Shown: piece by piece, positions 1-64,000 of the stretch
How positions within the stretch are numbered: position 1 is the first letter of the stretch
Layout: each line of letters begins with the position of its first letter
Origin: Paracentrotus lividus
Lineage: Eukaryota > Echinodermata > Echinoidea > Camarodonta > Echinidae
Reading direction: 5' to 3'
DNA length: 64,000 nt
NCBI GenBank assembly: GCA_940671915.1
Contig: CALNVZ010003434.1
Location: 24,957,558-25,021,557 of the forward strand
Notes under the pieces: model-generated
What the model saw: only the letters and a program-made list of their open reading frames with translations
What the model was told of the DNA's origin: nothing
Databases searched by the model: none
Position numbers and translations under genes: made by a program

Positions 1-60
1 TGATGCTGTATTTTCGATGCAAAGCACCAGCGTGCTTTTTTCTGCGCAAAAAAAAAATGA

Positions 61-306
61 TAACACACTCTCATCCGGGTCTTTTTTTACTTTCTTGGAT
101 GACGATCGTGATGTAGATCTTGAGCTACTTACCAAAAATTCCAAGGGATAATCCCTTGGACTTTTTTTGGTAAGTAACTCAAGATCTACTAGAGCTAGCA
201 AAATGTCGCACTTTTATAAAAGCGTTAACACACTTGCAGTGATCGCTGGTTGCAGCGCGACCCCTATCTAAAGCTATCTCCAATGCACACTCGGGAGTGT
301 GTTAAT
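61..306. mobile_element. MITE with nested 80 bp hairpin
   Basis: TAACACACTCTCATCCGG and CACTCGGGAGTGTGTTA at the ends. Inside, 112-190 folds on itself (GTAGATCTTGAG.TACTTACC against GGTAAGTAACTCAAGATCTA). Confidence 0.65.
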
Positions 307-489
307 GCTATAATAACAAAATCCAAAAGTTCAAGGAAGTATAGTGCAGTCCACTCCTGTTATAATGAAGTGCTAAGGACCAAGCCAATGACCTTGTTTC
401 AATGAAATATTGTTATAATGAGTACACAGACATACATGTATGCATATGTCTGAGATCTCATCTTTATAATAAAATATTGTGTATTCGCA

Positions 490-760
490 GGTACGGATCC
501 AGCATGTCCTCTGACAAAAGATTGTGCAGGCCCATAATCTTGGACAATAGAAGCCCAATAATGTTTGGGCATGGACCAATACAATCTTTTGTATATGCTG
601 AGGCTGAATCTGCTACTGACAAAAACCAATGAATTCGCTCTGAAAAAAAAAGATCATGCTGGCCCAAGTGTCTGGGGACAGTAATGGCTCTATTATGTCT
701 TGGCAGGGACTGATACAATCTTTTGTATGATCTAAGGCTGGATCCACAACTGATCGGTGT
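490..760. repeat. Dimer of a ~135 bp GGATCCAG repeat
   Basis: Two direct units share AAAGATTGTGCAGGCCC or AAAGATCATGCTGGCCC, then TACAATCTTTTGTAT and AGGCTG.ATC. A third, single unit is at about 3155-3285. Confidence 0.6.
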
Positions 761-911
761 TTATTATAATGGGAGCTGACTCTACAGTGTAACATCATTA
801 TAAGAAACTCGTTGGAATAAAGGAAATTCAACTTATTACAATGTCCCCTTTTATTATCACAGATAATAAAAAATAATACAAGTAAAGAAGTGGGACCAGG
901 TAAGGTGTCCT

Positions 912-1070
912 GGGCCCCGTAACACAAAGGTTTGCAATCAATTGCTAAATGGCAACACCCAATCACGATCTTTGTTACATGCGCGTTTCGTTCAACAGAC
1001 AGACCAGCAGCCAATCAGAATAACTATTTCGAATTTGCAATTGATCGCAAACCTTTGTGTTACGGGGCCC
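912..1070. mobile_element. MITE, GGGCCCCGTAACACAAAGG ends
   Basis: GGGCCCCGTAACACAAAGGT at the left, CCTTTGTGTTACGGGGCCC at the right. Relatives at 23449-23608 and 33011-33468 share inner sequence (CCAATCA...AGCCAATCAGAAT). Confidence 0.82.
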
Positions 1071-2974
1071 TGGTGCGATTTGCAAAATAAAACTTATGAC
1101 CGAAAGATAAAAAACACTTAGATTCTCAAGTTTCAAGACATTTTGAGATGATAATCAGGCACACATTTTTACTTTCTTTTACTTTAGCATTGGTCATAAG
1201 TCTCATACTGGAGGAGATAAGTAATGAATGGCTAAAGATGGGAGGTCGACCCAAGATTTGGATGGTGTCTGACCTAAATGGTGACTCAAGTAACAATTTA
1301 TGAAATTATGAAGAGGAAAGCAGAAGCATCAAGAGGGGGGGGGGGGGGGGGTGAGAAAGAAACTGTCTATCTGACTCTAGGATGTGGACATGCCTATTAG
1401 TTAACACCAAGAAGCATTTAAGGTTTGTGTTACTACAAATCGTATCCATCACACGTTTTTCACCCTTTCTTCATTTTTCATTGTGTTAGGACCTACACTT
1501 CATTTATATACAAGTACATGCTAGTATTCAGAAACAAACAAGACAATATTTAGCTTTGTTTAACATTATTTGTTCCCTTAACAATGTTATATACACAAGT
1601 GATAAATAGAAAAATAGAATATAGAAATCATTTTTGATAAATACAACAAGTAGTAAGACATTATCATGTGGAAGTTGAACAATTTTGTTACATATTTAGA
1701 AAAAGCGGCATTTATATTACAACTGCTCCGTGATATGTTTTTTCATTCGTTGATTGAATAATACAAATAACTAAAGTCGCATTCATGCATGATTTGCAAA
1801 CATATAAGAAATTAAAAATAAATTCAAATCAAAATATCATTGTACATTAAAATACACACAACTATAATTATTATTAAACACCCACGTGTAATTATTTGGC
1901 GAACACCTACATGTACTGGCAATTTTGTTTAGGATAGATACAGTACATGTAAGTGTACTGGTCTGTTAGATAAGCAAAACATACATTGTTACTTCACAGA
2001 CCTTTCATTTGAAATCATTGTATATTTTTGGTCAATCATTATCATATTCAATTGCTAATTGCAGACAAATAAACATTTATATTGGTCTAAAAATTTTTTA
2101 ATGAAAATGAAATATATATTAAAACATTAAAACTGAATCTTACAATAAAACATAGTTACATAAAATAAACAAGAGAGCTGGAGATTGCTGTAATGAATTG
2201 TAAAATTTTCAAAGTTATTAAAGCAACAAAGAAACCAATAGCCCAAACCAATCATGTTTAAACCATCAGACATTTAGCTCTGCAATATAAATTTGCCACA
2301 GTAATAATGAGTCAGATTCTGGCTTTAACACGGTCATTTCATTTGCCTCATATGGATAAATAAGATTTATAACTAAATAAATAGATGCATGCAGTTTGCC
2401 TGGCATAGCTCCATGCCTAATAATGTTTGGGTTAGCACCTCATTAAATTCTCTCTCCATAGAACAGAGCAAGATTGATGACGGAAAGAAAACAACACTCC
2501 AGCGAAAAATAAAAGTAACATGACTTTAAAAGTCTCCCTGCATCTTGTAATACTTCTCATGAATAAATCTTCTAAACAAACATCAACTAGCTGACATGGG
2601 GTCCTTCCCTTTATTACTTTAAAGTTTCAGAATTACGAATGGACTAGTCATTTGGGACATAGCATCAGTGTCACTTATCATTTTACATGTATGCTCTTTT
2701 CCATGGATATTAAGAACTAACATTGATGGATTTACTTTCACAATTGTTTGCCTGTAAGCTGAGTGCCCACAGATCTGACCCACAACCCAATAAAACCTGG
2801 GATATTTTAAAACTACATATCCTGAGGGCTAATTTGCAAAAAGAGTCCACTATCCAAATACTTTATCACCGTCCACCCTCAGTTGTAAAAGATCTTGTGA
2901 ATTCCTGTCATTTAAACCAGACCATTTCTGACAACAGGCCTACCTCTTCATCTTACAATGCTGTGAGCGCATTT
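1071..2974. other. Downstream flank, AT-rich, nothing recognised
   Basis: Contains a G tract at 1336-1354 and otherwise unstructured AT-rich sequence. It may include the end of the HIP1 3' UTR. Confidence 0.5.
2610..2615 (-). terminator. Possible polyadenylation signal of HIP1
   Basis: AATAAA on the minus strand, the first exact match I noticed downstream of the exon 25 stop, about 730 bp away. A single hexamer is weak evidence. Confidence 0.25.
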
Positions 2975-3100
2975 CGGGGTAGCCTAGCTACGCCGGGTAA
3001 TAATTAGTTAACACTATAAGCGCTTAGAAACACTAAGGTGGATATCGTATTAAGCGCTATATAAATGTAACTATTATTATGATTATTATTATTACAAGCC
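2975..3100 (+). mobile_element. SINE 3' end fragment with ATT tail
   Basis: CGCTTAGAAACACTAAGG then TATTAAGCGCTATATAAATG and an ATT/ATG-rich tail, the same ending as the SINE at 15172-15760. No tRNA head is present. A shorter, similar remnant is at about 41580-41625. Confidence 0.55.
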
Positions 3101-3154
3101 TGCAAGTAATTGCAACCAATGTCCTTTCTTCTTCAGCAAAATGAAGCCCTGCGG

Positions 3155-3285
3155 CGCGGATCCAGGATTTGCGATTTCAAAGGATTGTGCAGGCCCAAAT
3201 GTCTGGATACAATAGCGGCTCTATCATGTTTGGACATGAGCCTATACTTTCAATTGTGTGATGTAAGGCTGGATCCACCACTGCC
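3155..3285. repeat. Third unit of the GGATCCAG repeat, in the HIP1 3' flank
   Basis: GGATTGTGCAGGCCCAAATG and GTAAGGCTGGATCCACCACT match the dimer at 490-760. It lies just past the exon 25 stop, so is probably in the 3' UTR. Confidence 0.55.
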
Positions 3286-3346
3286 CTGTGCAAAGTTGCT
3301 GGAGGGAACATCGGATCAGAATCCATCCTCTGTACTAAGATCTTCT

Positions 3347-3394
3347 TTAAACCAGATCGGCGTATTCTCCTTCACCTCCAAAGTCAACATCATC
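3347..3394 (-). CDS. HIP1: HIP1 exon 25 (acidic C-terminal tail and stop)
   Basis: Acceptor TTTTCACAG, phase 0, encodes DDVDFGGEGEYADLV then TAA. The phase matches exon 24. Human HIP1R also ends with a short hydrophobic tail (YPAQLVNY), but similarity is weak, so this assignment rests on phase, a good acceptor and the sensible stop. The intron before it is about 6.6 kb. Confidence 0.6.
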   Translation of the reverse strand, partial: DDVDFGGEGEYADLV

Positions 3395-6300
3395 CTGTGA
3401 AAATGATGGAAATAATGAAAGAATCATAAACCATGTAATTCTTATCATTGAAGATGGTAATTTACTACTACATAATCAATGTATTCCGTGGGAAGGGGGG
3501 GGGGGGGGGGGGGGAGGGTATTTTTGCCATATTCTAATGTCAGTCATCATGTAAATTTCCACTTAATAATAAAGGCCATTCATAGAAATTAAAACATTGT
3601 GAATTTCATCGACTACTCCAAAATCGTAATAATATTTCAAAAATATTGGCTTATACAAGATTTCCAAGGGAAAAACACGAGGTCTCTTAACCATACAATA
3701 TAAAACATTTCTGTACTTGATTAATTACTCCAATATTAGGTTAGAAAGACAATTTTTTATAATTTTTTATTCTCTTGTTCAGTGGAGTAGCCAGTAGTCA
3801 ATGATAGCACAATGCAGTACATGTAAATCTCTGCTTCATTAATCAAACCCTAGACTTAATTCTTTTTCTTCTCCATACATAGCCATCATAAAATTCAGGA
3901 ATGTCATAATGGTTCATCATAACAAGAAATCATTATTCCCTCTGTATTTTTGACGTGGAAAATCTGTTTATTTTACATACAATACATTCAATACTCTACA
4001 TTCCCTATTTAAAAACTTGTTTGTGAAATAAAAATTAATGTTTTTTTAAAAACAATAATACTAGATAGTGATTGGATGCACAATGCAGTGAATTTGGATG
4101 TGCATTGTTATCAATGGAAGGAGTAGGAAAACAATGATAATTGTGATATTAGAAACATCTGAAATATTGTCTACTTGTGATAAATGTATAGTGAATATTA
4201 TGAAAATAGCAAAGGGTAATAGTGAGGCTAAAGCATGAAAATAGGTAACTTGAACAGTCAATGATGGTAACGATTGTTAATTACATTTTGGTTAACATGA
4301 AAAACAAAATTTATGGGGCAGGGGTATTGTATTTCCATCAGATATATAAAGACACTCCATAACACAGAACAACTTTATATGTTAAAACATTAAGAAAATT
4401 AAAATAAAGTCAATGGATACATTGAAAAGAGTAGTGTTATCTACAAAGGAGCTGTTACAGGAGACAACACAATTAATTAAAACACCAAAAGAAACACTAG
4501 GTGAAGGGTGTTATGCTTTTATAATATCAAATTAATAAAATTTTAAACCGTCACATAATTATTTCATAATAAAACAAGGAAAAGATACCTTCATTTGAAC
4601 TCTATTGTGTGAAATTACTCTAATCATACATGTACATGTAAAAAGCCGTGGATCTAATCTCATGGTAAAATTATAAATCCCAATTAGAAATAAATCTAAA
4701 ATATGCTTTGCTTGAACCCCTTCCTGCACTATAGATACAAATATCATTTTAAAAAATACAACAAACCAAATTAAAGCACCAAAAAGGAAAAGTAGGTGAA
4801 GGGTGCTATTTTATATCAAATTAATATAACTTTAAACTATGACATATGTTATGGTAAAATTACACATCTCAATTAAAAATAAAGGAAGAGAGATCCTACA
4901 GTTTGTTTGAACCCCTCCCTGTAGATACAAATATCATTCAAAACAAATAAAAAGAAATGTATACCTTCATATCAGACATTATAACTACTATTATTACTAC
5001 TTTGCCATTTGGTTTACAGTGTCCTAGTTAAAAGGTGATTGCATACTAAATTAATCCCCTGCAGCCACATGCTACATTTTAAATAATACTGCCTATAATT
5101 CATTTGGTAATTATGTTTCACCTTTCATTTAACATGTGCTACCAATTTATCGGAGATATACTTCCCTATATTCTGGATAATAACTGCAATAGAGTAGCAA
5201 ATGTACATGTAGTTTATGTTGGAATCATTCATGCATGTAGTTTGAAGCATATCATTCACTCATAAGCCCATAATTGTTTTTCAGGCATGAAAAGAATGCC
5301 ATGAGATCATACTGTCTGATAATATGCAGCATGAGCTTTAAGTTAAAAAAAAATAAAAAAATAAAAGAATTCCCAGGCATAATGACTACAAAATAAAGGT
5401 GTTTTGTACTAATGCTTTCAGAATATGACAATGGACTATGAAGACTAATATAATGAGAAATATACCAAACATGTAATGAACACATGATACTAGTAATCTA
5501 GATAGAATTGAGTAGAATGTGGGTGTAATAAAGATAATCCCAACATGTGTAATGCTAGATGGCAACAGTGGTTTAAAAAATGTTCCTAAAGGCTACTTTC
5601 AAATGGCCCAAAGAACCCAGAGTGGTTATGATTTTGGGTGCAGTTGATGAATCCCTCAACTATTTCATGGATAAATTCATAAGCAGTTTAGAGGATTAAG
5701 TGCCCAAAAAGCCACCTGAGGGCATATTGCAATATCATGGATGCAAATAAGGTTTAGTTTTCAGTATTTCCCTCAAGTCTGCTTAAAATAATAATAATAA
5801 TAATAGTTTTAAGAAATAAACAGTTTTTATATAACGCAAATTAAGTCTAACCTGCACCCCACATCTCAGAGGAAATAAAACTTGGAGCAATTGTCACAGA
5901 AGCAAATGTTGTGTTACCGATACATGAGGACAGTTTGGATGAGGAGTATTATAGGTGTATACATGTACATTATACAAGACCTGGGGGTGATTCACTAACA
6001 GCTAAAATCAATCCCAACTGGAATAAAATTAATTTTAGGATCAATTGCCATGCTAAAGTTCCATTGGTCCAGAGTTGGGATTGATTTTAAATCTTAGTGA
6101 ATCACCCCCTGGACAAGGTCTAAAAGGTTATTTAACCATGTTCCCCTTGCACAGCAGATTACAGAGTGGTTTACTAAGCATTCTTGGACCATATCGGTAG
6201 TTATAGATGACAGGAGTCTGCATAACGGTACAAATGATGTTCCCCAATGGGTGAGATAGGGTAATGGAAAGAGTGGAGTTCTAGAAGGCTTATGAGAGGG

Positions 6301-9300
6301 TCACAGAACAAGGTCTAACAATAAGGGTTACATGGAGAGGAACTCCCACCCTTCTGGTTATTAATGATCGGTACAAAAGGATTAAAACATTATGCAAGGT
6401 ATACAACATAGAGGCATCACATATGAATGAGGTCTGAAAGGGATGATAAAGCTTCCTTTTCACTGTGGATTACAAAGCGGTTAAGAGGCGCATTCTGCCA
6501 CCATACCAGTGTTAACAGATGCATGAGGGTGCAGATGATGCACCCCGAGGTGTGGTAGCAGTAAAAAACAATGTGGAAGTTTGGGAATGGTTATAGAGTG
6601 ATCTTTCATCATGAAAGGGTGTATGAGGGTGTAGTTGTTGTACCCCTTGGGTCGGGTAGGGGTAAAAACAGGGTCGAGTTTTGATATGGCAATGATATGG
6701 ACACACATTACCATTTCCAGAGTAAAATCTTCCACCATGAAAGGGGGCATGAGGGGGTGTAAATGTTGCACCCCTTGGGTAGGGTAGGGGTATCAGACAG
6801 GGTGGAGTTCTGGTAGGGGGAATGAATGGGTCATACAATGACATATCAATAAACCCTTTAGCACCTAACCCGCCCCAAACCGTCCCATGTTTTATGCATG
6901 CTATAGTCATGATAATATCAGAAATATGTGGTCAAATTTAACTATATTTGTTGTGCATTTCTCATGGGTATTGTGCTGTCCGATTTTGCACAAAACAAGT
7001 AAGTTTTACAAGTATTTCTTATTGAAAAACCATGATGTATACACAGCAAAACCCTTTCCATTAGGGAGTAACTGACATTTTTCATGCAATCTCTAGGTGC
7101 TAAAGGGTTAAATGAAATCTGCCACTATGACAGGGAGATTTTGCACCTCTTTGGTGGGATAAATGGGAAAAGACAGAGTGGGGTTCTGATAGGGTAATGC
7201 AAGGTCATACAAGGATATTTCTTCCACCATGAATGGGTGCACGAGTGTGTAATAGTAAATAGTGGTCGTATTTTACGAGCTGTGATTGGTTGAAAGGGTG
7301 TCACGTGTCGTTCAACATTCTGGTATGTTGAACGCTTTTTTGTTATGTTGAACGGTTTTTTGTTATGTTGAACGGTTTTTACCTGTGTTAAAATGAATGG
7401 TGAAATCGATTGCCTTGTTGCGCAAGCGCGTAATAACAGTAAAATGGTGCGCACAACAATAGATACGCAAAACGACAATATACGTCACAATAGCTTAATT
7501 AGCACCAAAAGTTTGGCAAACACTTGCAAAAATAAAACCAGATTAGGCAAGGTCAAAGATCTAGGGGTCTATTTACTATAATAAATAGCATCTATTAATG
7601 CAACATTACTGACTATGTGAACTCCAAATACTAAATTATCCCTCGGGCACATCTGTTTCAACTCGGCCTACGGCCTCGGTGAAATAAAATGTGCCCTCGG
7701 GATAATTTAGTATTTGTCGAGGACATAATCTAGTATGTTGCATGGTAGAGCATGCACTATTTATATAATGTTGTACCCCAGGGGTGAGGTACATATACGA
7801 TGTGGGAGTATCAGAACGGATGAAATTTTCATAAAGAATGATAGGGTAATACAATTTCTATAGCGTGAAATCTCACACCATAACAGCGTGCATGAGGGGG
7901 TGCAGATGAAGTACCCATAGGGGCGTGATAAGGGTACCATAGAAAGCTAATGTCATCACAAAATGGTAAATGTCAGTAGGTGAAATTCAACAAACAGCAA
8001 ATCATTCCATGCAACATACCTGTATTATTTACTATCCTGTGTACACCCAAGCATCATGCATACAAGTAAAAAAGGGAAAAACACACACATGAAATCAGTG
8101 CAAACGTTAGATTCTCAGCAAAAATATCCATAGGAAACAGGGATCCTTTGAAACAAATACATGCAGAACATGGCTGCTTTCCACCAAGTTGTTCATAAGT
8201 TACAAATGACTTTACGAATGACCGTTGATCAATTCTTGTGCTAAATGATAAAGCATATGATTCGCATACTGTATAAGTGGTTATTTTTGTGGTGACTTTA
8301 TTTTCGCGAATTTCGCGAGTCGGTTATCGCGAAAATTTCCACTTCAATACAAGGCTATTTATAGTAATGAAGTCATCACCAACATCGCAAAATTTTTCTC
8401 TCGCGAATTTCTCCAACTAGTCCAAAATCACGAAAATATTGGCTTATACAGTAGCACCCAAGAGCATGTGCCAGTTGTTGATAAAATCATTTGTAACTTT
8501 ACAAAGAACTCGGTGAAACACTGCACAGGTATTGTCTCATTCAGTTTCCTAGAGAAATAATTTCATTTTTTAATCAAAATATTGCAATTTTTATCAGTTA
8601 AATACATGTACGACTTCATCCTATGAAAATTCATGCATTGTGGATGGGTATTTTTCAGTGTACTTTTGATCAAGTTTCAGTATTAACAACACAAAAAGAC
8701 TAATGTGCAGACCACACACAGCTCCTTCTTAATTGCTATACATGTACGTGTATCAGACTATTGATTATTAATTAAAAGAATGAATAATTAAAACTACAAT
8801 TTCTACAATTAAGACATGATACAATTTGGAAAAGAAAATGATAATTGGTAATAACTTTGGAAAATCCTTTGTAAATGTATAGACGATGGCATCCTACATG
8901 TCCACTGTTCATTATAAATGTTCTTGAGTTAGGAGGCACAAAATAAAATCAAACAGGCTAAAATCTAGACCATACAAGCTGAAAAAAATATCCCGCCAAA
9001 TAAATTTGTTAGAAAGCATCTAGTAGCAAACAAAAAATAGATATCAAAGCATAAGGGCAACAAAGGGCTATCTGCCTTTTTGCCATTTCGAGAAAACTGG
9101 GTTTAAAAGTCTTTAACAGTACTTAGCACTTGCAGCTGCCATATTATTTTTTGGATGGTACTCAATTATAGAACTTGTTCATCATTTCATCATAAGGCAT
9201 AATAACTACTAGGTTCCTAGTATTGATCCAATTTTTTTTTATACCAACATTTCATGGTGGCCAAAAGTGCAGATAGCCCTTTTTGCACTAAAACCTAGAT

Positions 9301-12300
9301 TTGGACACTGGGCTTGTTGTAACCGGTGTGTACATAAATTTTAGCTTCACTTTTTTTAAAGGCAGTTTCATGACCAGAATGAAAATCTGGCTATAATGCA
9401 AATTAATTCTTGGAGGCAAATTAATGCATATTTAAGAGAGAAAGAGGGTTAGTATGCTCAGTCCTAATGCTGCACTACACTTTATTTTTTGCATTTTTAA
9501 CAGTAGCCATAGACCCACAGTTAGCTTCTTCTTTTTTTTTAATTATCAGTAAGTTTATGGCTCTTGAATATACCCTTCCATGCAATCTACAGCTCATTAT
9601 AATGGGGATATCATGTACTTAATTTTGATATTTAGTCAAGTTGTATGCTTTTTTCCCCATTTTTTTTAACAACAAATTTTGCAAAGAACTAAATAAAAAA
9701 ATTCAGAATTGTTTAATACTTAGAAGAGTAGAGCAGAATTTCTAATTCAATTTTAAGAAAAACATGAAAAACACTTGCTTGGCATGAAGAAATTAACCTG
9801 CAACCATGATATAAATAACACTTTTGGTTTTTAGAATCGTATTAGGAAATAAAATGCATTATTTACAATGTACGATTGTCTATTGAATTTAAAAAAACTG
9901 TGAAAAAAACGGCAGACAAAAAAGTTACAAATGTAACCATTTTCTAGCCACTCATACTGACCTCTTCGCCCCAGCCTTCAGAAGCTCCAGCTAACTGGTA
10001 ATGCTGTTTACGAAGCTCAGCCAGGTTAACCCTCTCCTTCTCTAACTTGCTCTCCAGCTCCAGAACAGTAACCTGAGCTTCCATCTCCATACGCTTGGTC
10101 TGAGTCAGAGTAAGCTTTGTGAAGTCAGGTGAATCTGAGGAGATGTAATCATTGTTTTGAGATTAGATACCTTTTAGGTTTTACACTGAATAGGGCGACC
10201 ATCCAAGTATAAATTCATGTAACTGTGTGTTAAAATACACCATAGTCATTGTGGCCTGGGCCTCTATCTCCATACGCTTGGTGTGCATCAGAGTCAATTT
10301 GGTGAAATCAAGCAAATCTGGGAGGAAGAAATTTAGTAATATTAATCATAATAATAATATTCTGCATTTATAATAAAACTGTTTGAATATTTTGTAGTTG
10401 GTGCTTCACATGTATTACCTCGATAAAGCATTATGACAGAATGGAGGATACATACTGAAAGGAGAAACAATAAGTTTACAATATCTTTTATGATCTGTGG
10501 TGTTTCACAACAGCAGAAGCAAGACTTAGAATCGCACTAAACTCCAAGCATCATTCCAGTCGTTTAAATGCAATATCATTTTGACAGATTCCTCAACAGT
10601 GCGCATCCCCTGAGCACGATTCTGCGACCAATGGTCGGTGATGCTAATATACCCACAATACAAGTAATGTAAGGTTACTCTAAGTTTAACCTAAACCTCA
10701 CGTGTTGAAACACCACCCTGGTGTGTCTTAAACAATCTACTAGCCAAAATAGCCATATTCTTATAACAGAAATCACACTTTCACCAATAATGCAAAGAAC
10801 ATGCGTGAGCATGGAATTTTCAATATCTCTTACTCACCTCCTTCAGTCGATCATCGTGCTCACCGTCTGGCTGAGGAAGCCACCACTTCCTGCCGTTGCA
10901 GTTAGCAAACATCTTTGAGCAAGCGACCTGAAGGCCTTTGAGGTTAGTGCTTCCCTTGTCTGCTTTTATGACTTTGCTTGCTGCTACAGCTGGCTGTACT
11001 AGCTGCTATCTCTGATGAGAACAGACGATCAGCCTCCTTCAAACTTTCCCTTGTACCCACTCATAACCTTTCAGAGCTCTATCACGTGAAATGACAGAAA
11101 GCAAATATTAACAAATTGATAGATTTGAATTTGGCACTTCCCTTATCTTCATAGACAAGTTTGAGGTCTGTACAAGCAGCGGATCTCATCGAGATAAAGA
11201 CTCGTGAATCAGTTCTTAATAATTTTCCTCATAGAAGCGCTCAGACCTATGTGTAGATATCACTGAGGATGAGCGAGAAAAGTTTTCGATAAGGAAAAAA
11301 TACCTAAAAGCATTATTTCATTTGGCTCCAACCCTGATTCTTTATCAGAAGTGACACACCTAGACTACAAATAATCATGACTCAGCAAAATTACAACAAA
11401 CTTATCAGCTGTCTGGCTAGTAAGTTCTGGTGATACTTGATACAGAAAGACTGATCAAGTAGGTAAACGCAGAAAATTCAGACTTTATGAACAGGTTCCT
11501 ACTCATCCATGGTAAGAATCAATGAGAATAACATTATCAGGGCATATGAAGAAATGATAGTCTTTAAGAAAAGGCCATTATCTATAGCAAGTGATCAAAG
11601 ACAGGTTACACTGCAGTTACAGAATCCTTAGATTTTGTTGACCTGTTATAACAAAGCTTAAGAAGAAGTGTCCGTACTCTAAGTGGTCTATCACTGACTG
11701 GATGCAAAGGTCATGAGTTTGATCCCAGCACTGGCATTATGTGCTTGGGAAATGCATTCTATCTACACATTTGCATTCACTCCACCCAGGTGTAAATGGT
11801 TTCCCAATATGCCGTTTGCTTAAGTGCTACATTAACCTGGCCGCTAAGCTATGACTGAGTAATAATGTGTAAAGCATTTTGTAAAAGTGCCATGAGCGTC
11901 CTTACCTGATAGACCCGAGTTGTTATATAAGAAAGCTACTAGTATATCACTATTATTATTAAGACACATTTTACTTACACTAAGTGAGAAGCCCAACCCC
12001 AACCAGCTTAGCAGCTGAAAAGAAACCCTCTGTCCATCTGTGATGTCGTTTGTAAAAATCTTTCGCAGAGGCTGTTCCCTGTTGGAGATCACAATAATAT
12101 TACATAAAGGTATATTATGCTTCATTTACAAAAGTAAATTACAGGCTCAGTCATATCAGCTGTTAGTTTACATAAACAAGATTTCCAATTAGTTTTGGCT
12201 TGTTTCTTAAATATTTTATCATACAGTCTAATATATCTAACATTATGGTGAATAATTCAGAACAAATATCAATTTTTCTCATATTCCTATTCCATTTTAC

Positions 12301-15300
12301 CCCCCCCCCAATTTTTTAAAAATGTAACAATTTTAGAGCAATACAATGTTTATGGTAGTTACAATTAGTGCATAGGTCATTTGTGAAAGTGAATATTCTA
12401 AACTGAACAAAGATGTATTTCTTCATATTTCAAAACCATGTTGATATTTGAGGGTTCTTTCTAAAATTGCTGTTTCAATAACTTGCTTTTGATTTGAAAA
12501 AGGGGTGGGTTTAGCTTCAAATATACAGAGCTAAGCAAAGGTTGATTCATGCAATGTTATAGCCATGATCCAGACTTTTCACACAACCCATTGACAACAC
12601 CTCTCCTCTGCCTCTTAAAACTCAACTACCTAATGGCATGCATAGCTTACAGTGTCTTATATCAAATGAATCGGCCAATATACACCCGTCCACTTGCAAC
12701 TATTTCTTGCTCTACTGACTTTGATTTTGTGATATATTACATAAATCATGCGTATCAGGAAACCTACTCTCTGCACAATTACCCCCTGGGTGGTGTTTCA
12801 CCAAGTCGATCATAATTTAGGAACAACTATACGAACCACTGGTGATCAGTTCTCATGCTAAATTATTGAGAATGGGATTTGTATGGCACCTAAGAACATG
12901 TTACTCACCCGTCCACTTGCAACGATTTCTTGTTGTAGCGACTTTGACTTGGTGATGAGTTCTTTGATGCAGATCATGAGTTGTGTACAGGAATCTAAGA
13001 TCCTTTCATTCACCTCCAGCTTCACACCGGTATCAGCTTCTCTTGACCTCTTCAGCATCTCCTGTAAATGGAAAGATTAGAATGGTCAGAATTGTGGTAA
13101 CCAAGATTTGTACTTTTATCTCTAATAACATGATTTCTTGCAGTGATCCTTTCAAGTTGCATGCTGTTATTAATGAAACAATATACCTTCCTCCTCCACA
13201 TGCAATATTCATATGATAATATATCAAAATATATAATTTTTATAGAATTTGTTACCAGGATGTTCCATATATTTTTCCTCCACCATCATCATACCCATAT
13301 GCCCCTTCATCATCATTATCATCATCGTCATCATCATTATCATCGTCATCATCATTCTCATCATCACCACTACCTCCACCACCACCACCACCAACACCAA
13401 CACCAACACCACCACCACATCATCAACATCATCCCTATCCTCTCTCTTTACCTCTATCCTATCAACGAGGTCTGTTGTTAACTGCATCTAAGCCTCCACA
13501 AGGTCACCTACCTCTTCATTGTATAATCATCACCACCATCACAATAACAATCACCACCACCACCACCACCACCACAATAATCATCATCATCATCACCACC
13601 ACCACCACCACCAACTCCATCACCATAATCATCATCACCACCATCACCACCACCATCACTAACACCAACACCACCACCATGATCATGATCATCATCATTA
13701 TAATCACTACCATCATCACCATCATCATCATCATCATCATCATCATCCTCCTCCTCATCATCACCACCACCACCAACATCATCATCATCATCATCAACAT
13801 ACACTATCTTTACCTCTATCCTGTTAGCAGCTTGATCAACAAGGTCTGTTGTTGACTGCATCTCAGCCTCCACAAGGTCGCCAATCTCTTCCGTCGTACT
13901 CGTCTCCTCCGATATCAACTCCTAGAAATTGATAACAAGAAGGAACATGTGAGTTGGTCTAATGATTACCTCTCTTACTCTCTTTCTCTCTCCATCTCAT
14001 TCTTAAAGGGGACCAATACCCGAGGAAATAGTCATTTTTATAAGAAAGAGCACTATCAGAGGGGCATTTAAAAAAAAGTTTCATCAAAATCGGTTATAAA
14101 ATAAGAAAGTTATGGAAGTTTGAAAAGTCTCGTTTTACCTTCTATGGGGATCCTCAAACTGGCAACATCGGCTTCAAAATGGCCGATTTTATGGACAACT
14201 CTCCATTGGTTTTGTACACAAATTTTCAGATTTTCCCCATTTTCTTTCAAAATATGTCTTACCTCCTTCTGAGCTCAACATATGTTGTGTGAAATATATT
14301 TTCCCATGACATATTTTGAGCTCAGAAGTAAATAAGACATATTTTGAAAGAAAACGGGGAAAATCTGAAAATTTGTGTACAAAACCAATGGAGAGTTGTC
14401 CATAAAATCGGCCATTTTGAAGCCCATGTTGCCAATTTGAGGATCCCCATAGAAGGTAAAACGAGACTTTTCAAACTTCCATAACTTTCTTATTTTATAA
14501 CCGATTTTGATGAAACTTTTTTTAAATTGCTCCTCTCATTATGCTCTTTCCTATGAAAGTGATTATTTCCTTGGGTATTGGTTTCCTTTAAATATGACTC
14601 AGAAAATTTGTACTGGAAAAGATAATTTGTAATCAGAGATTTTTTAAAATATTAACAAACATGTATATTCTCAAAATGACCAAATGAATGTTCACATGCT
14701 CTGCATAAGGGCACTGGCACAAATTTTCAAGAAAATGTCCCTTCTTTCGCTGCATAATGAGGGATATATAAAACTTCACATAGCGTATTTATTATTGTTA
14801 ATTTGTATGTTGTATGAATTGTAACATGTATGTGGGGGAAAAAAACAAAACAATCTGAAGTGCCTTTTTCTTGATATGTACATAAAAATACCATTATGAA
14901 ACCCCAATAACCAAATGTCCTGTTGATGGTAAACCCAATATTTCTTACCTGCGTTAGTTGTGAGATAGCTCTAAGCTTTTCCCTCAGATCATCTTCACTC
15001 TGATTGAATGTTTGTGGATTCTCTTCCTTTAATGATTGAAGGACAGTCAAGGCACTGTTGCATGTGGCATGGCAATTTAATGATAGTCCTGTCAAAAGAA
15101 ACAAATACAGAATTGACATGAGCAGATATCAACAAGCTTTGAAGTGCAGATCACAATTTAAAGCATGCTATTTCATCAGGTATAGCACCATAGTCTAGTG
15201 GTTGACTGAGAAAGCAAAGGTCGTGGGTTCGATCCCTGGTATGGCACTGACGTCCCTTTTTTCTACATGCTTCTAACAACCCCGGTGTAAATGAGTACCC

Positions 15301-18300
15301 AGAAAGATGTGACCATCATTGTGGTTTGATCAGCACTGTGCACACCAATTTTAATGGTGCCTGGCAGGAATGCTCCTCAGAGGGTGGTGAATATGCACAT
15401 CTTATGTAAAGGCAAGCCTGAATCCGATGACCAAGGTAATAATCTGTCTGTAAACTGCTTAGAGACGTAGTTGAACTATGTATTAGGCGCCATAGAGTAC
15501 CGAAGGGTTGACGTCATAATCGCCCGTCGTCTCAGTTACTGGTTCTAAACAAAAAAGCCTGTGCATGAGGTTTAGCCTTAATGTGGTCCAGCAATGGGCT
15601 AGACTCGGGCAGATACACAAACAGGTTTTGGTGCGATCATGTTGCTATTGTTCAACACAAGATTGTTTAGAACCAGCAACCATAACAACACCACCGTTAT
15701 GACATCACACTTTGGTACTCTATATAAATCCAGAATATTACTATTATTATTGTGGCACTAGTCTAACATTCAAGCCTGTGAATAGCTGGCTACATCCTAA
15801 ACAAACAGCGAACAGTAACACTTGATATACTCACTTTCTCCAACATGTACAGGAGCAAGATTTGAGGTGGCTTTACCCTGCAGTAAGTATTCACCAAGCG
15901 AGTGAGAAAATGAGGCGATGGAACCAATTAATCCTCCAAATTCTGTAAAGAAAGAATATGAATTCATTGTTCAAAAGGAATTGATAGCACATACATGAAC
16001 AGCATTTCAAATTTGTGTTGTACTAAGATAGCACAGGACCAATTGGATAGGTTCTAAACAGAAACTGTATTTCTTTCCTGGCAATATCTCCTAACAATCT
16101 TTGTTCTTTTACTTACTACAAACATCATTAATATGATTATCATCATCATCAACATTATCATCCCCATCACCATCACCACTGCCACAAACACTACCACCAT
16201 CATCATCATCAATATCGTCGTCATCATCATCATCCTCCTCCTCCTCCTCATTATCTTCATCATCATTATCATCAACTGTATCTTCATCATTATTATCAGC
16301 TCCAAATCATCATCAGTATCATCTTCATCAATATCATCATCATAATCATCACCATCATTCTAATCCTTGTCATCATGATGACCATCTTCATCATCACCAT
16401 AATTATCATCATCACCATCATCATTATTACCAACACCACCACCACCATCATCATCCACATGATTTTTATCCTCTTCATCAATATCATCTTCATCATCATC
16501 ACTATCATCATCCTCAGAAACGACGTTATCTTCTTCATCATCATTGCCATTATCAACAAAATTATCATCATTATCAATATCATCATCATCATCATCATTG
16601 TCATAAACAAACAACATCATTATCTTAACAGATTGAATACTGACCGTTGCTGTTTTGCTGATATGAGTTGAAGCATCTATCAAGGTTATTCACACATTCA
16701 TCTGCTGAGGGCGCTCTACTCAGGAGATATTCTGTGTCAATAAAAAAATGAAGTGCAAATTTGTTTGTAAGATCTTTGGACACAATATAGGTCTATTAAT
16801 GCTTTTGTTTAAAAGTTGTACTCCAGATCTAGTTGCAGATGTCGCACTGACCAGTAATTCGAAGGGTTGAAAATAGACGATTCCATTTATGGTTGTATAC
16901 CTGTTTCTAGTGAAGCCTTAACCGTGACAAGTACAGAATCTGTATAATCACATATCAAAACGGGACCCATACAGTGTGCAACAAACATCTGTCTTGTTTG
17001 TTTGTTTGTTGTTTTTTTGTCTGCTTCAAGCGAAATTTTTCAAAACAACTGATTTTGAACATTATACAGGCCCCCTAGACCTGAGAGTCAAATGGACAAA
17101 ATGTTTGGAGTGTGGTTTTCTTCTTGTCGTAGAGTGTGAATAAGAGGTTTTAGCATTACTTGTAAAGGGAGTGAAATTGATTTATTATTCTAACCTGGTG
17201 TACACGTAGCTGAAGCAAACTGAGGATCATCCATCTGTTGCATGATAAGTCTCAATGTCTCCTCCGCCCCCTCTACAGCTTTGGCTATAAAAACAATATG
17301 AATCAAACAAACAAATAAACATACATATCAATAAAGAATATGTTAGAGAGAATTGGCTAAAATTTTATCATATATGTATACATGTAAATTTTAACAACGA
17401 AAGAAACTGACCAGAAATATATAACATGAAAAAAAAATTAACAAAGAAAATGGGGTTCCATTAGCATTTGATTCTGATTACTAGTCAGTCACTCTACCAA
17501 CTGAGCTATGGCAAACCCATGTCTATATTTGTCCCTGAAAACTGTTAACTTTTCAACGCTCGTGTGGTCAGAAGCTATTGAAACATATATATGTATATAA
17601 ATATATTCCTTTGTCATTAGAACACCATTTCTTTTGATACTAGTTTCCTTATTCATTGCTAGAACTACAAATTATCTGACTATTTTTCTCACCAAGCAAT
17701 GCTTTCCTCTGTTCCTCCATTTGTCTCTTGAGTTGAGCCTCCCTGCTCGCTGTCTGGGCTATGGACATTTGTAACTTCTCAACGGTCTTCTCCGCAGAGT
17801 CCCTTGCATGTAATATCTCTTCAGAGCTTCTAGAAACAGTGGTAAGCTGCTTGCTAGCTTCAGCGTTCTGGAAATGAAGTGATACATCAAGAGTTTATTA
17901 AATAATGGAATAACTGCAAGTAATATCAATGATAGAAAATATAAATATAAAGAATAGTCCAAGCTATGGACATTTGTAACTTCTCTACTGTCTTTTCAGC
18001 CGAATCTCTAGCCTGTAATATCTCTTCAGAGCTCTTGGATGCAGTCGTCAACTGCTTGCTGGCTTCAGCCTTCTGGTAAAGGAGTAGTCATATAATGAGA
18101 GTAAAGATAATATACTGAGCAATAGACATTTGTATATTTTCAACAGTTTTCTCAGTCGAATCTCTCGCCTATAATATTTCTTCAAAGCTCTTGGACACAG
18201 TCGTAAGCTGCTTGCTAGCTTCAGCGTTCTGGAAAAGAAGTGATATATTAAGAGTTTATTAAATAATGGTACAACTAGTAGTATAATGATAGTAATTTTT

Positions 18301-20191
18301 CAACAGTCTTTTCAGCCGAATCCCTAGCCTATAATATCTCTTCAGAACTCTTGGTTACTGTCGTAAGCTGCTTGCTGGCTTCAGCATTCTAAGAAGAAAA
18401 AAAATGAAAAAAAAATGGTGTAATTAGTAATGATGAAAGTGGTAAAGATAAACTGAGCTATGGACCACTGTTTGCTAGCTTCAGCATTCTATAAAAGAGA
18501 CAATGGTACAATTAATAGCGATGATAGTGGTAAAGATAATAGTCTGCACTATGGACATTTGTAACTCCTCAACTGTCTTAGCAGAGTCCCTCATAAGTAA
18601 TATCTCTTCAGAACTCTTCGATACAGTTGTACGCTACTTCCTAGCTTCAGCATTCTACAAAAGAGATAATGGTATAATCAATAGTAGTGATAGTGGTAAA
18701 GATAATAGTCTGCGCTATGGACTTTTTAAACTCCTCAACTGTCTTGGCAGAGTCCCTCACAAGTAATATCTCTTCAGAGCTCTTAGATACAGTTGTAAGT
18801 TGTTTGCTGGCTTCAGCTTTCTGGGTTAGAATTGAGAAATTTTGACAATGAAAGATAGAATTAGAAGTAACCTGTATTCAATGACATTTCGTTGATGGAA
18901 ATTACAAATTGCATCAAAAAATGATAGCTCGCCCACGTAAATAGTGTTCAATAAATATTCTTTACATTGCCAATTTAGAGGTTTCAATGATTGTTTCCAC
19001 CCAAACAGTTAATAATGAAAATAATAATAATAATAATAAACTGGTTCTTATATAGCGCATAATCAATTAAAACTGCTGTATGAGCTATCCATACAGCTCT
19101 CCATTATTACACTGCAATGAAAATAGATAAGTCTTTAGGTGTCTTTTAAATGATTCAACTGATTTGATAGACCATAGATAGGCGGGCAAACTATTCCATA
19201 ACTTTGGACCACAAAAATCGAAGCTGGCTTCCCCCCTTTTTAAAACAACTCTTGGAATGTATAAAATTGAAGTATCTTCACTAGAACAAGTCTATTCAAG
19301 AATGGTGCCCTTTTTATTTTATATTCTTAAAAACACAGAAATATGTAACATAGTAGAACTCACCACTCTGATAAGGCCTAGATGTTCCTCTCGCAGTTTA
19401 TTGTAGACATCTTTCATCTTCTTGAATCTCTCTTCATTGACCTTTGATCTCCCTGTGATAGGTAAATATATACACAATCAATCAATTGACAGTACACAAA
19501 TGATACATGCCAATTAAGTTTGAAAGTAATCATCTACACAATCAATGAATACACTGCAGCCAGTACAGAAGTGAAAAATGCAAAGTGAGTTTGCTGTAAA
19601 CTCCATATCAGAATAGGGGGAAAAAAGAAACTAGCAATTTAATTTAGACATTTAAGTTTCAAATGAATCATACAGTTCACTGTATATGCATAACTCTTTT
19701 TAATTGCATTGGGAGTGAAACGAAAAACTGAACTTTCACCTTACGCATTTAGTATTTCACGTTTTGTTTGCTTTCATTAAAAAAAAATATGATAGTATCA
19801 GTTTCATTTATTCTAGGACGCACTGTCAAATCTATACAAATTCATGGTTAGCTTGTGTATATACAGTGTACCAAAACTACAGCTAAAAAAAACTTCTAGA
19901 TTTGCTCATATGACACCACAAATTTGTGACAACACTCAGTTTACTTGATTCTGTAAGAACACTTCTTGAATCATTATGGACCTAATGGCAAAGTAGGCCT
20001 GTGCTAAACAAGTTGTCTAATAAAGTATACTCCAACTACATTACCATAACTCTAATCAACCCATCAAGATATCATTCATGCTATACATCTACTCACTTTC
20101 AGCATCAATTAACTTCTCTTCTGAGACCATGAGGGCAGCAGATTCAAGTTCTTTTACTTTGTCCCGTAACGTTTCATTTTCCTGAAAAATG

Positions 20192-20241
<50 letters not shown>

Positions 20242-23200
20242 CATTTAAGAGTACATTCAACCGTTTTCTACAAAACAGGATAAATAATGTAACACCTATC
20301 CCCAAACTGAGCCTGAAAGACAAACCCCACAATCTCAATCCCTTATCTTTAATATGAGTACTAGTTCCTATGACAACTACATGTACTTTATCGGTCAAAT
20401 ACATGTACCCGCTTGACAATTATTTGTACCCCCCTTAGAATAACTACCCGGTACTCCAGGGACAAACACCCACCTTCTTCAAATGCAACTATTAAGAAAT
20501 CAATTCTCAAGACAGGACCATGTCCTTGGACAATTACCCCCGGGGTTATTGTCAGGGGGGCAGTTATGCTGGAAGAGGAGAATAATTGCCCAAGGGAGGT
20601 TGTCCAGGGGCTGGTGTCCACGTGTCATGAAGGTAGTTATACAGGAATTAGTTGTCCTAAAATGCCTCATCTAATAATAGTAATAGTGGTAGTATAATTA
20701 GTGATGTAATTGGTTACATTGGTGTCACATATTGTGCAGCATTTTGATATGTTGAACAATTGAGAATCCTATGTTGAAGTGCATGAGGGGGTGTGTCACT
20801 TGGCTGCTTCTATTTGCCCATTATAAGGGTATGAGCACAAGCTAATATGGATACGCGCAGGAAGGATATAAGTACAAGAAATAAAATTGAAGGCAATCAA
20901 TTATTCATAGGGATATGCCAAAGATCGAAGGGTCTAATGCAACATTACTGGACTATATAAACTCCATATACTAAATCATCCCTCGTGCAGGTCCATTTCG
21001 CATTAGCCTAGAGCCGCGGTGAAACAAACATTCACTCAGGAAAATTTAGTATCTGTTGAGCATATAATCCAGTATATTGCATGCTGGAACATGCAATATT
21101 TACCTCACACTGTGTCTCCACCACAGTCCGATGTTCATTCATCTCCTGTTCCATCTCCATGAGTCGTCTCTTCAATTCTTCAATGATTCTCTGATCTTCT
21201 CTCTTTGTCCTATCAAGCTCAAACTTGAGTTGGTTCACTTCTTCCCTCAGCTGTTCAATAATCCAATCTCTAAATACAATCAAAATCAAACCAAATCAAT
21301 ATCTATTTGCTTTAATTCAACCTCGAGGGTTCAATGATTCTCTGATCTTCTCTCCAACTCAAATTCAAACTTTTGTTAGTTCATTCACTCCCTTATCTGC
21401 TCCACCTAATCTCTAATAGAATCAAACTCAAACTAAAGCAATTCATTACCTCTTTGTCTTAATTTCAATCTCAAATGCTCAATGATTTTCTCAAACTCAA
21501 AACTTAAAATTTCACACTCAATGTTCAATGATACTCTCAATCTCAAACTAAAAATTGAGTTGGTTCACATCCTACCTTAGCTGCTTGAGCCAATTTATGA
21601 TAGAATCAAAAATTAAACCAAATCAAAGCAATATCTCTGTGTTTATATTCTAAGCCTCACATGGTCAAGGATTCCCTCAAAACTCAAATTTGAGTTGGTT
21701 CTTTTCCTACCATGACAGTGTGACAGATATATACCAATGTGGTAAATTCCCATTTGGTCTTAACCCACTTTGGCTAATAACCATTTGGTCTCTTTCTACA
21801 GGATCTAATTCAATTTTGTTTATAAGTGGTTCATCTAATTACCTTTTGGTCTAATTGCCACTTTGCCTATTTTTACATTTTGTCTAATTCCCATTTCATC
21901 TAATGTCCACTTGGTCTAACCTCACATCAATTCCTTTGACAACTGCCAACAGAAGAAATATTAATTTGATTATTACAGAAATTGGCAATTAATTGGTAAT
22001 ATAACAGAGTGAGATTTAGACCAATTATGTATTGGACCAAGGGGAAATTAGACCGGATTGTCTGTAAACCAAATGGCCCGAATTCACAAACGTGGTTTAG
22101 TTAGTCCATGGTCTAAATCAGGTGGTTTGTGAATACCAAAATTTAGACCATGGTCTAAATCCGTGGTTTAAACAATTGATTTAGACCATGGACTAACTAA
22201 ACCACGTTTGTGAATTCGGGCCAATGGGTTTAGCCAATGTGGTATTAGACAATCAGAGGATTGGGCCAACTGCCGTTAGACCAAGTGGATATAGAATTGC
22301 CTTACCTTTCATCAGGACCACTCTGCTGTACCTGCTGTTGTTGTTGGAATTGTCCATTTTGTTGCGGGGGTGGAGATGACATGAGGTCTACTAACATAGT
22401 GCTGTGTGCAATGGGTTCCTCAAATCTCTCTATCACTGGTTCCTCAATAGATGCTTCACTAGGGGGCTGTAAAGCAACATGATTAAAATCAATTCTGGTT
22501 GTTGAAATTGAGTTTATCAAATCAGATCTACTTGATGTTCAGTAAAAATGTAGTGTTTGCTGAAGTAATCACAAAACATATTACCTGATTTTACAGGTGC
22601 TCACAATAAAGGAGTCCTACCATATACCCTTTTATCTCGATTAGGTGTAGCATTAAGATAATTGCCTTGCTCAAGGAGATTAGTGTCAGTACCAGTGATC
22701 GAAACCACAACTCTTACTTCCGAAGTCATGTTATACAACCACTAGACTATGACACTTTAGACAGTTATATTGTGTTAATATATTTCAGAGTGACAAACCA
22801 CTATTACAATGATTGGAAAAAATATCAAAACCTACCGGTGGACTATCTCTGCCACTAGCTCCATCGTTCATAGACTCATTGAGGGCAAGCATGACAGCTG
22901 GACTAATGTATGTGTCTTGGTTCATAGCAGCTACAAAGAAATTCGGTGATTCCTGAAAAAAATACAAAAGTACATTATTGGTTTAGGTGATGGGATGAAC
23001 TATTACTTTCAAGAGCGATCTGGATATAGCTTTATTTCTGAAGATCATCAAAGAAGTTTTTGTTTGTCTCATCATCTGTAATGTGGAAAATAACATTGAA
23101 GATGGTAGATGAAAGATAACATTGAATGCCAAACACTAATATAACTTGTAGCTGTGTCACAGTCCATTACATACATGTAGGTACCAGTAAGTGTTCTACA

Positions 23201-26200
23201 GTGCAATTGGAGACCAGTGCCCAGTAACGCAAAGACTTACGATTGATAAAAAGATATGATTGATTTTTCTCGGTAGCCTCATCATGGACAGGGTGCTCCA
23301 AAGTTGATGATCTTAATCCGAACCCTAGCCCTATCCCTAATGTTAATCATATTCTAATCCTAATCCATGACTGTACCTGCGTTCAAAATGAGGCTACTAA
23401 GAAAAAATCAATCATATATTTTAACCAATCGTAATTCTTTGTGTTACAGGGCTCCGTAACACAAAGGTTTGCGATAACTTGATAAATGGCAATGGCCAAT
23501 CAAAATCACGGTTGCAAGCGCTTTCTGTTCAAAAGACTGACCAGTAGCCAATGAGACTCGTTCTTTCAAATTTGCAATTGATTGCAAAATCTTTGTTTTA
23601 CAGGGCTCTGGAGACTATTCAGTGACCACATGGCAACTCCCAGATATCTCCTAGATACTAACCAAGTCTCATTTTTTTTTAGAGAGATTTCTTCTCATTT
23701 TCCAGCTGGTCTATGCAACGTATTATTCAATGTCAGTTTTTCATTATTAAAGGCAAATGAAAATCCTCATATTCTTAATATTCTGTATGTAACTGAATGG
23801 TGACAGGACTTTTGCTCCTGCGACAACAGCCCTGGGCCCGTATTCCATAAACTATACTTAAGCAATTTTGCTTAAGTCTAAGTATCTTTTCTAATATTTT
23901 GTCCAGGAAAAAAATTTCTTAGCTTTTATTCCAAACACGTAAAGCACTTTGCCTGAGCTCAGAAAGCATTAAGCAAAAGTCTTTATTCTGTTAATATTGT
24001 CATGTTTAATTTGGGGCCTCAAATGAGCTTGCCATATAATCAACATCCAAGTTAAGCCACTAGGTAGTTAGGCTTAAAGTTGAGATAAAATTCACTCTTC
24101 TGATGTGCATATTTTTAGGAGCAACTAAATTTAAGACGTTTTACTTAGCCTAAATCAAATAATTTATGCTCAAGTGTCAAAAATATGCTAAGCAAAAATA
24201 CTCTTAATTAAAACCAAAATTTATTTTAGCAAAAAAATTCTTAAGTTTCATGCTTAAGTCCAACATTTATGGAATACGGGCCCTGGGCTTTATTTTGTCT
24301 AAGATGTAGGGTTAGGTTTAAGGGTGCGATAGGGATTTTCTTTAGGTTTTAGGGTTAGGGTTGAGTATCGCGGTAAGTCCAGGGTCGAAGTTCAAATAAA
24401 GTACTGTATTCGTCGTTATTTTCGCGCGATTAATTTTTCGCGCTGAGTGGCCTCAAAAAATGTTCACAGCTTCTTAAATTCGCGCTGCATGTTCGTAAGC
24501 TCGCAATTAAACCCATTCCATACATGCGAAGGAAATAATGCCTATATATTCGTGGGTTTTTTAATTCGCGCCTGCCGCTCTTTACGCAAAATCCGCGAAA
24601 AATAATGTACCGCGAATATTTCCACGAATACAGTATGGAATTTGCAGCGGAGCATTTGTTGCAGGAGCAATTATCATGGAATCAACTGAATAAATGACTT
24701 GAAGATTGTTACTCACTGCAGGGAGAGTAGGTACTTGGATGAGTCTTCTGAAGTAGATCACGCTGCTGCACTTGGCATAGAATTCCTTCAGTGCACGGAA
24801 CTGCTTCAAGAATCGTGACCTATGACCCTCCAGTGTGTCCGATGGCAAGCCTGAAATGTCAGAAAAGTAATGTCAGTAAGGCCAAGTATAAGACCTCTCC
24901 TAAAAAGTTCCACACATTAAACTTGAGTAGATACAACTTCAATTTTAGTGTAGCAACATCACTGCATTTGGTATCATGAAATAGTCCATTTATTCCATAT
25001 CTTCAAACTATTATGTTACATACAATGTAGTATGTGCTGTGCATGGACACCTGAATGTTAGAACAACACAAAAGTGACATCGAAGGATATATTAGGATTC
25101 AAACTAGAGATATTTCAAAGCCTACTTTTTTATAAACATTAATTTGGAAGCCATATATAGGATAATTCAGATTGCCATAGTATGCCTCCAAACTGGAACC
25201 GATTATTATTATTTTTTCAATTTGTTGCCAGGGGCCCTAGATTTTGGCGGGGACCCATATTATTGGGTCCTGATCATCTTAAGTCTCTATAAGAGAGAAC
25301 TCCGCTTTACGGACATCATTTAACCGGGGCCTCCTCTATCATCTGGCCATAGACAGATTCCCTCTTTAATTCCACTTTAAATTAACATAAAGCATCGCTT
25401 TTCTCCTGTTATTAATGTTATTTTCATCTCCTTACACATAGAAAGACATTATGGTAATTTACAATCATCCATCCCATGATCCCTCCACTCAAGACTATTA
25501 AATCTCCACCCCCCCCCCCCCATAAATTTTGATAGTGCATAAGCTATGCATTACTCTCACAACCGGCCATATCACTTAAACAGACAGGTGCTGGTCCCAA
25601 TGTGGCCAGATAAGTGAGGTCAAACTGTATAAAAAATATTCAAACTTACATGCATGTAGTTTGTAGAGTAACCTGACGCTGAAATCATATAGTTGACCGG
25701 AGTCTAGAATGACCGCAATGAGTGGTGAAAGACGACAGTGACCAGACGATGTACCGGACAAAGCTTTGGATAGGTCAAACGATCTGAAGACTAAGATTGA
25801 TAAAGAAACAATAAATAAATGACCCCTATGATAGGTGAAAAACTGCAATTGCCAGACGATGTACCAGACAAAGTTTTGGATAAGTCGAATGATCTGAAGA
25901 CTGGGATTGATAAAGAAACAATAAATAAATGACCGCTTTGAGTGGTAAAAGACAGCAGTGACCGGAGGATGTACCGGACAAAGCCTTGGGATAGGTCAAA
26001 TGATCTGAAGACTGGAATTGATGAAGATACAATAAATAAACAAATGGATTTTTTATATTGACTACATTTTGTATAAAAATTAGATTGACTCGTCAAGTAA
26101 TGCACGAATGAGTACACATCAAAGAGTAAATTGCCACTGACAGACCTAAAAAGGCCTCCTAATACTTTTGTATAGAGATCATTTTGTCTTTGACGTGTGC

Positions 26201-29200
26201 TCACTCATGCCTGACTCTACAGATTTATCTCATTTTCATACAAAATGTAGGCCATACATGTATGTGTAACAACATCCCTGCCAAGTTATTAAGCGGAATA
26301 CATTTTCGTTAAAAAGTTGTGCCATTCTATTCATGCTGGAGTTGTTTTGTTTGTCAGCTTTTGTTGTTTTAATTTCATCCCCACCCTGGCACAATTCGAA
26401 ATGTGCATGTTCGCAAACAATGCGTCGTGTTTATCCAAGCGTAAAGACATACCACACAAATATGGTACCAGAAGATGCGGGAGGAGTTACTCTTTCAGAA
26501 TATATAAAACAATTTAGGGTTTATATATTAGTTTTCGTTTTATTGACATTTTTCTAGGTGTAAAGTTTTTTTTGACTCACTCGGTAGATGGAGTGAAATA
26601 TGACAGTAATGGCCAGATAATTTACCAGTCCTGTATGAACAGTTGTAGCTTTGCAAAATTCAAATAATCGTAAGACTGGTTGATGACAAAATGGCATAAA
26701 TGATTTCTCATGTAATCTGAAAAGCTTACAAATTTGTATGTAACTTCTTATTCTGAAACGGGGCTGAAAATGAGTGGTTTTCCAGTACACATGTGGTCAT
26801 ATTCAAACGTGAGTGACACGACATTTGGACTGATAAAAGGGCGCATATCTTTGCACTTGTAGGTTATGAATGGATCATGACTACCATATTATGTATAATG
26901 TAGGAGTGGCATGTGTCATGACCAGTTGGATTTGAATTTTACAATTGGTCCTGGAAATTATGATTAAAAAACAGTGCGTGAGTGACACGACAGAAAAAAG
27001 ACATGGGTTTCTGACCATCATTGGTTATAGTTGGATTTGTGCACAAGTAGAACTGTAAGGGTACCATAAGTGCTGGTATATGTATATGAATAGTGTACCT
27101 CTCTGACATTTATTGTGTTTATCAATCATTCCCTCTCTGTTGAAAATGGTTCACCTTTATGTGTCGTGAGTGACACGACATTCAAAATGTGAGTGACACG
27201 ACCAGTGCCTTAAATTCAACATTTCAAGTAAATAGCTCAATCCAAATTACCTGTATTTATATGCCATGTTAGAGTAGTCCATGAAAATTACTTTAAGCAA
27301 AAAAAATCAGACAAAAGTGATTGGTATTAAGAATAAGAGGCATTTAAAGCACCATAGTCCCATACGTGCAAATTCCTGTTTGCTCAATTATTCAGCGTAA
27401 GAAAACTGGGTCACATAATGTTTGAACTTAAATAATTGTTTGTATTGTAAAGAAGCCTTTGTGTTGATTTCAGATCCTAATTTGCATTTTCAAAGGCACA
27501 GCGCCACATTAAAATTTCAGCTAAATGTCCCACTTAGTCTGAATATGACCATATGTATGCTTGTCCTGTATGCTTGTATTTCTTCGAAGAAAAGTCAATG
27601 CATAAAATCTTTGCAATGTGTTTAAGGTTTTACAATTTGCCTTCTACATTATATATTTTAATAGTAAAACTCAACCATACTCGCCAAAAATTTGAACCAA
27701 TCATAAAGTTGGTATTAGTTGTAAAAAAGTAAATTTCATAATAACCCCTAACAAAAAGTTTCGCAAATCGACTTTGGGCAATGATAACTTTTCAGGTATG
27801 CTTTAGTTATTATTCCTGATATTCATACTATTGGAAAGATAATTTATTTCCCTTTTTATTGATATCCTATTTGTAATGATTGTGTCATGCTTAAATGCAC
27901 AAAATATCAGAATATGGAGAAAAGTAAAAAGTCAAATGTTGCAAAATGCACTTTAATTGATCAAATTGAATTCCGAATCCCGACCTTAGGCCTTGGTAAC
28001 TTTTAGGGTATTTTCTAATTTTTATTGAATTTTATACCATTTTCAAGCTCATTTCGTCGGCCTCATGCCAGAAGGGCCTTACCGTTTTTATTATGTGTAC
28101 AATATGAATGGCCTTTAAAAATGTTAAGGCCCTTTTGGCATGAGGCCGACGATTTATTCCTTTTTTCGAAGATAACCTAATTGTAACAATATTGTTGTTC
28201 TCGTATGCACAGATCCCCTGAATCTTAGGACAAGTCAGAAGTCAAATGTTGCAAATTGAATGCCTATTGTGAGTGTTATTGTCTGTTGCGAGTTACTCAA
28301 TTTGAGCAATAACAATGCATTTTGCAACTTTTCACTTTTTACTTTGTTATATATTCATGAATTATGTGCATTAAAACATTAATGTTCCCATTGCAAATAG
28401 GGTATCAATAAAAAGAAAAATAAATGAACTTTTCAATGCTATAAAAATTGATAGTGATAAAAACCAACATTAAAATGTATCAAGGTTCAAACTTGCGTTA
28501 CAGAACATTCAAACTGAACATTATCAGGGGTTCTGTGGAATCATGAAGTTGGAAGACATACCTGCTGCTTGGAGGTTGATGAGGGATTCTAAGTAGTCGA
28601 ATATTTCTACTGACATCTGGAAGCTGCACAGAAAATAAAGAAAATTGGTTTGTTTTAAAGATCCAAGTACATGTTATAACATTTGCAAAGGAAAAAAAGA
28701 AAAGAAAACTGAACCATTAAAATGGCACACTTACATGTAATACACTTACAGGACATTGAAATCAGTCCAAAATACATGTGAAAATCATGAAGCTTCTAAA
28801 AAATGTAGTTATTGCAATAAAGCCTGAAGACCGACTTCTATGATTGTTTTTAAGTTTCCACCCAAATCATGTGAGAAATATTACACTCCTTGTTATAAAA
28901 AAGGAAGACTGAATAAAGTTCCATTAGCATGTGCCCCATTGCCCAGGGCAACCAAATTTGGAATAAATGATCAAAATAGTTGCCCGAATTGGGCAACCAC
29001 AATTTTTCGCGAGACTAATACAAGCGCCTATATGACAGACATGTATTGGGCTTTTCGTATTTTCTGCCCCTTTAAACCAGGTTACATTATGAGTTAGACT
29101 ATGTAAATCACATATTATGCAAACTTTTTGACATAAAATTCAAATCTTCAATGTTGTTATTGATTTTGTTTTTTGGGTAGGGCAACCAGATTTTTCATTC

Positions 29201-32200
29201 GGGCAACCATTTTGGAGGAAAAACTAATATTCTAGAAAAATGTTAGTGTTGAGTGTTGACTTATATAGACAATATTTTTGAATTTACATCGATCAACTCT
29301 GTAAAGTGTTGGAGGATGATTTTTGAAAAACTATACAAACAGATTTGGAGTTGCTCTCATTTTGTCATGCACACGAACCACTAACCCCTTCCCCTTCCAT
29401 TTTAATATCAGGAGAATTCAGTAGAAATCCTGCAATATATCTACTTAGCATTTCATTTTACCATATGTATTATAAGATGAATTATAGATCTTGCATTGTA
29501 CTTACTAGTTGTTGATATCGTTTTCACACATCTTTTCAATATCTTTCTCTGGATTTTGGAGTAGAAGGTTACCAGGCAGAAGTGGGTTCTAAACAGAAGA
29601 AAGATAACAAATTATAATCCATATCTGTCTCACATCCTGTCAATCTATTTGCTCTCATTACCAATTATATGAACATATACATGAAGAAACCTTTGAAGGA
29701 GATTAAAAGGCACTTTGTAAAGTAATTTATATCAATTAAATTTTTATCATGATTAAGATCTACATGTACATATTATACAAGCAGGGGAGTAGCAATCAAA
29801 TAACTAGCATATCAATGATGTGGTGCTCATCCCGCATCTCGCAAAGAAATAAACACGATTTTTAAATTTTGCATAAATCAACATAAATAATTTTCTTTTC
29901 AAAATTTCAAAATTCTGTGTAGTTTGGTGAACCTTTGGTGTAGCTCTACCAGATGGTACCAAAAAAAAAAAATCTAAATCGGTCAACAAATAAATAAGAA
30001 CAGCTTTTTTTGTTGAATTTTTAAAAATGCGCATAAATAAGCATATTTAATGAGTTTCAATATTCTGAGTAGAAGTTTTGAATCCCCCTTAGTGCTATCA
30101 TATAAAGCAAACAGAATTGAGATTGATCAACAAATGAAGGAAAAGAAGCAATTTTTGTGATCTATGAATAAATTGCGCATTAATAGCATAAATAATTTAC
30201 TAGACAAGATTTAAAATTCTGTGCATTAGTTTGGTGAACCTCATGTAGCTCTACCAGATGAAAAAAAAAAAAATCTAAATCGGTCAACAAATAAATAAGT
30301 ACAGCTTTTTTGTTGAATTTTTAAAAATGCGCATAAATTAGCATATTTAATGAGTTTCAAAATTCTGTGTAAAAGTTTTGAATCCCCCACCTAATGCTAA
30401 AAGTATCATATAAAGCAAACAAAATTGAAATCAGACTTGAAATGACGAAAAAGCAATTTTTGTGATTTATGAATAAATTTTACATAAATTAGCATAAATA
30501 ATTTTATAGACAAAATTTCAAAATTCTGTGAACAAGATTGGTGAACCTCATGTAGTTCTACCAGATGGAACAAAAAAAGTCAAAATCCGTCAACAAATAA
30601 AGAAGAAGAAGCATTTTTTGTGAATTTTGAAAAATGTGCATAAATTGGCATATTTAGTGAGTTTCAAAATTCTGTGTAGAAGTTTTGAATCCCAAGCAAA
30701 CAGAATTGAAATGACGAAGAAGCATTTTGAAATTGAGGACGGACAACGGACGCCACGCCACAGCATAAGCTCATCTGGCTCTTTGAGCCGGATGAGCTAA
30801 AAATTTAACTGCATTGGTTTGTAGCAAATTTGAGGCAGATTATGACTCTGTTTTTCTTCTACAGAAATTTAATATGTACTTGACCTTTGAATACTTTCAA
30901 CCACATGATAACTACAATTCATTTGTCATTCAATTCCCTATTGTGTCTTTACGCATCATTGCCAGCTGTTTATTTGTTCAATAAGCAAACCATATAGCCT
31001 ACAATGTATCAACAATTATAAAGCCTTCTCCCAAGCATGAACAGCTAAAAAAAAAACAACTATAATATATGAATATTCTTGATTCTCATCCACCAGTTCA
31101 AGTGGTTTATATCCTTTTGGTCTAAAAGTAGGTGGCCCATTCCCTGCTTGTCTAATACCACATGGGATTAAGCCATTTGGTTTACTAACAACATGGTCTA
31201 GTTTTCACTTGGTTTAATTTTAACTTAGTATATAAATGGCAACTTGGTCTAATTACCAATCCGTCTAATAAAAACATATTCTAATGTAACTCTCAAATGA
31301 ATATGTGATCTATTACCAGTGTGTTACAGGTAATAGACTAACTGGTGTTAGACCAAGTGGGCATTAAAATAAAGAAGAAAATTAGACAAAATGGTATTAA
31401 TTGACAAAGTGGAAATTAGACCAAACAGGCATCAGTAAAAGTGGATTTAGACCAAGTGGCATTTCACCACTCAAGGATTTTCATCCTGTGTAATGGCAGT
31501 GTATGACTGCAAGCATAAATTGCCTTTCAATATAAATGTTTGGGATCACCGGCATGATATGAATAGTTAATTGATAATCCCAAAGGACTTGAAGTGAGCT
31601 TGTCAATCACACACACCTACCTTTCTGTGGAATTCTAGTTTGGTGTTGAGCAGACTGCAGTAGGCTGCATTCAGTTTACCATATCCTTCATGGAAATGAC
31701 CCTGGAAAAATTATACAAGTACACACAATGTTAATACATGGAATGTATTGATATGCATAATAAAACTTATTGTTATACACAATGTTATATGGAATGTATC
31801 GATATACAGTGTAATTATAAATGTTAGATATGCTCCATGTTTTTGTTTATAGAAAATTATTTTCAAATGCATTTAAAAAAGTCGACCAAATCTCATGTAT
31901 ACAATTTGTGCATTTCATGTACATCATGTACACCCCCAACATTCATTATAATGAGTGACCTACTTTTCCTCGTGGGTCGGTAACTTTTTTTTCCCTATAG
32001 CCTATAGCATGCATCGCTCAAGAGAAATAAAAAAACAAAATGAATAAATAATCTCAATAAAGAATAATCATTAGAACTTTACAAGTGTGATTTTAGAAAA
32101 GCGGTAATGTCTATTGAGGTTTGTAATCAATTTAATAGAGAAACACAGTAATTAATGCATGGTGTTGAGTATTCTTTTATAAATAAATATCTAATATTAA

Positions 32201-35200
32201 AGATAAAGGATGCAACTTGCATGCATGTATTATGTATAACACAAATTATGAAATGTACTTTACGCTCTATGTTTGTGTTCACAGAAAATTATTTGCATTG
32301 TATTTCAAAATGTTGACCAACACTTAAAGCCTATAATATTCCAAACATAACCTTGTAACAGATTCCTTGGGAACAAGCAAATTACCTTGTTATAATGGGA
32401 CACAGGTATATCAAGGCTAACAAACAAATAAAGTAGAAAAGAGTGGGACTGCCAAATTTGCATTTTATGTTAAGACTCACTTTCCACTGTTTGACAGAAA
32501 GTACTAAAAATATCCAGATGACTTAAAATATGTGTCTTGGGTGAAGATAAGGGACTACTTACTATCTCTAACTGGAAACAATACACATGTGTAAGATCCC
32601 AAATAATCATAACAAAAACATTCCCAATACAAAAATATATCATTCGATGCAATAGTCTATAGTCTTTAATTTGAGATCTAGCATGTAGGCCTTACACTTC
32701 TTTGATCATTGTTGAGTTACAAGTTAGCCTACACATTTTAGTCTCTTTATTTATCAATTAAACTTCAAATCGGTCTTAATGAATGAAACCTATGTATGTA
32801 GATTCAACTTGTTATCAAATCAATTAAACAGTTAATAGATTTTGGTACCCTTCTGATTTAGGAAATTCCTTCATTACCTAGTTAACGTATCATAGGCTTG
32901 TAGATCACAAGATTACAATTTGCAAAACTGATTGACCTCATTAAAACAAGATTTATTTCCATTGGCTCTATTACCACCTCACAGATACTGTAGGTCATCT
33001 AAATGTATGTCCTGTAACATAAAGTGTTATCAATTTGAAATTGATAGTAGCCAATCAGGATCCTTGTTGCATGGACTTCTTGAATAGAAATCTCCCTGTG
33101 AACCAATCAGAATGGGTGCTTTAAAAAATTTTGATCCTAACTCTTTAGCCTGTATTCACAAAGGTGGCCTAAAGTTAAGTCTAGCTTAAATCTGTGCATT
33201 AACTATGACTGGCTAAGTAGGATACAATCATGAAAAGTAAATTTTCAATTTATCAGAATTTTTTGTACTTAAACTATTAAAAGCTGCATGGGCATGATAA
33301 GTACAAGAAGTTCCCTAACCACTAAAGTATGATTCCAGAATCCAGTGAACGTGTAAAGAACATTGCATCATATCACATTCGTCTCCCACTTTGCTAGCCA
33401 TAAACCACAGATAAGCTAGGCGTAACGTAAGGCCACCTTTGTGAATATGGGCATTTATGTTATAGGGCAATGAGTTAGTCTGTATGGACGGCTTATCTCA
33501 TTATTAGTGAAGCCTCCCAGAAAAGGCCATTTTACATTTTTTTCTATAATAAAGTAACTTTCCAATTTAGATTTATCTGTTTTGACTTACCCACATTGTA
33601 CCAAGATCTTTCAAATGATCTGTGTGATCTCTGAGCTGCTTCTGCGCCTGGAAAAATAATAAAGTGGAAGATACACATGTATAAAACTTCTAAGTGGTAT
33701 TACAATTTACATCCTGTGTCATGAATTAAAGATAATTGTTTATTTAAATGGATGGTATTGACTTTGGAGGTTTTTGTAAGTGTTAAAAGTACAAATGCAT
33801 ATCTTCCTTTTCAAAATATTTCTGCCATTTATCGCCAATACATATGGGGCATACATGGATGCTCCAGAAATATTTGCTATTACCTAGCTATTACACATAC
33901 ATGTACATGTATATTTCGTCATGCAATGTATTATATTAAGGGCTCTAAATAAAAAGTTACTGAGCCAAACCACAAAATGTGGGCTTCTATCCTTCATTGC
34001 AAAATACACAGGGTCACAATACTAGTAAACAAGTGTTTGTGCCTATGCTGTGTACTGTTAGGGACAGTGATTTTCCGTTTTACAAAAGGATATTTTCCAA
34101 TTCTGATACTATCGTTTCAAATTTGATCTACAATGATATTTCATGTTGTCATAGAAAATGTAGAGTGAAAAATATGAATTCCGTTTCGCAACAGGTAAAT
34201 CCAATGAATTTCGCATAAAAAGTACAGAACCACAACATATTTTCTGTTTTGATTTACCATTAAACGGAAAATGACTACTGTATAAGTGGTTATTTTCTTG
34301 AATTTCGAGAGTCAGTCATTGCGAAAATTTCCACTTCAATACAAGGCTATTTAAAGTAATGAAATCATCACCAAAATCGCGAAATTTTTCTCTCAAGAAT
34401 TTTCCCAACTAGTCCAAAATCGCAAAAATATTGGCTTATAAAGTATCCCAACACTGTGTATCAGTCTTGTAGGCCTGTATTCAAAACAGCCCTTTATTAA
34501 AAACCTTACAACAAGGGAAATCTGTACAAAACTCTATTTCAATTTCATTCTACAATTCCCAACCAAGGGGAGTATTTTCACACCTCTGTTATATAGAGGT
34601 CAGCAGTGGATCACTGAACTGGGGCAATACAGGTCAGCCTATAGGAGAATGGGCAGTGCTTTACTAGATCAAGATTGGGTGATAGCGGGCTTTTTCTGCT
34701 CCGATTTTCTCTCAAATAGCAAGAAATTTTGGGTGAAATCACAACTTGGGTTTGTTTTGCAGTTTTTACTTCAAATACATTGCTTGACAAATTTAGCAGT
34801 GATGCACAAACCTGAAACCCAGGCTCAAGAATAAGCTTTGGGCCAAATCATAAAGCTGAATTTTGAGCTTTTTAATGTGTAGCGTCAACTTCATCCTTTC
34901 ACATCCACCTTGCAATATGCTATTCGGTGATGATGACATTTGATCCTGCTACAATTGAAGATGCTAGTACTAGATGTTCCTATGTTACATCAAATCAGTT
35001 TTGAGAAACAGAGGGTAAAAATGTAACATACGAACATCTAGTACTAGCATCTTCAATTATTTTACATATTCCAAAAGAGTAACTCCTCCCGCATCTTTTG
35101 GTACCATTTTTGTGTGGTGTCTTTACGCTTGGATGAACACGACACATTGTTACATAAATGTAACAGAGGGCCAAAATGTAACATACAAACATCTAGTACT

Positions 35201-38200
35201 AGCATCTTCAATTGCTCCTGCCACAATTGCTCCAGGTTTTATTTTGTCTAAAATGTAGGGTTATGGTTGCAATAGGGTTTTATGTTAGGTTTAAGGTTAG
35301 TTTTAGGGTAAGGTGTAGTGTTAAAGTCTAGAGTTGAAGTTTTAGTCATTTGATTAATGTATGGAACTTGAAGTGGAGAAATTGTCATCGGAACAAATGT
35401 CATGGAATCGTGCTATTTACTGGGTTTTGTGGTAGTGAAGCATCGCCTCATGTGTGGATGCGATTAGGCACCATAGCAGACATAATTGGGAATCTGGTAA
35501 TGATGTCAGGCTACCGGAACTGAACTGTGACATGCAATTAAGCCCCAAAGTCAAGAACAAGAGTATAGAGTTGGAATTCTTGATCTTGGATTTATGTGTA
35601 TGCATATAGGGATAGTCCGATGAGCTAATACTGTAGGCCTACATCTTAATTGTGATACAGTTTTTCGGTTTTTAATAAAGAAAGCTTTACAGCACAACAA
35701 AAAATAGACAATAGCCAAGAGTGGCCCCAAAACTTGAAAAAGCCCTGCACACGGAATAACAGCTACATGTACCATTGAAAAAATATTTTATATATATCAT
35801 CACACGCACCAAAAACCATCCTCTCTGTATCACATAAAATTTTTCAAAGAGGACGGTTCGTGATGTGTGCGATGATATTAAATAAAGGAGATTGTTTGAT
35901 TTAAACATGGCTCTCACAAAACTTTTTTTTTTTACACTGTGCAGTGTTTAGACTATCTATAGGCCTATAAAAATAATGTTGTCCTACATTGATAACTATT
36001 GGATTGTGTGTTCATGTATTAGAGAAAACAAATACAATTGATATGGATATTCATAGCACTTTTTAAATACACATCAGGAAATGTTGGTAAGTGTTTTCTT
36101 TAAGTACATGGACATGTATTATGTTGGAATAATACCTCAATAACAATAAAATTCATTACAATGCAGTAATTCTGGTAAATGCACTGGATTTACTGTATGT
36201 AGAACTGTGAAAAACGAGAGAAGAACCCAGTCTATATTATCAACCTGTGCCATTCATTACAGCCTAGAGTGTAGGACTTCCATTTGCTGCGAAAGATTCA
36301 GTAAAATACAGTCAGAGCAATCAGATTTTACTCATTTCTGTCTCTTTCACACTTGTTTTGGGAAATCGAACAAAAATACTACATGTACCCTGTAAATTCC
36401 TTTAAATATCTCAGAATAAACTAAAAACTAGTAGTGTTGGCCACTGATCTGAATAGAGGCATTCAATTTCATACATTCAACTCCTTGCTAATTCTCTATC
36501 CATATTTTGGCACAGCGCAGACAGGACATAATGTATAAAATTGACCTTCAATTAAAAGGGTCGTGAGACAAGTTGTATGGGAAATTGCTGTAGGCTGCAT
36601 TGTACATGTAATCCTAGACTTCATTGTTGATCCTCTACAGTGGCGAATCCAGGTGGGGGCGCAGGGGATGCGCGCCCCCTATAATTTGAAAACCACTCAT
36701 TGAACTTACATGCTAGAATCCGAAAATTTTGGTGGTGCCCCCCCCCCTCCCATCCGGCCCCCTATCCTGAAATCCTGGATCCGCCATTGCTCTAGATTTT
36801 AAACTTTGTCCATGCACCCTTTTTCTTTCTCTCCTCTACAAATGTTGTGTACATGTATTTCTAGAACCATCAATTTTTGATATAGGATAGTAAATGTATT
36901 TTATTTTCTCAAATCATCTTGCTTCGACCTTACATGTATGCTCTGAGTCTATAAAGAATGAATCTTTCATTTCCTTAGATCTACATTACGTTCTTTTAAA
37001 GTTTTAGCATAATATTACATTGGCCTAGAGGGGCCTACATTTATGTACATAATACACTCTCACCCTTGTCTACATACTGTACTGTACAACTGTATTTATT
37101 GACCAGTATTCTCAAAGGGCGACTAAAGTTAGTAGGCCTACTTTAAAATACGTCACCCTTGTGTTCGAAACAATAGCAAGGCCTATTTAGTAGGCTTACT
37201 AACTACATGTATAGTCACCCTTCGAGAATACCAGTCATCGTCTCTATCTTTCTGTATTTCCTACAGGAACAGACTTCTCAACACATTGTAATGCACTATA
37301 GTCCTGAATACATTGTGTACATGAATATGTAGGTCAATGCACTTTTAGATCTACCATCATGCAGGGAATTCCCCTTGGCCTCAATACACCTCTGACCTCT
37401 AGCAGACAAATCACTTTCCTTTCAATGTCATTTGAAACCCTCAACAAGTCCCCTCTACACATGCAGAGCTGTGCCTCAGGCTTTGACTGTTCTTGTACAT
37501 GTTGCCTTGAATTACAGTGTTGTGATATGGATGCATGCTGTAGAATACCCTTTTCTCAAGTACCAAATGTTCCTGAACCCCGTACTATAGGTAGTACTAA
37601 CTACTATACTTGCCATTATAACCCCACCTATCGTACAGGGTTAAGCTTATTCCACTTTCTGTTCCCACGGCATTTTGGCAAATTAGGCTTACCCATAGTA
37701 CAGGATTCTCTGGCCCTGCAAAATAGCCCTGCAAAATAGCAGGGTTACCAGACAATAAGGTTGAAAGCCAGGGTTAAAAACTCCTGTCGGAACAGCGATG
37801 GAAGTTATACCCGGCAAAAAGTGGAGCTGAAACACACAGGTGCCAGCAGCTGTTGTCCATTCAGAGATATTAAGCAGCAAACCGCTCTATCAGAAAAGCC
37901 GGGTTGTCGAATTCTGTGTGAGAACAGCGTGCATTTTCTTAACCGGGGTTAGCCAGATAATTTGGCTCGTCAGAAAAGGAAAATAAATAGTATCGGGTTA
38001 AGGATAGTACAGGGTAAAGAAAGTGTCAAAAGGGTATTAAAGTCCCTGTCAGCACCAAAGCATAGAGGGTGCATTAATGGTCAAAAACAAAATTTTAACA
38101 GGAGCAACAATCATGATACGAAATGCAATTAAAACACTGAACACAATCACAATCAGCGATGCGATGGTCATTACATCGAAACTGATGGTCTTTCAAAACG

Positions 38201-41200
38201 CCCCTTTTTATGCGTTTAGATTTTCCTCAGAATGGAACTGAAAGATGTAAATATTTACGCCCGGAAATTAGAACTGTGAACCCAACTTTTGTTTACAACT
38301 CTATATTCCTATGTTTGATAGTTGAGTTTTGTATCATGATACATGTTCCTGTTTAAATTGTAATGTTGTTGTTGTTGTTGTTCTTATATTTTACGGCGCT
38401 TTCATTCATTATATGAATATTTACGCCTTATGAATTGCGTTTTTTTTTTCGTTTTTTTCTTCCCCTCTTTTTTTAAAGATAATCATTTTCCTGTTGAAAA
38501 GATTTTTTTTTTTTTTCTTTTTAATACAAAGCCTTGCTTGATGATAATCAAGAAAATCAAAATATCTATCGTATATGTCTCTAATAAAATACCGTCCTCA
38601 TTCTTAAAAGGAAAAATAATTCTTGTTCTTATAAAGCAAAAAGCAAAAAGAATTACGGTATAATAAATAAAAAGGACAGAAAACAAAGTATAGGTACTTT
38701 GACCAGACGGCACTTTTGTATGAACGTACCAAGAGTATGAACGTACCAAGAGTACCGAGAGTCTGAAAAATGAAACTTTTGTATGAATCATACGTAGGCC
38801 GCCCTGACACATCCACAGACTAATGTACAGGTTACAGGGTTTCAGGCTCGCTCTCTAAAAAATTGCAAATTGTGATAATAAAATGTACATGTCTGTAGAC
38901 TAGCCCGTGTACCTTGCCTGTCAATTACGCCATGCTGTTCAGGTATTAAACATGACTCATGCTTTGTGTACAGTCAGAGAAGGCACTGGGAATTTCCACT
39001 CTCACTGGTCAAAATACAGACTACTAGAGCATACATGTAAACTGTAAAGTGCAGTACAATAATGCGTAATTTAGTTCTCGGTAATTATGAGCAATCCATG
39101 ACATTTGACTTATCACCAAAAATTTAAGCTAATAAAGTGTTTTTTTTTTCATCGAAGCCTACATTTGTTTTACCATTTTAATTTTTCAAAAGAGATGTCA
39201 TTATGAATCCTACGAGAAAAATAACTTTCCTCACATAATTCATACAAAGTAAATGCATGCTTTCAACATCATACATGCACCCATATTTGTCTGACTGTTT
39301 CAATTGTGGAGAAATAAACATTATTTTGTACTAAAGCTTTCATTACATCTGCATGCGCAAATTATAGCACATGAAACATGGGGTTTAAAAATAGCCCTGA
39401 CAACCTTCCAGGTACAATTTACATACTGTACAATGTTTGTTGGCAAGCTCTCACACCCTTCACAGATTGAAAAGGAAATATTATACTTATCTGTTTTAAA
39501 AGGAATAAACCACTTGAAACGTAAATAATTTATCAGATATATCACAACTCTATTCAATTAGAAACACCCACTAGAACAGAACCTGATACCAATTCTATCA
39601 ACAAACTTTCAACAAGGTTCTTCCTATTTCCTGTAGAACATTTTTTTTTCTGCTTTCACACTAGTTCAATTTTGTATCCAAAAGAAAAATCAAAGTTTAT
39701 ACTATAAACATGTAGGGTATGTCAATCCTGGTAAAATTCACATTTATTTTCATTTGTTTCATATTTTTACTTTCGCCAATCAATTTTTTCGTTTAAGTTA
39801 TCTGCTTTTATTGGAGCCAACTGGGAGCCAGGGAAAACTTTCATTTCAATTCAAATTCATCCTTTACATGTAATGCTTGAAAGACATCCACAATGGACAA
39901 TTACCCCCCGACAACTACCCCAGGAATAGGGTTAGGTGTAGAGTTAGGGGTAGACTGTTGGCAGGGATAATTTTCCAGGATGTAGTTGTCCTAAAAACCC
40001 TAAAAAGGTTATTTTTAGATTATTTTTATTATAATTTATAATGCTAGAAATGTTATTTGTCAATAAAATTATTCAACGTACATGTATGTATGTATTTGCT
40101 AATCATTCTATTTAAGGTTTAAAGTTTCAATACAAGACATTGATTTCTATAAAAACAGGAACAGCTCATAGATAGTAATCAAAATAGTTGAATTCCTATC
40201 TCACATATGAATTAGGCATTACATTTTATGCTGATAGAAAAGAAGAATTTCCTCAGTTGAAATTACATAATAACCGCAATCAACATGATACATCCTAGTG
40301 CTTCTTATCATTATAAACGTGATTGAGAAGGAAATATTATAAATCCCCTAAAAAGGATGCAATGTAAACAAGCCCACATCAGCTACATGCATACTGCAGG
40401 AAAGTGATAACCCTTTATCACTTCCTATCTTATCAAAAAATTTAAAAGTCTCAGACAATCAGAGATTTCACTTAAAAAACTAAAGGGCATTTAGAAAATC
40501 TTAAAGGAAAAGTTCACTCTAAATAGTCCATCTGCATCTGATGGCTTTCGTGCTCAGCGATACCTTAATTTATTCCAATTTAAAGGTGGTATCTCAGATG
40601 CCTCCGAGATGTCCAGGAAAAATCTCATTTAATATGAACATGTTTGGTTTTCCTGCAAATCATGGCGAGGAGACTCAAGAGACGTCTATGGATGGTAGCT
40701 TGCAAACCATGGTCCAGAAGGTAGACGCCCTCTTCTACAAAGAACGTCCTAAGGAACCTACTACTTCTTCTTCTTAAGCTTCATTAATTTAGATCTATGT
40801 TACAAATGGATTCAGGGGTTTCAATTACCTCTTCACGTCCCTGTCTAAGAACCTTATGAAGGGTGTGGCAAAACTTTCAGCACCCTGGACCAGTAGCGTG
40901 CACACCACGCTCCAGAAGGCTGACGCCCCCTTCTCCTGGAACATACATCTACATTTACCAAGGTACCTACTACTTAAGCCTCATCCAGATCATCTAGATC
41001 TATGTTATAAATTAAATATTTTAATTACCTCTTCATGTCCCTCTCTGAGAACCTTGTGAAGGGTGTGACAGAACTTCCAGCATCAACCGGGTTACCCTGG
41101 ACCGGTAACTTGCACACCAACGCTCCAGAAGGTCGACGCCCCCTTCTCCTGGAACGTACCGATGATGATGCCTTCATAGGACAGTTTGGAGGTTAAGGAA

Positions 41201-44200
41201 AACATTTATATGTGCTTGACCATATTAGGACAACTAACACCCGGACAATTACCCCCCAGACAACTACAAATAAAGTTAGGGTTTATACATTGTAGGTGGA
41301 GAGTTAGGGGTAGATTTTCGAGAAGAGGTAGTTGTCCAAGGGGCAATTTTCCAAAGAGTAACTGCCCTAGAACCATGCTTAATAATTGACATGTAAATAC
41401 CCATCTTGAAATAGAACATGTAATTCACTTAATTAGCAATATTGGTTTAGTTGCAATTTTTAATTCAATTTTGGGGTTTTTTTTATCATTGTTTTTTTTT
41501 AAGACCAAATTTTGAATGCACTCCTTGTTTCATTGATATTCAGGCTTTAAAGGAACATACATGACATGTACGCATAAAGATGAATATTGTATTAAGCGAT
41601 AAATGCTGTCTGTTATTACTATTTCATTATCATTAAAGGTATCCCGCCTTAATCTTTAAAGGACTCTCTTTTTCCAAAACTTTAACATACTTTGTTACTG
41701 TGAACTCTGTAGTCCTCCCCAAGATATTTTTTCATGGATTTGGTGTCAGCTTTCACTAATTTTATCTTTGTATTGCTTATTAGAAATGGAATCTGCCCAT
41801 AATGTGTCGGCTAAATACCCAAATAAGGATATCTCTTTTCCAAGGACAGCTTGATATTTTGCCAATTTTAGGCCTTTAAGTTTAACAGCTACTGATTACC
41901 AGCTATAAGCACACTGCCGCAATACTACTGTCTGTTTTAGTCATTATTTGGGGAATACATTCCTTGCACAGCATACTAAAGTTTCCAATATATTACACAT
42001 GCTGTATGTTACGGCATAGACAGTGATTATATATCAGTATCATTTTGCACAGTACGGGTATCAATGAGCCAAATCTGATTTGAATACAAAAGAAGGTTAG
42101 ATTTCTTCAAGGAAACTTAGAAAGCTAGTGTCAAATAATGTCCTGATTAGATTTGTTTTTGAATACATGCAGTCCTTCAAAATGTTTTGGGAAAGTTCTT
42201 TTGTCTTTTTATCATGTGCCTGATAAGAATAACCTTTCACTTTGAATTTTTACAATGTACAATGTAATAACAAGATCTTGACTTGATTTTTTTATTTCAA
42301 TAATAATAATTATAATTATTAACATTTACATTGTATGTAGCGCTTTATACAATTGTTTGAAAGCGCTTTACAAATTAAACATAAGAAATAATACATAATG
42401 AACATAAGATAAACAAGAAAATCAATTATACAACAGAATAATTGGCTTACTGTGAGATTATACAAATGAATGTAATTACAATTATGGTAACATCTTAACT
42501 AAGAATTAACAGGTACGTTTTTAGGTGCCTTTTAAATGTTTCTACAGTAGGGGCATTACAAATTACAATGGGGAGATTGTTCCAGTATGTACATGTCATT
42601 AATTTCTTTTGTGACTTATAATTTACGATGTACATTTGGATAATTCTTTATGGATTTTTGCTCTTCAAAAGGAATCTCCCATCTATTTTTTTTATAATAG
42701 CCCCCCCCCAAAAAAAAGAACACAACAACAACAACCTACAGTTAATGTTGACTGTAGGCGTGCCTAGATGGCAATGGTTTAAAATACAGATAATCATTAA
42801 AAAAAACAGAAGAAAATTAAAAAATTGCATTAAAGTTGAATCTACACGTACTTTGCTTTAAAATAATCATAAAGAAAGTTTGATACATGTATGCATGTCT
42901 GTAATAGAAAGTACAGCAAGTTCAATCTTTTTCTACAAAACTGCGATCACCTTATATACTACGTTACATGTACCTCATGAGGAGTGCTTTTCTTCTGAAT
43001 TCTATGAGTCATCATGAAGGGTTCCTTGCACTCAATTTACAGGAGAATTTTCATTAATATTGCATAAATCCAATTTGCATGCAATCACAAGTTAATTCAA
43101 AATTCTGTAATGTTTCGGCTGTGAAATGACCCTACTGTGGTCACCACTTTCATGCATTGGTCTGGCACAAATTCTGTGTCTAGTCTGCGTAACACGTGCC
43201 TTCTTATATCACAATACATGAAGGGATGAAATTCTAGTCAAATCATATTTCAACAGTAAAAAACATGACTACTTTCATATAATTTAACCTTTTAGCACCT
43301 AAACTGCCCGAGACCGCCCCTCAGCTTACTCACGAAACCGCCCCAAACCGCCCCAAACCGCCCGTCTTAAGCACGCTATACAGGCAAGATAGTATCAAAA
43401 TATGTGATGAAACATGCCCATACCTGTGGTGGATTACACATTGGATGTGTGCTGTCCGATTCTGCACAAAAAAAGTAGGTTTTAAGGCCAATTCTTATTG
43501 ACAAAAATCTGATTTCAAGAAACACAGCATATCCCTTTCCGCTAGTGAGTAAACTGACACTTTTCATGCAGTCTCTAGGTGCTAAAGGGTTAAAGGACAT
43601 GGGTCATTCATTCCATGTCACATCACTCAATGGGTTTAACCCTATAATTTCTGACTTTGATGAAAAAATTTGGAGTTCTCTGTGAGTTATCTCACAGTAC
43701 CAAATTTCAAATTCCTGGGGGTGTTTCACAAAGAGTTTAGTAGACTTGAAAATCGCACTTAAATTGTTAGTTTCTTGCGTTATATTATGCATCACCTCAT
43801 TGGATTAGCCATGCTCAGGGGATGCGCGCCAATGTGAAATCTATCAATTAAATTGCGCATTATAAAACAAGATGTGCAGAGAAGTTAAGGGCAACTTTAA
43901 GTCTACTTAACTCTTTGTGAAACACCCCAAGGTCAATCAGGTAAGGGGTTTTGAGATTTTTGGCCCCCCCCCCAAAAAAAAGGAGGGGCATGGTCACATA
44001 CATTTTAACCTCCATATCTCAGGAACTACAGGGTCATTCTTCACAAAATGGGAATTTTCGGAAAGGGGATTCATCAAAGATTCCAAATCTACCATTATTA
44101 TGAAAATTGGTACACATTCGGGGACCTGACCTTTTGTCCTACATGTACATGTACATGTGTAAGATTTAACCAATTTTAATGGAATAAATTTTATGACATA

Positions 44201-47200
44201 CTTTATAGACATATGATAAATTAAAGAAACATCAATGTTTGGCTTGATTGTAAAGGATACTCCTGACATGTTTCTCTTTGACCGGTACTTCCTGGGCGTT
44301 GATCGCTTTGTTCACACTCGTTTGCTATAAAAAGACAAGAAAATAAATCATCAATATCATCATAAAAACTTTGAATACTGCAATGATCATGTTAAGCAAG
44401 CCAATATTACATGTAAGCTCCCATTCATGTCACATGTACATGTAGTGATATGTCGAATCAAGAGTGTACCAGCCAATTTATTCTGAACTGTTATAAATCA
44501 TGTACAAACTGGGTGGTATTCTGATAATTAAACCTAAGTTTAACCCCAGTCTAACCTAGAATTTTAGACCACACTTCTATGGAATGTGGGTTTTATCTTT
44601 CATCTTCCATATTCATGGCAAAGATAATGCACCAATTGATTCATTAAAATTCCTTGTACTTTCATACTTTCCTAATCTTCTCATTTCATGACACGTATGA
44701 CAACTTTTTGCTGCCGAATGAGAATATTTTTTACTTTGTGAATGAGCTGACAATTGGTATTCCATAAAAGTGTGGTCTAAATTAACCTAGGGTTAACTAA
44801 ACCATGGTTAGATGAGAATACCACCAATGGAGTTTAGAGCTAGAAAATTGGAGATCTGAGCAAGAAAAATTGAAACAATTTACTGGAAGTCACAAATACA
44901 CAACTCTAGACTCATATAAACAAACAAAAACAGTTACTTTAAAGCCAGTACAAACTAGCAGCCTTGTGTAGCACCACCTCAAGTCCCCAACGGCTCGACT
45001 CTGTCCCGATTCCTAACCCATAATGCAACATCATGATAGTGTAGTCTTATAATTCAGGCCCATTAGAATGAAAACTCACCTTTTCACTACTCAATGAATT
45101 CACACCATGATAATAATGTTGCCAAGTAACATAACACATACTTTTCCCCTCAAAGCATTTTAGTTTCACAATACAAATTAAATTGTAGGTTAATTTTACA
45201 CCGTTTTGTTAATATTTATCTAAAAAAGTATATACTTTAAGACTAGCTATTTATAACACACAGTCAATGAGAGTGTTGCTCAGTTCGCTCTCCCTTTAGA
45301 AAGGGAAACTAATGGACTTTAAAATAACATCGCATCATACAGGTATAAACTATCAATTTGATTTGTTTTAATACATCATAAAAAGGGAAATTTAATCCCA
45401 AAAGGATAACATTTGTGATTGGAGATTGAACTAAATCAATTCTAAAATGACAATGTAAACATTGATTTGAAGACAAGAGTGGAATCGATTCACATTTCAT
45501 TCTTGGTTGCATTTATCTTAAACTTTAAAAGGATGAATTACAGAAAAAATCATGAGACACCACTTATCTTTTCCTTTGTGTCTTTATCTTTTAGTTTCTT
45601 TCTTGCATTGTGCAGAAATACAATGTACACTACTTTTGACATTTCATCAGGATGTGTAGCGCTTTATACACATTGTTTGAAAGCGCTTTACAAATTAAAC
45701 ATAAGAAACAATACATAATGAACATAAGATAAACAAGAAACATCAATTATACAACAGAATAAATTGGCTTACTGTGAGATTATACACAAAAATGAATTAA
45801 TTACAATTATGGTAACATCTTAACTAAGAATTAAACAGGTGTACGTTTTTAGGTGCCTTTTAAATGTTTCTACAGTAGGGGCATTACAAATTACAATGGG
45901 GAGATCGTTCCAGTATGTACATGTATCTATTAATTTCTTTTGTGACTTGTAAATTTACGATGTACATTTGGATAATCTCTTTTATGGATTTTTGCTCTTC
46001 AAAAGGAATCTTCCCATCTATTTTTTTTTTATAATAGCCCCCCCCCCCCAAAAAAAAAAACAACAACAACAACCTACAGTTAATGTTGACTGTAGGCGTG
46101 CCTAGATGGCAATGGTTTAAAATACAGATAATCATTAATAAAAAACAGAAGAAATTAAAAATTGCATTAAAGTTGAATCTACACGTACTTTGCTTTAAAA
46201 TAATCATAAAGAAAGTTTGATACATGTATGCATGTCTGTAATAGAAAGTACAGCAAGTTCAATCTTTTTCTACAAAACTGCGATCACCTTATATACTACG
46301 TTACATGTACCTCATGAGGAGTGCTTTTCTTCTGAATTCTATGAGTCATCATGAAGGGTTCCTTGCACTCAATTTACAGGAGAATTTTCATTAATATTGC
46401 ATAAATCCAATTTGCATGCAATCACAAGTTAATTCAGAATTCTGTACATGTTTCGGCTGTGAAATGACCCTACTGTGGTCACCACTTTCATGCATTGGTC
46501 TGGCACAAATTCTGCGTCTAGTCTGCATAACACGTGCCTTCTTATGTCACAATACATGAAGGGATGGAATTCTAGTCAAATCATATTTCAACAGTAAAAA
46601 ATATGACTACTTTCATACAATTTAACCTTTTAGCACCTAAACTGCCCGAGACCGCCCCTCAGCTTACTCACTAAACCGCCCCAAACCGCCCCTGTCTTAA
46701 GCACGCTACAGGCAAGATAGTATCAAAATATGTGATGAAACATGCCCATACTTGTGGTGGATTACACATTGGATGTGTGCTGTCCGATTCTGCACAAAAA
46801 AAAGTAGGCTTTAAGGGCAATTCTTATTAACAAAAATCTGATTTCAAGAAACACAGCATATCCCTTTCCACTAGTGAGTAAACTGACACTTTTCATGCAG
46901 TCTCTAGGTGCTAAAGGGTTAAAGGACATGGGTCATTCATTCCATGTCATATCACTCAATGGGTTTAACCCTATAATTTCTGACTTTGATGAAAAAATTT
47001 GGCGTTCTCTGTGAGTCATCTCACAGTACCAAATTTCAAATTCCTGGGGGGTGTTTCACAAAGAGTTAAAGTAGACTTGAAAATCGCACTTAAATCGTTA
47101 GTTTCGTGCGTTATATTATGCATCACCTTATTGGATTAGCCATGCTCAGGGGATGTGCGCCAATGTGAAATCTATCAATTAAATTGCGTATTATAAAACA

Positions 47201-50200
47201 AGATGTGCAGAGAAGTTAAGGACAACTTTAAGTCTACTTAACTCTTTGTGAAACACCCCAAGGTCAATAAGGTGAGGGGTTTTGAGATTTTTGGCCCCCC
47301 CCCCCAAAAAAAAAGGGGGGGGCATGGTCACATAATTTAACCTAAATATCTCAGGAACTACTGGGTCATTCTTCACAAAATGGGAATTTTCGGAAAGGGG
47401 ATTCATCAAAGATTCCAAATCTACCATTATTATAAAAATTGGTACACATTCGGGGACCTGACTTCTTGACCTACATGTGTAAGATTTAACCAATTTTAAT
47501 GGAATAAATTGTATGACATACTTAGACTATGATAAATTAAAGAAACATCCATGTTTGGCTTGATTGTAAAGGATACTCCTGACATGTTTCTCTTTGACCG
47601 GTACTTCCTGGGCGTTGATCGCTTTGTTCACACTCGTTTGCTATAAAAAGACAAGAAAATAAATCATCAATATCATCATAAAAACTTTAAATACTGCAAT
47701 GATCATGTTAAATAAGCCAATATTACATGTAAGCTCCCATTCATGTCACATGTACATGTAGTGATATGTCGAATCAAGAGTGTACTAGCCAATTTATTCT
47801 GAATTGTTATAAATCATGAACAAACTGGGTGGTATTCTGATAATTAAACCTAAGTTTAACCCCAGTCTAACCTAGAATTTTAGACCACACTTCTATGGAA
47901 TGCTGGGTTTTATCTTTCATCTTCCATATTCATGGCAAAGATAATACACCAATTGATTCATTAAAATTCCTTGTACTTTCATACTTTCCTAATCTTCTCA
48001 TTTCATGACACGTATGACACAACTTTTTGCCGCCGAATGAGAATATTTTTTACTTTGTGAATGAGTTGACAATTGGCATTCCATAAAAGTGTGGTCTAAA
48101 TTAACCTAGGGTTAACTAAACCATGGTTAGATGAGAATACCACCAATGGAGTTTAGAGCTAGAAAATTGGAGGTCTGAGCAAGAAAATTTGAAACAATTT
48201 ACTGGAAGTTACGAATACACAACTCTAGACTCATATAAACAAACGAAAACAGTTACTTTAAAGCCAGTACGAACTAGCAGCCTTGTGTAGCACCACCTCA
48301 AGTCCCCAACTGCTCGACTCTGTCCCGATTCCTAACCCATAATGCAACATCCTGATAGTGTAGTCTTATAATTCAGGCCCATTAGAATGAAAACTACTCA
48401 CTACTCAATGAATTCACACTATGATAATTATGTTGCCAAGTAACATAACACATACTTTTCCCCTCAAAGCATTTTAGTTTCACAATAAAAATTAAATTGT
48501 AGTTTAATTTTACACCGTTTTGTTAATATTTATCTCAAAAAGTATACTTTAAGACTAGCTATTTATAACACACAGTCAATGAGAGTGTTGCTCAGTTCGC
48601 TCTCCCTTTATAAAGGGAAACTAATGAACTTTAACGTCGCATCATACAGGTATAAACTTTCAATTTGATTTGTTTTAATACATCATAAAAAGGGAAATTT
48701 AATCCCAAAAGGATAACATTTGTGATTGGAGATTGAACTAAATCAATTCTAAAATGACAATGTACACATTGATTCGAAGACAAGAGTGGAATCGATTCAC
48801 ATTTCATTCTTGGTTGCATTTATCTTAAACTTTAAAAGGATGAATTACAGAAAAAATCATGAGACACCACTTATCTTTTCCTTTGTGTCTTTATCTTTTA
48901 GTTTCTTTCTTGCATTGTGCAGAAATACAATGTACACTACTTTTGACATTTCATCAGGATGGAATCTGCTTTGAAATCTTTTGATAATATTACATGTTGT
49001 ATAAACACTTGCAAGTCTCATTCGATTTTATGCAGTCCCCAACCCCCCCCCCCCCCCAAAAAAAAAAAAAAATCACAACCATAACTCAAGAAAAATCACA
49101 TACTACAGTAAATTGCATTTAAGATGAATAAAAACAAGCATTTGAGAATTATTACCATGATCAGAATCTCATATTTGTTTGAGTTACCCAAATCTTTATC
49201 AATCGTAATTCATATTACACCTTTTTCTGTTTTCCATATACATTTTCAAATAAAACGAAGCATAAATGTGAGTCAATGTTATTTCTTGTCCAATAGGCCA
49301 AATGGCAAATACATTCTATCTGATTACGACGACACCATGTAAAATGTAGGCCCTACATGTACATGTGTACCGTACATGTAATGTGTGCAATCAGTTTTAT
49401 GACCTCATTAAAAAAAAGTATATCAATGTTCTGTGGAAAACTACTTGAACAGCAGGAATACATGTATATTGCCCAAACACATGACAAAAATTAATATGAG
49501 GTACATGTACTGTACATGAGCACAGCCTATTAAAAGTATTAAAACAAGAATACATTTTGAACATTTTCATCTGCCAATACAAAACAGGATAAGACGAATT
49601 ATCTCCCCACTTTAGATATGTAGACATGTTTGCAAGACTACAATATCAACATGCTCACGTACAGACAAATTACAGATCTATCCAGGCTACAAAATCATAG
49701 TTTTCTCCATGGACACATTGGAATTCAAACAAGTGTATTTCCACAGGACCTGAACTTTGTGCTCTCAATACCTCTGTTTCTTGAGACAGATGGACAAATA
49801 ATTCAACGATACATGTATACAAATGTACAGCAACACGTACATGTGCACAATACATGTTTACACTACATTGTACAATGTATGTACCTGTATGTACTAAAAA
49901 CAAATACATTGCCTTAAACATGTACAAATTTAAACTTTTACTATCCATCTCAACAAGAAACAAAAGGTACATAGACAGGCTCCACAAGAACTCCCTTGTA
50001 AATTGTATGCATGTGAATGCTTAAAATAATCCAAACATTTCACAAAAACTCACAATTTGTCGCCTTCTGGCTGGAGTAAACGTAAAAGAACCTTCCATTA
50101 TTATTCCATGCAAGCTTGCTTTAAACAGGATATTGCAGGAACAAACTACCAGTAGAATAAAAGCACTTTGGTAGGAGTGTGCAGTACGATGTCCAAACTT

Positions 50201-53200
50201 GATTTTAAGGGGTGTATATTACTACTGGTCTACTTATAATTGTCCTCCCACATCAGATTATGCAACGGTCAAAGTACAATGAGGTTGGCTATTAGATCTA
50301 CACCTTTGTTTACCCGGGATAATACAAATATTTAAGGACTGAATAATTGATATCGTCAATATCCAAATATTATTCACACCATATGTTACTAACTGAAGGA
50401 TAATGTTTAACATAAGTTGCAATATTACTAATATTGCCAATATTAAAGTTCATCTACATTTACACTTTATTGTACAAAAAAAAAAAAGGGTATAAATCTG
50501 GCTTTAAAATGCATGGTGATATTCTGGATGTAATTGAAGAGAATAAGAAAACTTTATCTCTAGTTTGTTTTCATTTTGCAAAAAAAAATAATAAATACCT
50601 GTTAACTAGCATCACTGCTGGGTTAAAATAAAATGTATTCTAATTTCCTCTAAAATGTACTGTATAAAAACTGTGGATCCAGATAAGGTTTCAGACTAGA
50701 TAAAAGATTTATTCAGGATGTTTGACCAGCAAGATTTTCCTGATTCACTGTATTGCTGTTACCATAGCAACATAGTTTCTGACATTTTCAATTTTTCTCA
50801 AAAGTGTATCTTGATGAGATAAAAGTTTATTCAGGTCTTTTCAAATAAATGGTAAAAGTAGAAAACATCCATAATACTTTTCTGATTCGTTGCAGAGCTG
50901 GTACCATGGCAACATAATTTAGTTTGCGGGATTTTCAAATAGTGTGGTTTTATCTTGCAATCTCTTCATAATAAGAGTTGCTACTAAATGCTAGAAAAAT
51001 TAGGAGGTACTTTGATTCTCCAGATTTTTCTTTAATTTATTATGATATATTATTACCATGGCAACACAGTATTCCACACATTCAAAATGTGAGTCATGCA
51101 CAAAGCTGAGTGTCAAATTTCTTGATCATTGCCTAAAATGAGAAAACTTTCCCACTATCTATGTATAGTTTGAACCACAAGATTTGCAACAGGACTGGCC
51201 ATCCATGCAAGCATACACTTACATGTACATTGTATCATCATCCTCCAAACTTTGTATTTTGAGGGTTTTATGTTTTGTACAACATAATTACATGTAGGGG
51301 GCCCAAACATACAATAATTATCGCATTGATTCCTTTGTCAGTACATGTACGCCTACAGTGAAATTACCAAGCATCATACATAATTTTCCACTCAGCAAAT
51401 TAGTCATGTCTAATAGCTTTCCATTAAAAAAACAAAAAAAAAAACAAGCAAAACAAATAACAAAAACGAAGAAACTTTGTCAATGCCAAATGCTACTTAA
51501 TAATCCTGAAAGTACTAATTATGATCTAGTCTTAGAGGGGATATTTGTTCTCATCTTTCTCCCATGATCCCTCAACTATTTTAGGTGAGCTGACATTCAG
51601 TCATTTCCCATCCTTCCTTCCTCATATAGTAGCCAGGTCAACTAGCCTATCTTTCAGACTACAGCTTACAGACAAATAGAAGCCAGGTTAACTAGCTAGC
51701 CTATCATTCAGACTGCAGCTTACAGACAAAAAGTAGCCAGGACAACTACAGTCTGTGTCAAAAAAAATGGTACAGTCGGGGGAAAAATCATTTAGGTGTG
51801 AAAACTTTTCATATAATGCGTGCTTGTGGTATCAAATTAAAGCCAAAAGATTTTTCTTGCTGATACTCTTTGTCCTGTATAATTTGCTTTAGTAAAACAA
51901 AAGTTATCTTCTTCTTCTTCTTCTTCTTCATATTTAACTGCCTCCTTCAATTCTGAAGATTATTGCAGTATTCCAGGGAGGGGCTAGGTGCAATACACCG
52001 GGTGAAACACCCTTCTCTTTTTCGAATAATGTATCGGTTTTAACGTGCATAGGTTGTGACTCTCCTATACACGGGACCAACATTAGCGTCCTCATCCGAT
52101 GGACGGAGTGTTTTCCAACTGCATTCACACCTGCACTGAATACAGCGGCGAGGCACGTATACACACAACGTTAGCATCAGTATTTTTGCAAGACGTCTTT
52201 CGGCTGCCTGGGACACGAACCCACGCGTGATCATATGATCTTGTCCGAAACGAAGGCTCTCATAACTGAGCTAAGTTTTATGCAACTAGGAACAAATCGA
52301 AATTACGCACGTCTATTGTTCTGGAGTGCCGAATTCACGGTCATTATGCGAAATCATACACAAAGGCATGGGACGGCATGCGAAAAATGGATTATTCTTG
52401 ATTGTAGAAAATTAGTGATATCTCAAAAAATACTGCACCAAATGTGATGAAAAAAATTGCAGAAGAAAGTCTGATTTTCTAGCTTTATGAAAATACCAAA
52501 CAATACCAGGTTGTTATTAATCTTCATACTATAAAAAAATGTTTTCCAACTGTACCATTTTATTTGACACAGACTGTAGCCTATCATTCAGACTACAGCT
52601 TACAGACAAATAGAAGCCAGGGGGGCGTTTCACGAAACCGTCATAAGTCTAACTTCTTGACTAAATCGGAGATAGTGAACAACTTGTCCACAAGCGGGTT
52701 CCACGAAGCGCCCTCTCTGACAAGATCGTGGACAACAAGCTGACTAAATACTTATGACAGCTCCGGACCTGTCATATCTTTTGGAGAGCGCTGATACGTC
52801 AATCAAACGCAATTTATGGCAAGCGATCGGTTTGGGCGAATTGCATTTGCGGCGACAATCTCGATTTTCTCATTTTTGTTCATACAAAATGTGGCAACCT
52901 CAGGATTTTGGTCTAATATCTAGAAAATAAATGGTTGTTAACAATTAAGTGATTTTTATATCCAATAAAGAAATAATATCTCGTAATATATCCAATCAAG
53001 AAATAATATTGAATAAATTGCAAATGCATTATTTAGCTTACCATAAAGCTAAATAAAGAGACTCGCAGAGACTACGTTGGTAGTTAAAATCGATCTATTA
53101 GTCCCCAAATTAATAATTTTGAATAGATTTCTTTTTAAATTACAATGCATTATAATTTCTTTTTGTGAGCAAACAGAAAATTTAGGAAAAAAACCTCAAT

Positions 53201-56200
53201 CTAGCTCCATTTCAGCTAGCGTACTTTTTTATAGTACTGATTTACGAAACTATGAAATTAGCGCATCCGGGGGTACCCATCTCATGTTCTGACGTGGTCT
53301 TATTAATTTCATGATTGACACCTTGTAATATATGCAGTAAGAAAACATTGTGCGTTTTAATTCATATTATATAAATTATACATAATTTTATGAGCTTTCA
53401 TACTGTTTTTGACCGATTTTATCACTTCAATTTCGATAATATTTGAAAAATTTTCTAACCACAATGTCTAAATATCAACGAAACCGTGATAAGGCTATTG
53501 CTCGATGACATCATCTCCGATAATATCGATAATTACAAATTGTCGAGCTTGGAAGAGCTTTGTGTAACCGACTTTAGTAAGATTGGAGCTAACTACGTGG
53601 TTGGTGGATAAAGATATGACTAACTTGTCCATGGTTTCGTGAAACGCCCCCCCAGGTCAACTAGCCTATCATTCAGGACTACAGCTTACGACAAATAGTA
53701 GTCCAGGTCAACTAGCCTATCATTCAGACTACAGTACTTTTACTACTATACAACATAGAACAGATAGCCAGGTCAACTAGCCTTCATTCAGACTACAGCT
53801 TACAGACAATTAGAAGCTCAGGTCAACTGTAGCCTATCATTAGACTACAGCTTACAGACAAATAGAAGGCAGTGAACTAGCCTATCATTCAGACTACAGC
53901 TTACAGACAAATAGAATAGCAGTTCAACTAGCCCTATCATTCAGACTACAGCTTACAGACAAATAGTAGCCAGGTCAACTAGCCTATCATTCAGACTACA
54001 GCTTACAGACAAATAGTAGCCAGGTCAACTAGCCTGTCATTCAGACTACAGCTTACATACAAATAGAAGCCAGGTCAACTAGCTCATCATTCAGACTACA
54101 GCTTACAGACAAATAGTAGCCAGGTCAACTAGCCTATCATTCAGACTACAGCTTACATACAAATAGTAGCCAGGTCAACTAGCCTGTCATTCAGACTACA
54201 GCTTACATACAAATAGAAGCCAGGTCAACTAGCCTATCATTCAGACTACAGCTTACAGACAAATAGAAGCCAGGTCAACTACAGCCTATCATTCAGACTA
54301 CAGCTTACAGACACAAAAGATTAAGTTTAGTTGTGGTCACGAGGAAGATGTTCTGTACTATGTAATATGCCATGTAATATGCCATGTAATATGCCAACAT
54401 ATTTCGCATCCATATATTTTTGCAATTTTGCTCCAAGCCAGGGAATTCCTTTTTTTTTTGTTATTTAAAAATAATTAATTTATTGTATATATGCATTCAC
54501 TTTGTACAGAAATACACGTTGTATCAAGAAGTGAAAATTTTCTCTTTCAGTAGGTCGCGCAATTCGCGAAAATAAAACCACCGTGAAATATTCAGCGTAT
54601 ACAGTATTTCCGATATTCAAGACAACCTTTAAACAAAACAAGGTGATCTCAAAACTGTGTGTAACTATTAGCTAGTCTCCTGTACCATCAGTTATTTTTC
54701 ATGTAAATCATATATTATTCCCCCCTTCTTTTTTTTTAAGTAAAAAAGCAAAACTTTTGAAGATAAGGGGAGATCCATGGACCTCCGAAGGAGGAAAAGA
54801 AATAAATCCGAAATAATAAAGAGAAGATGAAAGAAGGTGAAAATAAAGAAAGAATAATGCATCAAAATGTGATAGCTAAAGTTTTACATAAAACGCAGAA
54901 AAATTAGAAAAACATAATTTTAAAGAGTTTGAAGAAAATTGGACTAATAATAAGTTATGAATATCTTTACGATGCACAAAAAATGATCACTATACAAAAT
55001 TGGCAACACAGTCACAAAGCTGTGATGTCACAGGGGCACATTTTGCCATGCATTTTCTATATTTTTTATGATAATTTTTCACTTTATTTGTTAAGAAACT
55101 GTTTTCCTCATATATTTGGTCAAGATATATTGATGGCAATATGCTATTGCAGTATATACATGTATATTGTAAAATCAGTACCCCATCTAGAAATACAAAA
55201 AAAACAAAGATTTTGAGTAAGTTTTCAGGATAGAAAAGAGATATTCATCAGGTCATGAATGTTGAATTTCAGGAAAAACATCACTTTTCTTTCGAAATGG
55301 TCATATTCAAACGTGAGTGACACATTTGGACTGATAGAAGGGCGCATATCTTTGCACTTGTAGGTTATGAATGGATCATGACTATCATATTATTATGTAT
55401 AATGTAGCAGTGGCATGTATCATTACCAGTTGGATTTGAATTTTACAATTGGTCTTGGAAATTATGATTAAAAAACAGTGCGTGAGTGCAACGACAAAAA
55501 AAAAAGACATGGGTTTCTGACCATCACTGGTTATGCCTATGGTTGGATTTGTGCCTAAGTAGATCTCTAAGGGTACCATAAGTGCTGGTATATGTATATT
55601 ATAGAGTACCTCTCTGACATTTATTGTGTTTATCAATCATTCCCTCTCTGTGGAAAATGGTCCGACAGTCACCGACTAGATCTATGTGTCGTGAGTGACA
55701 CGACATCCAAAATGTGAATGACACGACCAGTGCCTTAAATTCAACCTTTCAAGTAAATAACTAAATCCAAATTACCTGTATTTATACAACATGTTAGAGA
55801 TGTCCATGAAAATTACTTGACAACAAGACAAGTCAGAAGTCAAACTCAGAAGTCAGAGTCAAAGAAAGAGTCAAAATAATTTTCAAAAGCTCTTTTGCCA
55901 AATTTCTGTTGGCTATTCAATCTAGAGTAAAACCACCAAATACCGGACACTAACCGGGGTAAGCATTTTTGGATTCTAAAAAAAAATTGCAATCGCCGAA
56001 TTATATAAAACTCATATGTATTTTGTAGTACAAATGTTCAATAATAATCTTATTAAAAACAGAATCGATAAAAAACATGGTAAACATGAATTATTTGCTT
56101 TTTAATGAAAGCTTGTTTTTTTCTAAATATCGGATGCGCTCGTTAAATATCGGATATATTCGGCAATTCGCCGCGATCGATTTCGGCAGTTAAAATCACG

Positions 56201-57790
56201 CTCTAAACAACATGAAATAATTGCTTGATTGTTGAAACAGCAACTTATTTCTGTCGCGCAAATGCCGATTTTATAATTTGTAAAAAAAAAAAAACATAAA
56301 AGAATCGGTAAATAACAGTTATTTACTAACCAAAAGAACCTCTTCCGTCTCTAAATATCGGATGTGTTTGATGAGCTCAATGCGCCTGCGCTCTAAAAAA
56401 GCCAGCGCATGCGCGATGTTCAGCACGCATTTCCCATTGACTCGGCACCGATGTCCGATATGAGGCAAGTGGCTATTTTTAGAAGGGTGTGGAAAATTCC
56501 ATCAGGTAGACCGGGGGCCGGTACAGATTGCACTCTTTTTTCGATACAGCGAACATGTGACATCTCAGCTGTTTATTTCCAGCAAGGATCGTATCTCCCG
56601 TTCGGAATTTTTTTTCGGTTGCCGATCTTTTGGAGTCCAAAATTAACCTGGGTCATAAGGATTTCTGGAAATCACAATTATGGATTTTACCCCTGGAATA
56701 TATTTTTTGAGCAGCAACCTGACTCTACTGTGTTTGCAGTGCAATAGAAGGTAAGTCCATCTACCATATGCATGCAAGTCACCCTCCCGTGCGGGGCTCA
56801 TTAGCTGTTTGGGTAAACCGACCAGCCCCCGTCGCGAAGCGACGGGAACTGACGAACCAGTTGACATATTTGACGAAGTTTTGAAAATATCTATACATGA
56901 CCACAAATTTCGTGGTCAAAAATACCTTATTTGAATTCATACTCACATTGAATCAAATCTTTGAAGTTTTTCCTCGAATTGGTGACATCTGCGAATGTTT
57001 CACATAAAGTAATCAACTAATAATGTAGAAAAATACAGGAAAATTGAGTCCATCAACGTATATTTCTCCGTGCGTGCGTTGTCTTCGCCATACGTCTTCG
57101 CACAGTAAAATGACGTCATAGAAAATGGCAGCGATGGCACCAACATTATGAGAAGAGACAAGGCCAACGGAAAATTCAATTTGGTAAGTCAAGAAGCTCT
57201 TATATACTTTCATTTTTAGTCGTTGTTACGCGTGAAACATCAAAGAAACCTTACAACAACATTTTAACATTAGATTCATTAAATTGACCAGTATAATTTA
57301 CTTTGCGCTCATCATCACTGAAAGTTACGCTGTAAATAGGGGTGGTGGAAGTACAGCCCCGTCGCCTTCGGCAACGGGGCTGTGTATAGTTACTGTTTGG
57401 GGGGAGTTGAAGACCAATTTGTCCGATATAATTTAACAACGTCTGATATTTGGTGGTTTTACTCTAGACCTCTACACTCCTTTTAAGACAGAAATAATAT
57501 GAGAGTAATCATTACAAGAAATATATAGAGACTACTAATAGTAGCGTATCCCCCCCCCCCAAAGAAAATAAATAAATAAATAGAAATAAAGGCCGCCATA
57601 ATTCGGACCTTCGAACCACCATCCATCAAATCAAACGGGCCCGCCCCGCCCCGCCGGGCGACGGTCCAGTCGGACAAGTTATGGGGAAGAGAACACTCAC
57701 CTGCCGCTTGATGAAATTTTGTCGCTCTGTTTCGAGGCTGTCTGTATTCCTCCGAACAGAAGAAAGTCTGCTCGATAAAGATGACGCCAT
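3347..57790 (-). CDS. HIP1: HIP1/HIP1R/Sla2-family endocytic adaptor gene, 25 exons
   Basis: Huntingtin-interacting protein 1 family. Known role: a cytoplasmic adaptor at clathrin-coated pits that binds phosphoinositides (ANTH domain), dimerises through a coiled coil with clathrin light chain contacts, and binds actin (THATCH/I-LWEQ). Seen here: ANTH with the KX9KXKH motif (K36, K46, K48, H49), FQMSVEIFDYLES, LYKLHACLPSDTLEGHR, YFRRLIQVP; a P/Q-rich linker; a heptad-rich coiled coil; GVKLEVNERIL and RWTEG of THATCH; KQHYQLAGASEGWGEE at the end. Exons 1-21 join in phase for 778 codons, and the full product would be near 965 residues against 1037-1068 in human HIP1/HIP1R. The start has A at -3 and G at +4. 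Exon 3 has two compensating indels; exons 22-23 are damaged. I cannot separate HIP1 from HIP1R; many invertebrates have one ancestral gene. Family certain; functionality uncertain. Confidence 0.9.
3395..5982. other. HIP1 intron 24, distal part
   Basis: AT-rich. Two loosely similar stretches (4480-4760 and 4760-4950, sharing ACACCAAAAGAAA..AGTAGGTGAAGGGTG and AACCCCT.CCTG) form an old direct repeat. No exon seen. Confidence 0.5.
5983..6109. mobile_element. MITE, GGGGGTGATTCACTAA ends
   Basis: GGGGGTGATTCACTAACAGC and ATCTTAGTGAATCACCCCC, with AAAATCAATCCCAACT against AGTTGGGATTGATTTT. Confidence 0.8.
6849..7112. mobile_element. Same MITE family, inserted in a minisatellite
   Basis: AAACCCTTTAGCACCTAA at the left and TAGGTGCTAAAGGGTTAA at the right, with minisatellite units on both sides. 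Confidence 0.75.
7256..7763. mobile_element. MITE, TAAATAGTG ends, inserted in a minisatellite
   Basis: Left TAAATAGTGG and right CACTATTTA. It carries a triplicated GTTATGTTGAACG motif and a hairpin around GGCCTACGGCC. The minisatellite continues on both sides. Confidence 0.7.
8178..8523. mobile_element. MITE, TTCACC.AGTT ends, split by another
   Basis: TTCCACCAAGTTGTTCATAA and AAGAACTCGGTGAAACACTG, with inner GTTACAAATGACTTTA pairing. A relative is near 12790-12880. It contains 8267-8453. Confidence 0.6.
8267..8453. mobile_element. MITE, TACTGTATAAG ends
   Basis: TACTGTATAAGTGGTTATTT and AATATTGGCTTATACAGTA, with CGCGAA-rich inside. A second copy is at 34276-34445. Confidence 0.75.
9962..10134 (-). 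CDS. HIP1: HIP1 exon 24 (C-terminal end of THATCH)
   Basis: 173 nt, phase 1 to 0, acceptor CTCCTCAG, donor GTCAGT. Encodes DSPDFTKLTLTQTKRMEMEA, QVTVLELESKLEKERVNLAE, LRKQHYQLAGASEGWGEE, close to human DFSSMTLTQIKRQEMDSQVRVLELE...LRKKHYELAGVAEGWEE. If not spliced at GTCAGT it would end six codons later (VSMSG stop), so it could also be a terminal exon. Confidence 0.92.
10253..10319 (-). pseudogene. Partial duplicate of HIP1 exon 24 (acceptor kept)
   Basis: Starts at acceptor TCCCAG and repeats the first part of exon 24: DLLDFTKLTLMHTKRMEIEA then QATM. It fades after about 70 nt with no donor. It lies upstream of the intact exon. Confidence 0.75.
10838..11078 (-). pseudogene. HIP1 exon 23 remnant (THATCH core), several frame breaks
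   Basis: Pieces in all three frames match the actin-binding core: VQGKFE or GYKGKFE, LIVCSH, EIAASTA, VAASKV.KADKGSTNLKGLQ. Human HIP1 has GKFEELMVCSHEIAASTAQLVAASKVKADKDSPNL. At least four small indels interrupt it. The donor GTGAGT and a possible TAG acceptor remain. This is more damage than in any other exon except the decoy copies. Confidence 0.72.
11134..11205 (-). pseudogene. Possible second remnant of HIP1 exon 23
   Basis: Weak similarity to the exon 23 stretch EIAASTA...LV...DKGS (GATGAGATC.GCTGCTTGTACAG and GATAAGGGAAGTGCC). It could be another partial tandem copy upstream of the main remnant, or chance. Confidence 0.35.
11680..11966 (+). mobile_element. tRNA-derived SINE, ATT tail
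   Basis: The head contains a B-box-like GAGTTTGATCCCAGC preceded by TGGTCTATCACTGACTGGAT. The body ends in ATATAAGAAAGCTACTAGTA and (ATT)n. Its 3' end abuts the donor region of exon 22. Confidence 0.7.
11979..12078 (-). CDS. HIP1: HIP1 exon 22 (THATCH), frame lost at its 3' end
   Basis: Acceptor TCTCCAACAG, donor GTAAGT, 100 nt. Encodes GTASAKDFYKRHHRWTEGFF then SAAKLVGVGLLT and a stop, against GTASPKEFYAKNSRWTEGLISASKAVGWGAT of HIP1. The RWTEG hallmark is intact, but the conserved GWGAT is lost and TAG lies one codon before the donor. A one-base loss near the end would explain both. A SINE tail ends about 12 bp inside the intron. It may be a damaged exon, an error, or a decayed copy whose good partner is missing. 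Confidence 0.7.
12678..12778 (-). pseudogene. Partial duplicate of HIP1 exon 21 (donor kept)
   Basis: The 3' part of exon 21 repeated: TKSKSVEQEIVASGR followed by GTGTAT at the donor. The 5' part has faded. It sits about 230 bp downstream of the intact exon. Confidence 0.72.
12909..13061 (-). CDS. HIP1: HIP1 exon 21 (THATCH)
   Basis: 153 nt, phase 0 to 0, acceptor CATTTACAG, donor GTGAGT. Encodes EMLKRSREADTGVKLEVNER, ILDSCTQLMICIKELITKSK, SLQQEIVASGR. GVKLEVNERIL and QEIVASGR are near identical to human HIP1/HIP1R. Confidence 0.93.
13294..13415. repeat. CAT/CAC microsatellite
   Basis: Mainly ATC/ATT/CAC triplets. The ten or so open frames across it are low-complexity artefacts. Confidence 0.9.
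13453..13512 (-). pseudogene. Partial duplicate of HIP1 exon 20 (donor kept)
   Basis: Reads EEVGDLVEA, a stop, then MQLTTDLVDRIE and a preserved donor GTAAAG. Compared with exon 20 it lacks the 5' third and six bases (QA), and has one nonsense change. It lies downstream of the intact exon between two microsatellites. Confidence 0.78.
13527..13799. repeat. CAT/CAC microsatellite
   Basis: CACCAC and CATCAT runs fill nearly all the space between exon 20 and its downstream partial copy. Confidence 0.9.
13814..13921 (-). CDS. HIP1: HIP1 exon 20 (start of THATCH), intact copy
   Basis: 108 nt, phase 0 to 0, acceptor ATTTCTAG, donor GTAAAG. Encodes ELISEETSTTEEIGDLVEAE then MQSTTDLVDQAANRIE, matching EELGDLVDKEMAATSAAIETA.ARIE. 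The intron after it is almost entirely a CAT/CAC microsatellite. Confidence 0.87.
14003..14591. mobile_element. Palindromic MITE, ~270 bp arms
   Basis: TTAAAGGGGACCAATACCC at the left and GGGTATTGGTTTCCTTTAA at the right. The arms stay paired almost to the centre (TATTTTGAGCTCAGAAGTAA against CTTCTGAGCTCAACATATG). Terminal TTAA suggests a piggyBac-type target site. Between exons 19 and 20. Confidence 0.85.
14949..15088 (-). CDS. HIP1: HIP1 exon 19
   Basis: 140 nt, phase 1 to 0, acceptor TTTTGACAG, donor GTAAGA. Encodes RLSLNCHATCNSALTVLQSL, KEENPQTFNQSEDDLREKLR, AISQLTQ, matching SLTEACKQYGRETLAYLASL of HIP1. Confidence 0.84.
15172..15760 (+). mobile_element. tRNA-derived SINE interrupted by a MITE
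   Basis: A-box-like CATAGTCTAGTGGTTGACTG and B box GTGGGTTCGATCCCTGG. The 3' end resumes after the insertion as TATATAAATCC and (ATT)n. The inserted element is 15493-15720. Confidence 0.8.
15493..15720. mobile_element. MITE with TA target site, nested in a SINE
   Basis: Termini GAGTACCGAAGGGTTGACGT and GACATCACACTTTGGTACTC are inverted repeats extending into GTCATAA. TA flanks both ends, as for Tc1/mariner-like elements. Confidence 0.75.
15835..15942 (-). CDS. HIP1: HIP1 exon 18
   Basis: 108 nt, phase 1 to 1, acceptor CTTTACAG, donor GTGAGT. Encodes EFGGLIGSIASFSHSLGEYL then LQGKATSNLAPVHVGE, aligning with DISGLLHSITLLAHLTSDAI of HIP1. Confidence 0.82.
16126..16612. repeat. ATC microsatellite
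   Basis: Almost pure ATC/ATT/ACC triplets between exons 17 and 18, giving long false I/T/N- or M/D-rich frames. Confidence 0.9.
16645..16731 (-). CDS. HIP1: HIP1 exon 17
   Basis: 87 nt, phase 1 to 1, acceptor TTGACACAG, donor GTCAGT. Encodes EYLLSRAPSADECVNNLDRC then FNSYQQNSN, matching DHLLSTVTSISSCIEQLEKSW of HIP1. A long ATC microsatellite begins about 35 bp into the next intron. Confidence 0.82.
17195..17284 (-). CDS. HIP1: HIP1 exon 16 (end of coiled coil)
   Basis: 90 nt, phase 1 to 1, acceptor TTTTTATAG, donor GTTAGA (weak). Encodes AKAVEGAEETLRLIMQQMDD then PQFASATCTP, matching AAEQVIQDALNQLEEP. Confidence 0.83.
17447..17515 (-). pseudogene. tRNA-Thr(AGT)-like remnant
   Basis: The minus strand reads GCCATAGCTCAGTTGGTAGA then GTGACTGACTAGTAATCAGA. 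This keeps a D-arm and an anticodon arm with AGT, but the T arm with its B box is gone. It may be a pseudo-tRNA or a SINE head. Confidence 0.4.
17693..17867 (-). CDS. HIP1: HIP1 exon 15 (coiled coil), intact copy
   Basis: 175 nt, phase 0 to 1, acceptor CATTTCCAG, donor GTGAGA. Encodes NAEASKQLTTVSRSSEEILH, ARDSAEKTVEKLQMSIAQTA, SREAQLKRQMEEQRKALL. Start matches NAEVTKQV of HIP1. It is the only one of seven tandem copies that keeps the 3' third and a donor. Confidence 0.87.
17960..18820 (-). pseudogene. Array of six partial duplicates of HIP1 exon 15
   Basis: Exon-like parts at about 17960-18072, 18116-18229, 18295-18389, 18462-18489 (very short), 18544-18654 and 18713-18820. Each begins at an AG acceptor followed by AA.GCTGAAGC and keeps about the first 110 nt (NAEASKQLTTVSKSSEEIL), fading at the SIAQT position. 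None has the SREAQLKRQ portion or a donor. Spacing is about 165-190 bp. Some still have an open frame; others have frame breaks. Confidence 0.85.
19018..19260 (-). mobile_element. LINE 3' fragment with ATT tail
   Basis: The minus strand reads DFCGPKLWNSLPAYLWSIKS, VESFKRHLKTYLFSLQ, then CNNGELYG and a stop: the C-terminus of a CR1/L2-type reverse transcriptase ORF. The tail ends TATGCGCTATATAAGAACC then (TTA)n. The fragment is truncated at its 5' side and lies in the intron between exons 14 and 15. Confidence 0.78.
19364..19452 (-). CDS. HIP1: HIP1 exon 14 (coiled coil)
   Basis: 89 nt, phase 1 to 0, acceptor CTATCACAG, donor GTGAGT. Encodes RRSKVNEERFKKMKDVYNKL then REEHLGLIRV, matching RKAQANEQRYSKLKEKYSELVQNHADLLRK. 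Confidence 0.87.
20097..20181 (-). CDS. HIP1: HIP1 exon 13 (coiled coil)
   Basis: 85 nt, phase 0 to 1, acceptor TTTTTCAG, donor GTGAGT. Encodes ENETLRDKVKELESAALMVS then EEKLIDAE. A 50-base poly-A tract (poly-T in the transcript) sits just upstream of the acceptor. Confidence 0.85.
20409..20660. mobile_element. Inverted-repeat element, GACAATTACCCCC family
   Basis: Contains GGACAATTACCCCCGGGG and a mirrored TTGTCC. Related copies are at 39897-39993 and 41228-41372 (GACAATTACCCCCC at the left, TAGTTGTCCTA or CTGCCCTAG at the right). Confidence 0.5.
20681..21102. mobile_element. MITE whose end forms the exon 12 donor
   Basis: Related along its length to 7256-7763 (shared CTAATGCAACATTACTG, ACTAAATCATCCCTCG, and a TAAATA.TG terminus). 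The right end TGCAATATTTA abuts exon 12, so the donor GTAAAT is one exon-flanking G plus element sequence. Confidence 0.7.
21104..21269 (-). CDS. HIP1: HIP1 exon 12 (coiled coil)
   Basis: 166 nt, phase 2 to 0, acceptor GTATTTAG. Encodes DWIIEQLREEVNQLKFELD, RTKREDQRIIEELKRRLMEM and EQEMNEHRTVVETQCE, a strong heptad pattern matching LIERLYREISGLKAQLE of HIP1. The donor GTAAAT is built from one exon-side G plus the terminus of the MITE at 20681-21102. Confidence 0.88.
21719..22300. repeat. Foldback repeat of short TGGTCTAAT subunits
   Basis: The left half has many degenerate CATTTGGTCTAATTACC-like units; the right half has the same units inverted (ATTAGACCAAGTGG). A second such element is at 31096-31476. 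Internal subrepeats in both arms recall foldback/TU-type elements. Confidence 0.65.
22075..22222. mobile_element. Near-perfect 148 bp palindromic MITE
   Basis: GGCCCGAATTCACAAACGTG at the left mirrors CACGTTTGTGAATTCGGGCC at the right; pairing continues through TTAGTCCATGGTCTAAATCA. Inserted in the foldback repeat 21719-22300. Confidence 0.85.
22306..22466 (-). CDS. HIP1: HIP1 exon 11 (Pro/Gln-rich linker)
   Basis: 161 nt, phase 0 to 2, acceptor TTTACAG, donor GTAAGG. Contains FEEPIAHSTMLVDLMSSPPP and a run of five Q. LVDLM sits where vertebrate HIP1 has its LMDMD clathrin-box-like motif, so it may do the same job, but it is not an exact clathrin box. The donor lies a few bases from the edge of a foldback repeat. 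Confidence 0.83.
22590..22757 (-). mobile_element. tRNA-derived SINE, minus strand
   Basis: The minus strand shows CATAGTCTAGTGGTTG (A box) and GGTTTCGATCACTGGTA (B box), followed by the CCTTGAGCAAGGCAATTATC stretch usual after the tRNA head in such SINEs. Confidence 0.7.
22836..22952 (-). CDS. HIP1: HIP1 exon 10 (linker)
   Basis: 117 nt, phase 0 to 0, acceptor TTTTTTTCAG, donor GTAGGT. Encodes ESPNFFVAAMNQDTYISPAV then MLALNESMNDGASGRDSPP. The PNF start matches NPPNFLRASALSEH of HIP1; the rest is a variable linker. Confidence 0.85.
23219..23450. mobile_element. MITE with ~65 bp arms
   Basis: The left arm CAGTAACGCAAAGACTTACG and the right arm CGTAATTCTTTGTGTTACAG pair through TGATTGATTTTT. 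The interior holds CCCTAGCCCTATCCCTAAT. Its end touches the next element. Confidence 0.75.
23449..23608. mobile_element. MITE, same family as 912-1070
   Basis: GGGCTCCGTAACACAAAGGT at the left; ATCTTTGTTTTACAGGGCTC at the right, slightly diverged. Confidence 0.75.
23834..24283. mobile_element. MITE, GGGCCCGTATTCCATAAA ends
   Basis: GGGCCCGTATTCCATAAACT and TTTATGGAATACGGGCCC. The inner part is rich in mirrored CTTAAG/TTAAGTC. Confidence 0.8.
24402..24635. mobile_element. CGCG-rich MITE, TACTGTATTCG ends
   Basis: TACTGTATTCGTCGTTATTT at the left and TTTCCACGAATACAGTA at the right, many CGCG. The last part overlaps a false open frame running into exon 9. Confidence 0.75.
24717..24850 (-). CDS. 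HIP1: HIP1 exon 9 (end of ANTH)
   Basis: 134 nt, phase 1 to 0, acceptor ACATTTCAG, donor GTGAGT. Encodes LPSDTLEGHRSRFLKQFRAL, KEFYAKCSSVIYFRRLI, QVPTLPA, matching the LPADTLQGHRDRF...YFKRLIQIPQLP block that closes the ANTH domain. Confidence 0.92.
25650..25790 (-). CDS. HIP1: HIP1 exon 8 (ANTH), intact copy
   Basis: 141 nt, phase 1 to 1, acceptor ATCTTAG, donor GTAAGT. Encodes VFRSFDLSKALSGTSSGHCR, LSPLIAVILDSGQLYDF and SVRLLYKLHA, matching SGQCRLAPLIQVI.DCSHLY. Its acceptor (TTAG) is weaker than the CAG acceptors of the two partial copies upstream. Confidence 0.88.
25821..25901 (-). pseudogene. Partial duplicate of HIP1 exon 8 (copy 2, acceptor kept)
   Basis: Starts at a good acceptor (CCCAG) and repeats the first part of exon 8: VFRSFDLSKTLSGTSSG then NCSFSPIIGVI. 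It then runs into the polypyrimidine tract of the next unit and stops. There is no donor and no equivalent of LLYKLHA. Confidence 0.75.
25931..26012 (-). pseudogene. Partial duplicate of HIP1 exon 8 (copy 3, acceptor kept)
   Basis: Acceptor TTCCAG followed by VFRSFDLS, then an extra C shifts the frame. The unit period is about 110-112 bp relative to copies 1 and 2. Confidence 0.7.
26793..27296. repeat. Dispersed repeat with GTGAGTGACACGAC motifs, copy 1
   Basis: Matches 55298-55818 nearly throughout. The 14-mer GTGAGTGACACGAC or a close variant occurs four times. In the intron between exons 7 and 8. Confidence 0.8.
27830..28450. repeat. Foldback region with a 26 bp inner hairpin
   Basis: The left arm around 27840-27960 (TTTTTATTGATATCCTATTT, AAAAGTCAAATGTTGCAAAA) mirrors the right arm 28310-28430. 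Inside, 28056-28081 (GTCGGCCTCATGCCAGAAGG...) pairs with 28127-28153. Probably a MITE. Confidence 0.65.
28562..28623 (-). CDS. HIP1: HIP1 exon 7 (ANTH)
   Basis: 62 nt, phase 2 to 1, acceptor TTTTCTGTGCAG, donor GTATGT. Encodes YFQMSVEIFDYLESLINLQA, the counterpart of FFQLTVEMFDYLECELNL. Confidence 0.88.
29506..29588 (-). CDS. HIP1: HIP1 exon 6 (ANTH)
   Basis: 83 nt, phase 0 to 2, acceptor TCTGTTTAG, donor GTAAGT. Encodes NPLLPGNLLLQNPEKDIEK then MCENDINN, matching NPRFPGNLQMSD...ESDVNN. Confidence 0.87.
29860..30802. repeat. Three ~300 bp tandem units ending in a stem-loop
   Basis: TTTGGTGAACC and CTCTACCAGATG recur at about 29933, 30233 and 30535. The block ends GGACGGACAACGGACGCCAC then AGCTCATCTGGCTC, TTTGAGCCGGATGAGCT. 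The terminal hairpin resembles widespread marine-invertebrate repeat ends; the class is uncertain. Confidence 0.65.
31096..31476. repeat. Foldback repeat of TGGTCTAAT subunits, second copy
   Basis: Left half CTTTTGGTCTAAAAGTAGG and similar units, right half GTTAGACCAAGTGGGC and similar inverted units. In the intron between exons 5 and 6. Confidence 0.62.
31621..31701 (-). CDS. HIP1: HIP1 exon 5 (ANTH)
   Basis: 81 nt, phase 0 to 0, acceptor TTTTTCCAG, donor GTAGGT. Encodes GHFHEGYGKLNAAYCSLL then NTKLEFHRK, matching GHLSEGYGQLCSIYLKLLRTKMEYHTK of HIP1. Confidence 0.88.
33011..33468. mobile_element. MITE of the same family, split by another
   Basis: CCTGTAACATAAAGTG at the left and TTATGTTATAGGGC at the right with CCAATCAGGATCC inside; interrupted by 33148-33452. 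Confidence 0.62.
33148..33452. mobile_element. MITE nested in 33011-33468
   Basis: GCCTGTATTCACAAAGGTGG and CCACCTTTGTGAATATGGGC are inverted; TAAGTCTAGCTTAA and TAAGCTAGGCGTAACG continue the pairing. Confidence 0.75.
33591..33647 (-). CDS. HIP1: HIP1 exon 4 (ANTH)
   Basis: 57 nt, phase 0 to 0, acceptor TTTTTCCAG, donor GTAAGT. Encodes AQKQLRDHTDHLKDLGTMW. Joined to exon 3 it gives GHEEAQKQ..., the same length as the vertebrate GHPN...SRMW segment. Confidence 0.85.
34276..34445. mobile_element. MITE, TACTGTATAAG family, second copy
   Basis: Shares TCCACTTCAATACAAGGCTA and CCAACTAGTCCAAAATCG with 8267-8453. Confidence 0.75.
34951..35215. repeat. Inverted and direct copies of a ~45 bp segment
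   Basis: AATTGAAGATGCTAGTACTA at 34957 is mirrored at 35040-35058 and repeated again at 35195-35214, with GTAACATAC alongside. The middle holds the coding-like piece described at 35040-35150. Confidence 0.6.
36638..36790. mobile_element. MITE, CAGTGGCGGATCCAGG family
   Basis: CAGTGGCGAATCCAGGTGGG and GAAATCCTGGATCCGCCATT. Similar termini at 60643-60898. Confidence 0.72.
37101..37235. mobile_element. MITE, GACCAGTATTCTC ends
   Basis: GACCAGTATTCTCAAAGGGC and CCCTTCGAGAATACCAGTC; TTAGTAGGCCTACTTT mirrors further in. Confidence 0.75.
40690..40752 (-). pseudogene. Partial duplicate of HIP1 exon 3 (copy c)
   Basis: A shorter match to the middle of exon 3, reading RASTFWTMVCKLPS, with a stop just before it. 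Only the core is left, and it is the most diverged of three tandem copies spaced roughly 180-200 bp apart. Confidence 0.6.
40829..40950 (-). pseudogene. Partial duplicate of HIP1 exon 3 (copy b)
   Basis: Matches exon 3 from FQEKGAS.FWSVV to the donor GTAATTG, with an internal loss of about 10 bases and frame breaks. It keeps the donor but its 5' side has diverged and no acceptor is visible. It lies downstream of the intact exon in transcript order. Confidence 0.7.
41029..41171 (-). CDS. HIP1: HIP1 exon 3 (ANTH core; two compensating indels)
   Basis: Acceptor ATGAAG, donor GTAATT, 143 nt. Encodes IIIGTFQEKGASTFWSV, then after a short out-of-frame stretch CWKFCHTLHKVLREGHEE, the counterpart of GTHHEKGAQTFWSVV...CWKFCHVFHKLLRDGH. 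Between them the reading frame holds two stops. They are explained by one extra T after AGCGT and one missing base before TGCTGG, which cancel. Copy b at 40829-40950 has GTGGTG where this copy has GTTGGTG, supporting the extra T. It could be a base error, an allelic lesion or true decay. Exons 2 and 4 flank it in phase. Confidence 0.75.
42336..42600 (-). mobile_element. LINE 3' fragment (reverse transcriptase C-terminal end plus tail)
   Basis: The minus strand reads YWNNLPIVICNAPTVETFKR then HLKTYLLILS and a stop, a typical end of CR1/L2-type non-LTR ORF2. It is followed by a tail with GCGCT and ATT/AAT repeats reaching about 42300. The 5' part is missing. A truncated copy lies at 45655-45920. 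Confidence 0.7.
43284..43593. mobile_element. MITE with TTAA ends (TTAACCYTTTAGCACCTA family), copy in unit A
   Basis: Terminal inverted repeats TTAACCTTTTAGCACCTA and TAGGTGCTAAAGGGTTAA. The terminal TTAA fits a piggyBac-like target duplication. Other copies are at 46622-46922 and 6849-7112. Confidence 0.78.
43717..43928. mobile_element. MITE, GGGGTGTTTCACAAAGAGTT ends
   Basis: Left GGGGTGTTTCACAAAGAGTT and right AACTCTTTGTGAAACACCCC are near-perfect inverted repeats. The copy in unit B spans about 47045-47262. Confidence 0.8.
44261..44324 (-). CDS. HIP1: HIP1 exon 2, proximal duplicate copy
   Basis: Base-for-base the same 64-nt exon as 47577-47640, with the same acceptor and donor, inside the second unit of the 3.3 kb tandem duplication. 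Because 64 is not a multiple of three, a transcript including both copies would shift frame, so only one copy per transcript can be productive. Confidence 0.8.
44512..44825. mobile_element. MITE, GGTGGTATTCT ends
   Basis: Left GGTGGTATTCTGATAATTAA and right AGATGAGAATACCACC, with inner pairing of CCTAGAATTTTAGACCACAC and GTGTGGTCTAAATTAACCTA. The copy in unit B spans about 47828-48145. Confidence 0.72.
46622..46922. mobile_element. Same MITE family, copy in unit B
   Basis: Carried along by the tandem duplication; same termini as 43284-43593. Confidence 0.78.
47577..47640 (-). CDS. HIP1: HIP1 exon 2, distal copy (ANTH phosphoinositide motif)
   Basis: Acceptor TTTTTATAG, donor GTATCC, 64 nt, phase 0 in and phase 1 out. 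Encodes QTSVNKAINAQEVPVKEKH then VR, matching vertebrate INKAINTQE.PVKEKHAR. It carries the KX9KX(K/R)(H/Y) inositide-binding signature of ANTH domains. The exon is identical to the copy at 44261-44324. The alternative donor GTCAGG 7 nt earlier would leave phase 0 and not join exon 3 in frame. Confidence 0.85.
50690..51090. repeat. Three degenerate ~145 bp units with X-box-like cores
   Basis: Each unit has a ATAAAAG.TT..TTCAGG-like start and ends in a TTACCATGGCAAC-like core at 50758-50771, 50900-50913 and 51052-51065. The first, GTTACCATAGCAAC, fits the RFX X-box consensus. In intron 1. Confidence 0.5.
51749..52576. mobile_element. Tc1/mariner-like nonautonomous element in the minisatellite
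   Basis: Termini CAGTCTGTGTCAAAAAAAAT and ATTTTATTTGACACAGACTG are inverted repeats continuing into GGTACAGT. A TA flanks each side, exactly where the unit has CAACTAGCC. No transposase reading frame. It contains a SINE. Confidence 0.82.
51908..52275 (-). mobile_element. tRNA-derived SINE, GAA tail, nested
   Basis: On the minus strand: TTAGCTCAGTTATGAGAGCC (A box) and GTGGGTTCGTGTCCCAGGC (B box), a GC-richer body, and a (GAA)n tail at 51908-51930. It sits inside the 51749-52576 element. Confidence 0.78.
52622..53652. mobile_element. Large inverted-repeat element in the minisatellite
   Basis: Left GGGGCGTTTCACGAAACC and right GGTTTCGTGAAACGCCCC. Minisatellite sequence AAGCCAGG resumes as CAGGTCAACTAG. 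About 1 kb, no protein recognised. Confidence 0.8.
55298..55818. repeat. Dispersed repeat with GTGAGTGACACGAC motifs, copy 2
   Basis: Same order of landmarks as copy 1 (TGGTCATATTCAAACGTGAG at the start, GTCCATGAAAATTACTT at the end), with some changed motif copies. In intron 1. Confidence 0.8.
55921..57468. mobile_element. TIR element of ~1.5 kb in intron 1
   Basis: Left TCTAGAGTAAAACCACCAAA and right TTTGGTGGTTTTACTCTAGA form inverted repeats; TA could be the duplicated target. Inside are two GC-rich hairpins (near 56826 and 57357). No transposase recognised; an open frame at 56409-56747 is unlike any family I know. Confidence 0.72.
57701..57790 (-). CDS. HIP1: HIP1 exon 1 (start codon, 30 aa)
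   Basis: Encodes MASSLSSRLSSVRRN then TDSLETERQNFIKRQ, resembling the vertebrate leader that ends LEAEREQF before the ANTH core. The donor is GTGAGT right after CAG, phase 0. ATG context AATATGG is favourable. The 5' UTR lies above 57790 and its end cannot be read from sequence alone. Confidence 0.85.
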
Positions 57791-58469
57791 ATTGATGATC
57801 AAGAATAGTGGACAAATGAAGATTCAATCCAAGCAATTTATCTCATTGATAAGAAGTTGAAAAAAGGAAAGGCAATAATATTTCGATGGGGTTTTGTCTT
57901 CTTCGTATCCGACTTGACGAGACTCTGGCAAATTTCCATAAATAAACCTGAAACGTATGAGGGCAGCAAACACTATGGTCAGAATATGGAGGATGACTAC
58001 AATTTTTATTTCTAAAGTTTGATCTCTCATGGAAAATCTGTCATGTGTTCAACGGTGTCGGTTTGTTTTGGCGATTGGGGGGGGGGGGGATGATCGTCGA
58101 TATTTCCTCTTTTCCTCGATGGACACGTATACGATGGTCATGATGGTATATGATCGCAGTGTCCATTGTTGGGGGTAGGCAGAAATATTCCACCGTTCTT
58201 GGGATATTAATTGAATATTCGGAATTTGTCCCAATGATAATGATATCCCATTTTGTGAGCATTCAGTGTTTAACCAATGCAATCCCAAAATAGCGACTGA
58301 ATCCTTCGGTCTAGGGGTGGGGGTAATGCTTGTATATCAGGGGTCCATTGTAAAGCAGGCCCTTGTGGCTCTGAACTGGACTACCCTGCATTTTAAAGAA
58401 GACCTGAAAAAAAAATAAAAATACACAAATGCATATAAATATGGAAACAAAAAATGAAGGCCTATTATA

Positions 58470-58770
58470 ATGCGAGCGCGAAGCGCGAGCTGGAAAATTT
58501 CTCAATAATAGTGACATAAAATGGGGCATTTGTAGCATAAAGCGAGCGCGAATTGAGCAAGGGGCTCTAACTGGTTTGTTAAAGAGGGACCATGATGATG
58601 TAATGGCTACCGTGAGATAATACACACATGCACGCATGTGAGTATCTACTATAGTACATAATATTCAAATGCATATTGCGAGCGCGAAGCGCGAGCTGAC
58701 AATTTGGGACATAATTATATTCATATAGGGCCGTAATGCGAGCGCGAAGCGCGAGTTAAAAAAAATTCTC
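58470..58770. repeat. Cluster of GCGAGCGCGAAGCGCGAG palindromes
   Basis: GCGAGCGCGAAGCGCGAG at about 58471, 58678 and 58738, with a partial one at 58541 (AGCGAGCGCGAATTGAGC). Flanking text differs, so these are short repeated hairpins, not one duplicated segment. Confidence 0.7.
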
Positions 58771-60642
58771 CATAATACTGAACTGAAACATGGTTTTTGT
58801 AGCGTTACATTAGGGCCTCAGCGCGAAATTGATGGAGGGCTAGGGGGCTATAACTGGTGATTAGAAGCGGAGAATCATAATGCCAACAAACGCAAACTTA
58901 TATATAACATATATATAACATATTATATTATTATTATTATATAACATAAAGACGCGTCCATTATTTGAGGAGGGGAAACGCAACATTACATTCATGAGTT
59001 TAGTGGAAATACAACTGAGCGGCGCAGAAAATTATACGGTTCTACATTAATGTCAACAAAACCCGCGCTATAACGGCGACCGGGAAGCGACCGATTGACA
59101 ACTGCATGCAATTATTACTTAGCGTACAAAAACTCGCCTAAGAAAACTTCCCTGTGGTAAAATGGTCTGGTCAGTCGATCCGTTCGAGCTAATTTCTCAT
59201 GGACATGAAATAAATAATTGAACTTTTATCATAGTTTTCGTAGGTAGATGCTTCAGACCAGATTGGGGAAAATACATTTTGGCAAGCCTATAACACCATT
59301 GTGCTAAAGTTGTAATCAGAATCTTTATTTCACATAGATTGATGTTCCTAACGATTATTGATATAAATAGTGATCTTGTCACATCTTGCGAAGACGCCGT
59401 CCACATGCGATATGCATGTGATATGCGGAAATATTGACCCATCGAGTAAAGATTCGTTTGTGACAATGTTCAAAGTGACAGGACTTTTTTTTAACCAATC
59501 GAAATGAATTTACCATCTCTGGAAAGGTGAGAATTCAAGCTTTTAAAAACGGCTTGATCATTAAGCTGTTATATAATTATGCGTTATCCAGGAAGATAAT
59601 TATGTGGCGTATGAGCTATTTTGAGAGCAAAATTTGCCATATTGTACAGGAATTTGATCTGATTAGGATTTCGAATTGACACAAGTGACAGGACTTTTTT
59701 CCCCTTTGCAGTAAGTTATTCCTAGTTTTGAAAAAAAAGACTCTTAACGTAATTATTCAAGTTGATCATTTCTTTGAAAAGGTAGTTGCTCGCCATAATC
59801 AAGAAAACAAAGTGAAAAAACTGTGCAAAATACAAAATGTCTATGGCAGCGTTTGATTTGCGTAGAGTGATAGCGCCCTCTTCCTCTTAAGTTTACAACT
59901 AGAATTGATATGGGTAGCGGCTCATTTGAAAAGAGGGCATCTAGCCCCTGAAGAATAGTGGAAGTGTATTATATAATCAATGGTCCTAGTCCAAACATGT
60001 TACCTTGTCGATGAAGAGCCGAGATAATTGTTACATACTCTTCAATATTCATTATTTATTTGATCAAAACCATCGGGGATTTTTGAGGGGGAATACTTAT
60101 GCCTTCAGTTTTATCGAGGCACCTGTCCCCTATATGCACCCTGGGATCGGTGCCCCTGATTATCATCGATTAGAATGTCGGGTTTTTTTTAAATTGCGAA
60201 TAGAGAAACATCTGCGCTTCCATTACCTACACGGTGTATATCAGGCACACAGTCATGAAAAGATTGACGAAAGAGTAAGAAATTTTTTGGATTTTTGAAT
60301 GTCAGAAACATGCATTTTAGACTCCAAAATAATATAATAATGTCATGAAAGTGTTTTATATGATAACGAATTTGTAATGGATAGATTTATTTGCATATAA
60401 TATGATTTTTTTATTTTCTTGATATCAAAATATTGGGGGGGGGGGGATGATTGTACACACCACCCCCCCACCAAAATTATTGGGAGGGATGCATCCCCCA
60501 TCCCCCCCCCCCACAATCGACACCCATGCATGTGTTCATATATTATTTGACCCTATAGATAGGATTGATATCTAATATTAATATCTAAAAGTTTAATCTT
60601 CCATAGAATCAATGGTGACATCATTTAAAGTCCCTCCCCGGT

Positions 60643-60898
60643 CAGGCGTGGAGCCAGAGGCGGAGGGTGCGGGTGCCCCCTTAAGATTGCAAGAAAAATG
60701 TAAAAATGCCTTACTTTTGCAAAGACCTTTTTTCTCTCTCTTGTGAGCTTCCCCCGTAGGATCTGAAGAACCTGTAATAATACATGATGGCCATTTTGAC
60801 GTCCAGAGAAAAAAAAACAACAACAGCAACAACAAAACAAAACAAAAATTAACACCTTTTTGACCCCGTCAAAGTCCGTCTCTGGATCCGCGCCTACC
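60643..60898. mobile_element. MITE, GGATCCAG family
   Basis: CAGGCGTGGAGCCAGAGGCG and CCGTCTCTGGATCCGCGCCT are inverted repeats around a variable interior. Confidence 0.65.
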
Positions 60899-61943
60899 GT
60901 TTGAAACCTCAACCAGACCGGGTGCCCGGGAGGGGGGGGGGGGGGGGGGGGGGGGTCCCTCGCATCGTTATAATATTAAGACGTTTCTACAAGTATTTTT
61001 TTTTTTGTAATCTGGATTTTTAACGAATTCATCTATGACAACATTTATGATTTTATTTATCTATTCATTTTTCGTAACCATGTAGCAAATGCACCTGGTT
61101 CATTTTGCCAAGGTACTTGATTTTGACAACAACCAAGTTCTTCCTAATATCTCTTCATTATTTGTTGTGAATGTATCATTACAAATTGTATTCATTTTTC
61201 TTAATTGGATAAACAAATGATTTCATTATTGTAGGGTGATGTCACGTCGGCCGAGCGATAAGCGGAGGGGAGAGGGGTAGACGCGAATCAAGAAATTCAT
61301 TCAGTCGGCCACGCTGGTCATCCATCAATTTTTTTTCTTTTTACAGGGAGGGAGAGGATCGGGCTTGAATCGGGCCAAATGGGAAGCAGGACTAGATACC
61401 GAGTTTATAATGGCCCCAAAATATGGCAATCGTCAGATTTTGGCAAATGTCTTTTTCTTTAATCACACCGGGCGAGCTATGAAGCTGGGAGTGGAATCCA
61501 TGAATGTCAGGTTCTACCAGCCCCCCCCCCCTTTTATTGTGATCCGGAGGCCAAGGGCACCTCATTCCGTGAACGAAGCTGAGGTGTAGAGTGGTGATTG
61601 ATCGCTTTGTTAATTACAGTAGCGGACGCAGATCGGAGTCACGCAATGAACTTACCGGGCCCATGCGTAAACATAAAGAGCCGCTTTTGTCCCCAGACAA
61701 TTGGGCACCCGAAATAAATTCGATTTTCTTGATCCACGCCTGAATTATGTATATCACTCTAAGTAAAAGGGTTCCACTGAGCACCATTTTTTTGCCACAA
61801 TGTATATAGCGGCATCCTTATAATAGGGTGTTTCGGGGGGGGGGAGAAGACCAGCACCCCTACAAAATAAATAGGGCCTACTAGATGGCGTGCTCTACGA
61901 GCTTCTACGCCCGTGCCTTTCAGTATAGGCCTAAATTACGATA

Positions 61944-62099
61944 GTGCTCATCAGCATCTCGACTGCCAGACCGACTCCAGACCGACTCCAAAACAAACAC
62001 TATCTTGCATATCACTGATTCGGTTTTGCGTCGGTTTCCAGTCAGCCTCTCCGGTGTGACTACGGGCATGAGGATTCTGGGGTGCTGATGAGCACAGTC
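61944..62099. mobile_element. MITE, GTGCTCATCAGCA ends
   Basis: AGTGCTCATCAGCATCTCG and GGGGTGCTGATGAGCAC. The inner part is loosely mirrored around CCGACTCC. Confidence 0.6.
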
Positions 62100-62335
62100 A
62101 TCATAAAGGGGCACTCAAAAAGTGGTAATGGGATTTAAAAAAAAAGGTCTGCTCTTGTGGCAAATAACGGCTTGTTCATTGGAACTTTTTATAATTATCT
62201 TTGGTCAGAGTAAAAGGTGGGATCTATGTAAAATTTAAATATTTTATTTGCGTTTCAAATCAAAGAAAACCTTACAATCATCACCTTAATGATTTTCCCC
62301 TAATTCTGCTTTATCCCTTTATGAAGGGGCTTATG

Positions 62336-63495
62336 CTAAGTGTAGCGTTGTGGCGCGCGCGGCGCGCTGAAAAGTGGAAATAATCGACGAAAAAAAAATA
62401 AGATGTCTTTAAAGCGTCTACGAAAAAGGAAAGATTCTGGATCGATTTTTTGTGAAAATTTTGGAAATGAATTATCATTGTTCGGACTCGAGACTTTAGC
62501 TTAGCCCTTGTTGTGGGGTTAGTGTGCATGTTGTGTGTGTGTGTGTGTTTGTGTATGTCAAAATTGTGTGACTAATAGTTCCAAAACGAGATGAAAAGTT
62601 CGCGTCACGATCGCTGTTTTACGGCTATCGGCAGCTATGACATCAGCAGCAATCAGAAATCGCGATGGTCTAGTCCTGGTCCACTCCGGTCCTGGTCCAC
62701 GTTCACATTGTTTAAATTCGCGAATTTCCTGTGAATTTATCATGAAAGTATAAGGCAGTATAAAGCCTATGTAAGGTCACGGCTCTATATGTCAAACATA
62801 AGAAAAATTCTAAACTTTTCTCTACCATTATTTTGCTAGTAAATTTACAACACTTGTTTTGGGTCCCAGATTCGAGTCCCAGCCATGGCATTAATTTCTT
62901 CCGCAAGAAATTCATCCATATTGTGCTGCACTCGATCCAGGTACAGGTGAGCGTAAACTACTGGAAATTGTTTAGACATCTTAAATTGGCAACATATTAT
63001 CAATACATATCGATTTCCGCGTTAATTGCTATTTCAAAACTATTTGACACATTTATCGACAATTGAGCCAATTGATAAAATAATTGAAATGATGTAGAAG
63101 TAGAAAGGAAAATTCTAATGCTGCCAATTTGCAGGAGGATAAATATAATAGTTATTCTAAAACAAGTCCTGTCCGAATGACCAAATTGCCAAGTGAATAA
63201 GGGAATACCTGGTGCTAATTTGTTTCACGAAATTCCCAAACATACAAACATGCAGGTACCACACACACAGACCACAAACACATACACACACAAACACCCA
63301 CAAACACACACAAACACCGCGCGCACCACACACACACACACACACACGACGCCACACCACACAATACGTGCATTTGCCAAACAATTCTGAATCTTTTCCT
63401 TTTTTGTTAGGACGCTTTAAAGACACCTTATTTTTATTTCGTCGATTATTTCCACTTTTTAACGCGCCGCGCCGCGCCACAACGCGACACTTTAA
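62336..63495. mobile_element. TIR element with ~105 bp GC-rich arms
   Basis: The left arm (GTAGCGTTGTGGCGCGCGCG, AAGTGGAAATAATCGACGAA, TGTCTTTAAAGCGTC) is the reverse complement of the right arm 63390-63495 with few differences. The interior carries TG and CA microsatellites (62530-62551; 63264-63356). No transposase seen. Confidence 0.78.
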
Positions 63496-64000
63496 GCCTA
63501 TGAAGGTTTTAAAATCTTTATGAGTTTTCTATGATTTATGTTTGACCGAGATTCTACAATGTACGGGGGATAAATAAATTTCTATCGTATCTGAACATGA
63601 GTAAAATAAAGTTTGAACACTATAATCAAAAATTATTTTTGCCCCTTTCATCTATATAGACAATAGACCTAAGCTTGATACCATTTAGGTAGGAAAAATA
63701 ACTAATCTAATCTAGTCTCAGAACGTTTCTTTTTGTGAAGAAGGCATACTAACTTGAATATCTATGTTGTATTATATTGTAGGCCTGAATAGAATTTTTG
63801 TAGTTTCTTTATATAATAAACTTATAATTATCAAAATATGTATTGTTTTTGTTTTTTATTGTCTGGTGTGTTTGGCATTCGACAATGCTTTTCTCTTCGA
63901 CTTTGACATTGCAGATTCGGAGTGTGCGCCTCACAATGTTGTCCCTCTCTTGTAACTATGTTTGTAGTTCAACACTTTCATTTTGTTTTACAATGCGCCT

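Follow-up and report, generated by a model that had tools for sequence, protein, structure and literature searches.

What leaves one gene strewn with truncated copies of its own exons, each lying on the side that its surviving splice site dictates? In the 64-kb stretch of Paracentrotus lividus DNA analysed here (the window), an initial annotation had described such copies beside six exons of a HIP1-like gene, and had proposed a duplication habit peculiar to this gene or purifying selection that tolerates no other layout. Our analysis favors a plainer answer: very probably, the partial copies are ordinary short tandem duplications that clipped exons, with a geometry that is forced and with exons favored mainly through their detectability.

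Judged by its predicted domains, the minus-strand gene in the window is a member of the HIP1/HIP1R (Sla2) family of clathrin adaptors. The protein spliced from exons 4-22 contains an ANTH domain (Pfam PF07651, 9.4e-38), for which the HIP1R ANTH domain is the closest solved structure (3.5e-55), and a HIP1-type coiled coil matching the HIP1 structures 3i00 and 2qa7 (about 1e-9). The C-terminal I/LWEQ (THATCH) domain is present as well (PF01608, 2.4e-12; HIP1R structure 1r0d, 1e-29), its end being encoded by exon 24. A splice-bounded model was obtained for 21 of the 22 exons from 3 to 24, the exception being exon 23 at its acceptor, and exon 2 was found twice, upstream of these; a human HIP1 sequence served solely as a search probe for exons. 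Between exons 15 and 16 (17195-17867) the coiled coil is ~80 residues shorter than in human HIP1, and a search for an exon encoding the missing residues found none. On either strand of 49001-63999, where a second gene was sought as an internal control, no Pfam domain matched.

Each exon was compared against the whole window. Same-strand partial copies adjoin exons 3, 8, 12, 15, 20, 21, and 24, all within 1 kb and each cut off at one exon end, and the rest of the window contains no convincing copy of any exon. The copies of the six exons named in the initial annotation (3, 8, 15, 20, 21, and 24) are real and lie on the sides given there (E = 1e-9 to 1e-27), while a seventh case, exon 12, had been overlooked (best E = 2e-10). 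Copies, more numerous than the initial annotation implied, lie upstream of exons 8 (two), 12 (three), 15 (five and a fragment), and 24 (one), and downstream of exons 3 (two), 20, and 21 (one each). Outside the exon-15 array, the features are:

41029-41171, minus strand: best copy of exon 3 (ANTH domain); compensating small indels leaving two in-frame stops, U12-type acceptor
40829-40946, minus strand: exon 3 partial copy 1; donor GAG|gtaatt kept, 12-nt deletion
40689-40747, minus strand: exon 3 partial copy 2; exon middle only
25650-25790, minus strand: exon 8, intact
25818-25900, minus strand: exon 8 partial copy 1; acceptor kept, unit of 110 bp
25928-26011, minus strand: exon 8 partial copy 2; acceptor kept, 1-nt frameshift
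21104-21269, minus strand: exon 12, intact
21330-21411, minus strand: exon 12 partial copy; further fragments at 21543-21594 and 21680-21711
13814-13921, minus strand: exon 20, intact
13452-13517, minus strand: exon 20 partial copy; donor GAG|gtaaag, one stop, 12-nt deletion
12909-13061, minus strand: exon 21, intact
12686-12733, minus strand: exon 21 partial copy; donor weakened, CGG|gtgtat
9962-10134, minus strand: exon 24 (end of the I/LWEQ domain), intact
10255-10317, minus strand: exon 24 partial copy; weak acceptor kept, frame open

Stops or frameshifts are present in copies of exons 3, 8, 12, 15, and 20. At exons 3, 8, 12, and 20, the intron part of the duplicated unit aligns far above shuffled sequence (the exon-20 unit, ~374 bp, takes in a CAT-rich intron repeat), and in the exon-15 array intron parts align between several pairs of units. 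At exons 21 and 24, similarity stops at the splice site and the presumed unit's intron part aligns no better than shuffled sequence, so that a tandem origin of these two copies is only presumptive. Tandem duplication with one breakpoint inside the exon, as proposed initially, thus describes at least five of the seven cases and probably extends to exons 21 and 24.

The accompanying claim that one exon stays whole each time fits exons 8, 15, 20, 21, and 24, but not exon 3 as sequenced. Its best copy reads GTFQEKGASTFWSVGVQVTGPG*PG*CWKFCH, with two in-frame stops that arise from frame shifts cancelling each other, so the present sequence offers no intact exon 3. Small indels also affect exon 22 (11979-12079), in which a stop appears close to the end unless a G run has lost one base, and exon 23 (10838-11048), whose reading frame changes six or more times; the residues of both are otherwise conserved, and amino-acid change across these places, exon 3 included, is otherwise small. 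The indels are probably uncorrected sequencing error and possibly local decay. Their resemblance to sequencing error is the point in favor of reading the whole pattern as partly an assembly artefact of unpolished long reads and merged haplotypes. However, exons and copies differ by ~10-25% and are set apart by their substitutions, splice sites, and deletions; tandem copies so divergent do not result from consensus errors or from the collapse of haplotypes, and we regard an artefact as extremely improbable.

The side rule itself needs little explanation. Duplication of a stretch running from the upstream intron into an exon would place a truncated, acceptor-bearing copy upstream and the whole exon after it; the mirror-image event would leave a donor-bearing truncated copy downstream of the whole exon. 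The initially reported rule, with acceptor-keeping copies upstream and donor-keeping copies downstream, does hold, but any duplication with one in-exon breakpoint gives it. Neither this rule nor the survival of one whole exon carries information, because head-to-tail duplication permits no other outcome. The sole free quantity is the share of events with one in-exon breakpoint as against two or none. When units as long as those observed were assigned random positions along the gene, this class made up 44-81% of exon-touching duplications, and the product over all seven one-breakpoint events was 0.08; selection is therefore not needed. Purifying selection that tolerates only partial copies is moreover contradicted by exon 2, of which a complete second copy exists, both splice sites included.

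Local direct duplications were then called by blastn with one set of settings over the whole window. This yielded 18 loci, compared with 3 inverted ones and with none in 20 dinucleotide-shuffled versions of the window. Eleven of the 18 are not linked to exons (four in HIP1 introns, seven outside 9961-41171), and a habit peculiar to one gene is not supported, given the forced geometry and the action of this same process in introns and flanks. The rival view, that HIP1 is a local hot spot for exon-internal tandem duplication or that selection retains only this arrangement, can point to the 7 of 22 exons affected and to a weak or mild excess of exon overlap, 7 of 11 in-gene loci against 3.8 expected from randomly shifted loci (P = 0.035, a value that overlooks detection bias, since a slow-evolving exon member keeps old events detectable). 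With exons and copies masked, the exon-15 and exon-20 loci alone of the seven were re-detected, which fits a detection bias favoring exons, and the duplications of exons 21 and 24 are visible solely through their conserved exon part. Set beside the forced geometry, the equally ordinary duplication of introns and flanks, and the whole copies of exon 2, these results make a hot spot or selective filter very unlikely; the over-representation of exons presumably reflects detectability.

Other repeats were noted in the window. An intronic array at 29842-30694, with ~300-bp units in nearly three copies, bears no relation to any exon. A 50-bp tandem repeat array occupies 53652-54323, with lone scattered units at 51.6 and 52.6 kb, and a near-palindromic inverted repeat, seen by eye, lies at 13959-14600, within the intron that separates exons 19 and 20.

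In the account that we prefer, short head-to-tail duplications (units of ~110-370 bp, some multiplied further) would arise all along the sequence of the gene. A breakpoint inside an exon would leave one intact exon and one truncated copy; the intronic copies would normally be spliced out and mostly decay, and the constrained exon would let an old duplication still be recognised once its intron part had faded.

The splice sites of the copies were scored as well. AG is retained at all nine acceptor-side sites in the copies of exons 8, 15, and 24, a point that counts against inert decay, and these acceptors score 2.3 to 16.7, compared with 2.4 to 19.2 for real ones. The exon-12 copies have acceptor scores below all real acceptors. 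On the donor side, the parental sequence is retained in copies of exons 3 and 20 and weakened in that of exon 21; the exon-20 alignment ends at 13452 after the deletion, where the sequence reads on into an intact donor. The decoy splice sites of the initial description amount to about a dozen copy-borne sites, a small minority within the gene, where ~256 acceptor-like and 75 donor-like sites match or exceed the score of the weakest real site. Most likely, the copies are unused in splicing.

The largest group of copies lies upstream of exon 15:

17693-17867, minus strand: exon 15 (coiled coil), intact
17963-18072, minus strand: copy c1; acceptor retained, open frame, donor absent
18115-18228, minus strand: copy c2; acceptor retained, a single stop, in common with exon 15 the intron and first 26 exon bases
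18292-18388, minus strand: copy c3; acceptor retained, stop codon as in c2, with the adjoining fragment c3b at 18468-18488
18542-18654, minus strand: copy c4; acceptor kept, one stop, in-frame 3-nt deletion in common with c5
18708-18820, minus strand: copy c5; acceptor kept, frame open, the same deletion as c4

Some intron parts of these units are recent (86-87% identity) and others are saturated. Across exon 15 and its five copies, variable columns number 11/11/30 at the three codon positions (38 columns each) and parsimony-informative columns 2/2/14. Differences private to copies number 8/6/18, so that 18 of 32 fall at third positions (P = 0.006 versus one third), and the third-position tree branches leading to the copies are longer. 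This codon-structured divergence exceeds what is expected of freely decaying copies. An antisense frame was considered as its source and rejected (antisense frame 1, 55% synonymous; sense, 58%); because antisense frame 1 mirrors the sense frame, no separate antisense gene is claimed. Mutually exclusive use of the copies was likewise rejected, as splice-site scoring found no donor of real strength in the array.

The codon pattern raises the alternative that the exon-15 copies are coding now or were so recently, with unequal exchange shifting them into and out of the functional position; for some of their history, the present decoys would then have been constrained at the protein level. In addition to the third-position excess, this reading draws on the comparison of exon 15 with c2: the intron part is 86% identical and the first 26 exon bases are identical, and beyond base 26 the two differ at 18 of the 30 remaining third positions (clustering P = 0.003), the sharp change that recent exchange predicts. 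The in-frame deletion common to c4 and c5 points the same way. Against it, three of the five copies bear an in-frame stop, none has a donor of real strength, a mere 38 codons are involved, and a single functional lineage shedding copies over time accounts for part of the third-position excess. We consider current or recent coding unlikely. Less likely still is the further idea of the array as a reservoir, whose six diverged variants of the 38 codons that open this coiled-coil exon alternate in the functional position by unequal exchange; if true, a working gene would draw replacements for its exon sequence from a "decoy" array.

Tandem genomic duplication is accepted as one way in which introns are gained (PMC3443670; on internal gene duplication, Gao and Lynch 2009, as cited there), and a tandem duplication across an intron-exon boundary has been described in a potato RdRp gene (PMC4974935). 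As in potato, the HIP1 events have one in-exon breakpoint, can place an acceptor with part of an exon upstream of the whole exon, and pass on splice signals; unlike in potato, where the new intron is spliced, the HIP1 copies are not known to be used, and they involve several exons of one gene. Repeated partial exon copies within one gene were not described in the literature that we searched. The scarring of seven exons vividly exemplifies a known process, not a new one. It illustrates that a striking rule can arise from geometry and detectability, with exons serving to mark old tandem duplications and keep them in view. Should partial exon copies prove equally dense genome-wide, gene predictors and splice-site annotation in such genomes must expect truncated exon copies. 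Two parts merit specialist attention, namely the array at exon 15 and the duplicated exon 2 with its U2/U12 flanks:

42336-48961: 3.3-kb tandem duplication (42336-45654 and 45655-48961), 97.7% identity in aligned bases
44261-44324, minus strand: exon 2, proximal whole copy, 64 nt; U12-type donor gtatccttt
47577-47640, minus strand: exon 2, second (distal) whole copy, same sequence as the first

Among the duplicated exons, only exon 2 has both an acceptor and a donor in each copy, and both copies encode the same peptide. The donor gtatccttt is the U12 consensus and the acceptor looks U2-type; joining one copy of exon 2 to the other would require a mixed intron. At the exon 3 acceptor (41172-41200) there is no pyrimidine tract, and ttccttaac lies ~20 bases upstream, so intron 2 appears to be a minor-spliceosome (U12-type) intron. 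Because of the donor-acceptor combination of exon 2 and its length of 64 nt, which is not a multiple of 3, the copies are expected to be mutually exclusive in mRNA.

Tandem exon duplication is a recognised route to mutually exclusive exons (reviewed in PMC6071210), and the HIP1 cases resemble such systems in that all are local tandem duplications and exon 2 is whole with both sites. They depart from them in the seven sets of partial copies, which lack one splice site and therefore cannot act as alternative internal exons, and in the identical peptides of the exon-2 copies. U2/U12 incompatibility provides another such route, in JNK genes and others (PMC3584512). Exon 2 has the same arrangement, a U2-type acceptor and a U12-type donor, with the motif ttccttaac before the exon 3 acceptor; unlike in the JNK-type cases, its exclusivity is predicted from the DNA only.
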